Source: Spirometra erinaceieuropaei
Taxonomy: Eukaryota; Platyhelminthes; Cestoda; Diphyllobothriidea; Diphyllobothriidae
Direction of reading: 5' to 3'
Assembly (NCBI GenBank): GCA_902702965.1
Contig: CACRXP010000141.1
Span: 766,613-830,612 of the forward strand
DNA length: 64,000 nt
Part shown: positions 1 to 64,000 of the stretch, piece by piece
Numbering within the stretch: position 1 is the first letter of the stretch
Layout: every line of letters begins with the position of its first letter
Position numbers and translations under genes: made by a program
Notes under the pieces: model-generated
What the model saw: the letters and a program-made list of their open reading frames with translations, nothing else
What the model was told of the DNA's origin: nothing
The model's database searches: none

Positions 1-1914
1 CTGCGGAACGCCGCTTTTTACTGGCACCCATTCGGATGTAGTGGCACCAACGATGACTTTTTGGAGCCTGCATGACAGGAAACTTTTAATCCAATTAAAA
101 ATGCTGCCCTGTATTCCACACTCCCAAATCTTCTGTAGCAGTCGTCCATGAGGAACGCTATCAAACGCCTTCTTAAAGTCAAAGAAGATGACGTCCACTG
201 GACGGCCCTGATCTGTGGCTCTTGTCCACTTTTCCTGAGAGTAAAGACTGCTTGTAAGACAGGAGTGACCACGACGAAATCCGTGCTGAGCAGCACATAA
301 CAGGTCCCTCTGCTCCAGATACGACATTAAATGCCCTTTAATAAGTCGTTCCATTACCTTGCATAGAATGCAGGTTAAACTAATAGGACGGTAGTTTTCG
401 GGTTCCAGTCTGGATCCTCCTTTATAGATTGGAGAAATATGGGCCGTTTTCCACTCCTCTGGCAGTTCGGCTTCTTCCATGGACTTTCGAAATATCATGG
501 ACACCGGCTCACAGAGTACATCAGCTAATTCTCGGAGGACAAGTGGATGAATTCCATCTGGACCAGGTGATTTGGCAGGTTTCACCCGGCGTAGTTCGGT
601 CCTTATCAACGTAGGTGAGAAGAAAAGATTGTCTTCCAATGCAGGACAGGAGGGATATTGTCGTTGGTCTACATATGGCATGGCAGGAGGGTTTGTGTCA
701 TGAGTGAATACCGACTGAAAGAAATTGGAGAAGGCTGATGCTTTCAGGTGGTCATCCGTCTCAATTACTCCGTTTTGGGATCTTGGCGCTGGAATCGGTT
801 CACGATTGCTCTGTCCCTTACGTATGTAACTATAGAGGATTTTAGGATGCTCCAAGGAATTTTGTAATATGCACAGCTCATAGTTGCTTCGAAGTCTATG
901 AGCCTCGCGTTTACACGCATTCCGCTGTCGCTTGTATTCCGTCAGGTCTTCAGGACTTTCTGTTTGTCGATAGCGTCTCCACACTTTATTTCTCCTCTTA
1001 AACGCGGTTTGAAGTTTCCGGTTTATCCACGGCGGACGGTTGCTAGTTTTCTTTCGTCTGAGTGGACAGTTCATATCAACGATTCTTTTGACCAGTGAGC
1101 TGAACGTGCTCCAATAGTCATTAACTGTTCCTTGTAATGTGGTTGTCCACGGTATTGCTGAGGCTTGCGTTCGCATGCTAGAAAAATCCCCCTTCCAGAT
1201 ATTTGCCTGTAATTGTTCAGGTGAATTAGGCTGGGAGAACATGGAATACTCGAAGAGCATCACAATATGATCACTAGCACCAATTGGCGGGAGATCTTGT
1301 ATATCCAGCACACTCTCCTCATCTCGAGTGAGCACCAGATCGAGGCAGTTTGAACGTTGCCCTTCCCTAACACGTGTTCCGAGAGTTACATTCTGGAAAA
1401 GTAGTTTTTCTGCTGCCAATTCAAGCAAATGTTGCCCGAATGTGTTCGATGGACCCGCAACCGTCCAAGCTTGCCAGTCGATATTGGGGGCGTTAAAGTC
1501 CCCTACAATAAGGACGTCTCTGTTCGAGCAGGTCTTGCTCAGTTCCCTTAGGAGAAGGCTATCGTGTTCGGAAATCTGGTTTGGGGGACGATACACAACT
1601 GCAAACGCCAGCGGCCTGGCATATTTGGTGGAGATAGTTAAAGATAGGAATTCGACTTCCGCTGTTGTTGTTGGATTATGCTCGGGGACCACGGTTAGGT
1701 TGTAGCTAACATAGACAGCGACCCCTCCTCCTCGGCTTCTCCTGTCTCTTCTGAACAGTTGGTAGCCTCTGAGGGATACCTCATGGTCTCCAATAGCTTC
1801 AGAAAGCCATGTTTCTGTCAAGGCGATGATATCTGGCGTGTGCTCGTCGATCAGAGTCCTGAGTTCATCCATCTTGTTAAACAGGCTCTGCACATTCGAA
1901 TACAGCACCTTTAG
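1..1914 (-). CDS. CR1-like non-LTR retrotransposon ORF2: endonuclease-reverse transcriptase (partial, runs off window)
   Basis: Reading from 1914 down to 1 gives one uninterrupted frame (open from 2166) that leaves the window without a stop. The N-terminal part is an APE-type endonuclease: start LKVLYSNVQSLFNKMDEL, then LTETWL, RRDRRSRGGGVAVYV, IVGDFNAPNIDW, and GASDHIV near 1270. A linker follows, then the RT fingers (KSPGPDGIHP near 560, ENYRPISLT near 385) and palm (QHGFRRGHSCLT near 275, FDFKKAFDSVPHGRLL near 170, VPVKSGVPQ at the edge). The enzyme would nick target DNA and copy element RNA. The first AUG in this frame is at 1872-1870, inside the endonuclease start, so initiation is unclear. 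The lack of stops suggests a young copy. Clade assignment (CR1/Jockey group) is from motif recognition only. Confidence 0.9.
252..347. repeat. 96-bp perfect direct repeat, copy 1 (inside the RT)
   Basis: The 96 bases here are identical to 2722-2817. In this copy they sit in their natural place in the RT palm, encoding on the minus strand the stretch from LIKGHLMSYLEQRD to RRGHSCLT. Both flanks differ from those of copy 2. Confidence 0.97.
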
Positions 1915-2721
1915 TGTCCGTCTTCTCGGGGGGAACTGGCCCTGATTACAAAGGGGGTTAGCCACAGGAGCGATCGTTTGATCTGTATTATCTTGCCTTC
2001 CTTTATTTTCAACCCCTTCTCCCCCTCTTCTGTCCTTCTTTTCAGTTCTGTCCAGAGCTCCCTCATCTTGTGTCTTTCTGTCGGTTCGTAATCCGGCTGA
2101 AAAAACACTTCCATATGCGAATGACGAAGGGCCATCCTCCCTTCCAGGAGATGTGAGGCCTGGGCTTCATTTGCAAGAATAATTTTAAGAGGCCTTGGTA
2201 ATGCACGCGACGCATCTGCGTTTCCTAGACGGAAAGCTTTGTGCACGGTAACACATTCTCCGTCCTGAAGGACGGCATTTGAATATGTTTGAAAGAGGTT
2301 GAGATCGTGTTCGATTCTTTCTTTTGCAGTCGAAGAATTGGACTCAGGAGCTCCCTTTATGACGATGTTTCGTTTTCGGTAAAGATGCCTGTCTGGAAGA
2401 AAGTCCCTACGTTTATTTTTACACGCACGTTCAGCATTTCGCCAATTTCCGTTGTCATCGTTTGACTCAGAGACAGCTGTGATGGCGTAGCTACCCCAGG
2501 GTTCCTCACCAACCGAGTCGTGCGATACATCCTTCGGCAGTGTGGTATTTGCTGGCATTGTGTGTGGACTCTGCTCTCTCGTACGAACAGTCTGACCTTC
2601 TTTTTCTTTTCGGGATGCCCCGGGGCGCTTCTGCGTTTCCTGAGATCCCTCTCTGTCGTTCTTTTCTTGCACAAGAGGTCGGTTCTCAGTTGTGATTTCT
2701 TCCTTAGACGGGCAGTCTTCT
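1911..2721 (-). CDS. CR1-like retrotransposon ORF1 protein (5'-truncated)
   Basis: This frame ends with TAA at 1913-1911 and is open up to the junction at 2721/2722, where element sequence is replaced by a duplicated RT fragment. It has a charged N-terminal part rich in Lys, Glu and Arg, then RKRNIVIKGAPES near 2370, resembling the RRM-like fold start of L1/CR1 ORF1 proteins. A C-terminal basic region follows with MALRHSHMEVFFQPDY and RHKMRELWTELKRRTEEGEK. ORF1 proteins of this type bind element RNA and form the RNP. The ORF overlaps the ORF2 open frame by about 250 nt in a different frame. The true start codon is missing because of the truncation; the Met at 2768 lies in the foreign 96-bp repeat. 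Confidence 0.75.
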
Positions 2722-2817
2722 TTGTAAGACAGGAGTGACCACGACGAAATCCGTGCTGAGCAGCACATAACAGGTCCCTCTGCTCCAGATACGACATTAA
2801 ATGCCCTTTAATAAGTC
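2722..2817. repeat. 96-bp perfect direct repeat, copy 2 (5' edge of the CR1-like element)
   Basis: An exact copy of 252-347, placed upstream of ORF1 where no RT sequence belongs. Left of it is ORF1; right of it (2818 on) is sequence with no element similarity that I can see. Explanations include a 5'-end rearrangement during insertion, template switching to another element copy, or an assembly join through a roughly k-mer-sized overlap. Confidence 0.97.
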
Positions 2818-3233
2818 ACCACAATAGTTCCCCCACACGTACGTATGCTTTCTCGCAGGCTCCCAATGCAAAAAAGGTGCCGATGTGCAAACGGTTTGTT
2901 CGTTATAATGGTGAAGAACAGGCTGTCAGACTTTCAGGAGTTGCTTAACCCAACCCTCATTGACATTAAGTTCAAGATGAAAAAGGAAAGGGTACGGAAG
3001 CTGCTCTCTCCTTGACATTCTGAAGATGCGGAAACTCAACGCAAACTATGCACTACAGTGTACAGAAAGGCGACTAATACAACCCCGATCCTCAGATAGT
3101 ACAGCAACCAAGTGGCATCTCACATGCGCGGTTGTTTTAAGGCATTTTTTCTAATGAAAAAAGGCCAATGCATAGACAATGAGGAGCGAGTACAGATACT
3201 CGCTTGTCTACGGCACCAGTTAACAAAGAACGG
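2818..3233. other. Unassigned spacer
   Basis: Between the CR1-like element and the first foldback. I see no coding exon, recognised repeat or RNA gene. Confidence 0.4.
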
Positions 3234-3459
3234 CTTGAAGAAGGAGAAACGATCGCCGGGACAAGAGCTTTATTAGCCTGGCGTTTCGGATTCCTACTCG
3301 AATCCATCATCAGAGATAAAAGAGCAGAAACGGGTGGTTGTTGCAACCACCACAACCACCCGTTTCTGCTCTTTTGTCTCTGATGATGGATTCGAGTAGG
3401 AATCCGAAACGCCAGGCTAATAAAGCTCTTGTCCCGGCGATCGTTTCTCCTTCTTCAAG
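3234..3459. mobile_element. Hammerhead-type foldback element, copy A
   Basis: Two arms of about 107 bp (3234-3340 and 3353-3459) are inverted copies with one obvious mismatch (GATAAAAGAG against GACAAAAGAG). A 12-base spacer separates them. Each arm carries the same ribozyme-like layout reading outward: CTGATGA (3380-3386 on plus; complement at 3307-3313), T, stem II GGATTC/GAATCC, GAAA (3406-3409), then GCC where a cleavable hammerhead needs GUC. Similarity to the other copies continues beyond the right arm to about 3510 (AGACTACTCCCTGGGACTCG, then TTCGCTTCTATTGGCAA). The unit resembles Penelope-element hammerhead sequences. Confidence 0.85.
3376..3417 (+). ncRNA. Hammerhead-ribozyme-like motif, copy A right arm (cleavage site lost)
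   Basis: Stem I strand GTCT (3376-3379) and AGGC (3414-3417) can pair with one G-U wobble. CTGATGA and GAAA are intact and stem II is perfect, but the NUH triplet reads GCC. The missing U at position 16.1 should abolish cleavage. The left arm has the same change, so both arms look inactive. Confidence 0.6.
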
Positions 3460-5149
3460 ACTACTCCCTGGGACTCGGCTCTTCGCTTCTATTGGCAAAG
3501 AACGGCTACCAATACTGCTTCTTTATGATCCAACAGAGAACAAACAAAATGGAACCACCTAAGATCTGGCCTTGCCTACCGCATCATGAGAAAATTTTGA
3601 ATCCACCAGCAGCGTGCCACGGTTGTTCTTGCCAGACCAGAACGCATAACGACTCAGTCCACGAATACGCGAACACAAACGAGCAGTTCACAGGGGAAAT
3701 TCGCTATCCAAAGTCGCTGGTAGCGTCCTTAAGAAAGACCACTTGTTGAACCACACAGACGACTAGTAGGACTGGCCACTAACAGTACAGGGGTGGGGCA
3801 GCCGGAGGACTTAGTTTCTGGCATAAAATTCGCAAACTGACCTATCTGGTTCGCGTTGCGCGCGTAATGTCAGATGTCGTGGGCCAAGAGCACAAGCGTT
3901 TGACGCGCAATGGGGAAAGGAGAAGGGCTGCAGTCATATAAACTCTTGGTAGGCCGTTTACAGTTGGAAACATCTCAACTTATCTTCGGAGATGGAAGGA
4001 ATAAGTAACTATAATCCCACTTTAAACCAACGCAATAAGTACAATTACTTTGTTTTGACCCAAATGCGAGAAATTCAGCGACCTGGGCGAGATCCGAAAC
4101 CAAGAAAACAAGGGGAAAGTTTGAGTACAGCCAACGTCCTACCTATCTTAACTACGAGGTCCCACCGAAAGCCGTGAGTTTAATCACATTTGGATCGAGT
4201 TACACGCCCAGCCTTCTGCAATGTACGGAATCCACCGGATCTGATACAGTATGCTGATTACCCAGACAGGGTTTTCTAAGTAATCCACATAGAATCCATC
4301 AGATGGCTACCAGGACCATATTATCAATACTTAGTAATTATGGCAGATTTCAGTTGGTTTCTGAGGGTTCTAGGTCTTTGCTTGAGTGAGTTAATTGGTC
4401 TCGCATGGAGGCTTTGGTGCATTTTCCTGGAATTAGTCGAGTCATCCAAAACAGCTGTTATATTCCTCTTTTTAACAGATAAAATCACAAAGCTATTTCA
4501 CAGTTTTAGAATTTTAAGTGCCTTGTTCTTCTTCTCCAGAGGATCCGAGAAACGTTTGCTTTGGTTTACGAGGACGTGGAATATTTCATGTTTCATTTTC
4601 TATAACACATGCCTTTCTAATGGAAATAAAAGATTCACCTGTGTATCACTGATAGAAAATTAGGAGTCTTGGAGTGCTGCTAAGGTGCAGAATGTGGATC
4701 GACATATCTTACTAGTGCGTACTGGAAAGCCCATTTGAAAGGTCGTTTGCGCATTCCGATCTGGACTAGTCTCTTCCTTCTCATCGGATGGAGAAAATCT
4801 CGCTGACTTCTTATTTTATATTTTACTGTTTTTTTTTTCAAAACTGCTGAGACTATTCGTTATCGATGAATTTGGAACCGAGCATGCCTCCTCATTCATA
4901 GTGGAACTCTAGTCTCTCACCGCTCAGAATTGGCAACAAGTTACGTGGGTTCGATTTTTCCAAAGGGTCTTATGCTCTACCAAGGTAAAAAAAATTGGCG
5001 CGACCAGCTATCTGAATCCAAGTATTTTACATAGTACATGAGTCTGCCGACATTTCGCACTGAGAATGCATTGACTGACGGAGTATGCATTGCAGTGAAC
5101 TAGTCAAACGATGTTGCTGACACTACTTGCAGCCCCTTTCGCTCGGATG
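3460..5149. other. Region without a recognised gene
   Basis: A downstream flank of the receptor gene. The longest frame (4340-4663, plus, 107 codons, hydrophobic) has no recognisable domain and no supporting splice sites, so I do not call it a gene. I looked here for the receptor's last exon (M4) on the minus strand and did not find a convincing one. Confidence 0.35.
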
Positions 5150-5317
5150 TAGGAATAGAGGGGCGATCACCGATCGTTCTTACGGAACTCACTCGTTCCG
5201 TTATGCCTTACGGGCTCTCTCTCGAGCCCAACCAGCAGCCACACAGCGGCGCATGGTATAGGCAGAATGGCATTACCGGTATTGTCTCCCTTGTCTTTGT
5301 CGATAATACCATTCTGC
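5150..5317 (-). repeat. SINE-like repeat with short inverted ends, copy 1 (centre deleted)
   Basis: On the minus strand GCAGAATGGTATTATCG and its inverted partner GGTAATGCCATTCTGC sit about 20 bases apart. They are followed by GCCGCTGTGTGGCTGCTGG and CGAGTGAGTTCCGTAAG. The same order occurs at 51393-51725, where a tRNA-like segment lies between the inverted ends; here that centre is missing. Confidence 0.6.
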
Positions 5318-6120
5318 AAATAGATTTCGTGTTAAGAATGTTGTCTACTTTGTTTGAATTTGTTTGCGTCGCGAGCACTCCCATTGACCTCTTCTTAGTT
5401 CTCAGCGTGAAGAGGTTCACCCCACACTTTTTCACAGTAAGCTGGGCAAAAATTGCCCTTTTTATCGTGAATCCTGTCATCGTGAGCAGTCCGAATTACC
5501 GTACACAATGCAACAATCGCGTTAAAGCAGCTCTCTGAATACAAAAGGAAGGGCTTGTTTCAGTAGATACCACCAAACTTACTGATTGTTGATGTCTGCA
5601 AAAAAGCCATTGGAATTGAGACCGTCGACTTTTTGTTGTAAGAATGAAGTGAATTCGGGGGGCCCATGCACGTAGAAGGCCAGGTTGAAAAGATTTTGGA
5701 CCGGACTTAGCTAAAAGTGCAAGATACAAGTAACATTTTCTTCATCAGACGTAATCTGCGGTTGGTATCTGAAAAATACCCTAAAAATACAACCTTGGGT
5801 TGTCTGCAGTAAGCGTCGTAGTTTGCGGTGGGAAACATTAGCATTTTTAAGGGTCGTTTCCAACATGAATGCGCCGGAAAACTCGTCCACCCGTCTTAGA
5901 ATCTTCCACAGTCTCCAGGAGAGAACTCCACCCAAACAGGTAAGCGTAACAGTCTATCGTGAAAGGGTAATTATAAACTTTTTCGAGAAGGCTGAATTGT
6001 CAGGTAAGGAAAACTATGGAAATACTCAAGTCTATGACACACCAGTCAAGTTCTGGTTGGTCCTCTAAGTTGTGTACTTTTAGCACCCATAGGCCACCTG
6101 CTGGCTGCAATCGTACTTAC

Positions 6121-6210
6121 CGAGTAACAAAACGCATAGACAGTGTGCAACGGTAGGGCTGCTTTGTAATGCTTGTATCGCCTGCGAACCTAACACACTT
6201 CAGCAAGGCA
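6121..6210 (-). CDS. iGluR exon 14: S2, late segment
   Basis: Acceptor ATCAAAAAG|TGCC (an alternative is CTGAAG|TGT at about 6198), donor ACTCG|GTAAGT. It encodes KCVRFAGDTSITKQPYRCTL then SMRFVTR, resembling the S2 end where a Cys is followed by '..vG......Yg.al.kgSp'. The donor is phase 2, so at least one more exon (rest of S2, M4, tail) should follow at lower coordinates; I did not find it. Confidence 0.55.
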
Positions 6211-9200
6211 CTTTTTGATTGTGGAAGGCGAAAAGTGCACTCGGGAGGACTTTCAAGCAGACTTGATTTGACATACAGTATAGTATTAGATAAGTCGAAG
6301 TGAATGAAGTACATTGTTTCGGCAAAGGGACATGATCATATGGTTCAGGGGACCGAACCAACTGGGTCTGAGAGCAAACCTTCTGTCTATCCAAAATTGC
6401 GGCCGCGAAATGACTAGGAGACGATGGCAAATGAGCCACAGCCTGCTACCCAGTCTCAGTTTTCTTCGCCGTACGATAATTTTAAATACGTTTGCTCAGA
6501 GGTAAACCCCTGTCTAACCGCGCCGGATCCCTTTACTCGGCAAAGGTCGGGAAAAATAATCCCAAAACAAATCGGCACTCACTAATCCACGACTGAAATC
6601 AGGTTTCAAAGTCATAAATTTAAATTATTCAAGGGTTTGTCTTTTGCCTGATTTCTCGTCGAACAGGAGGCCATTTGTGTTAATGTTTAGAATGCAATCG
6701 TTTAGAGATGTCACTTAAAGTTCGTTAGTAGAATTGGCAGAAAAAGTATCATACAAGGTCTACCTTTTTCAAATAACACTGAGTTTTCAATAAATAGGCG
6801 GCTTCGAAATTGCTCAAAACTCCAACCCAAGTTGAATCTGCCTGAACTCGCTGTGATAACGCATCGACACTGTTAACGAGCATTTGATCTGGCCAGGACG
6901 TACTCGCAGCGTTATACAGGTTCCCCAAAACGCCTCCGTCCGAGCTCTAGAGGGGAAAAAATCAAGGGGGGGGGGGGGCAGTGAGAACAGAGGAAGAGCA
7001 AGAGATGGAGCGTGCCATAAATTTCACATCCCGAATTTCGGAAATCCTCTTTCTTAAACTGAACTAACTGTTCCAATGAATGAAGTGCCACACAGCCGGG
7101 CGGGGAATGCCATTAAACTGCGGTATTCAGCCTTTTCCTCTGCCATTAGGCACATGCGCTATGTGCAGTGTGGTGGCAGAGTGCTCCGATGACGCTACGA
7201 GTTTCTGGGTCGTGTCACAGCTGCAAGGTCACGCTGACTCCGTCTTCTACGTGCCAGTCGATGCAGGTGCACGCCGCGCGTCCAACAGCTGTTAAGGCGC
7301 TCACGCATTCATCGACTGAAGTGCTCCTGACGCAAGTCTGCGCTATGCAGACCACAAACCCTCACCCGGCAGTCCTTCCACCACGGACGATGAGGATCAC
7401 TCCTGCGCGTGAATTTGATTATAACGAACTCTTCTCACGCCCATCGTGCTTAAATGGTAGGACGAGGACACGCCAACTGGGGATGGGGTTGGACATATTC
7501 GCAGACATGGCCTAAAGTTGTCATCTAAACTGCAAACATTGGACTCGGATCCCACAGAAGAGAGAGGCACCGTAAAGGATACCTCATGGCGGAACCATTG
7601 CAGTTCGAACCTTGGTCAACGGGAGGACCGGGATATCCCGTCAGCTAGCAAACTTTCAAGCCACGACCTTAGTGTGGCGTAATAATTTCCGGCGCGTCAC
7701 TTTTACTTACATGATGAGTTCGCCGAATTCCTCGAGGCAGGGCACCTCAGTATCCACCCGCCCAACGTACCGATGGATTTCTGAATCATACAGCAGACTG
7801 GGGATGAACTTGAGCACAGTGACTAACACAGACCTAACAAAGGCAAGATAAAATATGCCAGCGGGGCCACGTGTTCTCGTTTTGGTCTGGAGCTAAGACG
7901 CTGACTTTTCACAATCTGTGTGCTCTCGCCCGACAAGAACAGTCCACTTGATTTATTATCTCAGGCTTATGGCGCGTGACCACGCTGTCGTAGTGGGCAG
8001 CAATGGATGTTGCACCAAAGTGCTATCACCAGTCCGAGATTGTTAAAATCGAAGGTCAGTCAAAACGATGTCTAATTCCTGTTTGATTGCTACCCAAATG
8101 ACGGTCCGATCTTCATAAATGATGATATCCACCGTGTATCTCACAACAGAGTCGGCGCGGAGATGGTGACCTGCGCAACCTTTAGTTCATAGTGATAACG
8201 GACGTATGCTACGCATGTCACACCCTCAGCTCCCTTAGCCAACTGGGCCCAGTGTCGAAAAGACCGGAGGCCAGTTCGGTCCCAGTCCCCGACAAAGCTG
8301 TATAACTCATATACGGATGCCACACACGCTCCATCAGTGTAGGATGGATCAGGCTTCCACAAAAGCACAGAAGGGTGGCTCAGATCCCATGTCAGTGAGA
8401 ATGTCATAAGGTCCTCATTCAGAAGGTACCACTGCAGCTCTACCTCCCGTCCCGAGAAGAGAGTCCAGCTAATCCGTCAGTTGAAAGCTTCCCGAGGCAC
8501 GGCCTTTAACGCATCACGATAGTTTCGAAGAGCACTAGATTGTTTTAGGTGTGGGATATGCGCTGAATGCGTGAGAGCGGAGACCCCAGAGCCAACCCCA
8601 CTCATCTTTCGCCAGAAACCAGTCCATTGTTCGGGTCCGTCGACCACCTGCTGAGCAGACTGGACACACGTGGAGCTAAAAAGCCTGTCTGCGCGTACCA
8701 CACACGACCTGCCCACCACATTACAAGTCAGGTTTTCACAAAAGGGGTGGAGCTATCCAAATATTCGCTAACGGTTGTGCCTATTGGCCTACTACTTAAG
8801 GCCTCTATTTTACACGAACTTTTGCTTTACACTGTACTTTTACGGCATTTTGCCATGGCACCGGTCTTTAGTTAGTCTAAAAATGCCGCTGTACTGTGCG
8901 GAAGAGGAGAATTTCAGTGGGTGTATGATCGTATTCCAGCTTAGTAGAACGATCGTCGTATAAAATATCTGCATCTGCGACATCTGATAAGCGCGTATGA
9001 GGGCCTTGAAAACGGTCGACGCCAATGGTAGACAGGTGCACAATTTCAATTAAAATTGTATAAATTATGGGTTCTTACCCTGGCCAGCCAGTAGACCGAG
9101 CTGTTTTGAAGGAAGAACCACCGGTAGCCTTGGGTATTAGTCAGGAGGTCCGTTAGTGAGTTAAAATAGACGTCGGTTGTATGCGTAACCAACCTCTGGG

Positions 9201-12200
9201 CAGAAAGCATGGCAGCGAAGGAGACGACCAGGAGTATCGCACTGAGCCAGTAGGACTGATATAGAACTCGAATGGATGGCATCTTTGGCTTCAGAATCAG
9301 CTAGTACACGCAAGGTCGGAAAAGGATAGGAAAGGGAGTGATTTAAAAACTGTTTGATGGAACTAACTCTTGATTGTACGCAATGTTCATGGCTGAAAGC
9401 AGACATAGTTACATAAAGACAGTGCTACTAGTTGACGTCTACGATTTATGATGTAGCTTTTGTGAGATGTCATATTGGCTTCCTAGTTATAAGCCCACTG
9501 TTTATTGTGTAACACTCGAAAAAAGTCGTATGTGCAGGCAGTCTATACGTGAACGCCGATTTACTCTAGTCTGAATTCGGACTTTCATATCAGTTACGCA
9601 TTCAATTGAACAAAAGAGAGGATTGAAAATAAAAGTCCCTGATAAAATTAGTACCAACACGAGGGCACTGTTTTCAGAGTTAGGGGTTCTGCCAAGGAAA
9701 CTCTGAAGGACGATAAGAAGGAGTTGAAACGGAAAGTCGGTGGTTTACTTTTTCTTTGGTTTAATGTAGATGCAAAATGTATGTCAAGTATGAGTGGAAA
9801 AATCTAATAAAAACGCATGAAGACTTTTGATAAACAGTCGCTCAGTACACTTAGAACAAGTTATACGCCAGCCAACAGTCAGACCTAGCATGAACGGCCT
9901 TAGCCTACGCGGTGATCCGCACTAACACAAGGAATTCACATTAGCCACTGCTACTGGGCATATGACTGCTGAAAACTCTGAAGCAGGGTTCATGACTCCG
10001 CCTCTGCAGGTGAAATTATGTGCACAAGCACTTTAAGCCTGTCTGGAAACTCATGTTTTAGGTAGGACCTAAAGGAGCAGATGAATAAAATTTGCCAAAC
10101 CTCTAAGGAAAGTAGAAAGATTTCCCTTGTAATCCTGTTATTGTGTACACTCGGAGAGGGTATGAAAAAAACGAAGGACCCGTCGAAAGTTTAGAAATGT
10201 ACGCTTCAATTTTCAGGGTCTTAGCAATATGTGTTTGTTAGTCAAAGCTACTCTGAGGTGTGATTGATGTGGTGCAGGATGGACCAAGGCAGATTGTCTC
10301 GATACTACCACACCGGTGAGGGAGGAGGGAAGGATAGATGGAATAAGGATTTTCTAGAGAGGAGATCTTGGATAGTGGTCTGTGGAAAGAACCGGCATCA
10401 TGTCTTCGCCATAATTCGATGGGTTGGAAGGGAAGGTGGCCGATGAGATGCAACCGGAGGCCTTACAATGTGCACTTGGGTCGATATTACAATAGACGCA
10501 ACTCCCTTTGGAGCGTTAGGCGTCTAACTTTTCTCGATGGTTAGGTGAGGCCTGTACAGATAACTCCCTGATTAATGAGATATTACGAAAGAACGACAGA
10601 CTGGGGTTGTGCCTGCTGAGAGCCTACTTATGTTAATCAAAGCATTTCCTAGGGCGTAGACTTCTGTGGCCATCATGAAAATAGGAGTTACTGACTAAAA
10701 GTGCGCGGTGAATAACACTGTTTTGGGGCTCAGGTATCGCAGGAGCACTAACGTCATTATCCTTAAAATATCCAGACGCCAACAAGAAAATCTTTCAATT
10801 ACTAAGGAACGGTTTTTGCTTTAAAATCTAGGACTTCAAGTCTTCTGCAAACAAGTCCCGTTGCATATTATCATTGTTAATTACCATTGGTTCATTCTGA
10901 CTGTCGAAACAAATTTCTAAATTTCTGCGCCAACAGCTCCGACATGTACTTTTCACAATCTCGGTACTCTCTATGATTTACCGATATCACTACGGACGCT
11001 CTGTCAGCAGGGAACCCAGGTGTTAGATGGGAAGTCAGCGATCCGACTCAGCATAGTGTCGAAGACTTCTTTGTTGTATCAGTTTCTTTGCCTACTATGG
11101 CCGCCAAGTAAGTCATAATGACTGTTTCATTTGTAAGCGTCCACGAACTCGCTCAAACTGCCTTGATAAAGAAACTGGCTGGAGGTGAGCTGCTACCAAG
11201 ATTCACGCACATGGCGCGCCAGCCACACGACTGAATGATGGCGCGCCTCATGGACAATGGAACATTCTCAGAAGCAGTCGTAGTGACCACTGGAGTGAAG
11301 TCGGGTTGCATACTCGCCCCTTCCGGACGCCTACCGACATGAGCGTCGTGAGACCATCATCGTCGACAGGATGGACGACCGAATTCTGCAACCCTTCACG
11401 CGGACATCAATAACCACTGCCAATGCACTCCTTTTAGTTGGCAACCGTGCACTTAGTGCCACGAGAGAAACAACCACGAAAAGAGGCATGGAACCCTTCG
11501 CCTCCAGCTGCGCCGATTTTGGACTGAGTATCAGTACGGACAAAACAGCGGTCATGTGCCAACCAGCACAAGAGGAGGAACACATGAAGTTCAGTATTAA
11601 CAGGAATGGCGCTGGACTCGGATTGGCGGACAAGTTCATGCATCTAGACAGCACATTTTCACGGAATGTAGGAATCAACGACGAAGTGGTTCACCGGATC
11701 CCTCGAGCGGGGCAGGTATTTGGCTGGCTAAAGGCCTCCGTCTGGAATCTCCTAGGACGTCACACTAACGCCAAACTTGAGGTTTGCGGAAGAGTAGTCC
11801 TAATTAAATCACTCTGTGTGGCAGAACCATGGACCGTCCACGCCAACCAAGACAGGAATCTAAATCACTTCTGCCTCAGCTGTTATCGAAGAATACCGAA
11901 GTTGAGGCAGCAGGACAGGATGCCGAACATGGAGTCTTGAGACGCACCAGAATCCTCCGCATCCGAGCCATGCTGAGGCAATTGCAACAGCGCTGGACCA
12001 ATCATTTTGTGAGGAGAGGCGACGATAAATTACCCAAGCGACTCTTCTAAGGCGACATCACCACGGCTTATTGCTGACAAACGACGTTACAAGGGCGCCC
12101 TTCAGACTTCCCTTAGAAGATCCACAAATCAATCCGGCGATCTGTTTGTGAAGCGTGTTCCCGGATCCTTCTCGGTATGGCGCCTCCGGTACTAGGACAC

Positions 12201-15200
12201 ACGTAAGATCGAAGTCGTCCCAGTTTTCCGTAAAGTCCTGGTGGGATTTGCGTATGCCGGGTCGTGAGTGGCTCACACAGACAGGCTGTTTTACCTTTGT
12301 CAGTCACCGAGCCTAATCCCCGCATCAGATGACTGGTTGGCTCGGAAATCGGACTGGTGAGGGAGCAGAGAATGACATCGACAGTGGGAACTCCATTCTC
12401 CCGGCAATTCAGAGCATCCCTTACTACAATAAAACTGTCGAGATAAATCTATCACGACGTGATAGACGTCGTGGCTTGGAAGGTCGTCACCCGGCATTAC
12501 AACTCCGACCTCGCTGTCAGCCGTGCGTCTAGACTGAATGGCGAGCTGAGGGTTCGGTTCAATTGCTCCCTCTTCATGTGACTTCTATAGCAATCTCACG
12601 CGTGTTAAATCTGAGCCTCCCATTACCTTTTTGTTAAATCCGGTTCTGTTAAGCGGCGGCCAGGTCGTGTGTGACACGCGCAGACGTGCTGATTGGTCCT
12701 GTCAGCTAGTTGCGTCCAATCCCCGCATCAGATAGTTGACGGACCTGCATAGTGGATTGGTTTCTGGCAGAAGGTTGAAATAATAAAGTCGACCCCGGGG
12801 CCTCCGTCTCCATGGCACTCAGCACATATTTAACACTACAAGCAATCTAAAGCTCTTCGAAACTGCCGTGATGCGTTAAGGCCGTGCCTCGGGATGCTTT
12901 CAACTGACGGAATAGCTCGGTCCTCCTATCAGGACAGAGAGTCGGGCTGCAACGGTTCTTCCAAATGTGGCCTTCACGAAACTCTCGCTCAGATGGGATC
13001 CGAGCGGGTCTGTGTTGCGCGGACGGGGTGTGTGTGACACACGTAGACTGATTGTTTGACTTTGTTGGAGACTGGGCGCTTTCTCACCCCCCGTCTTCAT
13101 GACATCAAGCTCAGTTTGGTGAGGGAGGAGAGAGTGTGGCCCAAGTCTACTATCACTAGAAACAAATTCTTGTACAGTAGTCGTCCCCACGCCAACCCCG
13201 TTGCGAGACAAACGGTGAGCACCGTCGGTAATTACGGTCGAACTCTTCAATAGGAAGTTTTTCCCACGCCGGGATGTCGAGTTCGGGATCAAACGCATGG
13301 AGTTTTCCATCCAGTTGTTGTCCCTACCCCTGATGCATCCATCGTGAGCAGTTGACAAAATAAGTCGAAGCCCCTTGTTATGAATCTGGTCACAGTGGCC
13401 GACCTGACTTGCAGTACTTGTGATCCATACATGTTTTAGTCACTCAGACCACCGTACGCAGCCATTGTTTCTTGTTCTCTCATTCGGGAATGCAGGGAGT
13501 TATTACATCCGTTGGAAACCTCAATAGCCAAGACTATTTTTTCAGGATGGTCTGAAAGCACATCAGATTTACTATACTGAGAAAAGCAAACTCAGCAGAA
13601 TGGGCATTAATCTCTTGCCTTGCTTTTATCGTGTACTAACGGTAGATCCGAGTTAAAAGACTGGGTATGGCATGCGGCGTGGTAGCTGGAACCGCATGTA
13701 ATCTCCCTCTCATGTATGTTACAGGCCTACACGACCCCTGCTTAGAACAGACTTAACAGCGCATCACGTTTTGTGGGGGCGTCTTTTACACATTTGATGA
13801 AATACTAGAGAACACTGATATAGTTCAAGATTTGACTACGGACTTGAGCGAGGATATTTCACTGAAAGCTCACAGCATAGCGGTTTCTTCAGTGGGGACG
13901 TTAAAATGTTTCCGATGTCACCCTTGGGGGGATGGGGTCTCCTGCTAGATTTGGACACGACGCCCACAATGATTTCTAGAATTTTGTGTGTATTATGGCT
14001 GTGATAATAAAATAGTGTGGATGGTTAAGAGAATGGCGGCGTCACTGACCTTCGCCAACAGGAGAGCGGAGAAATTGTGGAAGATTGCATCTCCAATTTT
14101 TGCAAAGGTAGACACCTCTTCACCAGTGTCCTGGATGCCTAAGTTGCGTTGGTGTTGTTCATACAACTCCTGAATGGCTATGAAAATGACCGTAATGACG
14201 ATCAGAGTGATGAGAATGAGTAACCAAACGTAACCATCGAATGGTTCAAAGATTTGGAAGGGACTGTAGCTCGTCGAGAAAAACTTTCCGACGATAACAA
14301 CACTGTCCAGCAGGACCGGACTTGTTTGCTCGAGATTGGCAGGCACGTTTGTTAACTTCGCAAGCGGGAAAGCCGAGATTGTGTACTGAAAATAGCAGCA
14401 AACACTTGGTTTACTCCACCTGGGTACTTTCCGGCAATTAAAAGATCAGTGGTAATTCAGTCAGTAATTAACTAGCAAAAGCAGAAAAGCGATCAATGGA
14501 TTGGGTGAAACCAAGGTTTGACCGGAAACGTGCACACACAAAAGTTCAAAACGGTCGCATGAGCATAGAAATTTTGCTAAAGCACCTACAAATACAGCGG
14601 TTTTGACACTATTCTTGGCGAAAACCGCGGTACGATCATTGGAATGACGACCAATCCGACTGTCAATATCTAATGTGATGGACTGGTGGGCTTAGGTTCT
14701 TTGACTCTCTCACATAACTTCACTGTGGTGCAGCGTTTGCAAAGGGCTCTCAGCACAGAGCTCCAATGAATCTCATTATCTGTGTCTTCTTCTATGTTCT
14801 ACATCGAGTCAGAGCACTCATGTGTCTAAGCGGCAGACGCTCAGGCGTCCGTGTTGTTGGAACTTCCATCGCTTATCCTTCGTTAGATTACTGTGGGGTT
14901 CTCCTTTGCTACACAATTTTGCCCAGTTATTTAAAAAGGGTTTTACCGATGAAGTCTGAGAGACTGAAGTGGCCGTTCTGTGTTATCGGTCACTATCAGT
15001 CAGGCACTATCAGTTAAACTGCGAGTTGCTTCTGATACTCAGTTAGCTGAGCAGTTTGTTCATGCGATGTGCACTATGAAGGAGAATACTTAAAGCTGCG
15101 TGAGAATGGCGTTTCCGATATTATATGACTGGAAGACGCTCTACGGCATTTCGTTTCGCAGACAGCTGCAACGAGACGAAGGCGTGTATCCGAGGCAAAA

Positions 15201-17459
15201 CGGAGCTCTCGTATTCTGAATCTCCATCCGGATAGATCGGTGAACTTGAGCTCCTCGCGGTTCAGCTAAGTGTATATTAGAAGTCATCAGAGATGCTACA
15301 ACTCATTAAAAAGGCTGTCCAGTACTCGTAGCTAACCGTCGAGCCCGTGTCAGCCCACCGTCATGGTTTCGTGCATGAAGTCCAGCAGGATTATTCTAGA
15401 GGATTGTCACGCGTCAAAAACAACAAAGAGAAACGAACCACCCGTTAGAACAAGAATTGCATACAGGAAGAGCGACTGACTGACGTACGTTAAAAGCCGT
15501 CAGGTCGTGCAGAAACTGGGCTTCTAGGGCGCCATTCGATGGGTCTTTAATCGGGTGGTACTTGAAATTGTAGTTTTGGCTGCTTCCGAAAATTGCCTTC
15601 ATCATGATGCTGCTCGTCGAGAAGTTGCTATCGTCTGGGTCTGGCAAGAAGTAGTTCTACAAGAAAACGAACTAACATATCAATTTAAGACGGTGCATAA
15701 AAAGGACGAGGACGTGCGTGAATTAAGAAAATACTGATAAAAAAGCTAAGATAGCAGTATGAATACATACTCCAGCACCCAAGGTACCCTTTGAGACGGA
15801 ATAAGGTAGCGATTTTTTGTTTGAAAGTCCACCTCAGTAAGCAGGTAAGTAGAAAGTTACCTGATTGTTTGATTTTAAAGTAATCACTAAATAATATGTT
15901 TAGTCGTTCAATAAGAAATGGCGAGATTCTTAGCCTGCGATCCAACCATCGTGCCGGTAAAAAGAAATTTATCTTCAGATAAACTGTTCCACTGACGTGA
16001 ATGGCCTACCTTAAAAAGTAGTGGATAAATCTTGCATGTTTCTAAAGTTCTTTAGTTTCGGAAATTGTAAACTACAGAATTGCCTTACGTATAGCCGAAG
16101 AAAGTCCCCCAAGACGTGGAAAAGTTAATAATCCGTTGACGGAAGTCGAATGTCGCAAAATTTTCGAGGCAACCTGGTTAGTTTTTCTGCGGTGGTCCGT
16201 AGCGTATGGGGGTTCACCGTTATCCCACAACAGAGACAATCCGTTTCTATTTACCAATGAAAACTTAGGTTTTTAGTTCCCGATTTATATGCTCGATATG
16301 CCAATTGTATGATCCCTCTGAACTTGCTTCGCCGAGCTACAAAAAATTGTAATGAGCCATTTTTGTTGCACATGCTTATAGAAATGTAAAGACCTTCTTG
16401 AGGCGTCGATAGGTTCGGCGTTTCGCCACGGTCCTCTTTCTCTCCCTGATTATTTAGTTGGGCAGTGGGGTTCTGCATCAGACAACTACTCATCTGACAT
16501 TTCGTCAACAGATTACTACATTCCTGTCACTTTGAATCGATCACCTAGAATGAAAACTTCTGGGACCGCGTGGTTATAAATGATGTCTTTGAACAGTTTG
16601 ATCGTTCAAATCTTTAAAAATTACCCAAAAATAATACTTAGTATGGAATCACATTGGAAGGAGACCATTCGAATTTGTACTCCCAAGCCCAAAGTTTGAG
16701 AAAGTTACGTTAACACCTTTTTTATTTTCGACCGGGACAAGAATCATTGCTACAAAGAACTATTGGACTCGATTTTCCGCGATCTATGGTTCGCTATTGA
16801 AGAGGCGATGGAAGACGGACTTCCTTTTTCAGTGTCCTCCAACCGGACGATTTCTGACGAAGATTCTTAACAGAAACTCAATCAACAAGTCTTAACCATT
16901 CAGATACAGCAGCAACCACCCGCTGCAACACAAACAAGGCTGCATACGCACGCTATACTTACTGAAGCAATGCAGTCACCAAAAGTAGCGAAACTAAACC
17001 CTTCCGCGAATTCTTAAGGGCCAATGGTCGCCTCCTAGTCTTTGTTGGGTAGCATCGAATGCCCTGAAGTAAGGGCAGCAAAAGGCACAGTCGGCTGGAA
17101 TCACGACAGTCAAACGCCACTCGGGGTAAGGATTGCCCACAGACCGCAAGCGATGCGGTCAAAGATTCTATACGTACGACGACAATTCGACCGTAGATTT
17201 TGACGATGTCCCCCGTGTGCTACACACCAAGATGCAGGAGGCACGGTGACTTGCGCATGAATTAGTCTGTAGTGATGGTAGACTTGCGCTGCGTCTAACG
17301 CACTCTCTCATCCCCACTCCCCACCAGGACCCGGTGTCAAGAGAGAGTCAAGAAGACTGGAGGCGGGAGAGGCGCAAGTGGATGGCACGATCGAGCCCGC
17401 ACCTTGGCGTTCCACTCCACACCCCCTGGTCCACACAGAGAATGACTAGGTTTTTGATC

Positions 17460-17490
<31 letters not shown>

Positions 17491-20400
17491 TAGCAACAAC
17501 AACAACACCCCACCAGGGGTCAGAAGGACGAGGGTGATGACTGGACAGCCATGCCCACCATCTGTATACCTAGCGGGAGCGCACGCGCATCTACCGGTAG
17601 GGAACCAGGTGTCAGGAGACTGCCAGCACATACCAGGCTGCAAGGGCCGTGGTTTGCTGATACTGACAGAGCACACGCTCTCAGACTTTTTGACCAATTC
17701 TTTACCTAACCAGGAGGAGTTAACCGTTATCTGCCGAACTCCGTGCAGCTGCGGGGAATGCCATTACGTCGGAGAAGTCGACCGACAGCTGCAAACGCAA
17801 ATGCATGCGTATCAGTTGACCGCTTGAGAACTGGACTCCAAGTTTGAGGTAGCCACCCATGCCACGCGCACGGCACACTTTGATATCGTTCAGATTGGAA
17901 GCCGATGAGCAGGAAACCTGGATGGCCAAGAACTGCACTGTCAACCGCCACGTAATCTTGCCTCCCCATAACGGATCTTTTGAACTTACCTGGCATGAGG
18001 TGAAAATCGGTGCAGAAAATCGGAACGGTCACATTTTGTGCCACAAATTAACATTCAGTTTAGCAGTATGTTTTCGAATTCATAGAGGCAATGTGCTCGC
18101 CACTCAGGCTTGTATGTCAGGCAGCTTGTGCTTTTCGCAGTTTAAAATGACTCGACCCATAGAAAAGAAGTGCAATATTAACAGTGACTGGACTGCTGAT
18201 AGACGCGTACAGGCGAGTTCCAGGTAGCAGTTCAGAAGACGAAGATGTGATCAATGGAACAGGAAATTTATTGGCCGGACGTGTCGGATTCTCACCTGAA
18301 TCCATCATCAGAGACATTCATCTGCGAATGTCTCTGATGATGGATTCGAGTGCGAATCCGAAACGTCAGACGAATAAATTTCTCGTTCCAGTGGTCGCAT
18401 CTGCGTCTTCTGAATGATTGGACTTTCGAAAATACTGTGAGGAAATTGATGGAAGTATTCTAATGTTGAGATATCACTGTTTTTGTCTACAGTGATGTCA
18501 TTGTGTCCTATGTGAAGGGTTAGACAAGTAAAAGGCTTAATAAACGCTTTGTGTTGTCTTAAGTCGTCGTAAAAAATCACCGTATTTATATTTCCATCGA
18601 AGGCTAGGTCTACCTGTGCTGTTAAAATTGTCTGACTTTATCGAATAATCGGAAACATGTATCGGCTCTTCTTTTACTACTGTCACACAGAGAGCTTATG
18701 CATGGTAACATGTCAACCGCCATCAGTGAGCTACCAATCAAGGTCGAAGGCTCTGGACCCCGCACATCACCTGAGTTAAATTCGACAGTTTTACTAATGC
18801 CTCCGAAGGTTCGTTAAATTCGCCGCACAGTAACCTCCAAGGAGAAATATTATGGTCTGGACCATAAGGCATACTTTGTCTGACATGACTTTTCAACTTG
18901 GGTCAAAAAAGTCTAAATAAAAGCACAAAAACATATGTATCCATACTGTATGAGTTACCTGGAATGCGATGGCCAGCACTTGCGTTTGCTTTAGGAAGCT
19001 AACCGTATCCAGTTCACCCGTCTGTACATCGTATATGGCACTGATTTCCTGGTGTGGTTGAAAAAGTATGAGGATAAGAACGTTAGATCCTCCTCGAAGC
19101 CCGTCATGGTAGGCTAAGACTCGAATGCGAAATTTGAATGTGTGAAGGCCTACGTTTTTTTTGCTGTCTCCCTGTAGACCAGGCTATGATTAAAAACCGT
19201 AAATCCTAGAATGTCGTGTTGAGTTAGAACGGAACTATTGTCCCAAGGAGACCCAGTCATCGCTGCCTTTGACTTAAGAGTAATAAGCTTATACCGATAC
19301 CCGACCTTGAAGTGGATTGGCGAAATTTCACTCGCTGACAAAGTCCACGGGCTACTGAAGATTGACAACGGCCTTGAAGCACTTGGAGGACAAAATATTT
19401 TGCTGTGATGCAGGAGAAAGGACATCGATGACATAAGACTGATATCGTAAAATGATAAATGCCCACCTTCTCCTTGCAGACTAGGAAACTAACAGGTGGC
19501 TGGCAAGCGAAGAATAGTCAAGGGCAGGAAGACGACTACCAGTGCGCAATGGCCATTTCAAGTACCATGTCAAGAGAATGATTCCGATTGCATTAAAAAT
19601 ACCTTTGGCTCGTAGTTAAGCGTATTTAAGTCTCAGAATCGCCTAAAAAGATGAAATGGAATTAAATCCGTGCTCTTATCGTCCCCAGAATTGGGACTGG
19701 TTGGCTGGCGTGTGCTGCTTGCCTCTCCATTTGAGGAACTTTCATGTTCGTTAACACGATAAATTACAACGCGTCTGTATCGCTATTTGCGAATGGACTA
19801 CAATACCTACCAGGATCTTGTATTTACGATAATGTGCAGTTCATCGTTCATCCCAAGAAACAAAAAGCCCATATTACGCAAACCTTGAGCACAAAAAACA
19901 GACGTTTGCAAGCGAAGACGTAAATACGTACAGCGCTTTATTATTTGAAAAAAGGAAAAATAAAATTTAACTTCAATGGTAAAACCCTGGTATTCGCTTT
20001 TCGAAATGCAGAACGTAACAGCTTACTAGTTTATTGTCAGAATCACTGCGTTGAAACAAAGCAAGTAATTAACAAAACGCGCAAATCAATGAATTTTTAT
20101 CATAATTATTTTTCCAGAGAACGTCCAGGAAATTATCCGTAGTGGCGAAATTAAGCGGATATTTTTTATCAACTAACCCAGTAGCAGTTCAATTGTCCTT
20201 TTTATTTAATTAACGCGTCGGTCATATAAACCGTCAAATTTACAAATCCGAATTCGAACTTTGATACAACTTAGAAAGATCTCGTACATAGAACTTTGGA
20301 AAACGAGACCACTTCAGTGACTTGGTGAACACGGACAGGCCTAACAGGCAACCTTATCTTCCGGAGAAAATGCCTATTGACATATGTCTACTTTTATTAA

Positions 20401-23400
20401 CTAGGAGCCAGGGTACCGTGTTGGGTTTTTCAGTTTTCGCAAGTGGAGACAACTGTCTCTGACAGAAGGGGTCACTAAAACTACGAACGGGGGTCACCCC
20501 TACCTCAACTTCTCATCCACATTTCGTACTATTGCCCTTATTTCCCAATCAAAAAACGTGCCATCTAGAGCAGCTGCCGAAGCATATCCCTGTCGTATTC
20601 GACCACCTTGACGATTCCGTCTCAAAGTTATATTTGAATTCTGTTTATCTAATCCGTGTTAATAACTTTGCGACTTTCCAAGTCTCTAACTGTTATCTGT
20701 ACGACAATTTTTAGAGTTTTCGATTCAACTAGATCGTGGAGACTGGCACCTTAGAAAATCACACACGAAAATCTATTCCTTCCGTCAGTTTCTGTTTCAA
20801 CGTGGAAGCGTTTGCAGAGGTAGGCCAATAAACCCCTCAGAAATGAATTAATTACTGTTTCGACACGATATCGAAGAAGAGCCTAGAGACAGTAATAATC
20901 CCCTGAAGCAGCTCGACATTATCTTCTCTCGACAGCAGCCTTCCATTTCAGAGGCTCTAGTTAGATATGGGATTCTATTCATAAAGAGTAGTGACAGTAA
21001 ATATCCCGTGCTTTAATGAGACCTGCGTCCATCAAAAAATTGTGTTTAGGCAAGGGCTCCTGATTTACGGTGTTATTCCTGCCCATTGGAACAATCAAAC
21101 ATGTACATGACAGAACTCCGGACTCCAAGGCCGCTGTCAGTTTTGCTGGTAAAAAGCGGCCATCTTGCATTGACGTCTCACCTCCTCGTGAAGACCAAAT
21201 CTCACTTGTGACGCATTCAGAATCATTGTACTTAATCTGTTTTTATGGTCCGGTGAATGGTGGGCAGAGTATTAAAATGTAACCTAATGTAATGCGCCGG
21301 AGGATTCTGCTGAAAACTGCCTAGTTCTCACTGCTTGGTGAAATGTCCTTCTTGGATCAGCAGTATCGAAAACAAGCATGACGTGCGAAAGAGTGAAGAA
21401 ATTCATACTTGGCGAATGACTAGAGTTTAACATGTCAAAATTTATAATTCGGTCCCAATAGGTTAGGACCGAAGAGGTTGTATGACAGAAGAACGAAACA
21501 CCTCACCGATTCATTTCCATTAGAAAGAAGATGACCGTATGCGGCTATTTTACAAGGAAAACCATTTCTCTGGAAGCACATTGGCGTTGGCTTGTCATCC
21601 GGCCCGACAATGCTTACAGTTTCCTAAAAATAAAACGAAAACGACGGCCGTTTTAACGCTGAGAGGCCTATGAATGAGATTTTCCACCAAATGGCCTTAC
21701 CAAGAGTTCGCCGGCCATTTTACAAATTTCTCAAAGGGGACCAGTTTATGGGCCTGTTTCACTAAAAAGATTAGGTTAGATCGCAGTTGGTAGCCAGGAA
21801 TGGGGAAGCGGACGGCGACCTTAACCCTAATCCTAACCTCAACCTTAAACGTTAACCGTTAACCCTAACGGCAACCCTAACCCTAAGCGAAATCGTAAAC
21901 GTAACCGTAGACCTTAGACATAGCCGTAACTGAGAAACCTACTTGTAGTACTAAAACCTATTCGTACGCCCAAACCCTAACGATCATCTCCCCCAAATAA
22001 GAAGTGCATCTAACTCGCAAATTTGTGTAGTGCACTTGCCAGGCTCTATTGGCCAATCGGTAAGGCACAGGAATAGGAGCCCCAAGGTACTACAGGTGAT
22101 CTTTCATTAAGTCCCACGAATGGTACCTATTCCCGTGTCCTAACAATACCCCAAACTCTAACCCTAATCCTAATCTCCTAGGAAGTTAGCGTAAGACTAT
22201 TTCTGTTACGGGGGCGTTCCTATTACCGTGTCATATCGGTCATTCTCACCGGCGTTCCAAAGGTTTAGGCCTAAAAGGTCGAACTTATGACTCCGATTTA
22301 CCGTAAAACGAAAACTGGTATGTTTCAAAGCAAGGAAGTAGATGCAAAACGCTTCAGCTTCATCGCTTTTCCGCACATAGAATGACGTATGGTCTGTCTT
22401 GACTATAAAGGCATAGAATGGAACCTTTGCGTTCATCTACTGGGACCGCTTGGACGGAGGGATTGTTTTACAGACCAATGAATTGTCCCAAATGCCATAT
22501 CAGCTCAGGTGGCCCTTCCAAAAGCCCTGGATGAAGGACTTTTAAGATGCGACGATAACTTACGTCATGCGAAAAATGAAGCGCTGCGCGGTATTTTTGC
22601 GGCACTAATGACATTTCCAACAGAGCGGAAGTTTGAGAGAAGGTCAAGAAAATCATAACCTATCACCAAAGTTATGCGCGTATTTCGGCTGCATTTAAAA
22701 AACCTACATTAACACCATGGAATTTGAATACAATCCTTACGCCTTAGTCTCTTACCATGGAGTTGGCAAGGGGAAAAGTGTTTCCATCTATGAATACGGA
22801 CTTCAGACGATATCGTGTTCTATGGACGAAACATACCCCTGCTTTCCAAAATGGCTGCTTAAACACCGTTTTGCCTGTGCTGCTTTATTTACTTGGTTAT
22901 CTGCATTAGCAGGCTTTATTCACTTTTGCAAGTTGGTTTTTCTCTTTTGAAACGAATTTTCGCACAAACACGTTGCCACTTTTCTTGACAAAAATTTGTA
23001 TCTCTAGCCAACATCTGTTCAACCATCGTTGTCAACGACGTCCTCTGTGTCCAACAACTTGGCGGGTGCGAGACGGTAACTTGCGCATGAAATAGTTTAT
23101 AGTGATAGCACGCGTGCAACATCTACTGCACTCTCGCCTCCCCGTCCACGAGGGTCCGGTGGCAAGACGAAGTCAGGGTGACCGGGTGCGGGCTGGGTTG
23201 CAGTCCTCGACAAAGGTAAACAGCATGTCTATGACCTAGTTCCCGCACAATGGACTAAGTTTTCAAAGAATCAAGAGGGCAGTTCGGATGCCGCCTGAGC
23301 TGGCGTGTCAAAAGGACTGTACTCAGAAGGAGCCATTATAACCTGACTCTTCGCCTTGAAGGAAACGGCTTATCTCGTCAGTTGATAGACCTCTAGACCA

Positions 23401-26400
23401 GGACGTTTAGCGCGCCGTGACAGCGTCGAAACGCGTCAGGTCGTTTGTTTATACAGAGGGGATCTCACTCTCTCGTCTCTCTCCCAAGCAACAGTCCGCT
23501 GCCCGAGCAGCTCAGTCAGCTTACGTTGAGGCTGGTCGCAAGTGGCTGGCTCAGCGAAAATCTATGCTTGCGTTTACAACCACACTTCCTTGTAGGTGAT
23601 TCTTACAATGGGATACGCAGACTCTGGGCAGCCCGGTTAACGCGTATCGGACCCCAGGCTGGACCCCATGTTGGTTCGGCTCATCTCCAACGTGGTCCGT
23701 CCTGGGGGCCTATAGAATGATGTAACCAACATAAAAGTGCTTTCAATGCCTCATTTGTGTGCTCATTTAACAAAAGGACGTTCATTAATGATTAGAAATT
23801 CCGACAAATGCACCTGGCCGGTCTCCGATCGATTATGGACTTTTCACTAATTTGCGCATATTTCATGAGTCACGTCTCCTACTGCAAAATGATGTTTGAG
23901 AACGCATCCACAGGCTATTGGTCTCACCAGCATGAGCTAAGAGATCATCACTGCCCCACAGGGAATCAACGGCTCATTTGCTTACAGTCGAGCAGGCTTG
24001 CACCGCATCTTCCGTACTCTACTCCTACATGCGCGCGTTCCCGTAACAGGACAAAGACGAGACGACGGGTTGCGGGAGTGGGTGCAATGGCCGACAGAGG
24101 GGCGCAGTCCGTCGACGCATGCGTCATATGACCCAGCCTCTAGCATCGTACGTAACTTAATTGTCTGAGGGATTCCGGACCTCATGCGAGGGAGAGGAAC
24201 ATAACGGCCACATTATTAAGAAGCCATCACAGGGTAGCACTCATCTGTCCCATCGGTTGGCAACGTTTGGAGCCCCGGTCGTTGGAGCGTCCTGATAGCT
24301 TTGAAGCGAGTTTGACTATTTTCAGTTGAATACGAATTAAATCGATCCTACTCCCTCTTCCCCTCCGCCTAGTACACATTAGTGGCTTGTTCAAGTCGAG
24401 AAGCGCAGTAGTATGGATGCACACACCTGCTGGACTGGCATGAAGGCCTCCGCGTGCCGCATACGAATTTTATCCCTCAACATAATGGTGCAACCACTGC
24501 ACCTTTTCCTACCGTTGTGGCCATGTCAAAAAGGTAGTAAGCGTTGGCTCAAATTAAGCCAAACCATGTAAGAAATTTTAATAGCTTTTTAAATAAGCTC
24601 GTTTTGGCAGTTTCCAAACTGGAGAAAACAGCAAATTGCAAGTACTGCACTGACAAGCTTTCGCTAGTACGGCCATATTTCAGAAGAATTATAAGCCATT
24701 AATTTGCCACTGGGATAGGCAATATGCGTGAAAGATTGCACTTTACCGTCGACTTCCGTCTCACGCAGATTACCCCCCTAACAGTCAATGGTGATTTCAG
24801 CTTTTGATAGAGTGCCTACCCTTATTAATGCTTCTTAGATTATACAGGAAACTAGTAAAAATGTACCAGCTGCCAAGGTCGAGTTAGTCTAAAGCCAGAC
24901 AATGTAATCACTGATACATCAGTCTCAAGGAGAATGGGGTCTGGTTGGTGAGAAACAGCACATATTGGTGACCACGGAAACATTCAGGAAAATGTTCTTG
25001 GCTTTAAAGTACTCTACAGAAAAGGACATTTTTTACTAATTTAATGCATGCTTGTCAGATTTCCTCTCAGCTTGTAGGAATATAATGCTTCTGAGCTTAA
25101 TACCTTTACTTCCTTGAAGTTTTGACAAACTTCGAATTAAACGACATTAATAAATATCTTCGGGTAAAAGGTAGTTTCAACATAACGTAAAATGTTTCCT
25201 CAACGGAATTTTTGAAAGAATGCTTGTAGTAATCTCTTTAAAGTAAACTATAAAATTATTAGATGGAATTTTTAAAAAATCCCAACCACTCTTCTGCGTA
25301 CTTCAGCCATTACCGCTATGGTCTCAGACTTCACTGAGCATTTGTACCCCTCGTTAATTCTACTTTCTTACACATTTTGACAACAGAGTAAATTTTAGAA
25401 AAAATCTGCAGCAGAATAAACTTCTGCACAGTGTATTAATCTTTTCGTGTTTCTAAGACAGAGTAGCTGGTTCACTTGCCAATTGCTTGCCTTATTATAA
25501 CGTAGGGATATAGAGTGTATGCGTTAGTGCCAGGGAACGAGAACACCAAGCACATTTTTTGTAAAATTTAAACAATACTTTTCGCAATATTGAGCACATT
25601 TCATACTTTCTTTTAAATAGCAATTAAAAAGCGATTGCATGTTAAGTTGACCGAGTCAAAGTTGAAAAAAAACAAGTAGTCACAGCTTCGCAGGTAGTCC
25701 TTAAGACGGCTGCGCCTTCTGCAAATGTAAACTAAGCACTGCAACAAATTGACATATGTCTGAAATAATAAAATTGTAACCTTTCTGGCTGATTAATGGA
25801 ACGTCAAACGTAGACCCAAGTAGAGCCCTCACCTGGTAGAATAATGACATTAGGTCCCCCGGACCTGTCAAATCTTGTGCAACAGCCTCCAAATACCTTT
25901 TTGCCTTTTCGTTCGGTGATAGACGACTATCAGGAGATAACAAGAAGATCTCAGCTCCCGCATCTTTGTAACGATAAAGCGACGTCATGTTCGCATTTGG
26001 AGGCTAGGAACGAGAATGGGAGCCGGTACATGAATACTGAGGCCAAAAAATTCCAGTAAAATATTGGCAAATCACGGGTACCCCAGGTATCATATAAAGA
26101 AATTAGACTAGGGTGCCCAACGACTTCCTGTCCTACACCGTCAGTGCTGGGTCGTAAACATCCTTGATGAAACATCATTTATATTTTGCTGAGAGTCCTG
26201 CAGCACTTTAGGAGTTTGCTTCATATACTACTGACGACAAAGGAGAAAACCCCTTCATACCAGGCAAAATGGGACCAAGCCAAAACAGTGGTGGGAAATG
26301 GACAGTTATTCTTACCTCTGATCCCATTGTGCTCATTTATAAAACAGTCAGAGGCGTAAAGGTCAAAAACACTAGGTCAAACCTATAAAATGCACTTTGC

Positions 26401-29400
26401 GTGCGGTGCTATAATTTCGGTGGTTTAACTCTTTTCACCATCGTACTGGCAAAATCTTTAAATTAGTTCCTATGTTAACGACAACAAACAGAAGTGAGAA
26501 GGCCTCCTTGCCCTCAATACACTTTGTAAAATAATTAATAGGGCGCGCTTCGCGGTTATGTAACACAAAAGTCGGGCTTCACCACAGTAGTGCCATGCTA
26601 TTAAAATCGGAGTGAAAATGATCCGGGGCGTCTCTGAGGGGTGGGGGGGGCTAATGCTGGCTGACCGCTTCATGCGACTCGACATCTACCCAACAACTGC
26701 ATAACCGTATAGTTTTTAACCCAGAACAAGAAATATGGGATATGTGGGCAGCGGAAGGCCCTAGCTCAAGGTCAACACTGCCAACTGGCCTCACTTAAAG
26801 TAGCGAGGTGCGCGCGCGCGCGCACAGAACTAGGTTTAAATGGCACACCACCTGCGACATGAGTCATTGGTGCCTGCGTCAAACAGGCGCAATTTTAGCA
26901 TGAACAACCAGCCCCGCAATCAGAATGCACACAGGTAAGCCCGATGAAGGAGGTTTCTTTTGAGGCATTCCGGGTAACAAATTCTGCTGCCATCCACTGA
27001 TGGTAGTTTCTCGCAGGTCCCCTAGTCGATAAAAAGCTGAGAAAGTCGGGTTGTGATTGAATTATTGGAGTCCCCCGATCGAACCAGATGTGATCGAGGT
27101 TGTTAGCGCATTCAGCATCCACGCAGCCTACTTTAACTCACTCAAACGTGCCGACTTCAGTTTGGTTGTTAAGAGCGAGATCCACTTAATTTTTCGGGAA
27201 AGTTATGTTAGTCAGACCCGATAGGTGGGATAAGGGGTATTGGGGTATCTAATTTCTATTAAAAATCACTTAAAAGAATTTGCATTAATAAATACATAAC
27301 ATAAAACCGCAGTTGCAAGTAAATGCTTACAACGTAGGCGAAAACTACGGAGCCTATGAAGATACCAGCTTGAAGGGACTAAAAGGAAAAAATAAATCGA
27401 CGAAGATAAAGTCGAGTTATAAAGAAAACAACACAAGAAGTCAGTAACAGGCATTTTGAGCAGTTCTAACTAACACGTGGGTTACATATCCGAGGAAGTT
27501 TAATTAAACAGTGCTTTAAAAGAACTGGTCCACGTCTCGTTAAGTAAATTTAGGAATTCTATACTTTATCAGAAGTGGCCTCAGCTGACCGACATTGATG
27601 ATGGGTAATTTTATCTATAGTGGAAGTTAATTCATGTAATGTGTGCAAGTATTCAGCATAATTCAGGCCGGGTACGAGTGCGATTACGGATACAAATGGA
27701 GGATACGTTGTGGGTTAAACGACTGAGAACAGGGTACTGGTTTTAAACCATCATCTTTTTACCTACGGAACGTTACAAATGGTCCTTTCGTTTATTCTTT
27801 GAGCTATACAATCGGCAAACGCACACCGATCTTTCACAATAATCTTCCTACGTTTTCTAAAGAAGTCACAATCGTTCAATACCTTCTAGATCCAGTTCTC
27901 CAGTTCTAATTGTGTACAAGAAGATGCAATGGCAGGGGTTACAACGAAGGTTGTAATAGCCACTGCAGCTGTCCAACCGGCTCAGAACCCGCTGGTCGAT
28001 TACAAAGATCGTTCGTGCATCTGCTTTCAGCTAGGCTGAAATTGTTACGGGTTCGAACAAAATGAAGTCCGGTCCAGCAAGACAGTTACTATGGGCACTA
28101 ATCGGTTGCTGTCAGTTGACGTTTACGTGCTCTCTCAAAGTATACTAGCAATTTCTTTTATTTGTACTTCAGTCGTAAATAAAAGATGACTGTCAAACTT
28201 TAAGGAGCGCATACTGCAAGACAGCAATCTTATCTTCACTTACCACCCTTTTTATGGACGAGGTTAACCAAAGTGCCTACTGGCACAAGCAGCTGCGAGA
28301 ATGAAATTTTAAAAGAACAGACTGTAGACATTTTCATTCTTTTATAAGTTACTGACTTTTTTGTTTGAATTTTATTTAGGTAAAGACTTCACTGAGTTCG
28401 ACTGGCCAGCAGCTTTCCAATAAACTCACTTCAATAGGCTAGGCCTAATAGACCATTGTTAAATGCTGAAAATGCCAGAAGGCATAAAAAGGACTATGAT
28501 TATGTTTACGTTGCTTTGGAAAGGACAATGAGGATAATTCAAGACCACACCTGCTGAACAACTAACGCTGTCGCACACGCCCGTCAGGTAATTTAATTTA
28601 ATATCTTTACCTTTTTAAGCATTTCGGCTTTTTCACGGTGTCTTTTTAAATGTCTACTGTTTATTCCAGCAAATGTATCTGGCGTCATTTACCGAACTAA
28701 TTAATCTGCGTCCTTAAGTCACTCCGATGCAGCAGGTTTCCCCTTAATAAAACAGAAAAACTTAAGGCTAAATACTGACTTAAAAGTCCCTTTTTAGAGC
28801 ATCCGCCCATGTATTTTTATTTGGCTTTTGCAGGCAATACAACAAAGATAGATCGCTCAGCGTTGTAGTTCGTGCCCATAAAGCATGGACGGTGACGTCA
28901 GTAAGCAATTCTTATGCAGCATGCAATGGTTTGTCGGTTTCAGTTTACCATATCATTTAATTCCAGTCAGTGTAAAATGCATAAAACAAGTAACAGCAGT
29001 AATGAGAAGCCTCCTTATTGACTCATGCCTGCAGAGATTCACAACAGCAACAATCGGCGACTGACAAGTTAGCAGGATGCCTTACGGCACGTGGGGATGC
29101 AGTCGCAAAAGTGGATAAGCACGCCCTAATGTATAGCTGATATTAACGACACTGAGTTTGGAGGTGTTGGGCAACCCATCCTGAAACTCGAGTTCACGTG
29201 ACATCGACAGGTATTGGTGCTGAATGCCACGATATGTTTAACAAGGTTCCCTCCTATCTGCGCCGTTAAAACGAATAGTGAGCTATGGAAATACAACACT
29301 CCTAGCTGACTTATCTGATCAGCGTATTTTATGCAGGCCAGCCTATTTTGAAGGCGGTTGTTAAGATCACGGGATCATGCATTCTCCCAGCTTGCACTGG

Positions 29401-32400
29401 CAAAATTTCCTCCTATGACACACTAATAGGTATGTGCAACTTCTTCCCTTAGATGCCAACGTTGGGTATATGCCAGGGAGTCATGTGGCTGTTGAGTAAA
29501 CGAGACTACGTCATGAATCTTTATGTGTCACGCGACTAAGCCCCACAGTATGTACTGTTGGCGAGTCAAATCTAATACTGCACCAACACTGTCTCTAGCT
29601 GGCTAACCAACCGAAGTGAAGTCGGCGTGGTTCATAAAATCAGAGTGCCTTTGAGAGAGTGTGTGCTTGCGTAAATCGGTATGACAGGTGTATTTAACAC
29701 ACATACATGGCGCAACTTAAACTGAGTCTCACGCGATGTGAGCCATGAGTTCCTGTGTTGTTTCCTGTCAGCCAAACATGAACAGGCACATACAAGACGA
29801 GAGAGAGAGAGGCAGATAAAGAAATAGGGGGGGGAGGGAGAACAATGCCGATAGTGGGGACTCCATCCTGACGGAAAATTAGCGCATTTTGCATCATTAT
29901 AAACCTAACGCGCTGGAATCTATCCCGACTCGCCAAAAGTCCTAGCTTGAAAGGCTGCCAGTTGATGGGTAACTCGGTCATAGTTAGAATTCAGAGTCGG
30001 ATTTTAATGACTTCACTCCAATCTGGCCTCCATGGTAATCTCACCTACACCAGCTCCGATACCCGTCTAAATAACGGCTGGCGCATGTGAAGTCAGGACA
30101 TGGGACGTGGACCGACCGTTTGGCTTCGTCGGCCACAGCGCCCACGTCCACCTTCGGTCGACTTGTCATCGAAGGACGATGCGTAGGGGAGGAAATACCT
30201 TCATGAGTAATCCGGTGCAGTGGTTGGCATTCTCGCTAATTATGAGCGGACTATAATGTGCAACACGAGTATGATGGTTGCCCAGGCAGCGGGCGAGCTA
30301 TGAGACAGATGTTGGCGTATATCTGGCCGCCACAGGTGGACTAAATTTTTGAAAAATGGAAAACAAATGAGACGCAACTTACGGCATTAAAGATGTTGTC
30401 ATGTGTGTTGCAGGTCTTGCTGGAACTACAGACTGTCAATTGTATGGAGGAGGCAGCCGCTAATGCAGACGATAGTTTCTGTATTTGGGCAGCAATCTCT
30501 GGGACAGTGGCACTTTCCCCAGTCAGAATATTCCAGTCTAGGTCGCTTTGTGTTTGGTCGAGGATGGACAGACAGTCTATTAATGGTAAAAGCAGGCGAT
30601 TAAAAGGGTTTGAAAATGTGATTGTCTATATTTTCCAGATTTTTTCTAATCAGAAAATAACCCATTACAGAAGGAACATTAGTTACTTTTGTGGAGTTAA
30701 TCTTTTGTGTGGAAGATCTACACAGCCTCCACTCCATTCTTTCTCCCCATGTTCACCATGCTTCAATGTCAAGGACTAGTTAGGATGACTTGAGGTGGGT
30801 GATGGGACACTGGCCAAAGAGGAAGAAGTCACGTTAAAGCACATCACATGAACGTCAGTGCCTAAACGCCATGAACCACTCTTCAAAGAGACTATCCCGG
30901 GTGCTTTAATGAGGAAAGTTGACACGCATGTCACGTCTAGAAAGATTCACTACAGTATAAACATTGGTCCTGGGGGGGGGCTAAATAATCTCTGCGGTCA
31001 GCAGCCTCTGAAGCTACGACAACCACTGCCTCGAGATAGCTTAAAGACCCATTTGTTTGTCCATAATAAGGAAACTATGTGCTAAGGCTGAAGTGGACCA
31101 ACTCAATTCTGTCCTATAAGTTCCTCTTTTGAAACAGGTTTAGCATATTATGGATGATATCGGCACCGTGACTGACAGGCCGTTATGCTTCTCTTGTGAG
31201 CAACTATCCGAACCTATGGTTCATCTCCCATGATTATCGATTTTTGAAAAGGTCGTCGCATGATTGGCGCATGAGTGATTAATGGCTAGTTTCGTAAATG
31301 CACACACGATCCAACAGTTACAGGGAGACTTGGATGTACAGGTAAGGTGCAGGCACGGGAAGCGTACATGACTGGCTTTGGCCGGGAATTCTGGCACTGG
31401 TTGTCCTGTCGTTTTCTGATACCTTCGCAAGTATCTGACAAGGTTATCGTAAGATAGAAATGTCCGGTCAGAATAGCGACGGGTCGATATAGCCGGAGGT
31501 CCAATTTGAGCAATTAATAGAGAAGACAGTGGAAAACTCAAATACGTCGGCGACGTCGATTACTGTCCGGACAGAAATTATGTTCAGTTTCTGACTCCCA
31601 CAAATAAGTATGCACTTCCAGCGTATGGGAGAATCACAAATACGCTCTCAATGGGCAGAGCAGTTTTAACTTTCATTTTAGGCCGTTAGACTTAACATGT
31701 CCTGCATGATTTCGAAAATTTTCCATCGCGGAACGTAAGGTCAAGTTATGTTCTATGATCTTACTGTGAGTTCTTTACGAACAGACATTCCTAATGCACA
31801 ATTATTTTGCATTAGGAGGCAAAAAGTGAAATAAGGTATTTTTCATAATCTTCTCAGCAGAAAAAGTTGTTTTAGAGTTGACAAAATTCCTATCGATACC
31901 TTAAAAAGACAACCTGGCGAGCATACGTCTGCACACAATAAATTCCCTCCGGACCTTCACACTTATATGGTTATTTAAATAATGAATCAAAAGCTGCTAG
32001 CAGGTAGATAGTTATGCTGAAGCTTGGGTTCTGGGGGAGGGAAGGCGAGTGAAACACCAAAATCTCCGTCAGCTTTAGAGAGATGGTTGGCACCGTGAAA
32101 CGACAATTATAAGCAGGTAGCTGGCTTGATTGTCTTGGTCCATAGCACCCGTGGGACCTGTATGGGGTCCTTCTGTGCGCACAGGACCGGTATGCATAAC
32201 ATGGTTGTCGCCACCTCGAACGTAGCCAACAGGCGCTGCCTAGGTAGTTTTGAACAACTTGACGGAAACTTGTAAATCATTGGGAAGGTCTTTCTGGTAT
32301 ACACACGGGGGTCCACGTGCACCACGTGCGCGAGGATAGAGCTCTTAATGTTCTTTATTTATCCTTTTCTAACCATGATGGGAGACGTGCTTTTATGCAT

Positions 32401-35400
32401 TTGGACAGATTCCGAATCGTGAGACCAATATATCATACCCCACGAGAGCAAGTAAACAAGGAAATGCACAAAGAGGTGGCTGAGCTGGTAGATTCTCATT
32501 GTCCTCTCCGTATAGGATGGGATTAGTGAAAAACAATACATGGGCGTCAGATTCTGGACAGGTACCTGATATAGCTTGAGATAGGCGTCTTCCTACAAGT
32601 TCATCTGGGACGTTCCCTTGAAATAGGACCCCGTTGAAAAGCCTTTTCTTTCCTATCGTCAGCATCTGGGACTTTGGTTGTTTCTTGGGCATATTTTTAG
32701 CAACGAATCGATGAAGGTGCCCGTTATGGCGAAAGAGACCTTCGACAATCTTAAGCTCTCTCTCAATGCTCTCAGCCAAGCAGTTCCTCCTCGCCCTTTG
32801 CGGTAAGCAGCGGACTAAACTAGGTTTCGGATTTAGCGGTACAAAACTCTCAAAGTGGATGCATGTCCCGGACAACGTCTTTTTACAGCAGACGTTACGC
32901 CGAATATTGCCTTCAGGCCTTCTACTCAGAAGCACGTTCAGGAAGGGAAGCGAATAGTACTGTTCCTCTTACAGCACAAATTTTATTGACGGGCGCCTGT
33001 GGAACTGAGACATCAATCGCTACGATGCACCCACGAATACATCCTCCATGTAGCACCTATAGTATCTCGGACCGTTGGGCTGATGACGTAGCTGGAATGT
33101 TTCTACCTTGCCCATGAATATATACTCCGTAAACGGACCCGTAGCTATCCCGTCCATTTGTCTATGTAGACTGTTATCAAAGAAGAACTGAACGTTCAAG
33201 GTACACCTCAGTAACAACGCCTTGAGGGCATTTATTGACATTCCTATATCCTACTAATTTAAAACAATGAAATCACAGAGGTAGTTGACCGTTTCCGTTT
33301 CCCCGATCTGCAACATAATTACCTACTTACCCGTTTCTTTATATTTATTATTTCAACAGCAATATGAATGTATAGGCCCGGAGAGAACTTCTCGAAACTA
33401 TACATATGTCCGCCAAATGGTCTTTAAAAAGAGTTGTTTTAAATTTGTACCTCAACGCCAAATCTCGAAAATGCACGTTCTATATAATCAAGTAGCTTAG
33501 CAGCTTGCGAATCACAGAGTCGGAGTGAAGTTTCTGAAATGTTTTAGTGGTTATGATTCAATAAATAATTAAAAAGCATCCGGCATTACGAAGATCGCAT
33601 CCTACGAGTAGCGATCGAGTTATACCATCTGAGAAAAGGTCGATCAAAACACAAAATTTGCAAAAATCACTAGGGAATGTCAAATATAAAGGCATAATGA
33701 ATAAAAAGAAAGAAAAGACAAGAAAGTCGAGAGATAACATAAAAGTTAACATTAAAAGGATGCAAACACACGATTTACTGTCTAAAATGTACAGCGGAGA
33801 AAGAGCTTTTTGCATGGAAAAGAAAGGAACATGTAAATTAAAACGGTATAACTGACAAAATAGGGCGACGCCTAAAGCAAGCGATATAAAAAATCACACA
33901 GAGGGAGGCGGATAAAAATAAGAATAACTATGAAATCTTCAAACAATAAATGAGAAACGTACCACTACTTCGGTCGCCAATGAAAAGTCTTAAAGACGAT
34001 CGGAAATATAGTTGCGACAATTTTTGAACAACCGGAGCCAAGTTCACCATTTCTGGTGCTAAGCGAAACCACCCCGTTGGAGTAAGTCGTCTGCTTGGTA
34101 GATTTCCTAATAGGAGGTAAGGGATTCCCTTGCCCGTCATATTCAGGGCAAAATCATCAAAAAAGTCCCCTACGGCAACCGAAAACCTGGCCGCTGAAAG
34201 AAGAAAAAGAAAACTCGAGTTAACTGAAAGGGTGGACGTAGTAGAGAGGTATTCTTTAACACATCGCTAACATCCTGTCCAAGTTAATTGGGCAAGTAAT
34301 TAGTGGATCTGGCTGCCCTTTATGAATGCAGCAAGCAATGCTAAAAAACGTAAATATTTTATTTAAAATTCCTGAAAATTACCAACCACAATGACCCTAT
34401 AGATAGAATCCTTGCACACTGAATGCATTCATTGAGTTGGAAAATTGTGCATGTTGCAAGAATCAAGTAAACACGACTAATAGTAAAATGTGTATGGTAG
34501 CGCTTTCATACAAATGTACAATTTAGTGTATGACACATTATGGGTCGAATGCATACATACCACAACCACAAAGGAAACGGTTGATATAAAAAGTAAGACC
34601 AGTAGGAGCCCAAAAGGCGTATAAAATGAATTACCTGGAGCAGTTGATGGAAAGCCCCTGTAGTCCTCCGGTTTAACCTTAAGTACTTGCAAACACGCCG
34701 AGGTCATACTTCCGAGTGGACTCAGATCCGTGGGAATATAGCCTTCGACAGATGGAGATATTTAGCAAGTAACTTTTTATAATATGATTTCTGAAATATT
34801 TAAACTGGTAATTCCTAACTGGAACAACTGTGAATATATTCACAGGCCCCGGGGCTATACGTTGCCAGGCGGGGCTGGTGCTAGCAGGGTAAGCTTCTCA
34901 TATCATGTGATATCTCATGAAAGCATCACTATTGGAATGACGAGGGCATACCATTTTCAATGTATGACGGATAAATTCATTCCATAAAATTTTGAAAATT
35001 ATTTGCTAATTTTACACAAATTGCCTTTCTTGAGAAGGGGGTTTTCCGCAATAGCTATAACATTCTAACTTAGGTATACCTGATATATCAGATTCTGGTG
35101 TTAAAATATCAACAAAAATGGCAAAATATAAGAATAATTGTAATTTTTATTGTCAAGTCTTCGTCTCGAAAGTTCGAAATTATTAATTTCCAATCGCCAT
35201 GGGCGGGCCGCAGCCCAAAAGCAAACATTCAATTACCGACGCCCTTTCAGCGCGTTATGTTCAGAAAACAGAAACTTCCGTATTAAAAGTCAAAAAAGCG
35301 GTTTTTTCCCAGCGACTCACCTACAGTTATTATATAGCAGTTTTCTACATTGCCCAAGAGACCGATAAGAAAACAAAGGAGGAAAATAGGGCGCGTAACC

Positions 35401-35402
35401 AT
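6121..35402 (-). CDS. Ionotropic glutamate receptor subunit (multi-exon gene, 3' end not found)
   Basis: Fourteen probable exons on the minus strand (listed separately) read in order as an iGluR. They encode a signal peptide, bilobed amino-terminal domain, S1 half of the ligand-binding domain, M1, re-entrant M2, M3 and part of S2. Splice sites are GT/AG, and phases agree at most junctions (1,1,1, then mostly 0). About 740 residues are accounted for against roughly 900 in the family; the missing pieces are the S1 segment with the agonist-binding Arg, the end of S2, M4 and the tail. iGluRs are plasma-membrane tetrameric cation channels opened by glutamate or related ligands. The M3 gate sequence is divergent, suggesting an atypical subfamily. 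Introns reach about 5.5 kb and hold RTE, PLE and foldback elements. Two exons have frame problems, so degeneration or sequence error is possible. Confidence 0.82.
6211..8140. other. Intron with degenerate repeat sequence, no gene recognised
   Basis: Contains a poly-G run near 6965-6978 and GC-rich repeat-like sequence from 7080 to about 7850. A piece at 7098-7112 (GCGGGGAATGCCATT) matches the GIY-YIG relic near 17754, so an older PLE fragment may lie here. Open frames at 7080-7515 look like chance. Confidence 0.35.
8150..8420 (+). repeat. Dispersed repeat R1, copy 1 (divergent)
   Basis: Starts GGTGACCTGCGCAACCTTTA then GTTCATAGTGATAACGGACG. This is the same order as the copies at 17244, 23074 and 62290, whose core is GGTGACTTGCGCATGAATTA followed by GTTCATAGTGAT. 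Lies in an iGluR intron. Confidence 0.55.
8478..8551 (-). repeat. Dispersed repeat R3, inverted partner of 12842-12915
   Basis: The reverse complement (CTCTTCGAAACTATCGTGAT, GCGTTAAAGGCCGTGCCTCG, GGAAGCTTTCAACTGACGGA) matches 12842-12915 with only a few differences. A related piece sits near 23370-23420. Confidence 0.75.
8895..9004 (-). CDS. iGluR exon 13 (tentative): S2, reading frame uncertain
   Basis: Acceptor CCGTTTTCAAG|GCC and donor CGCACA|GTACAG. Splice phases favour the frame starting ALIRAYQMSQMQIFY, which stays open. The residues of another frame look far more like S2: DVADADILYDDRSTKLEYDH, TPTEILLFRT, matching 'YAFi.D...LEY'. The best composite is ALIRAY then DADILYDD, which needs a one-base shift near 8980. 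So this exon either carries a frameshift (pseudogene or sequence error) or I have a boundary wrong. Confidence 0.5.
9079..9300 (-). CDS. iGluR exon 12: M3 gate helix and start of S2
   Basis: Acceptor CTTGCGTGTACTAG|CTG behind a pyrimidine tract, donor GCCAGG|GTAAGA, 74 codons, phase 0 both sides. It joins directly to exon 11 to give LLLAKLILKPKMPSIRVLYQ. M3 is SYWLSAILLVVSFAAMLSAQ; the usual SYTANLAAF gate motif reads SFAAMLSAQ. S2 starts with FNSLTDLLTNTQGYRWFF and NSSVYWLAR, matching '.i.sl.dL......yg.l..s...'. The intron between exons 11 and 12 is about 4.7 kb and contains an RTE-like insertion. Confidence 0.85.
11130..12110 (+). mobile_element. RTE-like non-LTR element relic 1: RT C-terminal half
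   Basis: In shifting frames it reads PRFTHMARQPHD, MMARLMDNGTFSEAVVVTTG, VKSGC, SISTDKTAVMCQPA, FMHLDSTFSRNVGINDEVVH, WTVHANQDRNLNHFCLSCYR and ILRIRAMLRQLQQRWTNHFV, ending DDKLPKRLF. This is the RT palm-to-C-terminus order of the flatworm RTE family with 'FAVTNGVKQGC', 'INTQKTVVMHQP' and 'YLGSTLSR'. The YADD-box region and several codons are lost; an open frame of 189 codons (11371-11940) is a chance leftover. Lies in the intron between receptor exons 11 and 12. Confidence 0.85.
12340..12500 (+). repeat. Dispersed repeat R2, copy 1
   Basis: Contains GAGGGAGCAGAGAATG, GACAGTGGGAACTCCATTCT, CAGAGCATCCCTTACTACAA and TAAATCTATCACG. The same order is found at 29815-29940. No protein is encoded. 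Confidence 0.6.
12842..12915 (+). repeat. Dispersed repeat R3, copy 2
   Basis: Inverted match to 8478-8551. Sequence around 12660-13340 (GTGTGTGACACACGTAGACTG and similar) is also repeat-like, with no coding signal. Confidence 0.7.
14050..14385 (-). CDS. iGluR exon 11: end of S1, M1 and M2 pore loop
   Basis: Acceptor GCTGCTATTTTCAG|TAC, donor TTGGCGAAG|GTCAGT, 112 codons, phase 0 both sides. YTISAFPLAKLTNV is the 'dFt.Pf...' strand. FEPFDGYVWLLILITLIVIT leads into M1 (YVWLLILITLIVITVIFIAI), followed by a polar cytoplasmic linker (QELYEQHQRNLGIQDTGEE). GDAIFHNFSALLLAK is in the place of the M2 re-entrant pore segment. The layout is diagnostic of an iGluR even though residue identity to typical subunits is low. 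Confidence 0.88.
15489..15656 (-). CDS. iGluR exon 10: ligand-binding domain S1
   Basis: Acceptor CGTTTTCTTGTAG|AAC, donor TTTTAAC|GTACGT, 56 codons, phase 0 both sides. It reads NYFLPDPDDSNFSTSSIMMK, AIFGSSQNYNFKYHPIKDPS and NGALEAQFLHDLTAFN. 'IMMKAIF....NFKYHPIKD..NGAL' matches the S1 block 'dLl..ia...gF.y.i..v.DG.yG'. The next S1 segment, with the agonist-binding Arg, was not placed with confidence; a possible short piece (SAKRNAVERLPVI) reads near 15160-15125 but lacks a canonical donor. Confidence 0.75.
17244..17460 (+). repeat. Dispersed repeat R1, copy 2
   Basis: Core CGGTGACTTGCGCATGAATT, AGTCTGTAGTGATGGTAGAC, then CACCAGGACCCGGTGTCAAG and GTTCCACTCCACACCCCCTG. The copy at 62290-62500 has the same blocks in the same order. 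Confidence 0.7.
17460..17512 (+). repeat. CAG/CAA trinucleotide array
   Basis: A run of CAG, CAA and a few variants at the end of repeat R1 copy 2. It creates poly-Ala/Thr and poly-Leu frames, which I do not treat as genes. Confidence 0.85.
17690..17990 (+). mobile_element. Penelope-like element relic: GIY-YIG endonuclease fragment
   Basis: Reads TVICRTPCSCGECHYVGEVD then RQLQTQMHAYQLTA (17718-17824). This is the GIY-YIG core 'vvYri.CsCg.c.YvGeTgRqL.tRm.eH', with the first Tyr changed to Cys. After a stop and a frameshift, WMAKNCTVNRHVILPPHNG (about 17920-17975) matches the end of the domain ('...SiNRHv.LP..Y'). In PLEs this nuclease acts with the RT in insertion. The first foldback base is about 240 bp further on. 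Confidence 0.8.
18231..18414. mobile_element. Hammerhead-type foldback element, copy B
   Basis: Arms of about 89 bp (18231-18319 and 18326-18414) are inverted repeats around a six-base loop, with several mismatches. Ends read TTCAGAAGAC and GTCTTCTGAA. Both arms hold the hammerhead layout and AATAAA (or its complement). The right arm keeps every core residue. The left arm has GACA in place of GAAA. Flanking bases to the left (AGGCGAGTTCCAGGTAG) match the outer part of copies A and C. Confidence 0.85.
18330..18371 (+). ncRNA. Hammerhead ribozyme candidate, copy B right arm (core intact)
   Basis: GTCT (18330-18333) and AGAC (18368-18371) form stem I. CTGATGA is 18334-18340, one bulged T follows, and stem II is GGATTCG/CGAATCC with loop AGTG. 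GAAA is 18360-18363, then C, then the cleavage triplet GTC (18365-18367). Stem III is only AC/GT with no loop, so a single molecule could hardly fold. Two molecules could pair through the self-complementary ACGT, as proposed for PLE and newt-satellite hammerheads. AATAAA begins four bases after stem I. Activity is not shown. Confidence 0.72.
18415..18958. other. Intron sequence, nothing recognised
   Basis: Between foldback copy B and iGluR exon 9. No coding exon or known repeat seen. Confidence 0.4.
18959..19171 (-). CDS. iGluR exon 9: end of N-terminal domain leading to S1
   Basis: Acceptor GGTCTACAG|GGA, donor GCATTCCAG|GTAACT, 71 codons, phase 0 both sides. A stop (TAG) lies just upstream in frame, supporting the acceptor. 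It encodes GDSKKNVGLHTFKFRIRVLA, YHDGLRGGSNVLILILF, HQEISAIYDVQTGELDTVSF and ends LKQTQVLAIAFQ. The 'I.AIYD...GEL' ending is the typical last strand pair, and TQVLAIAF starts the ligand-binding domain. Confidence 0.75.
21069..21236 (-). CDS. iGluR exon 8: N-terminal domain, cysteine and W..G region
   Basis: Acceptor AAAAACAG|ATT, donor AATAACACC|GTAAAT, 56 codons, phase 0 both sides. It reads IKYNDSECVTSEIWSSRGGE, TSMQDGRFLPAKLTAALESG and VLSCTCLIVPMGRNNT. A Cys followed by Trp and Gly, then a 'L..A...G' helix and a PxGRNN end, matches the block just before the conserved 'F...G.R' strand of iGluR amino-terminal domains. Confidence 0.65.
21815..22185. repeat. Degenerate telomere-like tract (CCCTAA direction)
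   Basis: Between 21815 and 21990 there are many CCCTAA/CCTAAC-like units (AACCCTAACGGCAACCCTAA and similar), and again AACTCTAACCCTAATCCTAAT near 22150. Units are mutated and irregular, so this is an old interstitial tract in an intron, not a chromosome end. Confidence 0.75.
22302..22436 (-). CDS. iGluR exon 7: N-terminal domain
   Basis: Acceptor GTCCCAGTAG|ATG, donor TTTTACG|GTAAAT, 45 codons, phase 0 both sides. Sequence MNAKVPFYAFIVKTDHTSFY, VRKSDEAEAFCIYFLALKHT, SFRFT. Assigned by position and phase between exons 6 and 8. Confidence 0.58.
22564..22659 (-). CDS. iGluR exon 6: N-terminal domain, lobe 2
   Basis: Acceptor GGTGATAG|GTT and a consensus donor CATGAC|GTAAGTT, 32 codons, phase 0 both sides. 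It reads VMIFLTFSQTSALLEMSLVP and then QKYRAALHFSHD. A hydrophobic strand followed by a helix fits the 'rviil.......il..A' block of lobe 2. The intron to exon 7 is short (127 nt). Confidence 0.62.
23074..23250 (+). repeat. Dispersed repeat R1, copy 3
   Basis: Core CGGTAACTTGCGCATGAAAT then AGTTTATAGTGATAGCACGC, followed by a GC-rich body like the other copies. Confidence 0.65.
23251..25832. other. Long intron, no exon recognised
   Basis: Between iGluR exons 6 and 5. GC-rich repeat-like DNA up to about 24450 (a piece near 23370-23440 resembles R3), then AT-rich sequence with no feature I can name. Confidence 0.35.
25833..26003 (-). CDS. iGluR exon 5: N-terminal domain
   Basis: Acceptor TTCTCGTTCCTAG|CCT, donor TTCTACCAG|GTGAGG, 57 codons, phase 0 on both sides. 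It encodes PPNANMTSLYRYKDAGAEIF, LLSPDSRLSPNEKAKRYLEA and a tail ending DLMSLFYQ. The pattern KDAGAEIFLL is typical of lobe-2 strands in this domain. Gene assignment rests on strand, phase and position between other receptor exons. Confidence 0.62.
26004..31470. other. Long intron with few recognised features
   Basis: Holds a poly-G run near 26642, a short GC dinucleotide run (26811-26823), repeat R2 copy 2 (29815-29990) and G runs near 29827 and 30970. Otherwise AT-rich with no coding signal. The 128-codon plus frame at 30393-30779 has no recognisable domain. Confidence 0.35.
29815..29990 (+). repeat. Dispersed repeat R2, copy 2
   Basis: GAGGGAGAACAATGCCGATA, GTGGGGACTCCATCCTGACG, then GCGCATTTTGCATCATTATA and GGAATCTATCCCGACTCG match the blocks at 12340-12500 in order, at moderate identity. 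Confidence 0.55.
31471..31562 (-). CDS. iGluR exon 4 (tentative): N-terminal domain; 3' boundary unresolved
   Basis: Acceptor TCCGGACAG|TA gives phase 1, matching exon 3, and reads VIDVADVFEFSTVFSINCSN then WTSGYIDPSLF before TGA at 31470-31468. No good donor precedes the stop. A good donor (GCGAAG|GTATCA, near 31420) lies in another frame. Either the exon ends early at a weak donor, or a small indel breaks this copy. Confidence is lower than for its neighbours. Confidence 0.45.
32393..33241 (-). mobile_element. Penelope-like element relic: RT and connector (inside a receptor intron)
   Basis: The minus strand from 33241 reads NALKALLLRCTLNVQFFFDN, LHRQMDGIATG, a gap, YIFMGKVE and YMEDVFV. 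These match the PLE RT block with LHRQ.DG.AMG and the YxDD-type box, here YMED. From 32935 it reads LLSRRPEGNIRRNV, SGTCIHFESFVPLNPK, PQRARRNCLAESIERELKIV and GRRLSQAISGTCPESDA, the usual region between RT and the GIY-YIG domain. A frameshift separates the parts and there is an internal deletion before YIFMG. It lies between receptor exons 3 and 4, on the same strand as the gene. Confidence 0.8.
33963..34193 (-). CDS. iGluR exon 3: N-terminal domain, lobe 1
   Basis: A very strong acceptor (TTTTTCTTCTTTCAG|CGG) and donor AGTAGTG|GTACGT, phases 1 and 1. The 77-residue piece includes GKGIPYLLLGNLPSRR, GWFRLAPEMVNLAPVV, QKLSQLYFRSS and LRLFIGD. The order IPY...W.RLAP...V..L is the usual lobe-1 layout of iGluR amino-terminal domains (site of natural deaths, then the strand toward lobe 2). 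Confidence 0.8.
34635..34742 (-). CDS. iGluR exon 2: N-terminal domain, first helix region
   Basis: Acceptor CGAAG|GC, donor CTCCAG|GTAATT, phases 1 and 1. It encodes GYIPTDLSPLGSMTSACLQV and then LKVKPEDYRGF. The pattern of a first beta strand followed by a long helix is typical of periplasmic-binding-like amino-terminal domains. Joins exactly in frame to exons 1 and 3. Confidence 0.7.
35321..35402 (-). CDS. iGluR exon 1: start codon and signal peptide
   Basis: ATG at 35402-35400 opens MVTRPIFLLCFLIGLLG, a typical signal peptide with a basic start and hydrophobic core. It is followed by NVENC and YIITV. The donor is CTGTAG|GTGAGT, phase 1, which joins in frame to the next exon to give ITVGYIP, as expected at the first strand of an amino-terminal domain. 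The frame is open further upstream, but this Met best fits a secreted start. Confidence 0.72.
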
Positions 35403-35849
35403 ATTATCTTGTTCGTAATAGTACAGCAAGCAGTTCGAGGCCGTCTGTTTGTTCAAACAACATTTACTCGTTTGTCTATTAAGTGGCTCATTTCGTAAAG
35501 AAAGTGCCCTTAACACCTTTCTGTGACAAATCTCCCAGATAAAAAAGTGTGCTTCGTAATGGATTACTTAGCATGATTATGAGGGGTTGAGTGTTTTACT
35601 CATCGTCACTTATCTGCAGTAGTGCAAATAACCACTACGAGTACTCTGACTTCTCAGGAAGGGAAAGCCCAACAGATAAACAAATAAAAACAACTGTACA
35701 AGGTCTACATCGGCCGCCTTATCATCGTAAAAAATGGCTTTAGTTGGATGCCGCCATACACATCGACGGACGTGACGGATGCAGGACAGCAAGCCTGAGA
35801 AAATCCAAAGGCACGCGAACCGCAGTAGAGCAAACAGCTTATTTGCGTT

Positions 35850-37135
35850 AATAAGGACGGTCTACAGCCCTATAGTCCAAGGGACCGCGCTGCTTCACAG
35901 ATCCGATTGGGCAGCATTCATGAGGCGCTGAATCGAGCACTTCAGAACCGTCCTTAATCGCCCATCCACGATCTCCGACACCCCATAACGACCGGCTGCC
36001 TCAAGTGACAACGATAAAAGAAGTGACTTTCAGTCCTCTTTCCTACAAACCTTCCAAGCCATTTAGCAAATATCCAATGGGAAAATACCTGAATCGGCGG
36101 AAGTTAACAAACACGTCGGCCCCCGACTGATGGACAAAATTACGATGTGTGTCCAAAAGATGTGGCTCCAATGGAAAGCTATCAGGTATGCGGCAATCGC
36201 ATATCTCTGCTAGCGGAAGAGAGCCGGTACGTCTGCGATAGTCACAGGCGAGTCTCACTGTTCAACATTGCCGAAAGGTCTTCGCTCGCATCTCGCTCAA
36301 TCATATCAACAATTATTTGAAAGGCATGTTTCTTCCAGAAATTCAGTGTAGCTGGACCACCGACATGATCTTCGCCACTCTCCGACTACAAGAAGAAATG
36401 CGAACCCACTTTTACACTTCCTCTGAGAAGCTGACAGTGTCCCTCGACCCGATTAATCGCGATAGACTCTGGGGAATCATGCAAATAATTCAGTGTTGAG
36501 CGTTTTACGCACAATGTCCATCAGCTATACGACGGAATGTTGGCTTGCATCAAGGAAACTGAAATGGTCTAGGAAACATTCGAGGTCATCAATGGAGTGA
36601 AGCAGGTCTGAGTACTCGCGTCCACCTTTTTAGGTTCTTGTACTTTGTCATGCTGATAGACGCCTATTGTGGGGTTTACCGGGGTGTCCGCACCATCTAC
36701 TAGACTGACAAACAGCTTCCAAATACCTTACGCATGCGGGCTCCACTGTGTTAACCCACGACTATGTCCAATATTTGCTCCTCGGAGGTGGCTGCGCGTT
36801 TAAGGCCACGACAGAATCGATATGCAACGGAGTATGAATTTCTTCGCACGCAGCTTCGCGAAATGCAGCTGACCACTAAGACGGACAAAACGGCAGTCAT
36901 GCATCACCCATTACCCAACACTGAATACAATGTTCCTCTCATTTCTGTCAACGGTACCCAAACAAAATAGTGCGTCGTCTAGTCTATTTGTGCGGGACAC
37001 TATCTGGCAGCAGCAAAATCGACGGCGATTTGTCCACTCTACCTTTTTATTCATCGAGTTCTTAAGCCGGCTGCAGGCCTCCTTATGGAACCACCATGGA
37101 CCAAGGAACATCATGAAGATCAAAATGTGCGCGGT
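35850..37135 (+). mobile_element. RTE-like non-LTR element relic 2: RT
   Basis: Frames shift along the element. Seen are GGPRLMDKITMCVQKMW and IVTGESHCSTL (for 'dnhRGISLLN'), TTDMIFATLRLQEEMRTHFY, INRDRLWGIMQIIQC, TTKTDKTAVMHHPLPNTEYN and PLISVNGTQ, then RVLKPAAGLLMEPPWTKEHH in another frame. These follow the same RT order as relic 1 but cover a more N-terminal part. Many stops and frameshifts mean it is dead. It is cut off by an AAT microsatellite at 37145, just where the RT C-terminus should follow. It lies upstream of the receptor start. Confidence 0.82.
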
Positions 37136-37144
37136 GGTATTCAC

Positions 37145-37200
37145 AATAATACTAATAATAATAATAATAATAATAATAACAATAATAATAATAATAATAT
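37145..37200 (+). repeat. AAT trinucleotide microsatellite
   Basis: Near-perfect AAT array with two interruptions, marking the exact end of RTE relic 2. Confidence 0.95.
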
Positions 37201-37204
37201 TCGA

Positions 37205-37490
37205 ATTTAATGGCAGTTTGCAGGCACTATCAAACAAAAATAACGCACGGATCGGGCTAACAGTGAGAAACTTTTTATGATTAAATACTGAGGATGGTAT
37301 TTTTGTAGTTTGGGTGGTTCAGAAGAAAAAACTGCTGCCCGTGTATTGACGTCAGTTCAAAAAGAAATAGGTAACACTGATTCGGATTTTTTTAGTTTCA
37401 ATTCCTTCACATGAAATTGCCACTGGACCAAACAAAGGCATTGAAAACAATTGTTCGCTAGCGGTTGAAGAAACTGACCGCGATGAGACA
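37205..37490 (+). repeat. Dispersed repeat R4, copy 1
   Basis: Blocks TTTAATGGCAGTTTGCAGGC, TTTGTAGTTTGGGTGGTTCA and AGAAAAAACTGCTGCCCGTG recur in order at 38225-38560 and, inverted, at 39200-39510. Both plus-strand copies follow AAT-rich sequence. Confidence 0.6.
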
Positions 37491-38224
37491 GACCAGGGGA
37501 TAAGAGACCACGAACACCACCACTACCGCAGATCAAATCGGTGGAATGGGCAGCCAAAATATGTGGGAGATTCGATGAGAGGGGATTGTGTCCACATTGG
37601 CGCGTCTGGCAGCCGAACGCTGCACAGTGTTCACAGCCCGGGTTGTGACCGGGGAAACGCACGGGCAGGGGTGCTTTCCAGTTGAGCAGTCGGACATCGG
37701 GACGGAGAGTAGCCGTACTGGTGAACTATAAAGTCGGCACTGCTGTATCGCAGCAGTCAGATTGGCAGGGGATGGATAAGCAGAATATCGGTAGCGCTGG
37801 GGTTGCTGCGCTAAGTTATAAAACGATAATGGATGAGGTTTTCACGGTACGGTGGGGGAAGGTTCTTTGAATGCCAACAAAGCCAGGTGGGACATCTCGT
37901 TTGCAAAATCGTCGATCGATTGATCACATTCTTGCCTTAGTGTTGCGAACCGCTCGGTGGCCATGCTTGTAGAGGACGACACGTCAAACAACTAAAACTG
38001 TTCTACGTGTCAGGTTGAATGCCGACGTGTGGTTATTCCCAGCGTCTAGCACACTTCTTTGAGCGGGACAGAAAGAGACTGCAAAAGATAGAAGGTGCGA
38101 TGGGAGTTTGGGACAACTACTAGAAGTATATCCACATCACAAAGCCAATCACGGACATCGCGACCCGGCTCGTATGGTTCACGGCTTAGCAAGGGACCGA
38201 GAGTGCAGGGGCAATAAATCCTAA
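37491..38224. other. Unassigned sequence between R4 copies
   Basis: GC-rich, repeat-like; no coding exon recognised. Small frames at 37357-37662 and 37682-37870 show no domain. Confidence 0.35.
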
Positions 38225-38560
38225 TGTTAGGGATAATAATAGTAAATTATTTAATACCAGTTTACAGGTGTTATGATGGGAAGATAAAGCAGAAGTCCGA
38301 ACAACAGTCGAAAAATCCTGTCAATTAAATGAAGGGGACAATTTTTTTATAGTTTGAGGGTTCAGCAGACAAAAACTGTTACCCATGAAATCGCGACAGG
38401 TATGAAATGAGGGGTAGATCTGTATCGGATATCATCAGTCGCCATTCCTTTTCATGAATTTGAGACTGGATCGACCAGAGGCACTGACGGACAGCTTTCG
38501 TTTTTGGCTAAGGAAACTGTCCCTGGTGAGGCCGGCCATGGGGATCAGAGACCAAAAACG
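38225..38560 (+). repeat. Dispersed repeat R4, copy 2
   Basis: TTTAATACCAGTTTACAGGT, TTTTTATAGTTTGAGGGTTC, GCGACAGGTATGAAATG and TTCATGAATTTGAGACTGGA. The last block matches the reverse complement near 39290. Confidence 0.65.
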
Positions 38561-38689
38561 CCATCGCTACGGTAAATTCGAGTGTTGGATTCAGCACACA
38601 AAATTTGTTGGTTTTGCCGAATGTATAAAGGAGAAATAGTTATCTTTAACAACAAGTAATTTTGCAGAATTTTCGCATTCCTAGGCAAT

Positions 38690-39510
38690 TTATTCCAAAT
38701 AGCAATTGTGTTCACAAAGAAGAACCGACCATATTTAACGGTACGTGCCAGGGGAAGAAATAAAATACCTCACGATTTTTGTCACGTCGGCAGTAGTAAA
38801 CATGTTTTAACGTAGTTAGCGGGTTAAAAGTGCTGCCGTTTACGATATTAAACAATATAAATATTCCATTTTTTCAGTCGGACAAAATCACAAGGGGTCA
38901 AGGCCTGTAAGCCTGCATCGTTCATGGTGAGACAAATTCCGGCGTTTCGAGGTTAAAACTCTTTCGGTAAAAAATGTTGGACGGATTCTATTTTCCTCCG
39001 CTCAGCAGCACTCAGAAGGCTAAATAACAACGAACGGTATTCCAGGCCAGGTCTAACGTACATGTTAAAACGCGCACTCTACTATCGTTGGTTTTAAAGT
39101 TTCGGGGGATACACCTGGTCGTTCTGCCTGCTCTCTAGACTATCAGGGCGCTTGGAGTACGATACACCTACACCCTTAATAACCCCAGGCACATTTATGT
39201 CGAGACCGTCAATACTAGGTCGAAGTTGGCGGTGGTCGACAACAACCATGACTGAGCGACAGTTGTCCTTTAGTGTTTATGATCGGTTCAGTCTCAAATT
39301 CATGAAAAGAAATGGCGACGCAGCGCTAGCCCTCCTTTTCTTGACTGTCGCGATTTCATGGGCAACATTTTTTTCTGCTGAACCCTCCAAGCTATTAAAA
39401 GAAATTGTCCCCTTAATTTAATTGACAGGAGTTTTTTCACTGTTGTTCATACTTCTGCTTCCTCTTTCCCTGATAATGCCCTTAAAATGATATTAAATGC
39501 ATTTATTATT
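38690..39510 (-). mobile_element. Non-LTR element relic: R4-like 5' part plus RT C-terminus
   Basis: Reading from 39510 leftward, an inverted R4 copy (39200-39510) runs into an RT C-terminal tail. The tail reads VRPGLEYRSLLFSLLSAAER, RRKIESVQHF, GLQALTPCDFVRLKKWNIYI and, after stops, LARTVKYGRFFFVNTIAIWN. This is the usual end of CR1/Jockey-type polymerases ('yvRp.LEYa..vWsP....d...lE.vQr.ft' to 'R..fF..R....WN.LP'). Several stops mean it is inactive. R4 may be the body of this family. Confidence 0.68.
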
Positions 39511-40440
39511 GAATAAGTGATGTGGTGTGCATTCTGAGTCGATATAATCAAAAAGAAAAGGCTCTTCGGAAAATCGAGTTGTACTCGGACATTTTCAAGT
39601 CGGTGACACCGACTCGTCGTCAGACGAAATGAAAGAGGGGAAAGTGAAATCGGCAGATTAGGTCGATTGACGCAATAGGACAAACAACGAAAAACAGACA
39701 GCTGATGTGTGAGAAGGGTGGGTACCCAGTTATGGTAGGCGGTGTGGCAGGGGAATGGAAGGAAGAACAGTTAGGGCTCCCTGTGTTGGAGCTGGAGAAA
39801 ACGAGGGGGATTACGGATCAGTGGGAATGCGGGCGAGTGGTCACTGATGCGGGATGAGGCCAGGGGGCAATGTGTCGGCGTTGGAGGTGTTAGGGGGGTT
39901 CAATTGTTGTTCACCGTGTCGAAAGTCGGGGAGGCGGAATGGCGAAACGGCATACGTCTATATGGCCGAGTGGAGGATAGCAGTTGTTGGGGTGTGGGAA
40001 CAAGTCAGTGAGTGTGTACGTAAGCCCTCGTAGTGAGCGTCTAGATCGACGTGGCGGTTGATGCTGGTCACGCCTGAAAGCCAAGCTTCGATGAATTCTC
40101 GCAACTGTCTGGTGTTAGACCTTGTGATCACTTCAGTACAGTCCCAATTGGTCACGCTTAAGAGCGTGCGCAAACACGAGGAACGGAGGGTCACATCGTC
40201 GAAGGGCTAACTTGTGCTCCTTCATGCGAGTCCCAAGACATCGGCCTGTATGGCCAACATAAACACTAGGGTAGTTAACACACGGTATACGGTATATGAC
40301 GTTAATAAGCTGTTCTTTGGGCATCGGGTTCTTTGTCATTATTTTCGTGGTTTTGGCGCATTTGAATTTCTCAGCTCTCGTGGCCACTTTCATGCTCCTG
40401 ATTTTCTTCAGAAGAATTCACCGTAAATCCGACCGAAAAA
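39500..40440 (-). mobile_element. Penelope-like element relic: GIY-YIG domain and C-terminal tail
   Basis: From 40393 down it reads NVIYRIPCVNYPSVYVGHTG, RCLGTRMKEHKLALRRCDPP and FLVFAHALKRDQLG. After a one-frame slip it continues NWDCTEVITRSNTRQLREFI, EAWLSGVTSINRHVDLDAHY and EGLRT. The GIY-YIG motif is YRI...VYVG, with HTGRCLGTRMKEH as the second helix. A Pro/Ser-rich tail follows and ends near 39610 with FISSDDESVSPT, as in related elements. One frameshift is visible; this is a fairly young copy. Confidence 0.88.
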
Positions 40441-43400
40441 ACACAGGCAGTAATTGTACTTTCTGCGGCATTTCAATTAATATGTTTTCGGTGTTTTCTT
40501 TTGGACACGTAATTTCTTTCCTATGTTTTTACCTACTGCGCCTGAACTCATAAAACTGCTTGGGACATATGATGGATTCTGCTGTCAGTCGGCGCCCGAA
40601 AGAAAGTCTAACATCCGAGTATGTTTGCAGCATTAATTACGTTGCTCATTATATTGGATGAGTATTATGGGAGCCTGGATCACCTCATTATCTCTGTTGT
40701 CGTCAGAAGGACCCACCGCTGTCGCGCACATAGTCTTGCACGGACATTTTCAATAATTTTGCTAATCTAATACATTACAAAGAGGTTCTATATTTCGTTA
40801 AGTGATGTAAGCATATTCAGGTCTTCCTAGCTAGATAGATTTACAGTCTACGGTGTTGGGTTTGGGTCCGACTGCTAGTATTTCCCATAAAGTCCTCAAA
40901 ATACGCAGGCGGCTGGAAACCGTTAAGCTCATGAGCGCAAAATAGTGAGGCGCTAATAATCGCACCGCCAAAAGACGATGCCAAAGATTCAGAGTAATCG
41001 GGACTTAATTTCCGAATTCCATCTAAGAACTACCTGAAGACATATGCTCAGGTGGTACCATGCCTATAAAGCGTATTCTGCCCAAAGAACAATCGTTCTG
41101 GCCTCTACGAGAGAACGCAAAGAACGTCTTCCCATTCTAGGACGTTTTCAAAATAACGCCCGTAAACCGCTTGTTGTTCCTAACAAAACTGCCGTTCAAC
41201 TACATAAACATCTTGATTATGCCGTATTATAAGATGAACTGCTTTGATACAGACAATTATTTCAAAAAAACTGCATCCAACATCTTCTTGGCAGTTTATA
41301 AGCAATTTAAGATATGTGAACAAGCATGGGCAAAATCAGCAACACTCTTGCAGCGAGATTCGACAAACAATGCTGAGTACGGTATTCATGAGGCGACTTT
41401 ATGAAGCAATTCAGACTAATGGAGTAAAACGTAATTCAGCATTAGGGTCCCGATTTTTCAGATGACAAAGACATTGACTGTTACCACCAAACCAACAGAA
41501 CTACACATGTAGCAGACGCCTTGATACTTCATTACACATATCAAAAGATAAACTGCTGCTGTTTTTTAGGATTTTTATCCAGCTATCTATCTATCTATTT
41601 TCTGGTGGGCTTGAATAATTCTGATGCGCTTTGTGCACGCCCCGCATTCTATGACAGCTTTCAGTTGGGACCCAGACTTGCAATCTGCGAATAGTTTGAA
41701 CGCAAATCCTGTTCGTTAAGGTCTTTTGCTTGTTCATGTCTCCGTTATGCAACATGAGAACTCGTGCTTCGCACTTTGTGCTGTCCGATCCTACACTTCG
41801 GCATTCTACTTTCCCACAAAGACCGCGAATGCTCGGTTGGGATACGATCCCCACAAATTTCTAAAGGAAAGAGCAATACTTTTGTGGTGTTCGACAAATA
41901 GGATGCAAACGAGAAGACTGGAATTATTCTAGCCTTGGAATTAGTTACTCTATGAAATAATCTGAATAGGATACGAACCTGTGCAACAAATACATTGCAT
42001 AAACGGGAGCACTTTTAAAACTGATCATTAACCAATAACAGGTGCGTCATGTGTTTTTAGTTTTGTGAGGCCCTATCCCGCGTAATGACTTAGGTTTTCG
42101 CGGAATTGGCGCTCCCGAATGTCGTATTTCTTGAACCACTATCATAATTTGACGTGCATTGAACGTGACCATTTAACCCGTCAATGAACACCTTCATTAC
42201 ATATGAAGAATGCGTCTGCAGATGCGATCAAATAATTTATTGAATATGAAAGTTATGCAAGCAATAGGTAATAAGATCGGTCGCAAAAGAGTAGATAACA
42301 GAAGAAGTGTGAATATATGTTGCGCGTTTAATTTTTCCGTCTGGAACCTGTATTCTCCAAAGTAATCCCACGGAATACCAATATGGCGTGTCGAGGGACG
42401 CACTGCGCAGTGCGCAGCTTCCCATAGCACCGTGGGAAGCTGTCAGGATAGATAGTGTTATGTAGAGCTGGCCATTAAGAGGGGGCGTGTGGGTGTATAG
42501 TGATGTGTCAGCGTCCAAGGTGGAATTAAACGGAACCCCACCCCTTAAAACCTACGCCCCTGGCAGCATCTCACTCGCCCTACGATTGATCAGCGGCTAG
42601 TTTTTTGACTGGCTGACCCTCGTTAGTAATTCCTGAGGCACAGTTCACCTACAGTTTCTTCGCGCTGTCGGCATTGGCAGCGAAGGTGTGGCACTAAGGC
42701 TGAATTACCCACCCTGACTGCATTCAGTCAGCTAATCGGACTAATAGCCGCACACAAGCTCACAAATACGAACTGCTAGTGTTGGGATAGGCAGAGGCTA
42801 GTAAAATTCAATCAGGGATTTCATCTTAAGCTCACCCATGGTCCAGACAGAAGTGGGAAATCTTTGATAATTCGAATAACCCTTGAATGGTTCAGTTTGG
42901 CGTATTTATCCGGGTTGGTCTTGGGCTGGCCGTGGTCAGAGTTCGTGTCCCCTACTGCAAGCTCGTCATTTGCGGCTCTGTAAAATTCATAACTGAGCAA
43001 GATGAGCGCCGCAGCATGCTTGCGAATGGAAGTGGACTTGAAAGTAAGTTAGCAGCTCTCAAGGCATTCCTAGTTCATGAAGTTCCGTATTTATTAGGCG
43101 TCGCAGAAACCTTAACAGGCACAGACGTGTTTGGTTCCAACTTAGTCGTTGACGATAGTCCATTTACGGGACAGCCGCCAATTTAATCTTTCTGATAGAA
43201 GCTATTCCGTTTTTGTTAGCTCCCGCCTAAATCCCCGGGAACTTCCCGACGCACACCTGTGTTAGTAATCGAACCTTCCACAGTCTTGTCCATATTTATC
43301 TGCTGCAGCCCAAAACGCGCAAGCCGGCGAGAATGCCCAAGTCCTTGCCGCACTATGATCGTGCGGCGAAGAAGTCCTGATGATTCGGAACTTTAATGCT

Positions 43401-43599
43401 TTGTTCGTCAACCAGGCGGTCTGGTTAGTAACCGTTAATGACAACAGTGTTAACTTTAAGCTGCCAACACCTTCCCGTGAAGGTCATTGGATCAGCTAGC
43501 AAATATTCTCACGTATTTCCCGTCACATCTATTTTTACCCTGCGTTGACTTGGCTTTATTGCTTGTTGACACAGAATTTGTCAAACAGTCGTAGCGGTT
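40441..43599. other. Unassigned intergenic region
   Basis: Holds a short CTAT repeat (41583-41598) but no gene, exon or element that I can name. The 99-codon plus frame at 42887-43186 and the 93-codon minus frame at 42237-42518 have no domain. Confidence 0.35.
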
Positions 43600-45340
43600 G
43601 TGCATGATACGGCTATGGTCGTGTCTGAACTAGCCAGCCCGGAGGATATCACGCATTATACCTCTGATCTCGTGATCATCAATGACAGCGGACCTGAACA
43701 GTTTGACCTATTTTCTTCGGCGAAGGTCCAAGCATCATTTGTATGTCTTGGCGGATTGTGTCGAGCAATATCTTGCACTGATCTGCTCTTCAGCGCTGTA
43801 TCGAGCGAAGTAACACAGCCCGTAAGGCGGACGACGAGGAACGTGCTCAAATCACCTTTGCCATCCTTCTTGGATGATCTGAAATATCCTCGCAGTATTG
43901 CTGCAGCGAGTGCGCACTGCCTAACTCGAGACGAAGTCGGTGTACTTCGCTCGAAAGATGGTCCTCATGCCTCCAATTTTGGTTCATCTGCACTCAAAGC
44001 CCAGTTTTCGCAATCGTAGAGGAGGCCTAACACGGATGGATGCACGGTAAAGGCGGATCTTCGCGGGTATGGAGACGTCGCGTAGGGTTCATATGCACTT
44101 TTCAAGGGCTGAGGTAACCATGCGTTCAGCATCGATCCGAGAACAACTTTTGTCTTTACTATTTCCATTGAGTGGCAGCCTCACTCCGAGGTATTTGAAA
44201 CTGCCTACGTCTTCAGGTTAACAGCCATAGATCCCAAGGTGGCCTCATACTAGTCAGTGATGCAACTCGAAAACACCAGCCTTCTCAGCGGCTTCATTCA
44301 CCCGTGGCATCACAGACTGTAGGTCAGTAAAGCTTGAGACTTGCAAACCGATGTCGTCAGCATAGTCGAGACCAGTCTGCTGCTGTCCGAATGCAAACTC
44401 AACACTGTCAAAACCATGTGTGGCCCTTCCGAGAATCCAGTTGATGTCACAGTTGAACAGAATGGGCGACAGGATGCAACATTGCCGAGCACCAGACCGC
44501 TTATCGAACGGTCGGGACAGATTGTTATGGACCAGAACTCCAAAAGTGGTGGAGCGATAGTAGGTCTCGATACTGAAGACTATTTTTGCGGGCATACTGT
44601 TTAGTTTCCTATTCGCCACAAGAACCCACAATAGACGGAATTAACAAACTGGACGGCCGTCAGTTACTGATATCAATGGCGGAGTTCCATAATGCGCCCT
44701 ACTGTGAATATCTGGTCCACGCCCAGCCCCGAATCACGCTTGGTTGGGCCTCCTCCAAGAGACGTGCATTGCATGGAATCGCCTGAGAAGGACAACCGTG
44801 AAGACCTTCGCAGCAACGTTGGTGAGGCCTATGCCGCGTTAGTTATCGCACTTTGTCTTATCTGTCTCCCTGAAGAAAGGTAATTGATGTCCGAGCCCCA
44901 ATAAAGAACTACTTCGTCTCCTCGCACTTGCTCAGTCACTTCACGCACGTGGGGCGTCAGTGTGAACACAGGATTTGTAGATTTTAGTGGGAATGTCATC
45001 CTCTCTGGGTGTCTTGTTGTTGTGCAGTCTCTGTATTGTATTGGCAACTTCTCCCTCAGAAGGGTGGTCGCATGATACTGTATGGGCTGGAAAGGAAAAA
45101 ACTCCGCTGCAGAGAGCGCGAGTGTGATGGGTTGCCCATCAAAGTTAAAGATGTGCACGAAGTGCTCACGCCAGCGGTCGATCTTGGCCGAGTTGTCAAC
45201 AATAAAGCCGCCATTCACGTCACGAAAAAAGTTACTAATTTTCGAGGGCTTACCACTAACTCTGCGAATAATTTGGCAGAGCTTACGAGTGTCACCATGG
45301 CGGTTGTTATTTCAGCTCAATGTTTCTGCTGTCATCCCTA
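43600..45340 (-). mobile_element. RTE-like non-LTR element relic 3: RT
   Basis: From 45218 down it reads MNGGFIVDNSAKIDRWREHF, VHIFNFDGQPIT, then after gaps (44540-44265) AKIVFSIETYYRSTTFGVLV, HNNLSRPFDKRSGARQCCIL, SPILFNCDINWILGRATHGF and TGLDYADDIGLQVSSFTDLQ. The catalytic YADD box is present and the 'G.rQGCilSP' box reads GARQCCILSP. A C-terminal piece LLYDCENWALSADEPKLEA is near 43990-43965. The middle of the RT (45.0-44.6 kb) is scrambled. This is a different RTE subfamily from relics 1 and 2. Confidence 0.85.
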
Positions 45341-45534
45341 GCCGACTTCGCCATCATTTTTCGGAATTGGCTAAAGGAAGCATTGTTATGGTACTTGACC
45401 CGAGTCCTCTGGACAGACAACTGCTAGGGTCCTTCGTTGATCCAGTCATTGCTGTGCCTCTGGGTGAATCGAAGAACTTTATCAGGTTGCCGATACAAGC
45501 GAAGATGCGAGTTCCGGGAACTAGTTGATCAGAG

Positions 45535-45704
45535 GAAGAAGCGATCGCTGGAACAAGGGCTTTATTCGCCTGACATTTCGGATTCGCACTTGAATCCATC
45601 ATCAGAGACAGGAGCAGAAAAGGGTGGAGGATGGTGATAATGGATTCAAGTGAGGATCCGAAACGTCAGGCGAATAAAGCCCTTGTTCCAGCAATCGCTT
45701 CTTC
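45535..45704. mobile_element. Hammerhead-type foldback element, copy C
   Basis: Arms from 45535 to about 45608 and from about 45630 to 45704 are inverted repeats with a 21-base centre (GAGCAGAAAAGGGTGGAGG) that resembles the inner arm of copy A. The outer left flank (GATACAAGCGAAGATGCGAG, TTCCGGGAACTAGTTGATC) matches the outer right flank of copy A inverted. The right arm ends in a TTC run (45700-45724). It abuts the 5' side of RTE relic 3. Confidence 0.85.
45568..45609 (-). ncRNA. Hammerhead ribozyme candidate, copy C left arm (core intact)
   Basis: On the minus strand: GTCT, CTGATGA, T, stem II GGATTC/GAATCC with a six-base loop, GAAA, T, GTC, AGGC. Stem I pairs with one wobble and the cleavage triplet GTC is kept. 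The right arm reads GGTGATAA where CTGATGA should be, so only this arm could be active. Same bulged T and minimal stem III as copy B. Confidence 0.65.
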
Positions 45705-45724
45705 TTCTTCTTCTTCTTCTTCTT

Positions 45725-48050
45725 GTTCTGATCAATTTTATCAGATGCCCAACGGACTGATGACTTTAACGATGACCATTTACCACTGTCTTCACCGTCG
45801 GCTTCAGCCGAAAAACGCGCCCGAACATCTGTGCTTATGGCTTCGGCTTTGCTGGGTTCTCAAAGTTCTGTGGCATCAAGGCGTTTGAAACGTGGCATTT
45901 CAAATGCGGGTGAGAAGTGAACTTTCATGCGTGGGCGAATGAGGCCATGTTTTGGCCCATGGAAGTTAGCAGTCTCGGCACTACTTACCGATCTGCTATA
46001 GTGAACTCAGCTGCGGACGAACCAACTAGAATTTAGTCTATCCGGCCACCCGTATAACCGTTGTTCGAATACCATTTCAACGGGTGTTTGTGACGATGCT
46101 AGAAACACGTATTGGCGACAGTCAATTCTGATGAGCAAAATTTGACAATCGCTCACTACTGTTGTAAGGAGAGTCGAGCCCAAAATGGCCAATATGATGA
46201 CTGTTTGAAGAGTCGTCGGGTCCAGGCCGGCCATTCCAGACTTTAGCAACAATCAGCAGATTATAATGAGAGTCTTTCAACTGACTCCAGTAGCTGCGAG
46301 TATAAGGTCTCTTTATCGCGCTGTTCGGCAGCCAATATTAGTGTGTACGCGGAGACGACGAAGGTGTTTCTAAAGTAACCCTTCAGTTGCACGTAAGCCA
46401 TCCGGTCATTGAGTGGTTCCAATGCAAGTGGTCGCTGTTCGCTTATCTCAGGAGGACGATCGCCACACCGTGTTTATCCGAAGAGTCAAATGGACCACCG
46501 TGGTATAAGGTAAAGTTGGAGTTAACTAACGATATCTGTATTTCCCGAGTGCCTGGGTGGGGAGCGATTCGACTCCAGACAGGTAGCAGACATCCACGTC
46601 GTACTAATAAAGACTGCGCCCGTCGGACTTTGGGTATCAGGATCCAGGAGCGTTTACACATTCCAGCATCCAATACTAACAGTCCGTTCCCGATCCAGTA
46701 GTCCAGCTCGTATACTATTCAACCGCACCACTGGACCATGGTCACGGAGGGCACCGTCCTCCACCGACCCCAAAACATTCGGACATTTTAGTGAGATTTC
46801 TTGACATTTTTGGATAAGACGGGTCCCAACAACCGCTCCGTTTGTATACTCCAGGTCATCTCTTTTAGTCCTTTGGCTCTAGAACCTTGTCAGAAGGCAC
46901 GGGGGACAAGCGAACTTATTTACGATCATGTCATAGTGCCGTCATCGGCCTTTGCGAACGAAATCTCCATGACAAATTATGCTCCACTTGAGGTCATGCA
47001 AGCATCGCTTTCACTATCTTGTCCGAAAAACTGCTGGCACTTCGATTTTCTTTGGGGCTCCGATCTATAATCCCAGTTTCGGTCTCCCAGCAGTACACAA
47101 TTAAGACAAGAAAGACTGAAATAGCTCCTTCGGGCTTATTTTCCATTGTTGTCTTGGGTGGGCAGAACCTGAATGCTGAATTTTCTACCAGTTGTCGGAT
47201 GGTATATCTGTCCGGTTACAGTGCAGAATGCAGACTTGCTGTTGTACGTTTGACCTCCTGCCTGAGGCCGTCATAAAGTCAGAACCAGTGGCGGTACCGC
47301 AACCACCGTTCGACAACATTAACTACCCTCTAAAGTACCACCAGACCTAGTGACAGCCCTGCAACACGGCGGCCATTGACCGCCATTCAATTAACCCTCG
47401 TCACCTCTGCCTTAGTAGTTAGGGTCCCAAAGGATCAAAGTACCAGAGATAACCTCGGAAAAACACTTCGGAAAGTTTCTAGGACACATCATGAACATTT
47501 GGGTGGGCTATATTAAGTTTATAAAAGCCACCCCAAATCATTCCAACAGGAGGATCACACATTCCAAAAAACGTTTGTTTTGAGTTTGCCTTGTCCATTT
47601 TCCTACCGTCATCCCTTCTGACTAGGACATGCACGGCCTTAAAAACGCCTATGAAGGGATTTTACATGGAAGCTGTACGGGACTGTCGCCGACTTTGAAT
47701 TTTCACGTGACAAGGTTTCTGATTAATTGTGAGGAGTCATCTAAAATTGTGTGCGATAACCAAACACAGTCCGGGTTCCTGCGAAGTCAGTTGCGGCAAC
47801 AATGCCCGCGCAAGTGTCTATGCTTAGGAAGTGCTTAGAAGTCAGTACCACATTACCTGTGGCTAATTATTTCTTTCCATCATGCAATTTTTATGCCTCA
47901 TTACTGCCAGCTAAACTGCTTCTATTAACCTGATTAACCCGCCATCCCGGTCTTTTGTGATTCATCTATTTGATACCTGATAGTCGGACTCTGAAAAATT
48001 TCGGTTCCGGCTAAAACGCTGTGTTCAGCTGCGATTTTCCTATCTCAAAC
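45725..48050. other. Unassigned region upstream of the RETREG-like gene
   Basis: No exon, element or promoter motif I can support. Frames at 46007-46252 (minus) and 46387-46701 (plus) lack recognisable domains. Confidence 0.35.
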
Positions 48051-48196
48051 ATGCCTACTGGAGACAGATTCTATAACGACGCGCTGGCCATAGTATCCGC
48101 CTGGGAGGGTCTCCTTCTGCGACTGGAGTTACTGCTGATTTGGAAACAGCCCGTCTTCAGTTTCATTTTTGCCTTACTTGTGCATGCAACCTTCTG
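48051..48196 (+). CDS. RETREG-like exon 1
   Basis: ATG at 48051; the frame has a TAA at 48012 just upstream, so this is the first possible Met. Encodes MPTGDRFYNDALAIVSAWEG then LLLRLELLLIWKQPVFSF to HATF, plus two bases of Trp. Donor CTTCTG|GTAGGT, phase 2. Intron 1 is only 42 nt. Confidence 0.78.
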
Positions 48197-49375
48197 GTAG
48201 GTTGTTTTTCATCTTCTATCCGGAGCTTATCATAACAGGTGCACCTGCGTATTTCGTCTCAACAAAATTTTCATTGCAACTCTGCTTCTTTGCCTACTGG
48301 TCGTCTTCGATCTGGGACGAAACCGTTTCTGGCCCCTGCTTGAAGGTGAGCTTGGGTTCCACTCCCCACCCTATCAAATCCTCCCCCCTCTTAGATCTTC
48401 TTTTTAAAGTCAGTGGGGTAAACCTCGCGACTGAAACTCAACTGGCCGTCGCCAAAGGAGAGATTTGGTCTGTGCAGCAATTAGCCTCACGATGCGCTTG
48501 GATGTTCCATGTCTGTGTCTCAGCGCTTAATACTGTCGTTCCAAAGCGTAGCTCGCATCCCATCGTCGTGAGTCTATCTATCTATGATCTCTCTTTCATT
48601 CCTCGCTAAGTGTTCAATCATTCTCCCTTCATGCTCTGTCTTCTTGTCCACCTATAGTTCCTCCTGGCATCCTGCTCTCTTGGCATGCTCTTTATTTGGC
48701 TGGGTTCTAAAATTGATGAGAACAATCTCTTATACCTCCTGCTGAACATTGTCCTTGTTTACCCCGGCCTTCATCACTACGCCGTGCTTAGCACCATCTG
48801 GCAGTACATGAAGCCTGTCATTGATATGATTGACGCCGAATTTGACCGAGGCCAGATTGAAACACCTAGCCAACGCGATCGGGAAGAGCGGGAGTTTTGG
48901 GAACCAATCGTTAACTCGCCGGATTTTAATGACGACGCGAAGAAGGCCTTCCCCAGTGGGAACGAGTCTTGGAATCCATCACCCTCGCACAAGCAACACC
49001 CTGACGATTGGAGTGATTCCTCCCTAGAGGCGGACACATCGGAAGCACAGTTTCTGCAAAGTCTACGTAAGGACACTTCACATGCAAGTTGTTTGGATGC
49101 CTTGTACAGATTATTAGTTTAAGTCCAGTCGATTTGTTTAGCTGTGGTTGGTCAGAAACAGAACAGAGCCTCTCGGATTCAGGCTACTGACGCATCATAC
49201 AGGACCTAAGAATGTTAGGCAAACGACCGTCCCTGGTGCGTACATACGAATATACACCAGACGGAGACGCAATGTGGCAGCAGTGCTGCAGGAGTAGGAT
49301 CACTACAGAACCACCACTACTACTATTATTATTATTACTACTACTACTACTGCTGCTGCCACGAATACTACTACT

Positions 49376-49407
<32 letters not shown>

Positions 49408-52053
49408 CCGACGCATCCCGTTTTTTGCTGGTGTTGGCATCCTCTGTGGGCAGTAATCAGCTCCACGTGGATGGATTCGGTTGCCGGAACGTCCTGCACT
49501 CTTCGAGTTAATCCATCAGTACCATCACCACTACCACTACTACTACTACCACCACTACTACTACTACTACTACTACCACTACTACTACTACCGCCGCCAC
49601 TACTACTACTACTACTACTACTACCATCACTAGCAGCAGCAGTAGTAGTTTCGTCGTCCTCACTAACACTGCCATAACCAACATTGTCTACCAGAATTAT
49701 TCGAGGCTGGGCTTGTGTAATTGTTCTGTTCCATTGTAAACCGAAGATCAAGATCTACTTTAAGAACCCCAGGTGATTATATTAGGCCGTTTCTTACGAG
49801 TATTTTATAGTTGTATGCGCGTAACTGCTCATCTGCCAAAGGCTTTCCAGTGTTGGAAACCAGGCGAAACTTACTTCATGACTGACTCTCCTAGCCAAAC
49901 TCGTGTGTAACGGAGCGATGAGGGCAATCTAAGCAGCCCTGTTACCTACCATTATGAAGTAGACACTTGTATTGTGAAACTCCAGTGATAATTAAGAAGG
50001 GCATGTTTAACTGATGCAAACTACGGACAACGAGTGTCGCCGGACGAACTGCAACGACCAACCTTCTGATTTCGCCCCGGGTGCTCTGTCTTCGAGCTGT
50101 GGACGGCATACGCGACGCCTTGCAAATAATCTGTGTACCCTCATGCTGACTGTGGCGGTCAATGGTTCAACCCGCCTGACGATACTGGTTTTCCGCCTCC
50201 ATAAGGTCCCAGTTACCGTAGGTCTCTCTCCGATCGCTATATGACTCTAGCTAATAGCAAGATTGTTGACCAAAGCAAGTCCCCAACGTAGTTAAAAATA
50301 CAGTCAGTTCCTCGGTCTATTCGATATTTTCCTCCGCAGTTCCCGTGGAAAGGCTGTTTAGGCCAAAAAACTAAGATCACCTGTGGATTCACAAGCCGGG
50401 TGTGTTGGTCCTTCGCACAGCCGAAAGGCATAAGATATCGATTTCGCGCCACGTCAGCCACTGCAACCTCTCTCATCCCCAGTCGAACTTAGTTAGACAT
50501 ACTGCTGGTGCATAGGAGAGGAGAAAAAAATGAAACCGATCCAGTTTGGATCCACTGGATAGCTCCCTCTCTATAATCAACCGAACGCAAAATCGTCAGG
50601 ACGCGCCAACAATTGTGGCTCAGAAGGTTGCCATTCGATAAGATCCTGGACTGAGTGCCATGCTATAATGGCTCCTTGATGTGGCCTCTATGGCACTCTT
50701 GCTTGTGTAATCTCGGAGACACCACTGGAGGAAGCCTGTTACCTGCAGGTTGGGGAACCTGGTCCCGCGTGGTACGTGTGGACGGCCTGTCCAACTCTTT
50801 CAGCCCTCCTCCACGCCACCCTCATGCCATCTTTACATTGTCCTGCAGTCCGAACGCGGTTGGTGTGGGAAGATGGAGCTGTGTAGGTGCGGCGCAACTA
50901 TGCTTCAATATAAATAAATTCATGCGCAAGTCACGACCGCGCCTATCGCATGGAGCAGTAGTGGACGTTGTCGGTTTCGATGGTTGAACTGTCGACTGAG
51001 CACCCGGCACAGAGTCGGGAGGTTGGCTGTCCACATCAGTTTGACGGCACACATTTTTTGCTCTCTCGTAGGAACACTACAGTCCCTGGTAGCTTTAAGT
51101 ATCCTGTGAATTAATTAGAGTATCGTGCCATTAGTTGGTCTTTGAACTTTGGTGATGGGCTCGCAAGCCTGATTACCTTGCGAGCCCTACGTTGCAACAA
51201 ATCAGTTCGTGGGATACCGTGTTGAGGACCGTTATTTTGTTTTAATCTGGCAACACTCCGCAAGCATTACTTGATTGCCTGCGGGCATGTAATTTTGCTG
51301 GCATCTGAACACTAGCACTCTTCGGCGCCCTCTTTTTTGCTATGTAATGTGAAATTCTGGTCATGTATGTGTGTCCTTATATACACATGTGGGCAGAATA
51401 GCATTACCGACAAAGACACGGGAGACCGGAATGGCCATTTCTGACTTATTAGCCGTCCTCAACCAGTCCTCCCCAACCTCGAAGTGTGAAACACCTGGGG
51501 TTCGATCCCGTGACCTGTTGGTTAGAAATCCAACGCCTCTAATCACTGAGCCACGGGCTGGTTGTCCTGTCGATCGGCTATTCCAGTCTTCCTTGTCTTT
51601 GTAGGTAATGCTATTCTGCACATATTACGCGCCGCTGTGCGGCTGCTGGTTGGGCGCGAGAGAGTGCCCTAAGGTCCGACGGGACGAGTGAGTTCCGTAT
51701 TACGACCGGTAAGCGCCCATCTACCACAGTATATGTATATACACGTCGCCGGCAGACTTTATATTAAGATCACGCACTGTCCTACGCACAGTTGTGATGG
51801 AGTTATCCTTTGCAACCCACGTAATCTAGTGCCAAAACGTATGCAGGCCTCCAAGCGCAAGAACAGGTTGGCCGTCAATGCCATTACAAAGGAGCTTCTC
51901 AGCGATAATCCCTCTCAGGCCGACATCGATGACTGGTTTTCCGAAGTAACGGACGATCCAACGCCTTCGAGGCTCCCACCACGTAGCCCACGGCGCCGTC
52001 GTGATGATAGCAGCGACTTTGATGGTGACTTAGACCCAAACGATTCGCCTCTG
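48051..52053 (+). CDS. RETREG/FAM134-like reticulophagy receptor (five exons seen, 3' end not found)
   Basis: Spliced exons 48051-48196, 48239-48345, 48395-48567, 48658-49066 and 51830-52053 give about 353 residues in one frame. The first half is a reticulon-homology domain: amphipathic WEGLLLRLELLLIWKQPVFS, hairpin 1 (VFSFIFALLVHATFW to FIATLLLCLLVVFDLGRNRF), a linker and helix (KGEIWSVQQLASRCAWM), then hairpin 2 (FLLASCSLGMLFIWLGSKID to LLYLLLNIVLVYPGLHHYAV) and WQYMKPVIDMIDAEFDR. This order, including 'FDLGRNRFWPLL' where vertebrate proteins have 'D.W...iWP.i', is that of RETREG proteins, which bend ER membrane and bind LC3/GABARAP. The acidic tail has DDWFSEV as a possible LC3-interacting motif. 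ARL6IP1 is an alternative relative. Later exons are expected. Confidence 0.8.
48239..48345 (+). CDS. RETREG-like exon 2
   Basis: Acceptor CATAACAG|GTG. Completes Trp and encodes CTCVFRLNKIFIATLLLCLL then VVFDLGRNRFWPLLE, the second half of hairpin 1. Donor GAAG|GTGAGC, phase 1. Intron 2 is 49 nt. Confidence 0.8.
48395..48567 (+). CDS. RETREG-like exon 3
   Basis: Acceptor CCCCTCTTAG|ATC. Encodes DLLFKVSGVNLATETQLAVA, KGEIWSVQQLASRCAWMFHV and CVSALNTVVPKRSSHPIV, the linker helix between the two membrane hairpins. Donor ATCGTC|GTGAGT, phase 0; intron 3 is 90 nt. Confidence 0.78.
48658..49066 (+). CDS. RETREG-like exon 4
   Basis: Acceptor CCACCTATAG|TTC. Encodes the second hairpin, then WQYMKPVIDMIDAEFDRGQI and an acidic, Ser/Pro-rich tail (REEREFWEPIVNS, KQHPDDWSDSSLEAD, QFLQSL). 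Donor AGTCTAC|GTAAGG, phase 1. Reading past the donor gives a stop at about 49120. Confidence 0.8.
49312..49645 (+). repeat. ACT/CTA trinucleotide arrays inside the RETREG-like intron 4
   Basis: Two long arrays, 49312-49411 and 49520-49627, with minor CTG, CCA and ATT variants, then CAG/TAG units to 49645. A roughly 110-base unique segment separates them. They create poly-Leu and poly-Ser frames on the two strands, which are not genes. Confidence 0.9.
49646..51392. other. RETREG-like intron 4, no exon recognised
   Basis: An inverted R1 fragment is at about 50820-51060. Otherwise nothing recognised. An intermediate small exon cannot be excluded. Confidence 0.35.
50820..51060 (-). repeat. Dispersed repeat R1, inverted copy
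   Basis: The minus strand has GTGACTTGCGCATGAATT at 50933-50916 followed by TATATTGAAGCATAGTTGCG, matching the R1 core. The only copy found in this orientation. Confidence 0.55.
51393..51725 (-). repeat. tRNA-derived SINE-like repeat with inverted arms, copy 2 (full)
   Basis: Arms GCAGAATAGCATTACCGACA (51393) and its near-perfect inverse ending at 51619 enclose a tRNA-like segment on the minus strand (about 51562-51496). That segment has an A-box-like TGGCTCAGTGATTAGAGG, an anticodon-arm-like GTTGGATTTCTAACCAAC and a B box GGGATCGAACCC. After the right arm comes CCGCTGTGCGGCTGCTGG to GTAAGCGCCC. No matching acceptor stem is present, so this is a tRNA-derived repeat, not a tRNA gene. It lies in RETREG-like intron 4, just before exon 5. 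Confidence 0.75.
51830..52053 (+). CDS. RETREG-like exon 5 (candidate)
   Basis: Acceptor GTAATCTAG|TG restores the phase left by exon 4; donor CCTCTG|GTATGT, phase 0. Encodes LPKRMQASKRKNRLAVNAIT, KELLSDNPSQADIDDWFSEV and an Arg-rich then Asp-rich end (RRRRDDSSDFDGDLDPNDSP). An alternative acceptor at 51846 (TATGCAG|GCC) would be phase 0 and does not fit. Membership in the gene rests on phase, strand and the acidic tail character. Confidence 0.55.
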
Positions 52054-52831
52054 GTATGTGACTTTTGCTTCCCCGTATTTATGTCAATCCCTTTTCCTGC
52101 ACCATTGTTGGAATGCGTTTTGACTCCACCGAGTACAAAACACTCCTGGGAGCCTTGTCTGGTTCGCTTCTGCGGCCGACTTTCGCCAAAGTCATGATAC
52201 CAAGAGCTTTGGGTATTCTGTTGTCACAGTAATGTTGTCTGATTAACCTATTGGGCAGAGGAAAAGCCAACAGAAGCACATCCGTCTTCCTATGGATATA
52301 TCGTACATAAGCGACAAGCAGCCCGATCTAATTTATTTAACTGTGCAATTGTGGTGAAATTCCTTAACTTTTCTCTCGTCTCCTAAAAAGTGCTTGGGTA
52401 TAAACTTTAGATTAAAAGTAAAGAAAACGTTCTTTCACAAATAATATTAACTTTTAACTACGTCTGCTCACCTGGTTTTTAAAAAGTATAAGTGTTTTGT
52501 GACTGTTCTGTTCCGTGCTGTACGTAGAAAAGGCAAGAAAAGGAGACCGACAGTGACAAACAGATCTTCGTTGAAGGGTATATGGGACATCAGACGAAGT
52601 GTGTTATCTTGGGTTTTGACGCCTAGGGCAGTTTGAGGTGGCTTTGGACATCCTTGATGACCTCCATTCACGCATAATAAATCTGTCATGGACGGAGGTG
52701 AATATTCGAGTCTCAAATCTTTTATGGAGTAAAGTTAAGTACTGATCGAACGCCGGAACCATATGAACGCCGTCAGGCGCGTACCGGAACACATCATAAG
52801 GAATTAGAGAACAGCAATAAAACCCACGGCA

Positions 52832-53060
52832 TCAGCGAATTGGCTTATGGTCAGGGTTACTTACTCCGAGGAGCTGTTGTACTAAAAGAAAATAACTGGC
52901 GATGCTTATTTGTACGTGCCAGAGAAAGAAATAAGAAGGCCTCGCGGTGGCTGTTGCGTGAGGATGGTCAATATGCTTTAAGAGGTAGTCATCGGAGTAA
53001 AAATGCAACGATGCGAAACCTTTTTGATAATGCCTGCAGGGGGACATTAAATTCATTCGA
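52832..53060 (-). mobile_element. RT C-terminal fragment of a non-LTR element (decayed)
   Basis: Minus strand reads FASLHFYSDDYLLKHIDHPH then RPSYFFLWHVQISIASYFLL. TTTGTACGTGCCAGAGAAAG at 52909 matches TAACGGTACGTGCCAGGGGA at 38736, the same position in the relic at 38690. No other part of an element is recognisable. Confidence 0.5.
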
Positions 53061-53099
53061 AACTATCATTAGATGGAAAAACTAGCCTCCCTTTTAAAT

Positions 53100-55840
53100 T
53101 AGTGACAATATGAAGGATCAACATTTGTGATACCACAAAGTTCTTAGGTGTTCAGCTCTTACTCGGCACAACTGACCCCGGCCATAAACCATGTTCTTGC
53201 CCACACGGCCTTTATGGGACAATATGACCAGCCGGCGGTCAGTGTTGGGAGTCTGGAATTGATTGTACGGGACAGCGTACGTGGGTGGGATGCCTATCTG
53301 CCTATTTATTTGAGTTCTTCTCAGAACTCTGGGTTTCGATCAATTCAGGGTCTGTCTCTCGCTATGCCAGGGCAACCGCCTTCGCAACTATAAGGCTAAA
53401 GGAATGATTCGTCTCAAAATTCCTAAATTTAATTTGCGCGTCCGACCAGTCCCCCGCTTTGAGTTTCCCACTTATATTTATTGAATAAACTTGTAGCATT
53501 TACTTTAGTCAAAGTAGAACAATGTTCATACTATTTTGGTGTATAGTAGCTTGTAGAAAAGTGCAAAGTCGGAATTGCTACCTTTTTCAAGCTCTCAAAG
53601 GCTTGTAAGCCGTAATCTTCACAACTTTACTGCACCACTGTAGGCGTACACTTGCCTTTTACACAGAGGCTTAACCACGTGAAAGAGGGCCGCTATTTTG
53701 ACTGCCTCTTTCGCTCGAAGTTCCCGTGTCTGACATGAACGCTTTGTAGACCTTCATGTGTACAGTTCCTCCCGCAGCTCTGGCCTGCTAAATGGCCGCA
53801 TGATTTCAGAATGACTCATTGACTGCGGAGGTTTAAGGCCTATCCGACATGCGTTATACTGTCAGTCTACGTCTTCGTTCGAGATTTTGGTTCTGTGCAG
53901 CGTTGGATCGTTTTTTGACTTCAGGGTCGGAAAGTATTGTTCAGAACTGGAAATATTTTGGGCTTATGGAGTTTGAATTGGTTTAAGCCGAGCAGCTTTC
54001 GTTAGCGTGCTAACCACAACAGATTTTCCTTTACAGCGGAGTTTCGGTGAAATGTTTTCATGCGCCGAACACACGGCCCCTGTGGTTACGCCCGTTTGTA
54101 GACAGCACTTGTTTATTTTGCGCTCAAGTTCTGAATTTGACTAACAACCCCCAACTTCTTCCGCATAATTTGATGATTACTATGTGACACGGTCAATAAT
54201 TTTTTTAAGTTGGTGTTGAAAGAATTGGCATCCCTGTGAAAGTGGATAAAAACGATCCAGATGTAGTCCTTTCTTCACTGGCTGCTCATTACATTTCGCT
54301 ATTTTGAAGAGGTTTGTATCCTTGCTTTGAAGTTAGGTTTTGTGCATAAGGCACTTCAGCCATCCCTTTTACGCCTTTTGATAAGTGTACTTTGAAGAGG
54401 ACTTATACAGTCTGTCGTGTCCCCGTGAACCTTCTATTAAGGGAGTACATGGTGCCACGGCAAAGTTCTCCATGTACTTCTCAAAAGTATTGAAGATCTT
54501 CCCAAGTCTGAGTAGTAAATCTTGTCGATATCGCGTATGTAAGGCGACCTGGGTGTCAAAACAGAGACATTTGCCAAGAGGTGCGCTAGCACAGAGGGTG
54601 AGGTTGTACAGTTCTGGTTGTACAGTTTCTGGTTCTTTTGTCCCTACCATTCAACCGTATCTCATGCCTGCTCTTGAGACTTGTAACCACGTCAGTAGGT
54701 TTCAGTTCTATCACTGACTCATCTGCTCTTGCGTTGATTGCGATAGAGAGTACTCAGAAGACCGCGGGGGTGTTTGTCTACGGTGCTGAGCCCACGGCTC
54801 GTTGATGGGCCACTTAACCGCATACATGATCAACCTTGTTCAGGTCTTTTCATCTCGATCCGAGGTTGTAGTAGGGCCGACTGTTGATGGCAAGCAACCT
54901 CTAGTGGCTCTCGCGACCCCCCTATGTAAATAAACCTCTCGGTTCTCGGCGCTGTCGATTACCGGTTAATGTTGCTGTTGTTCGATGGTCCGTCCGGGTG
55001 GATTGCGGCTGTATGACAAAACGGAAAACCCCTGTTTCATTCTGCAGTCAGTCGCGATTTGTGAGTCCCACTTCTGCAGGAATTATGCGTTCGTACGCGT
55101 CAATGCCTTACTGATCGGCTTCATTCACTACTTTGCTGCTGTTAGTCCAACGAGATTAAGTTCTGCGCTTCGGAAAGTGCTTCCTGGCATCGTTAAACCC
55201 ATAAAATCTAGTCACTCAATTACACATACTCGAGGACCACTGTAAGGACTGAACTGTTGTGATTGCATTAATCTTGCGCTACCTGACTGAGGTCTGGCGG
55301 CTCGTCAGGAATTTTCGCGTGGTTGGGCGATGGGCTGCACATGCCTAAACGTCCCCGTTTCACCGAGTTTCGTATGATCAAACCAGACCCATCTGGCAGA
55401 AAATAGGCGGTGGTCAGATTATTACGTTCGTGAAGCGGTTGAAGAAGCTGCTCTTGTGGGTCAGAAGTCTCGAGCACTACAGGCTACGCTACTGGCTTTC
55501 TCGAAGCACCTAGTGAAGCGTTGGGTCACGTGAAGCATCAGCCCGAATTCTTATCTTGGCTGGCTTATTCCTTTGGCTCCACCAAGGGTTGCGTAAAGTA
55601 ACCCAATGGGTATCGTCTCTCGAAAGACCGTACTCTGATGCACATCTAAATTATTTGGTTGCCCCGGAGTGGCGTTTGTTGTGCACTTTTAGTGTCAGCA
55701 TGTGTCATAAACCACCGGCTGGGAACTAGTTGACAGAAGACAGGTTTTCCAAATCATTCAGTAAATCTCTGAGTGTATCACATGAGAACCTTCTCTATTA
55801 ACGTCACCAAAAAAGTTAAATCTTACCGATGGTAGGGGGG
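53100..55840. other. Unassigned region
   Basis: No element or exon recognised. A 93-codon minus frame (54369-54650) has a balanced composition (EPETVQPELYNLTLC, LLLRLGKIFNTFEKYMENFA) and a 110-codon mirror on plus, but neither shows a domain or clear splice sites. Later RETREG-like exons may be hidden here. Confidence 0.35.
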
Positions 55841-55842
55841 CG

Positions 55843-56044
55843 TCCACCGATCCTGTTACAGGACTCACTCGTCCCATTCTGCTCAATCTCAACGGTTAGG
55901 ACGTTGGGTTTCTAACCAGCAAGTCGCGAATTCCGGTCTTGGGGGTTGCATACGTCGGAGTTGGGCATGGCTAGCTGATGACGGCTAACAAACCAAAAAT
56001 GACCATTCCAGTCTCCCTTATCTATGTCGGTAATGTCATTCTGC
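55843..56044 (+). repeat. tRNA-derived SINE-like repeat, copy 3
   Basis: GGATCCTGTTACAGGACTCACTCG (as parts CGATCCTGTTACAGG and ACTCACTCGTCCC) leads to ATTCTGC. A tRNA-like part follows (GCTCAATCTCAACGGTTAGG, GTTGGGTTTCTAACCAGC), then GACGGCTAACAAACC, CCATTCCAGTCTCCCTTATC and GGTAATGTCATTCTGC. Opposite orientation to copy 2. Confidence 0.7.
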
Positions 56045-56534
56045 ATAAAACTTTATGGGCATTAATTGACGCATGTGCCCATCCATCGCATCAAAGAAGC
56101 CGACGTACTTCCAAATTTATCAACATGTCTTGCATTGTTACCCATCCGTTGGCCCAGTGCGCAAAGAGACTGACCTTATTTTTATGGACTACTAATTCCT
56201 TGTGGTTTTGAATGCTTTCGAGTACCGTATATTGATCTGCGCGATCATCGTATACGGTAGTCTACAACCTCTGGATGCCCCGATCCGAAATGAGAGCATT
56301 CACTTTTAAGCACCCTCTCAATGCTTTTTTTTAAAGTGGCGCTTTGACCTTCAGTGGCCGTTCAGATGCCTTGGTTGGACTGATCTACAGTGACACCCAT
56401 ATTTGGGTGACCATGTTCGAAATGTCCTAGCCTATAGTGGATGCGGTTTACTTGAAATCTGGACGTGAACAGAAATCCTGAATGCCAGGTCCAAAGCTGA
56501 AGTTTAGAGAAATGCTTTTACGGTTGTTGTTTGA

Positions 56535-56665
56535 GATCAGTGTTAGGGTTTACGGTCAGAATTATGCTTTAGGGTTAGGATGGGGGTTTGGCGTTAGTGT
56601 CAATTTGTAAGGCTTAGTCTGGAGTTTGGGGTTAGAGTTTATGGTCAAGGTTTAAGTTACAGCTG
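56535..56665 (+). repeat. Degenerate telomere-like tract (TTAGGG direction)
   Basis: GTTAGGGTTTACGG, TTTAGGGTTAGGATGG, GGCGTTAGTG and GGGGTTAGAGTTTATGG occur within 130 bases. Degenerate TTAGGG-like units, oriented opposite to the tract at 21815. Confidence 0.65.
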
Positions 56666-58959
56666 GAGGGTATAGGGACTGAACCTCCTTTCGAATTATG
56701 CCGCCAGGAGTCTCGAATTTCTTTTAGCAGAGTTCAGGGTCTCTTTTTAAGCCTCGGTGTTTGAGACTAGGGTTGAGTTGGAGGGACAGTTCGTCCATTA
56801 TTCTATTCCTAATCAAAAAGTTACCCTTAAGGCATCCCGATGACTTTCTATCTTTTCGGTGTACTTTTTCACTTACCAAACACTTCCTGATATTATTTTG
56901 CTCATTGATTGTGTTTCCTGAACTTCGCCAAAGTTGGATTTGGTTAAAGTTTTATCTCATCACTAAAGATATTGAACTTCAGATGGTAAGGTCGTGACAG
57001 ATTTGTAAGACTTTCAGTCCCTTCTTAGCTCTTCAATGCAATTTCCACACCTGACTTGGGAATTTTGATGTATCTGAGATCTTTATATAAGGTTGTGCTT
57101 ACTACGCACCACTATCATTTTCGTAGGATATTATACCAACTCAGTCTCTGCTGTTCCAAGTTTTCCTCTCACTTCCATAATGAACACCTTGACAATGTCC
57201 CTTAAGGTCTGATAGTCAGAACGTTTTTCTACAAATTTCTAGCCCGAAGAGGGTGTCAGTTCAAAACCTGGCTCGACACTGTCCGTCAAGACATGGAGGT
57301 GGTTCTTGGACCTTCGGTATTCGGTCTCCGTCGTTGGCGAAGGGAATGGGTTGAGCTGTCTAGATCTGCTGTGGCGGATCGTCACGCGTGGAGAGGTGCA
57401 GTTCGGGATATCATCTAGGCTGGCTAGATCAGGCATGATCGCGGCCGTACCAAGTACAAGTACAAGTAGCCCGAGCATGGTTGGAGCCTAATGTTAAGAC
57501 ACTCGGGTGGATTAGGGGTAACCGATCGTTTTATATCTTTCTATGTATCAGTTCTTACTAACCATTCCCGGAAAGCTGCAGCAACTTCCCCAACGCGCCA
57601 ATAAGTGTTGTACCCTGGTACTACCTCAATCCAATTGGGTGTCCTGTTGTCCATAGTACACATTTTTAATTCCATGCCAATTCTCTGGATTTCTCACCGT
57701 GTTTGGTAAACTTTGATTTTCAGTCCTCCCCTCCACAAACGGATGATTTCTCTGGTCCAGAGGAAGACAGTGGATATGTAATGGTTTCATGAGACCACCC
57801 TCTTTCTCCCTCCCCTCGCCGCTCCTTGCCCAAAAATGCTTCCAATGACCTCTGTTATCCAGGGAGGGAGATGGGCAACGCTCTTCTGTGTCGATGGGCA
57901 ACAACATGCTGCTGCTGCCACTATCTTGTTCTCCTGTCAGCGCTTCCCGATGCCCCGTGTTCTCATCAGATTCCCTCTGCTCTTATCACCTGCGTGCTCA
58001 TGTTCGCGCATACTCGGAGTCGCCTACTACTTATTTTATAAGGACAGAAAATGTTTATTATGAGGACGGTTGGTTTGCTCCACACACTGTACAAATGTGC
58101 TGTTCTTTTTTTAAAACTGACTCCAGGGGCACAGTCCCCTGAGTAAAGTTTGGAAAACAAAGTCCCCTCTTTGCGCGCCGCCGGTATCGTCGACCACACA
58201 GCGGTAGGGCAGCGGTTAGTCAAAGCCCGCTCTCATTGTAAATGTAAAGTTCCACCCATTTTACAAAAATAAGCTGTTCTATTACTGTTATCGAAATAAT
58301 TAGCGAAGGTGTTTATTGAAACACCGTAATATGGACTCGCTGCCCAGGAGAACTCAGAATAATCCTAGAGCAAGGATAAGCTCTAAGGTACCAGTATGGC
58401 TTCAGGACGACAAAAAATATAGTTGTGTGAATCTACCCTTCAGAATTCTCTGTTATTAAGGCCTTGGCAGACATTTCATCATACCTCAAAATGTAAACTC
58501 AAAAATAGGCCCTACCTGTGAGTCAGTGACGGCGAGAAATTAATTGTCCGCTCATCTGACAGGAATTGCCTTAACTTCCGGAGTCGGTTGTGTGAGGACT
58601 GCTATCTTTATGGCAAAGGAAATCAATTCGAAAACCAAGCGTGTCGACAGATGAGGGCTGTAAGCCACAGTTTTTAAAATCGGGGAGGTCGTTTTTTAAA
58701 TTTCACTGAGATGTCCTCAGCCAATTCGTCTTATTTAATATTTTCCAACGGGAAATACTTGGACTTGTATTAGGCGGTGTGTAACGTAGGACTATTCTGG
58801 AGGTGGGTAGTGCTCGGAGGGTAGTTATTTTTGACTAAAACCATCTAGATTGCCTTTGCAGGGATTTATGAGATTTCGTGATGTGCACACCCCGATATGC
58901 GCATTCGCCCTGGGTTTTCCGATTCACCGTTCATTTTCAAACGACCCAGTCTCTACGTT
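56666..58959. other. Unassigned region
   Basis: No exon, RNA gene or mobile element recognised. Confidence 0.3.
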
Positions 58960-60180
58960 TTCACGTTTGGATGAAAGAACACGGGGTGTAGTGAGTTTTC
59001 GCTTTTCGACGATGAACTCTAAAAAGATGCGGCGCGGAAGAGGAAGGTCATTGCGCTTGTTAATTGGCTGCGGATGGTGGCTCAAACGGTTTTCATCTTT
59101 CACGAAAGTTTCAGTCTTTCCAAACCTAAACGTGTGGCCAGGTCCCCTCGAACAGACCGGGAGCCAGCGTCATTCTCCCCCATTGCTACTGCGTGCTCGG
59201 CCGTCCGCGTTCAGAGCAGTCTTCCAGTCTCTCCGAAGTAACCGCTTTGCCCACAACTGAACCAGTTCGGGTACGCGGCTTCGGACGCCTCCTGCCGCGA
59301 CAGTGGTCCCCCCAGTCTCATTATCTGCCGGCTTATGATTAACTCTGGTCTGACACAACTCCAGCAAAACGTGCCGTGAGAAGGCTGTTGACGGCTTCTA
59401 TGACGTTCTTAACGCACCGAAACGTTCACAGGTGCGACTCGGTTTCTCGTCTCGTTTGCCTATGCACCAGTAGACGAAGTGGCGCAGGTAGCCATTCGGC
59501 CTGAGCACACGTCGTAAGTATTGCGATTCAGCAACCCTGTCTTTTGGTCCACTGCAGTGCGTCTCAACACGCCGATATATCGCCCTTACGTAATTGCGTC
59601 TGTCGCTGCCATGATGGACTCTGTTGAGGCTTAGTACTTGTACCTTATTTCTAGCTTTCCTAGAGGCTTTAGCTGTTAGGCCACCTTAATTTCTGCGATG
59701 GGCGAAGACATCAAGGGAGGCCAGTTGCTCTTATTCTTCCTCCATTGTAAATGGTATATCGGAGAAGACGGTCTTGTGATTTTCTTTGGATGCCGGCAAC
59801 TGATCCTCTTTAGTGACGGCAATGGTATTATCCATATACTGAGTCCAGAATTTCGAAGCACAGCTACTTCAACCCTCGCAGGGCCGCCTCGGACGGAAGT
59901 GCATCCTGAGACCGAAATTCAGAAAATTAGGATGCTCTGGGCGACTTATCGCTTTGTCTCATTTGATTTGCAGGAGAAGTTCGATGGTCTCGATCTCCAG
60001 GCCCTTGACCGTAGGGGTGTGGGTGTGGCCTTCAACAGCACTACAACGTCGCCTGGCAGAAGGCTTACTATTTAAGTTCCTGAACCAGTGGTCAGAAATC
60101 ATTGGCGCAGAGACCACTTCGTCTGTCCGTAATTTTAAGTACTCTTGAGCAGTATGACGGACCGGAAGGCGGCGCCCTCT
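58960..60180 (-). mobile_element. Penelope-like element relic: RT end and GIY-YIG remnant
   Basis: Minus strand near 59830-59700 reads NTIAVTKEDQLPASKENHKT, then IPFTMEEE, EQLASLDVFAHRRN, the PLE block 'DtfviVk...l..F...ln....I.FT.E.E...qLpFLDvlv.R'. Further down, GKTALNADGRARSSNGGE, RWLPVCSRGPGHTFRFGKTE and SHHPQPINKRNDLPLP (59230-59020) match the second half of the GIY-YIG domain ('TGRLLrTRi.EH...', 'ahs.GpGHtFkFdeaeil' and 'SiNkcndLP'). Stops and frameshifts are common. A CSCGQ-type subfamily, different from the relic at 39.5-40.4 kb. Confidence 0.78.
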
Positions 60181-61089
60181 TTGTGCACCTTGGGAAGGTC
60201 ATAAAATCGGGCCATTGCTGTCACTTGGGCCTTCGCCATGCGTTAGTCAGTCGATGGTAACGCATTTGAGTTCCCCATTGGCAACAATGCGATAATTTCG
60301 CGTGTGAGAGTTTCTACGGGGTTGAATGCTCATAGCACATGGGTCTGACAGCCTCTCAGCGAGTTCTTTGCGAGCAGTATTTGTCCGATTCAAGCTAATG
60401 AATTTCAGCTGAAGAGGCATCAGAGTCGACTGATGTCTGCATTGATAGGGCGGAACAATTCAACATATCTGTGACAGTGACAAGAACTGTGAGGTCAATG
60501 TCGCACTCTTCCTAAGGTCACACTGCAATAACTTGGCCCGAGCCATGATCGAGTCCGCAAGCTCCAGTACGCGGGGAACGGTCGTTTATTTTGCAAAAGG
60601 GCGAACTTTCGTGCTTACTGTCCGGTTTATGGACAGAGTTTCTGACAAATCAATTGCCGTGGCATGAACCTGGAGTCCAGTTTGAATGCAGACCACCTTA
60701 CAATTCGCCAGATTTAAGACAAAATGCGACATGGTGGCTTGCAAAACTGCACAATGCAATAGGCTTGTGCCCTCACCGAGCGAAAGTTCTACCTGTAAAC
60801 CCTGTTAGATAGCCCAGCCATGTGAAAGGCACGAAATAGCAACACTGACAGTTCGTCGGTTGCTTCGCGTCCGGAGTCCTGCGGAGCCCCATAGAACAAC
60901 GTAAGATCCGCGGAGGTGTGTTGTACGCGAACAACTTAGTATTATATCAAAAGGAGTGATCACAATCTACACCCTCAGCTGCAGAGACGCAGACTGGAAA
61001 TATAAAAAGAAAACCAGGCTCAACGGTTAGGCTTGATTGTTATTAGTAAGGTTAGGGTCGGCATCTGACTTTCAAATCTCCCTAAAAAT
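60181..61089. other. Unassigned region
   Basis: Probably older transposon-derived sequence, but nothing definite is recognised. Confidence 0.3.
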
Positions 61090-61560
61090 GAATGACTTCG
61101 ATGCGTTCGTTCTGGACCTGGGAGAGCTGTCTGGTGAGAGTTTGTCGTGACGCCGAACCCTCTTTCGCTAGCAGCTCAGACAGGCCCATGTCCAAGCCTC
61201 GACTTCCATGTTTGCGTCGGGCCAGTAAAACTTTGTCACAAGGAATTTGTGTAGGACTCGGATTCGAGGATGAGGGATTCCATGCAACGATTTAAATGCA
61301 ACTTGACCAATCGAGGCGAGCACGAAGGAGCGATGAAGAGTTGAAGTGCTACACAAGCAATCCAGAAGTCTGAAACACAGATTGTTCTACAACGTTGAGG
61401 GACAGCGGTCGTTCTTTTTCTGCCAGGTGAGTGTGCACCCGCGACCAACCAGTGAAGATCAGAACGTCGAGTGGCGTCACAGTGTTGCCAAGCCAAGGGG
61501 CTGAGTCACACGTGACGCAAACATTCAAGTGGCGAAGGTTTTTGGCCGCCATCACCAGGC
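61090..61560 (-). mobile_element. Ty3/Gypsy relic: integrase zinc-binding region
   Basis: Minus strand 61310-61170 reads SIGQVAFKSLHGIPHPRIRV, LHKFLVTKFYWPDANMEVEA and WTWACLSC. This is the Gypsy HHCC module 'r..if..lHglaHpGiraT..Li...fvWPgm..dv..Wa..C..Cq'. The second His of HPGI is kept (HPRI). Upstream frames have stops. A separate, older copy from the one at 62.7-64 kb. Confidence 0.72.
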
Positions 61561-62289
61561 CGGGTTAACTGCCACAACCGAATGCCTGCTCGCAACCCAA
61601 AGGTATAGAAAGTGTCAACCGTTTAAATATGAAATAGGGCGCCCGAAATGTGACAGCCGATGTCCCAGTTGCGCCGGTAACTAATGCAATTCATGTTACA
61701 CAAGAACGGTTGAACGAGATAAAAAACAATAGATGAGGCGAGGGCATCCATAGTGAGTAATTTTCGTTCATTTTTTTACACCAGTGGCACGTTGGGGACA
61801 GGGATGTCTGTTTGCCTAATGTACTTAGGGGCGAATATTCATCTCAAGAACGTGTCAAGGACCTGGTTTGTGTGTTCAAAGCAACCCTATGAATCTGGCT
61901 TTATTGTTGTTTTCGACGGAAACAGAGGTCACAAAGAGTCACAGTACACGTTAGACGAAGTTTTTAACCACCTCCACCACTTCATCCAATCTCGTCTGCA
62001 AGCGTGTTGACTTGTAAATATATAGGAGGAAAGGAAGAAAGATCGATTAAACTCAAAGCCGGCACTTAATTCCTTCACTACAATAAGTTCGACGCTGTGA
62101 AAGTTGTCGCTTGAAAGGCAACCAACGCACTGGGTAAATCAGTCCACTTCAGGATTGGGAGTCAGGCCATAATGACTCCTTTTGACTACCTTTATGACGC
62201 CTCTATTTGCCTTGTTCGTGTAGGACCCGACAGTTCGATCGTCTCATTCGACGATGCCCACCGTGTGTTGCACAGCAACGAGAAGCAGG

Positions 62290-62500
62290 GAAGGTGACTT
62301 GCGCGTGAATTAGTTCATATTGAATGTAGACTTGTGCTGCATCTACCGTACTTTCTACTTTTTCCCCACCTGGACCCGCTGTCAAGACAGAGTCATGAAG
62401 ACCGCAGTCAGGGGTAGGCGCAGGTGGATTACACGGTGGAGCCCGCAGCTTGAGGCTCCATTCCACACCTCTTGGTCCACACAGCAAATGACCAGGATTT
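62290..62500 (+). repeat. Dispersed repeat R1, copy 4
   Basis: AAGGTGACTTGCGCGTGAAT, TAGTTCATATTGAATGTAGA, CACCTGGACCCGCTGTCAAG and CATTCCACACCTCTTGGTCC match copy 2 block by block. Confidence 0.72.
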
Positions 62501-62733
62501 TCACTAACAATACCAAAAGAGGCTGGCGCGGCCGAAGTCACACCTCGGCGTGCCGTCATATTTGGCTCGGATCCCACGGAGTAAGAGTGCCACAAAGGCT
62601 AGATTAAGAAAGAGCCGTTGCAGTCTGACTCTCAGACCACCCGTAGGTAAGATGTGGTTTGGTAGCCCTGCCTAAGTCGTGTGGTCGACAAGATAAAGAT
62701 TCCCAATCAAAAGTCAGGGAAGACGGTTTGAGT

Positions 62734-63014
62734 TGGACAACCTTTACTGCCTGAGGAAGTGCGTACACAAGGGCTCTGTAGGCAGTCGCCGCGAGCGCGC
62801 TCCAAGCAAGCTGTTGTCTGTGTCCGCCTTCGAGGTGTTGTTAGTGCGTGTGTGCGCCCTTCGTTGTCTCCACGTCCGCCAGCCAATCAGAGTGGGGACA
62901 GCGTTGATTGGCTTCGAGCACTCGCGCGGTCCAGCAGCGTATCGACATGGAGTGTGAGGCGGACAGGACGGCAGCATGACAAAGGCAGAGGGTGAGGAGA
63001 CGCGAACTGCTACA
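62734..63014 (-). repeat. Probable 3' LTR of the Ty3/Gypsy element
   Basis: Right after a G-rich polypurine-like run (CGGGGGGTAC on the minus strand) the sequence starts TGTAGCAGTT, and it may end TTGTCCA at 62734, giving TG...CA ends and about 281 bp. The pol stop codon TAG (63012-63010) lies within the first LTR bases. No second LTR is in the window, so the left limit is a guess. Confidence 0.5.
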
Positions 63015-64000
63015 GTACCCCCCGGCTAGACCGAAGGTGGCGCGTAGCGATACCGAAGGAACTGTTGATGTCTAAAAAAACATGATTAACGAAACGGTCA
63101 GGAAAGGGAACATGGCGTCCACTACGGGTGATATATACAGGGGGCACAGGAGTAGAGTGAGTATGGCTCGCGGTTACAGTGTTGTTGGTTGATGAAGGGG
63201 TAGTTGCAGTTGGGGTTTGTGGACATGAGGGCAGAGGAAGTATACGGGACGGAGGGATAGAGGGTCGGGGAGGCGGAGCAGGGGGTAGGGGACCACAGGG
63301 CTCATCCGGAGGAGTGTCCGGGACGGCAGCTTTGAGACGGTCCACGCTCACAACCTCCTCGCGAGTGCCGAGTTGGATGCGGAAGTTCTTCGTCCCACGA
63401 GAGATAACTCGGAAGGGGCCACCGTAGGGAGGTTCCAGGAGCCGGCGGACTCAACCACATCGGAGATAGACGTGAGAGCACGTTGCCAAGTCCTTCTCGA
63501 GATAAGACGGAGAGGTGGAGGACCTGGGAGGAACCGGGGAAAGTGTCCGCATAAACTGACGGAGGCGATGCAGGAGGCTGGTGGGATCCTCAACCGCACC
63601 TTGTGGGGTTGGCGAGATCATCTCACCGGGGAGTCGGACGGTGGAGCCGAACACCAGTTCAGCTGCGGAACCACCAAGGTCCGGCTTCAGAGCGGAGCGG
63701 ATGCCCAAGAGGACCAGGGGAAGGTGGTCCGTCCAGTTCTCCGGATCGGCCGCGGCGCGTAGGGAGGCCTTCAGCTGGCGGTGAAACCGCTCGACCATCC
63801 CGTTAGCAGCCGGGTGATAGATTGTCGTCCGGATGCGGGTACAGCCTAAAAAGGAGAGTAAAGACTGGAAGAGGTTAGACTCAAACTGTGCACCACGGTC
63901 AGTCGTGATTGTGGAGGGTGCACCAAAGATAGCAACCCAACGACTGAGAAAAGCCTTGACCACCGTTGTAGCAGCAATGTCAGGCAGGGGAATTGCTTCA
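63010..64000 (-). CDS. Ty3/Gypsy pol: integrase core and C-terminal region (partial, one in-frame stop)
   Basis: Runs in from the right edge: EAIPLPDIAATTVVKAFLSR, WVAIFGAPSTITTDRGAQFE, TIYHPAANGMVERFHRQLKA, LPLVLLGIRSALKPDLGGSA. This is the RVE integrase core with the middle Asp (TDRG) and last Glu (NGMVERFHRQLK) of DDE visible; the first Asp is outside. Then SPSYLEKDLATCSHVYLRCG, TGA at 63453-63451, and in the same frame VRRLLEPPYGGPFRVISRGT, KNFRIQLGTREEVVSVDRLK, a Pro-rich stretch and YITRSGRHVPFPDRFVNH. The integrase joins element cDNA to host DNA. The single stop looks like a CGA to TGA change; otherwise the frame is intact. Confidence 0.9.

Follow-up and report, generated by a model that had tools for sequence, protein, structure and literature searches.

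The short foldbacks of Spirometra erinaceieuropaei, three of which lie in the window (the whole stretch of 64,000 nucleotides analysed here), are truncated insertions of the start of the open reading frame (ORF) of a Penelope-like element (PLE). Each was probably made when the cut target primed reverse transcription from its two ends, each at one start site, with the two cDNAs then joined head-to-head. An earlier note on this DNA had interpreted the foldbacks as a non-autonomous element family built from paired hammerhead-like units, an interpretation that was partly supported. A large set of short foldbacks from one genome fixes both ends of each cDNA. These ends mark two start sites, the likely 5′ terminus of the RNA and perhaps the ribozyme cut.

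Three foldbacks and their hammerhead-like units

Copy A had inverted arms at 3234-3341 and 3352-3459 (108 nt, complementarity 99%). Its insert spanned 3236-3495 and was flanked by a 12 bp target-site duplication, CAAAGAACGGCT at 3224-3235 and the identical 12 bases at 3496-3507, which was seen by eye and by a duplication search. The left arm (3236-3345, minus strand, r1055-1166 in the arm alignment) had the short end, which carries no tail. The right arm (3352-3495, plus strand, r1059-1203) carried the tail and encoded MDSSRNPKRQANKALVPAIVSPSSRLLPGTRLFASI.

The inverted arms of copy B were at 18231-18319 and 18326-18414 (89 nt, complementarity 85%), within an insert at 18195-18414. By eye, its left duplication TGACTGGACT (18185-18194) matched TGATTGGACT (18415-18424) at 9 of 10 bases; the duplication search gave a 6-bp word only. 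Here the left arm (18195-18319, minus strand) carried the tail and encoded MDSGENPTRPANKFPVPLITSSSSELLPGTRLYASIS, and the right arm (18320-18414, plus strand) had the short end and encoded MDSSANPKRQTNKFLVPVVASASSE.

Copy C had inverted arms at 45531-45604 and 45635-45708 (74 nt, complementarity 92%) and an insert at 45486-45736. The 8 bp duplication TTTATCAG was found by eye on both sides (45478-45485 and 45737-45744), and the duplication search gave none. Its left arm (45486-45625, minus strand) carried the tail and had its inner end, placed by eye, at about ACCC (r1065); its right arm (45635-45736, plus strand) had the short end and an expanded CTT run. The arms described in the earlier note thus held up, while the inserts were larger than it had stated, with a further extension on one arm of each copy.

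A covariance model of the unit, R1, matched six places in the 64 kb, which were both arms of the three copies (56.9-76.8 bits, E ≤ 7.6e-14). Outside these arms, the best of the eight matches listed had E 0.17. R1 was trained on 19 of 40 distinct units, including those of the window's own three copies, so these matches arise partly by construction. Covariation is the more independent support for the unit: 91.1% of cells in stems I and II paired, and five of ten pairs had changes on both sides. The conserved core and stems I and II of a minimal type I hammerhead were present. There was no helix III, with only ACGU separating GAAA from the predicted cut. No Rfam hammerhead was found in the window at the gathering score, nor on the arm of a further foldback (L004) up to E 10.

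The unit was present six times, as the earlier note had proposed, but it was not intact in all six. In copy A, both units (3269-3317, minus strand, 69.6 bits; 3376-3424, plus strand, 75.9 bits) read GCC instead of GTC at the cleavage triplet and are predicted to be inactive. Because the triplet is GCC in both arms of copy A, the ribozyme would be dispensable for making a foldback. The left unit of copy B (18267-18315, minus strand, 66.9 bits) had GACA in place of GAAA; its right unit (18330-18378, plus strand, 76.8 bits) was the best preserved in the window. In copy C, the left unit scored 75.4 bits (45561-45609, minus strand) and the right one was degenerate, with a broken CTGATGA box (45630-45678, plus strand, 56.9 bits). 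Either strand of a foldback carries a single arm in the ribozyme sense, facing its own complement. The head-to-head arrangement of ribozymes is a by-product of how the two cDNAs were joined.

The arms and the Penelope-like ORF

Judged from sequence, the arm is the start of the PLE's own ORF. It consisted of a TATA box (in longer copies), a leader, a minimal type I hammerhead lying over the ATG and the first codons, 25 in arms with no tail and 38 in arms with one. The link to Penelope elements that the earlier note had drawn was thereby borne out. The AATAAA motif lay in frame within the ORF start as the codons for N-K, which ruled it out as a poly(A) signal.

The arm lies downstream of an ORF for a reverse transcriptase (RT) and a GIY-YIG domain, and of a TATA box. 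The RT was of the Penelope type, with FWARYVDDTFVV upstream of the arm, and related proteins were 90% identical. Three of these gave matches to Pfam RVT_1 that stayed below the curated cut-off (E 1.6e-5 to 4.3e-3). The GIY-YIG domain followed the RT in the same ORF; one piece (L031) reached 21.6 bits (E 2.7e-4) against a cut-off of 22.6, and two relatives, P0007 and P0041, scored above it (27.7 and 26.7 bits). Two typed window proteins had no Pfam match, and none of the solved structures matched protein P0005. The nearest proteins of the window PLE were from Spirometra and Sparganum. By these protein matches, the element, known here from pieces, can be placed as a PLE with an endonuclease.

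Ends of the arms and the mode of insertion

The exact core of the unit occurred 3,062 times. Among 100 listed cores, the 16 pairs separated by no more than 3.5 kb were divergent without exception, with none convergent or direct; two tails in direct orientation, 2,703 bp from each other, were seen in the coordinate list only. The tandem or inverted arrangement of pseudo-LTRs (pLTRs) was thus present as inverted pairs. Duplications of 8-14 bp flanked the entire foldback in 14 of 22 examined, and duplications of at least 8 bp were seen by eye around eight of ten further foldbacks. These results agreed with the earlier note, which had expected many copies in inverted pairs with target-site duplications. 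The other eight of the 22 had no duplication of at least 8 bp, which counts against two-ended priming.

The outer ends of the arms lay near either r1166 or r1203. The 37 bp that separate these two sites (r1167-1203) form a tail on one arm of most foldbacks, which fits the optional 30-40 bp tail of PLEs. Exactly one tail was found in 15 of 16 resolved foldbacks and in 13 of 14 divergent pairs from the coordinate lists (L049 belongs to both sets); these are small fetched sets found with exact patterns, and the pattern used for short ends does not allow an A to follow. Single-arm copies at the same loci comprised nine with the tail end and nine without. Left out of the pairing count were L011, L009-old, L033-old and L050, in each of which an outer end was not placed, and the mixed cases L037-old, B and C; L048, an older copy caught beside a query match, was counted. 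The candidate tail/tail exception C49:794401/794621 was rejected; it and L012 were dropped from the tail counts because their left flanks, compared by eye, match the ORF continuation of L062. Against one tail per foldback stand L027, with two short ends, and a tail/tail pair on C12, seen in the coordinate list only. At the short end, flank bases extended the template by at least 3 nt in 3 of 14 cases (P = 0.0012). A greater length of the no-tail arm was not established (17 vs 7, one tie, P = 0.064).

In most fetched foldbacks the arms had unequal inner ends, often hundreds of bases apart. Of 32 leader-bearing arms, 26 ended at r1065/1066, 31-32 nt past the TATA box. From this spacing and clustering we infer that the PLE RNA starts at r1065, so the short arms would be run-off cDNAs of its first ~102 or 139 nt. 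A second cluster lay at the predicted ribozyme cut, with 28 ends at r1121 and 25 at r1122 compared with 6, 14 and 10 elsewhere, as counted in A-type arms only. Position r1122 was intended as a control of sharpness and nearly equalled r1121, so the signal is not sharp to a single nucleotide. A minority of templates may have been ribozyme-cleaved RNAs ending at r1121/1122. It is quite possible, if somewhat short of probable, that the cluster reflects stalling of the RT or a bias in joining instead: the peak spans two positions, the counts are confined to A-type arms, and, in the available parts of the green anole work (PMC11167929), it was chiefly uncut RNA that served as substrate in vitro. However, stalling at the entrance to stem I should place ends near r1125, and 10 were counted there; in C116 and C131 both arms start at the AGG of r1121, each with a nearby difference.

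Under two-ended priming, the cut target would prime reverse transcription on element RNA from each of its two ends, with a different one of the two neighbouring start sites (~r1166 and ~r1203) used at each, and the two cDNAs would then be joined head-to-head. Most templates would be uncleaved, a minority being cut at r1121/1122, and arms that reach the upstream endonuclease and RT region would come from read-through or tandem-copy RNA. A wider reading, which we hold tentatively, is that symmetric target-primed reverse transcription from two ends accounts for PLE integration, and that the classical second-strand step is absent. A paired enzyme would hold both cut DNA ends, the near site always serving one and the far site the other, and each end would copy its own RNA to that RNA's 5′ end (r1065, r1121 or upstream read-through). 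The hammerhead would then be a length switch, a cut RNA giving a tiny insertion only. One site per end is not predicted by the anole in vitro work, which saw no strand difference in start site in the parts of that account available (PMC11167929).

Snap-back is an unlikely alternative, in which a single cDNA turns back to serve as its own template, or self-priming occurs on an antisense RNA, the latter having been proposed for rotifer Penelope elements in the accessible parts of PMC3846280. It would explain L018, in which both inner ends lie at r938 and which counts against two-ended priming; the centres of C93 and C122, which are identical perfect palindromes; and the arms of A, L018, L035, L038 and L043, which differ at 1-3 sites only. 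Yet unequal inner ends prevail among the fetched foldbacks, a copied-back arm should repeat the tail rather than differ by it, and the arms of L045, L048 and L061 diverge by 7-14%.

Still less likely is a process similar to the twin priming of L1, in which one RNA and two primers yield two different adjoining pieces, the 5′ piece inverted, with one variable internal start. Priming by both strands, inversion of one piece and duplications around the whole would suit it. The arms, however, begin at fixed start sites and overlap on the RNA, by 82-469 positions in 24 of 26 pairs and by 34 and 57 in the other two. A foldback or terminal-inverted-repeat family propagating as such, as the earlier note had suggested, is very improbable despite the high copy number and inverted arms, as the 50 short-foldback centres listed included 49 distinct ones, the ends were asymmetric with a tail on one side, the arms consisted of ORF start codons, and single arms were about as common as pairs at the fetched loci. 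Copies sharing one structure, ends and centre, as in a non-autonomous foldback family or a retrozyme, were not seen. Three equal 50-bp spacings had hinted at a recurring type; a gapped pattern gave different centres. Because the centres are distinct and the arms of a copy usually end differently, each foldback looks like a truncated PLE insertion in its own right rather than a copy of one foldback master. From two-ended priming it follows which ends of the RNA, and which joints in vitro, should exist, which would make the mechanism of PLE insertion directly testable.

Comparison with known systems

The available parts of two accounts state as open the PLE insertion mechanism, the frequent inversion of pLTRs, the nature of the tail and the role of the hammerhead (PMC11167929, PMC7761336). 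One-tailed inverted pLTRs were already known. The mapping of ends appears to be new; it was not found in the accessible parts of the open-licence literature searched. LINE/Penelope repeats make up ~10% of the Spirometra and Sparganum genomes, and the portion of that survey available gives class totals only, without structure, ribozyme or foldback (PMC8166898).

The Penelope elements of Adineta vaga also have inverted pLTRs around an insert, with a TATA box and first codons in the pLTR, duplications of 8-10 bp and an optional tail on one of the inverted pLTRs, of 31 bp compared with 37 bp here (PMC3846280). Their families have few copies, whereas thousands of cores were found here. The inverted form was interpreted there as antisense self-priming (PMC3846280); inner ends were mostly unequal in our study.

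Poseidon_Ac, a Penelope/Poseidon PLE of the green anole, resembles the window PLE closely in the parts of its account available (PMC11167929). At its ORF start is a hammerhead in which GAAACGUCAGG follows stem II, the cut is ~26-31 nt past the ATG, and the tail lies between two RT start sites, of which the far one is 111-118 nt into the ORF compared with 111-114 here. Both target strands were cut and extended in vitro, as modelled here. Mutating the ribozyme left insertion normal, and none of the RNA-seq reads stopped at the cut, which counts against cleaved templates. Poseidon_Ac differs in that its description centres on tandem copies and in vitro results; those parts show neither head-to-head insertions in which each DNA end has one start site nor cDNA ends at the RNA start or the ribozyme cut (PMC11167929).

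The minimal type I hammerheads of PLEs likewise lack helix III, number thousands and are linked to pLTRs, and their dispersed copies were left unexplained in the available parts of that report (PMC7761336). Here such copies are insertions of the PLE ORF start. If two-ended priming is correct, the same would hold for many minimal hammerheads scattered through animal genomes.

Foldback arms within a Penelope-like element

The earlier note had claimed three foldbacks in the window. Direct reading of the sequence and an inverted-repeat search showed that these copies A, B and C (about 3236-3495, 18195-18414 and 45486-45736) are real. Related loci in the same genome make clear that their arm does not stand alone but is part of a larger element. 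In our reference (r1-1203, L031:7260-8462), an RT-GIY-YIG ORF and its stop codon end upstream of r1034. They are followed by a TATA box (TATAAATA, r1034), a leader, the hammerhead core (CTGATGATGG, r1087, with two ATG codons from r1090), the predicted ribozyme cut between C1120 and A1121, the ORF start MMDSSRNPKRQANKALVPAIVSPSSRLLPGTRLFASIG, and two outer ends, a short one at r1166 and one with a 37-bp tail at r1203. Upstream of the arm lie FWARYVDDTFVV and a GIY-YIG stretch. Each of the window's six arms codes for the N-terminus of the ORF that starts downstream of the TATA box; in L062 this ORF continues beyond r1203. The larger element is a Penelope-like retroelement (PLE). Two directly oriented tails on C2, 2,703 bp apart by coordinates only, fit a tandem unit.

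The copy A arm had at least 41 matches in the 758.7-Mb assembly holding the window (1,932 contigs), a lower bound because 40 of 2,092 first-look candidates were scored. The exact 18-base hammerhead core occurred 3,062 times and its reversed control 0 times. Among 1,182 relatives of the RT-endonuclease piece, the best 120 were all named Spirometra erinaceieuropaei or Sparganum proliferum, which makes a Spirometra-like tapeworm the likely host. The S. erinaceieuropaei genome is given as 796 Mb, with a LINE/Penelope share of about 10% (PMC8166898).

The window also contains an older Penelope-like RT/endonuclease relic (59079-59853, minus strand; 68% DNA and 52% protein identity to the reference) and weaker PLE reverse transcriptase pieces at 2878-3210 (32% protein identity, copy A directly downstream) and 16845-16958 (39%). 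A 96-nt direct repeat (252-347 and 2722-2817) was 100% identical. A stack of three inverted repeats (38-63 nt, 82-92%) at 38311-38500/39257-39435 encloses about 750 bp and is perhaps another mobile element.

Insertion and outer ends

Each foldback appears to be one insertion. Flanking words of 8-14 bp were common to both sides in 14 of 22 scanned foldbacks (the word of L037 sits 10 bp away from the arm end), and by eye 8 of 10 additional ones had duplications of at least 8 bp (L060 excluded). The target-site duplications were 12 bp for copy A, 9/10 bp for copy B and 8 bp for copy C. Among 100 listed cores, the 16 pairs no more than 3.5 kb apart were all divergent, and the 50 listed of 110 short foldbacks (gapped pattern) had 49 distinct centres. 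Between the arms of one foldback with a 13-bp duplication, 168 bp (L046, 1531-1698) did not match the PLE reference and are possibly captured DNA.

Counting copy A and the loci fetched first, 15 foldbacks were mixed, combining a short outer end (r1164-1173) with a tail end (r1200-1203); one further foldback, L027, had two short ends. Copies B and C were also mixed, with short ends at the codon of r1165-1167 in a hand alignment. Single-arm copies at the same loci, some adjoining runs of N, were split into nine with and nine without the tail end, so about half of the foldbacks would be mixed under free combination. On C1-C19, coordinates alone (99 tails, 50 short ends) gave 13 mixed divergent pairs, including L049, one tail/tail pair (C12, known from coordinates alone) and no short/short pair; these counts are not frequencies, since both patterns were exact and the short-end pattern rules out a following A.

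The template was often continued by flank bases, AAGACTA in L019 and L045 and GGCAAT in L019, L043, L046, L049 and L057. Three of 14 short ends, selected independently of the short-end pattern (12 plus L010 and L017 by eye), ran at least 3 bases beyond r1166 (P = 0.0012), which would follow from brief pairing between the cut strand and the RNA.

The two arms of copy A, L018, L035, L038 and L043 differed at 1-3 sites and were closer to each other than to nearly all other compared copies. Those of L045, L048 and L061 diverged by 7-14%. It seems that same-source and mixed-source arm pairs both exist. The apparent mixed-source pairs may be a product of age; L045 and L061 retain intact duplications.

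Inner ends and the hammerhead unit

Of the 50 short foldbacks listed, 32 had the leader motif in one arm; in the remaining 18, neither arm reached the motif as written. Longer arms, permitted by the pattern, were absent from these 50. Leader-bearing arms ended at A1065 (22), r1066 (4), r1064 (4), r1063 (1) and r1062 (1), and the arms of copy A reach r1055/1059. In three fetched foldbacks (L051, L052 and L056), the arm ending at r1065/1066 was the no-tail arm. A1065 lies 31 nt past the first T of the TATA box and thus is most simply read as the RNA 5′ end.

A second cluster fell at the predicted ribozyme cut (r1121, 28 ends; r1122, 25), compared with 6 ends at r1119, 14 at r1123 and 10 at r1125. 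The 28 of 58 ends at r1121 exceeded an expected quarter (P = 1e-4, computed before the r1122 count); the joint P of 1e-5 for r1121 and r1122 used a grouping chosen after seeing the data. Among 13 near-cut foldbacks, C116 and C131 had both arms beginning at the AGG of r1121, with a difference nearby in each. The cluster and these arm starts suggest that cleaved RNA sometimes served as template, although the ends may instead mark a stall. Cleavage is not required, because both arms of copy A carry GCC as the cleavage triplet.

In the hammerhead-like unit, CUGAUGA and GAAA are flanked by stem I (4 bp) and stem II (6 bp). Helix III is absent, as in published PLE hammerheads (PMC7761336); only ACGU takes its place. 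Across 19 units, kept from 40 distinct ones after near-identical rows had been removed by hand, 91.1% of cells in stems I and II paired. In 5 of 10 stem pairs both partners had changed, for example from GUCU/AGGC to UACU/AGUA and from GGAUUC/GAAUCC to GGAAAC/GUUUCC. Depending on the measure, 0-8 of 500 shuffles reached the values observed. Part of this signal may have other causes, because this sequence also encodes protein and core motifs were used to choose the units. Hammerhead-like units in L022 (87-135) and L046 (5107-5155) had wholly different stems with compensating changes: both carry GGAAAC/GTTTCC, and L022 also has TACT/AGTA. They represent a divergent PLE subfamily.

Comparison with known systems

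The element itself is a PLE; what appears new is the record of its cDNA start and stop positions. For the anole PLE Poseidon_Ac, in vitro work demonstrated two start sites that bound the tail (PMC11167929), and the arm ends here point to two such sites at the tail borders. Rotifer PLEs have inverted pseudo-LTRs, with a tail on one and duplications outside the whole; this arrangement was attributed to self-priming, for which an antisense template was considered probable (PMC3846280). For the foldbacks described here, the unequal inner ends speak for two separately primed cDNAs.
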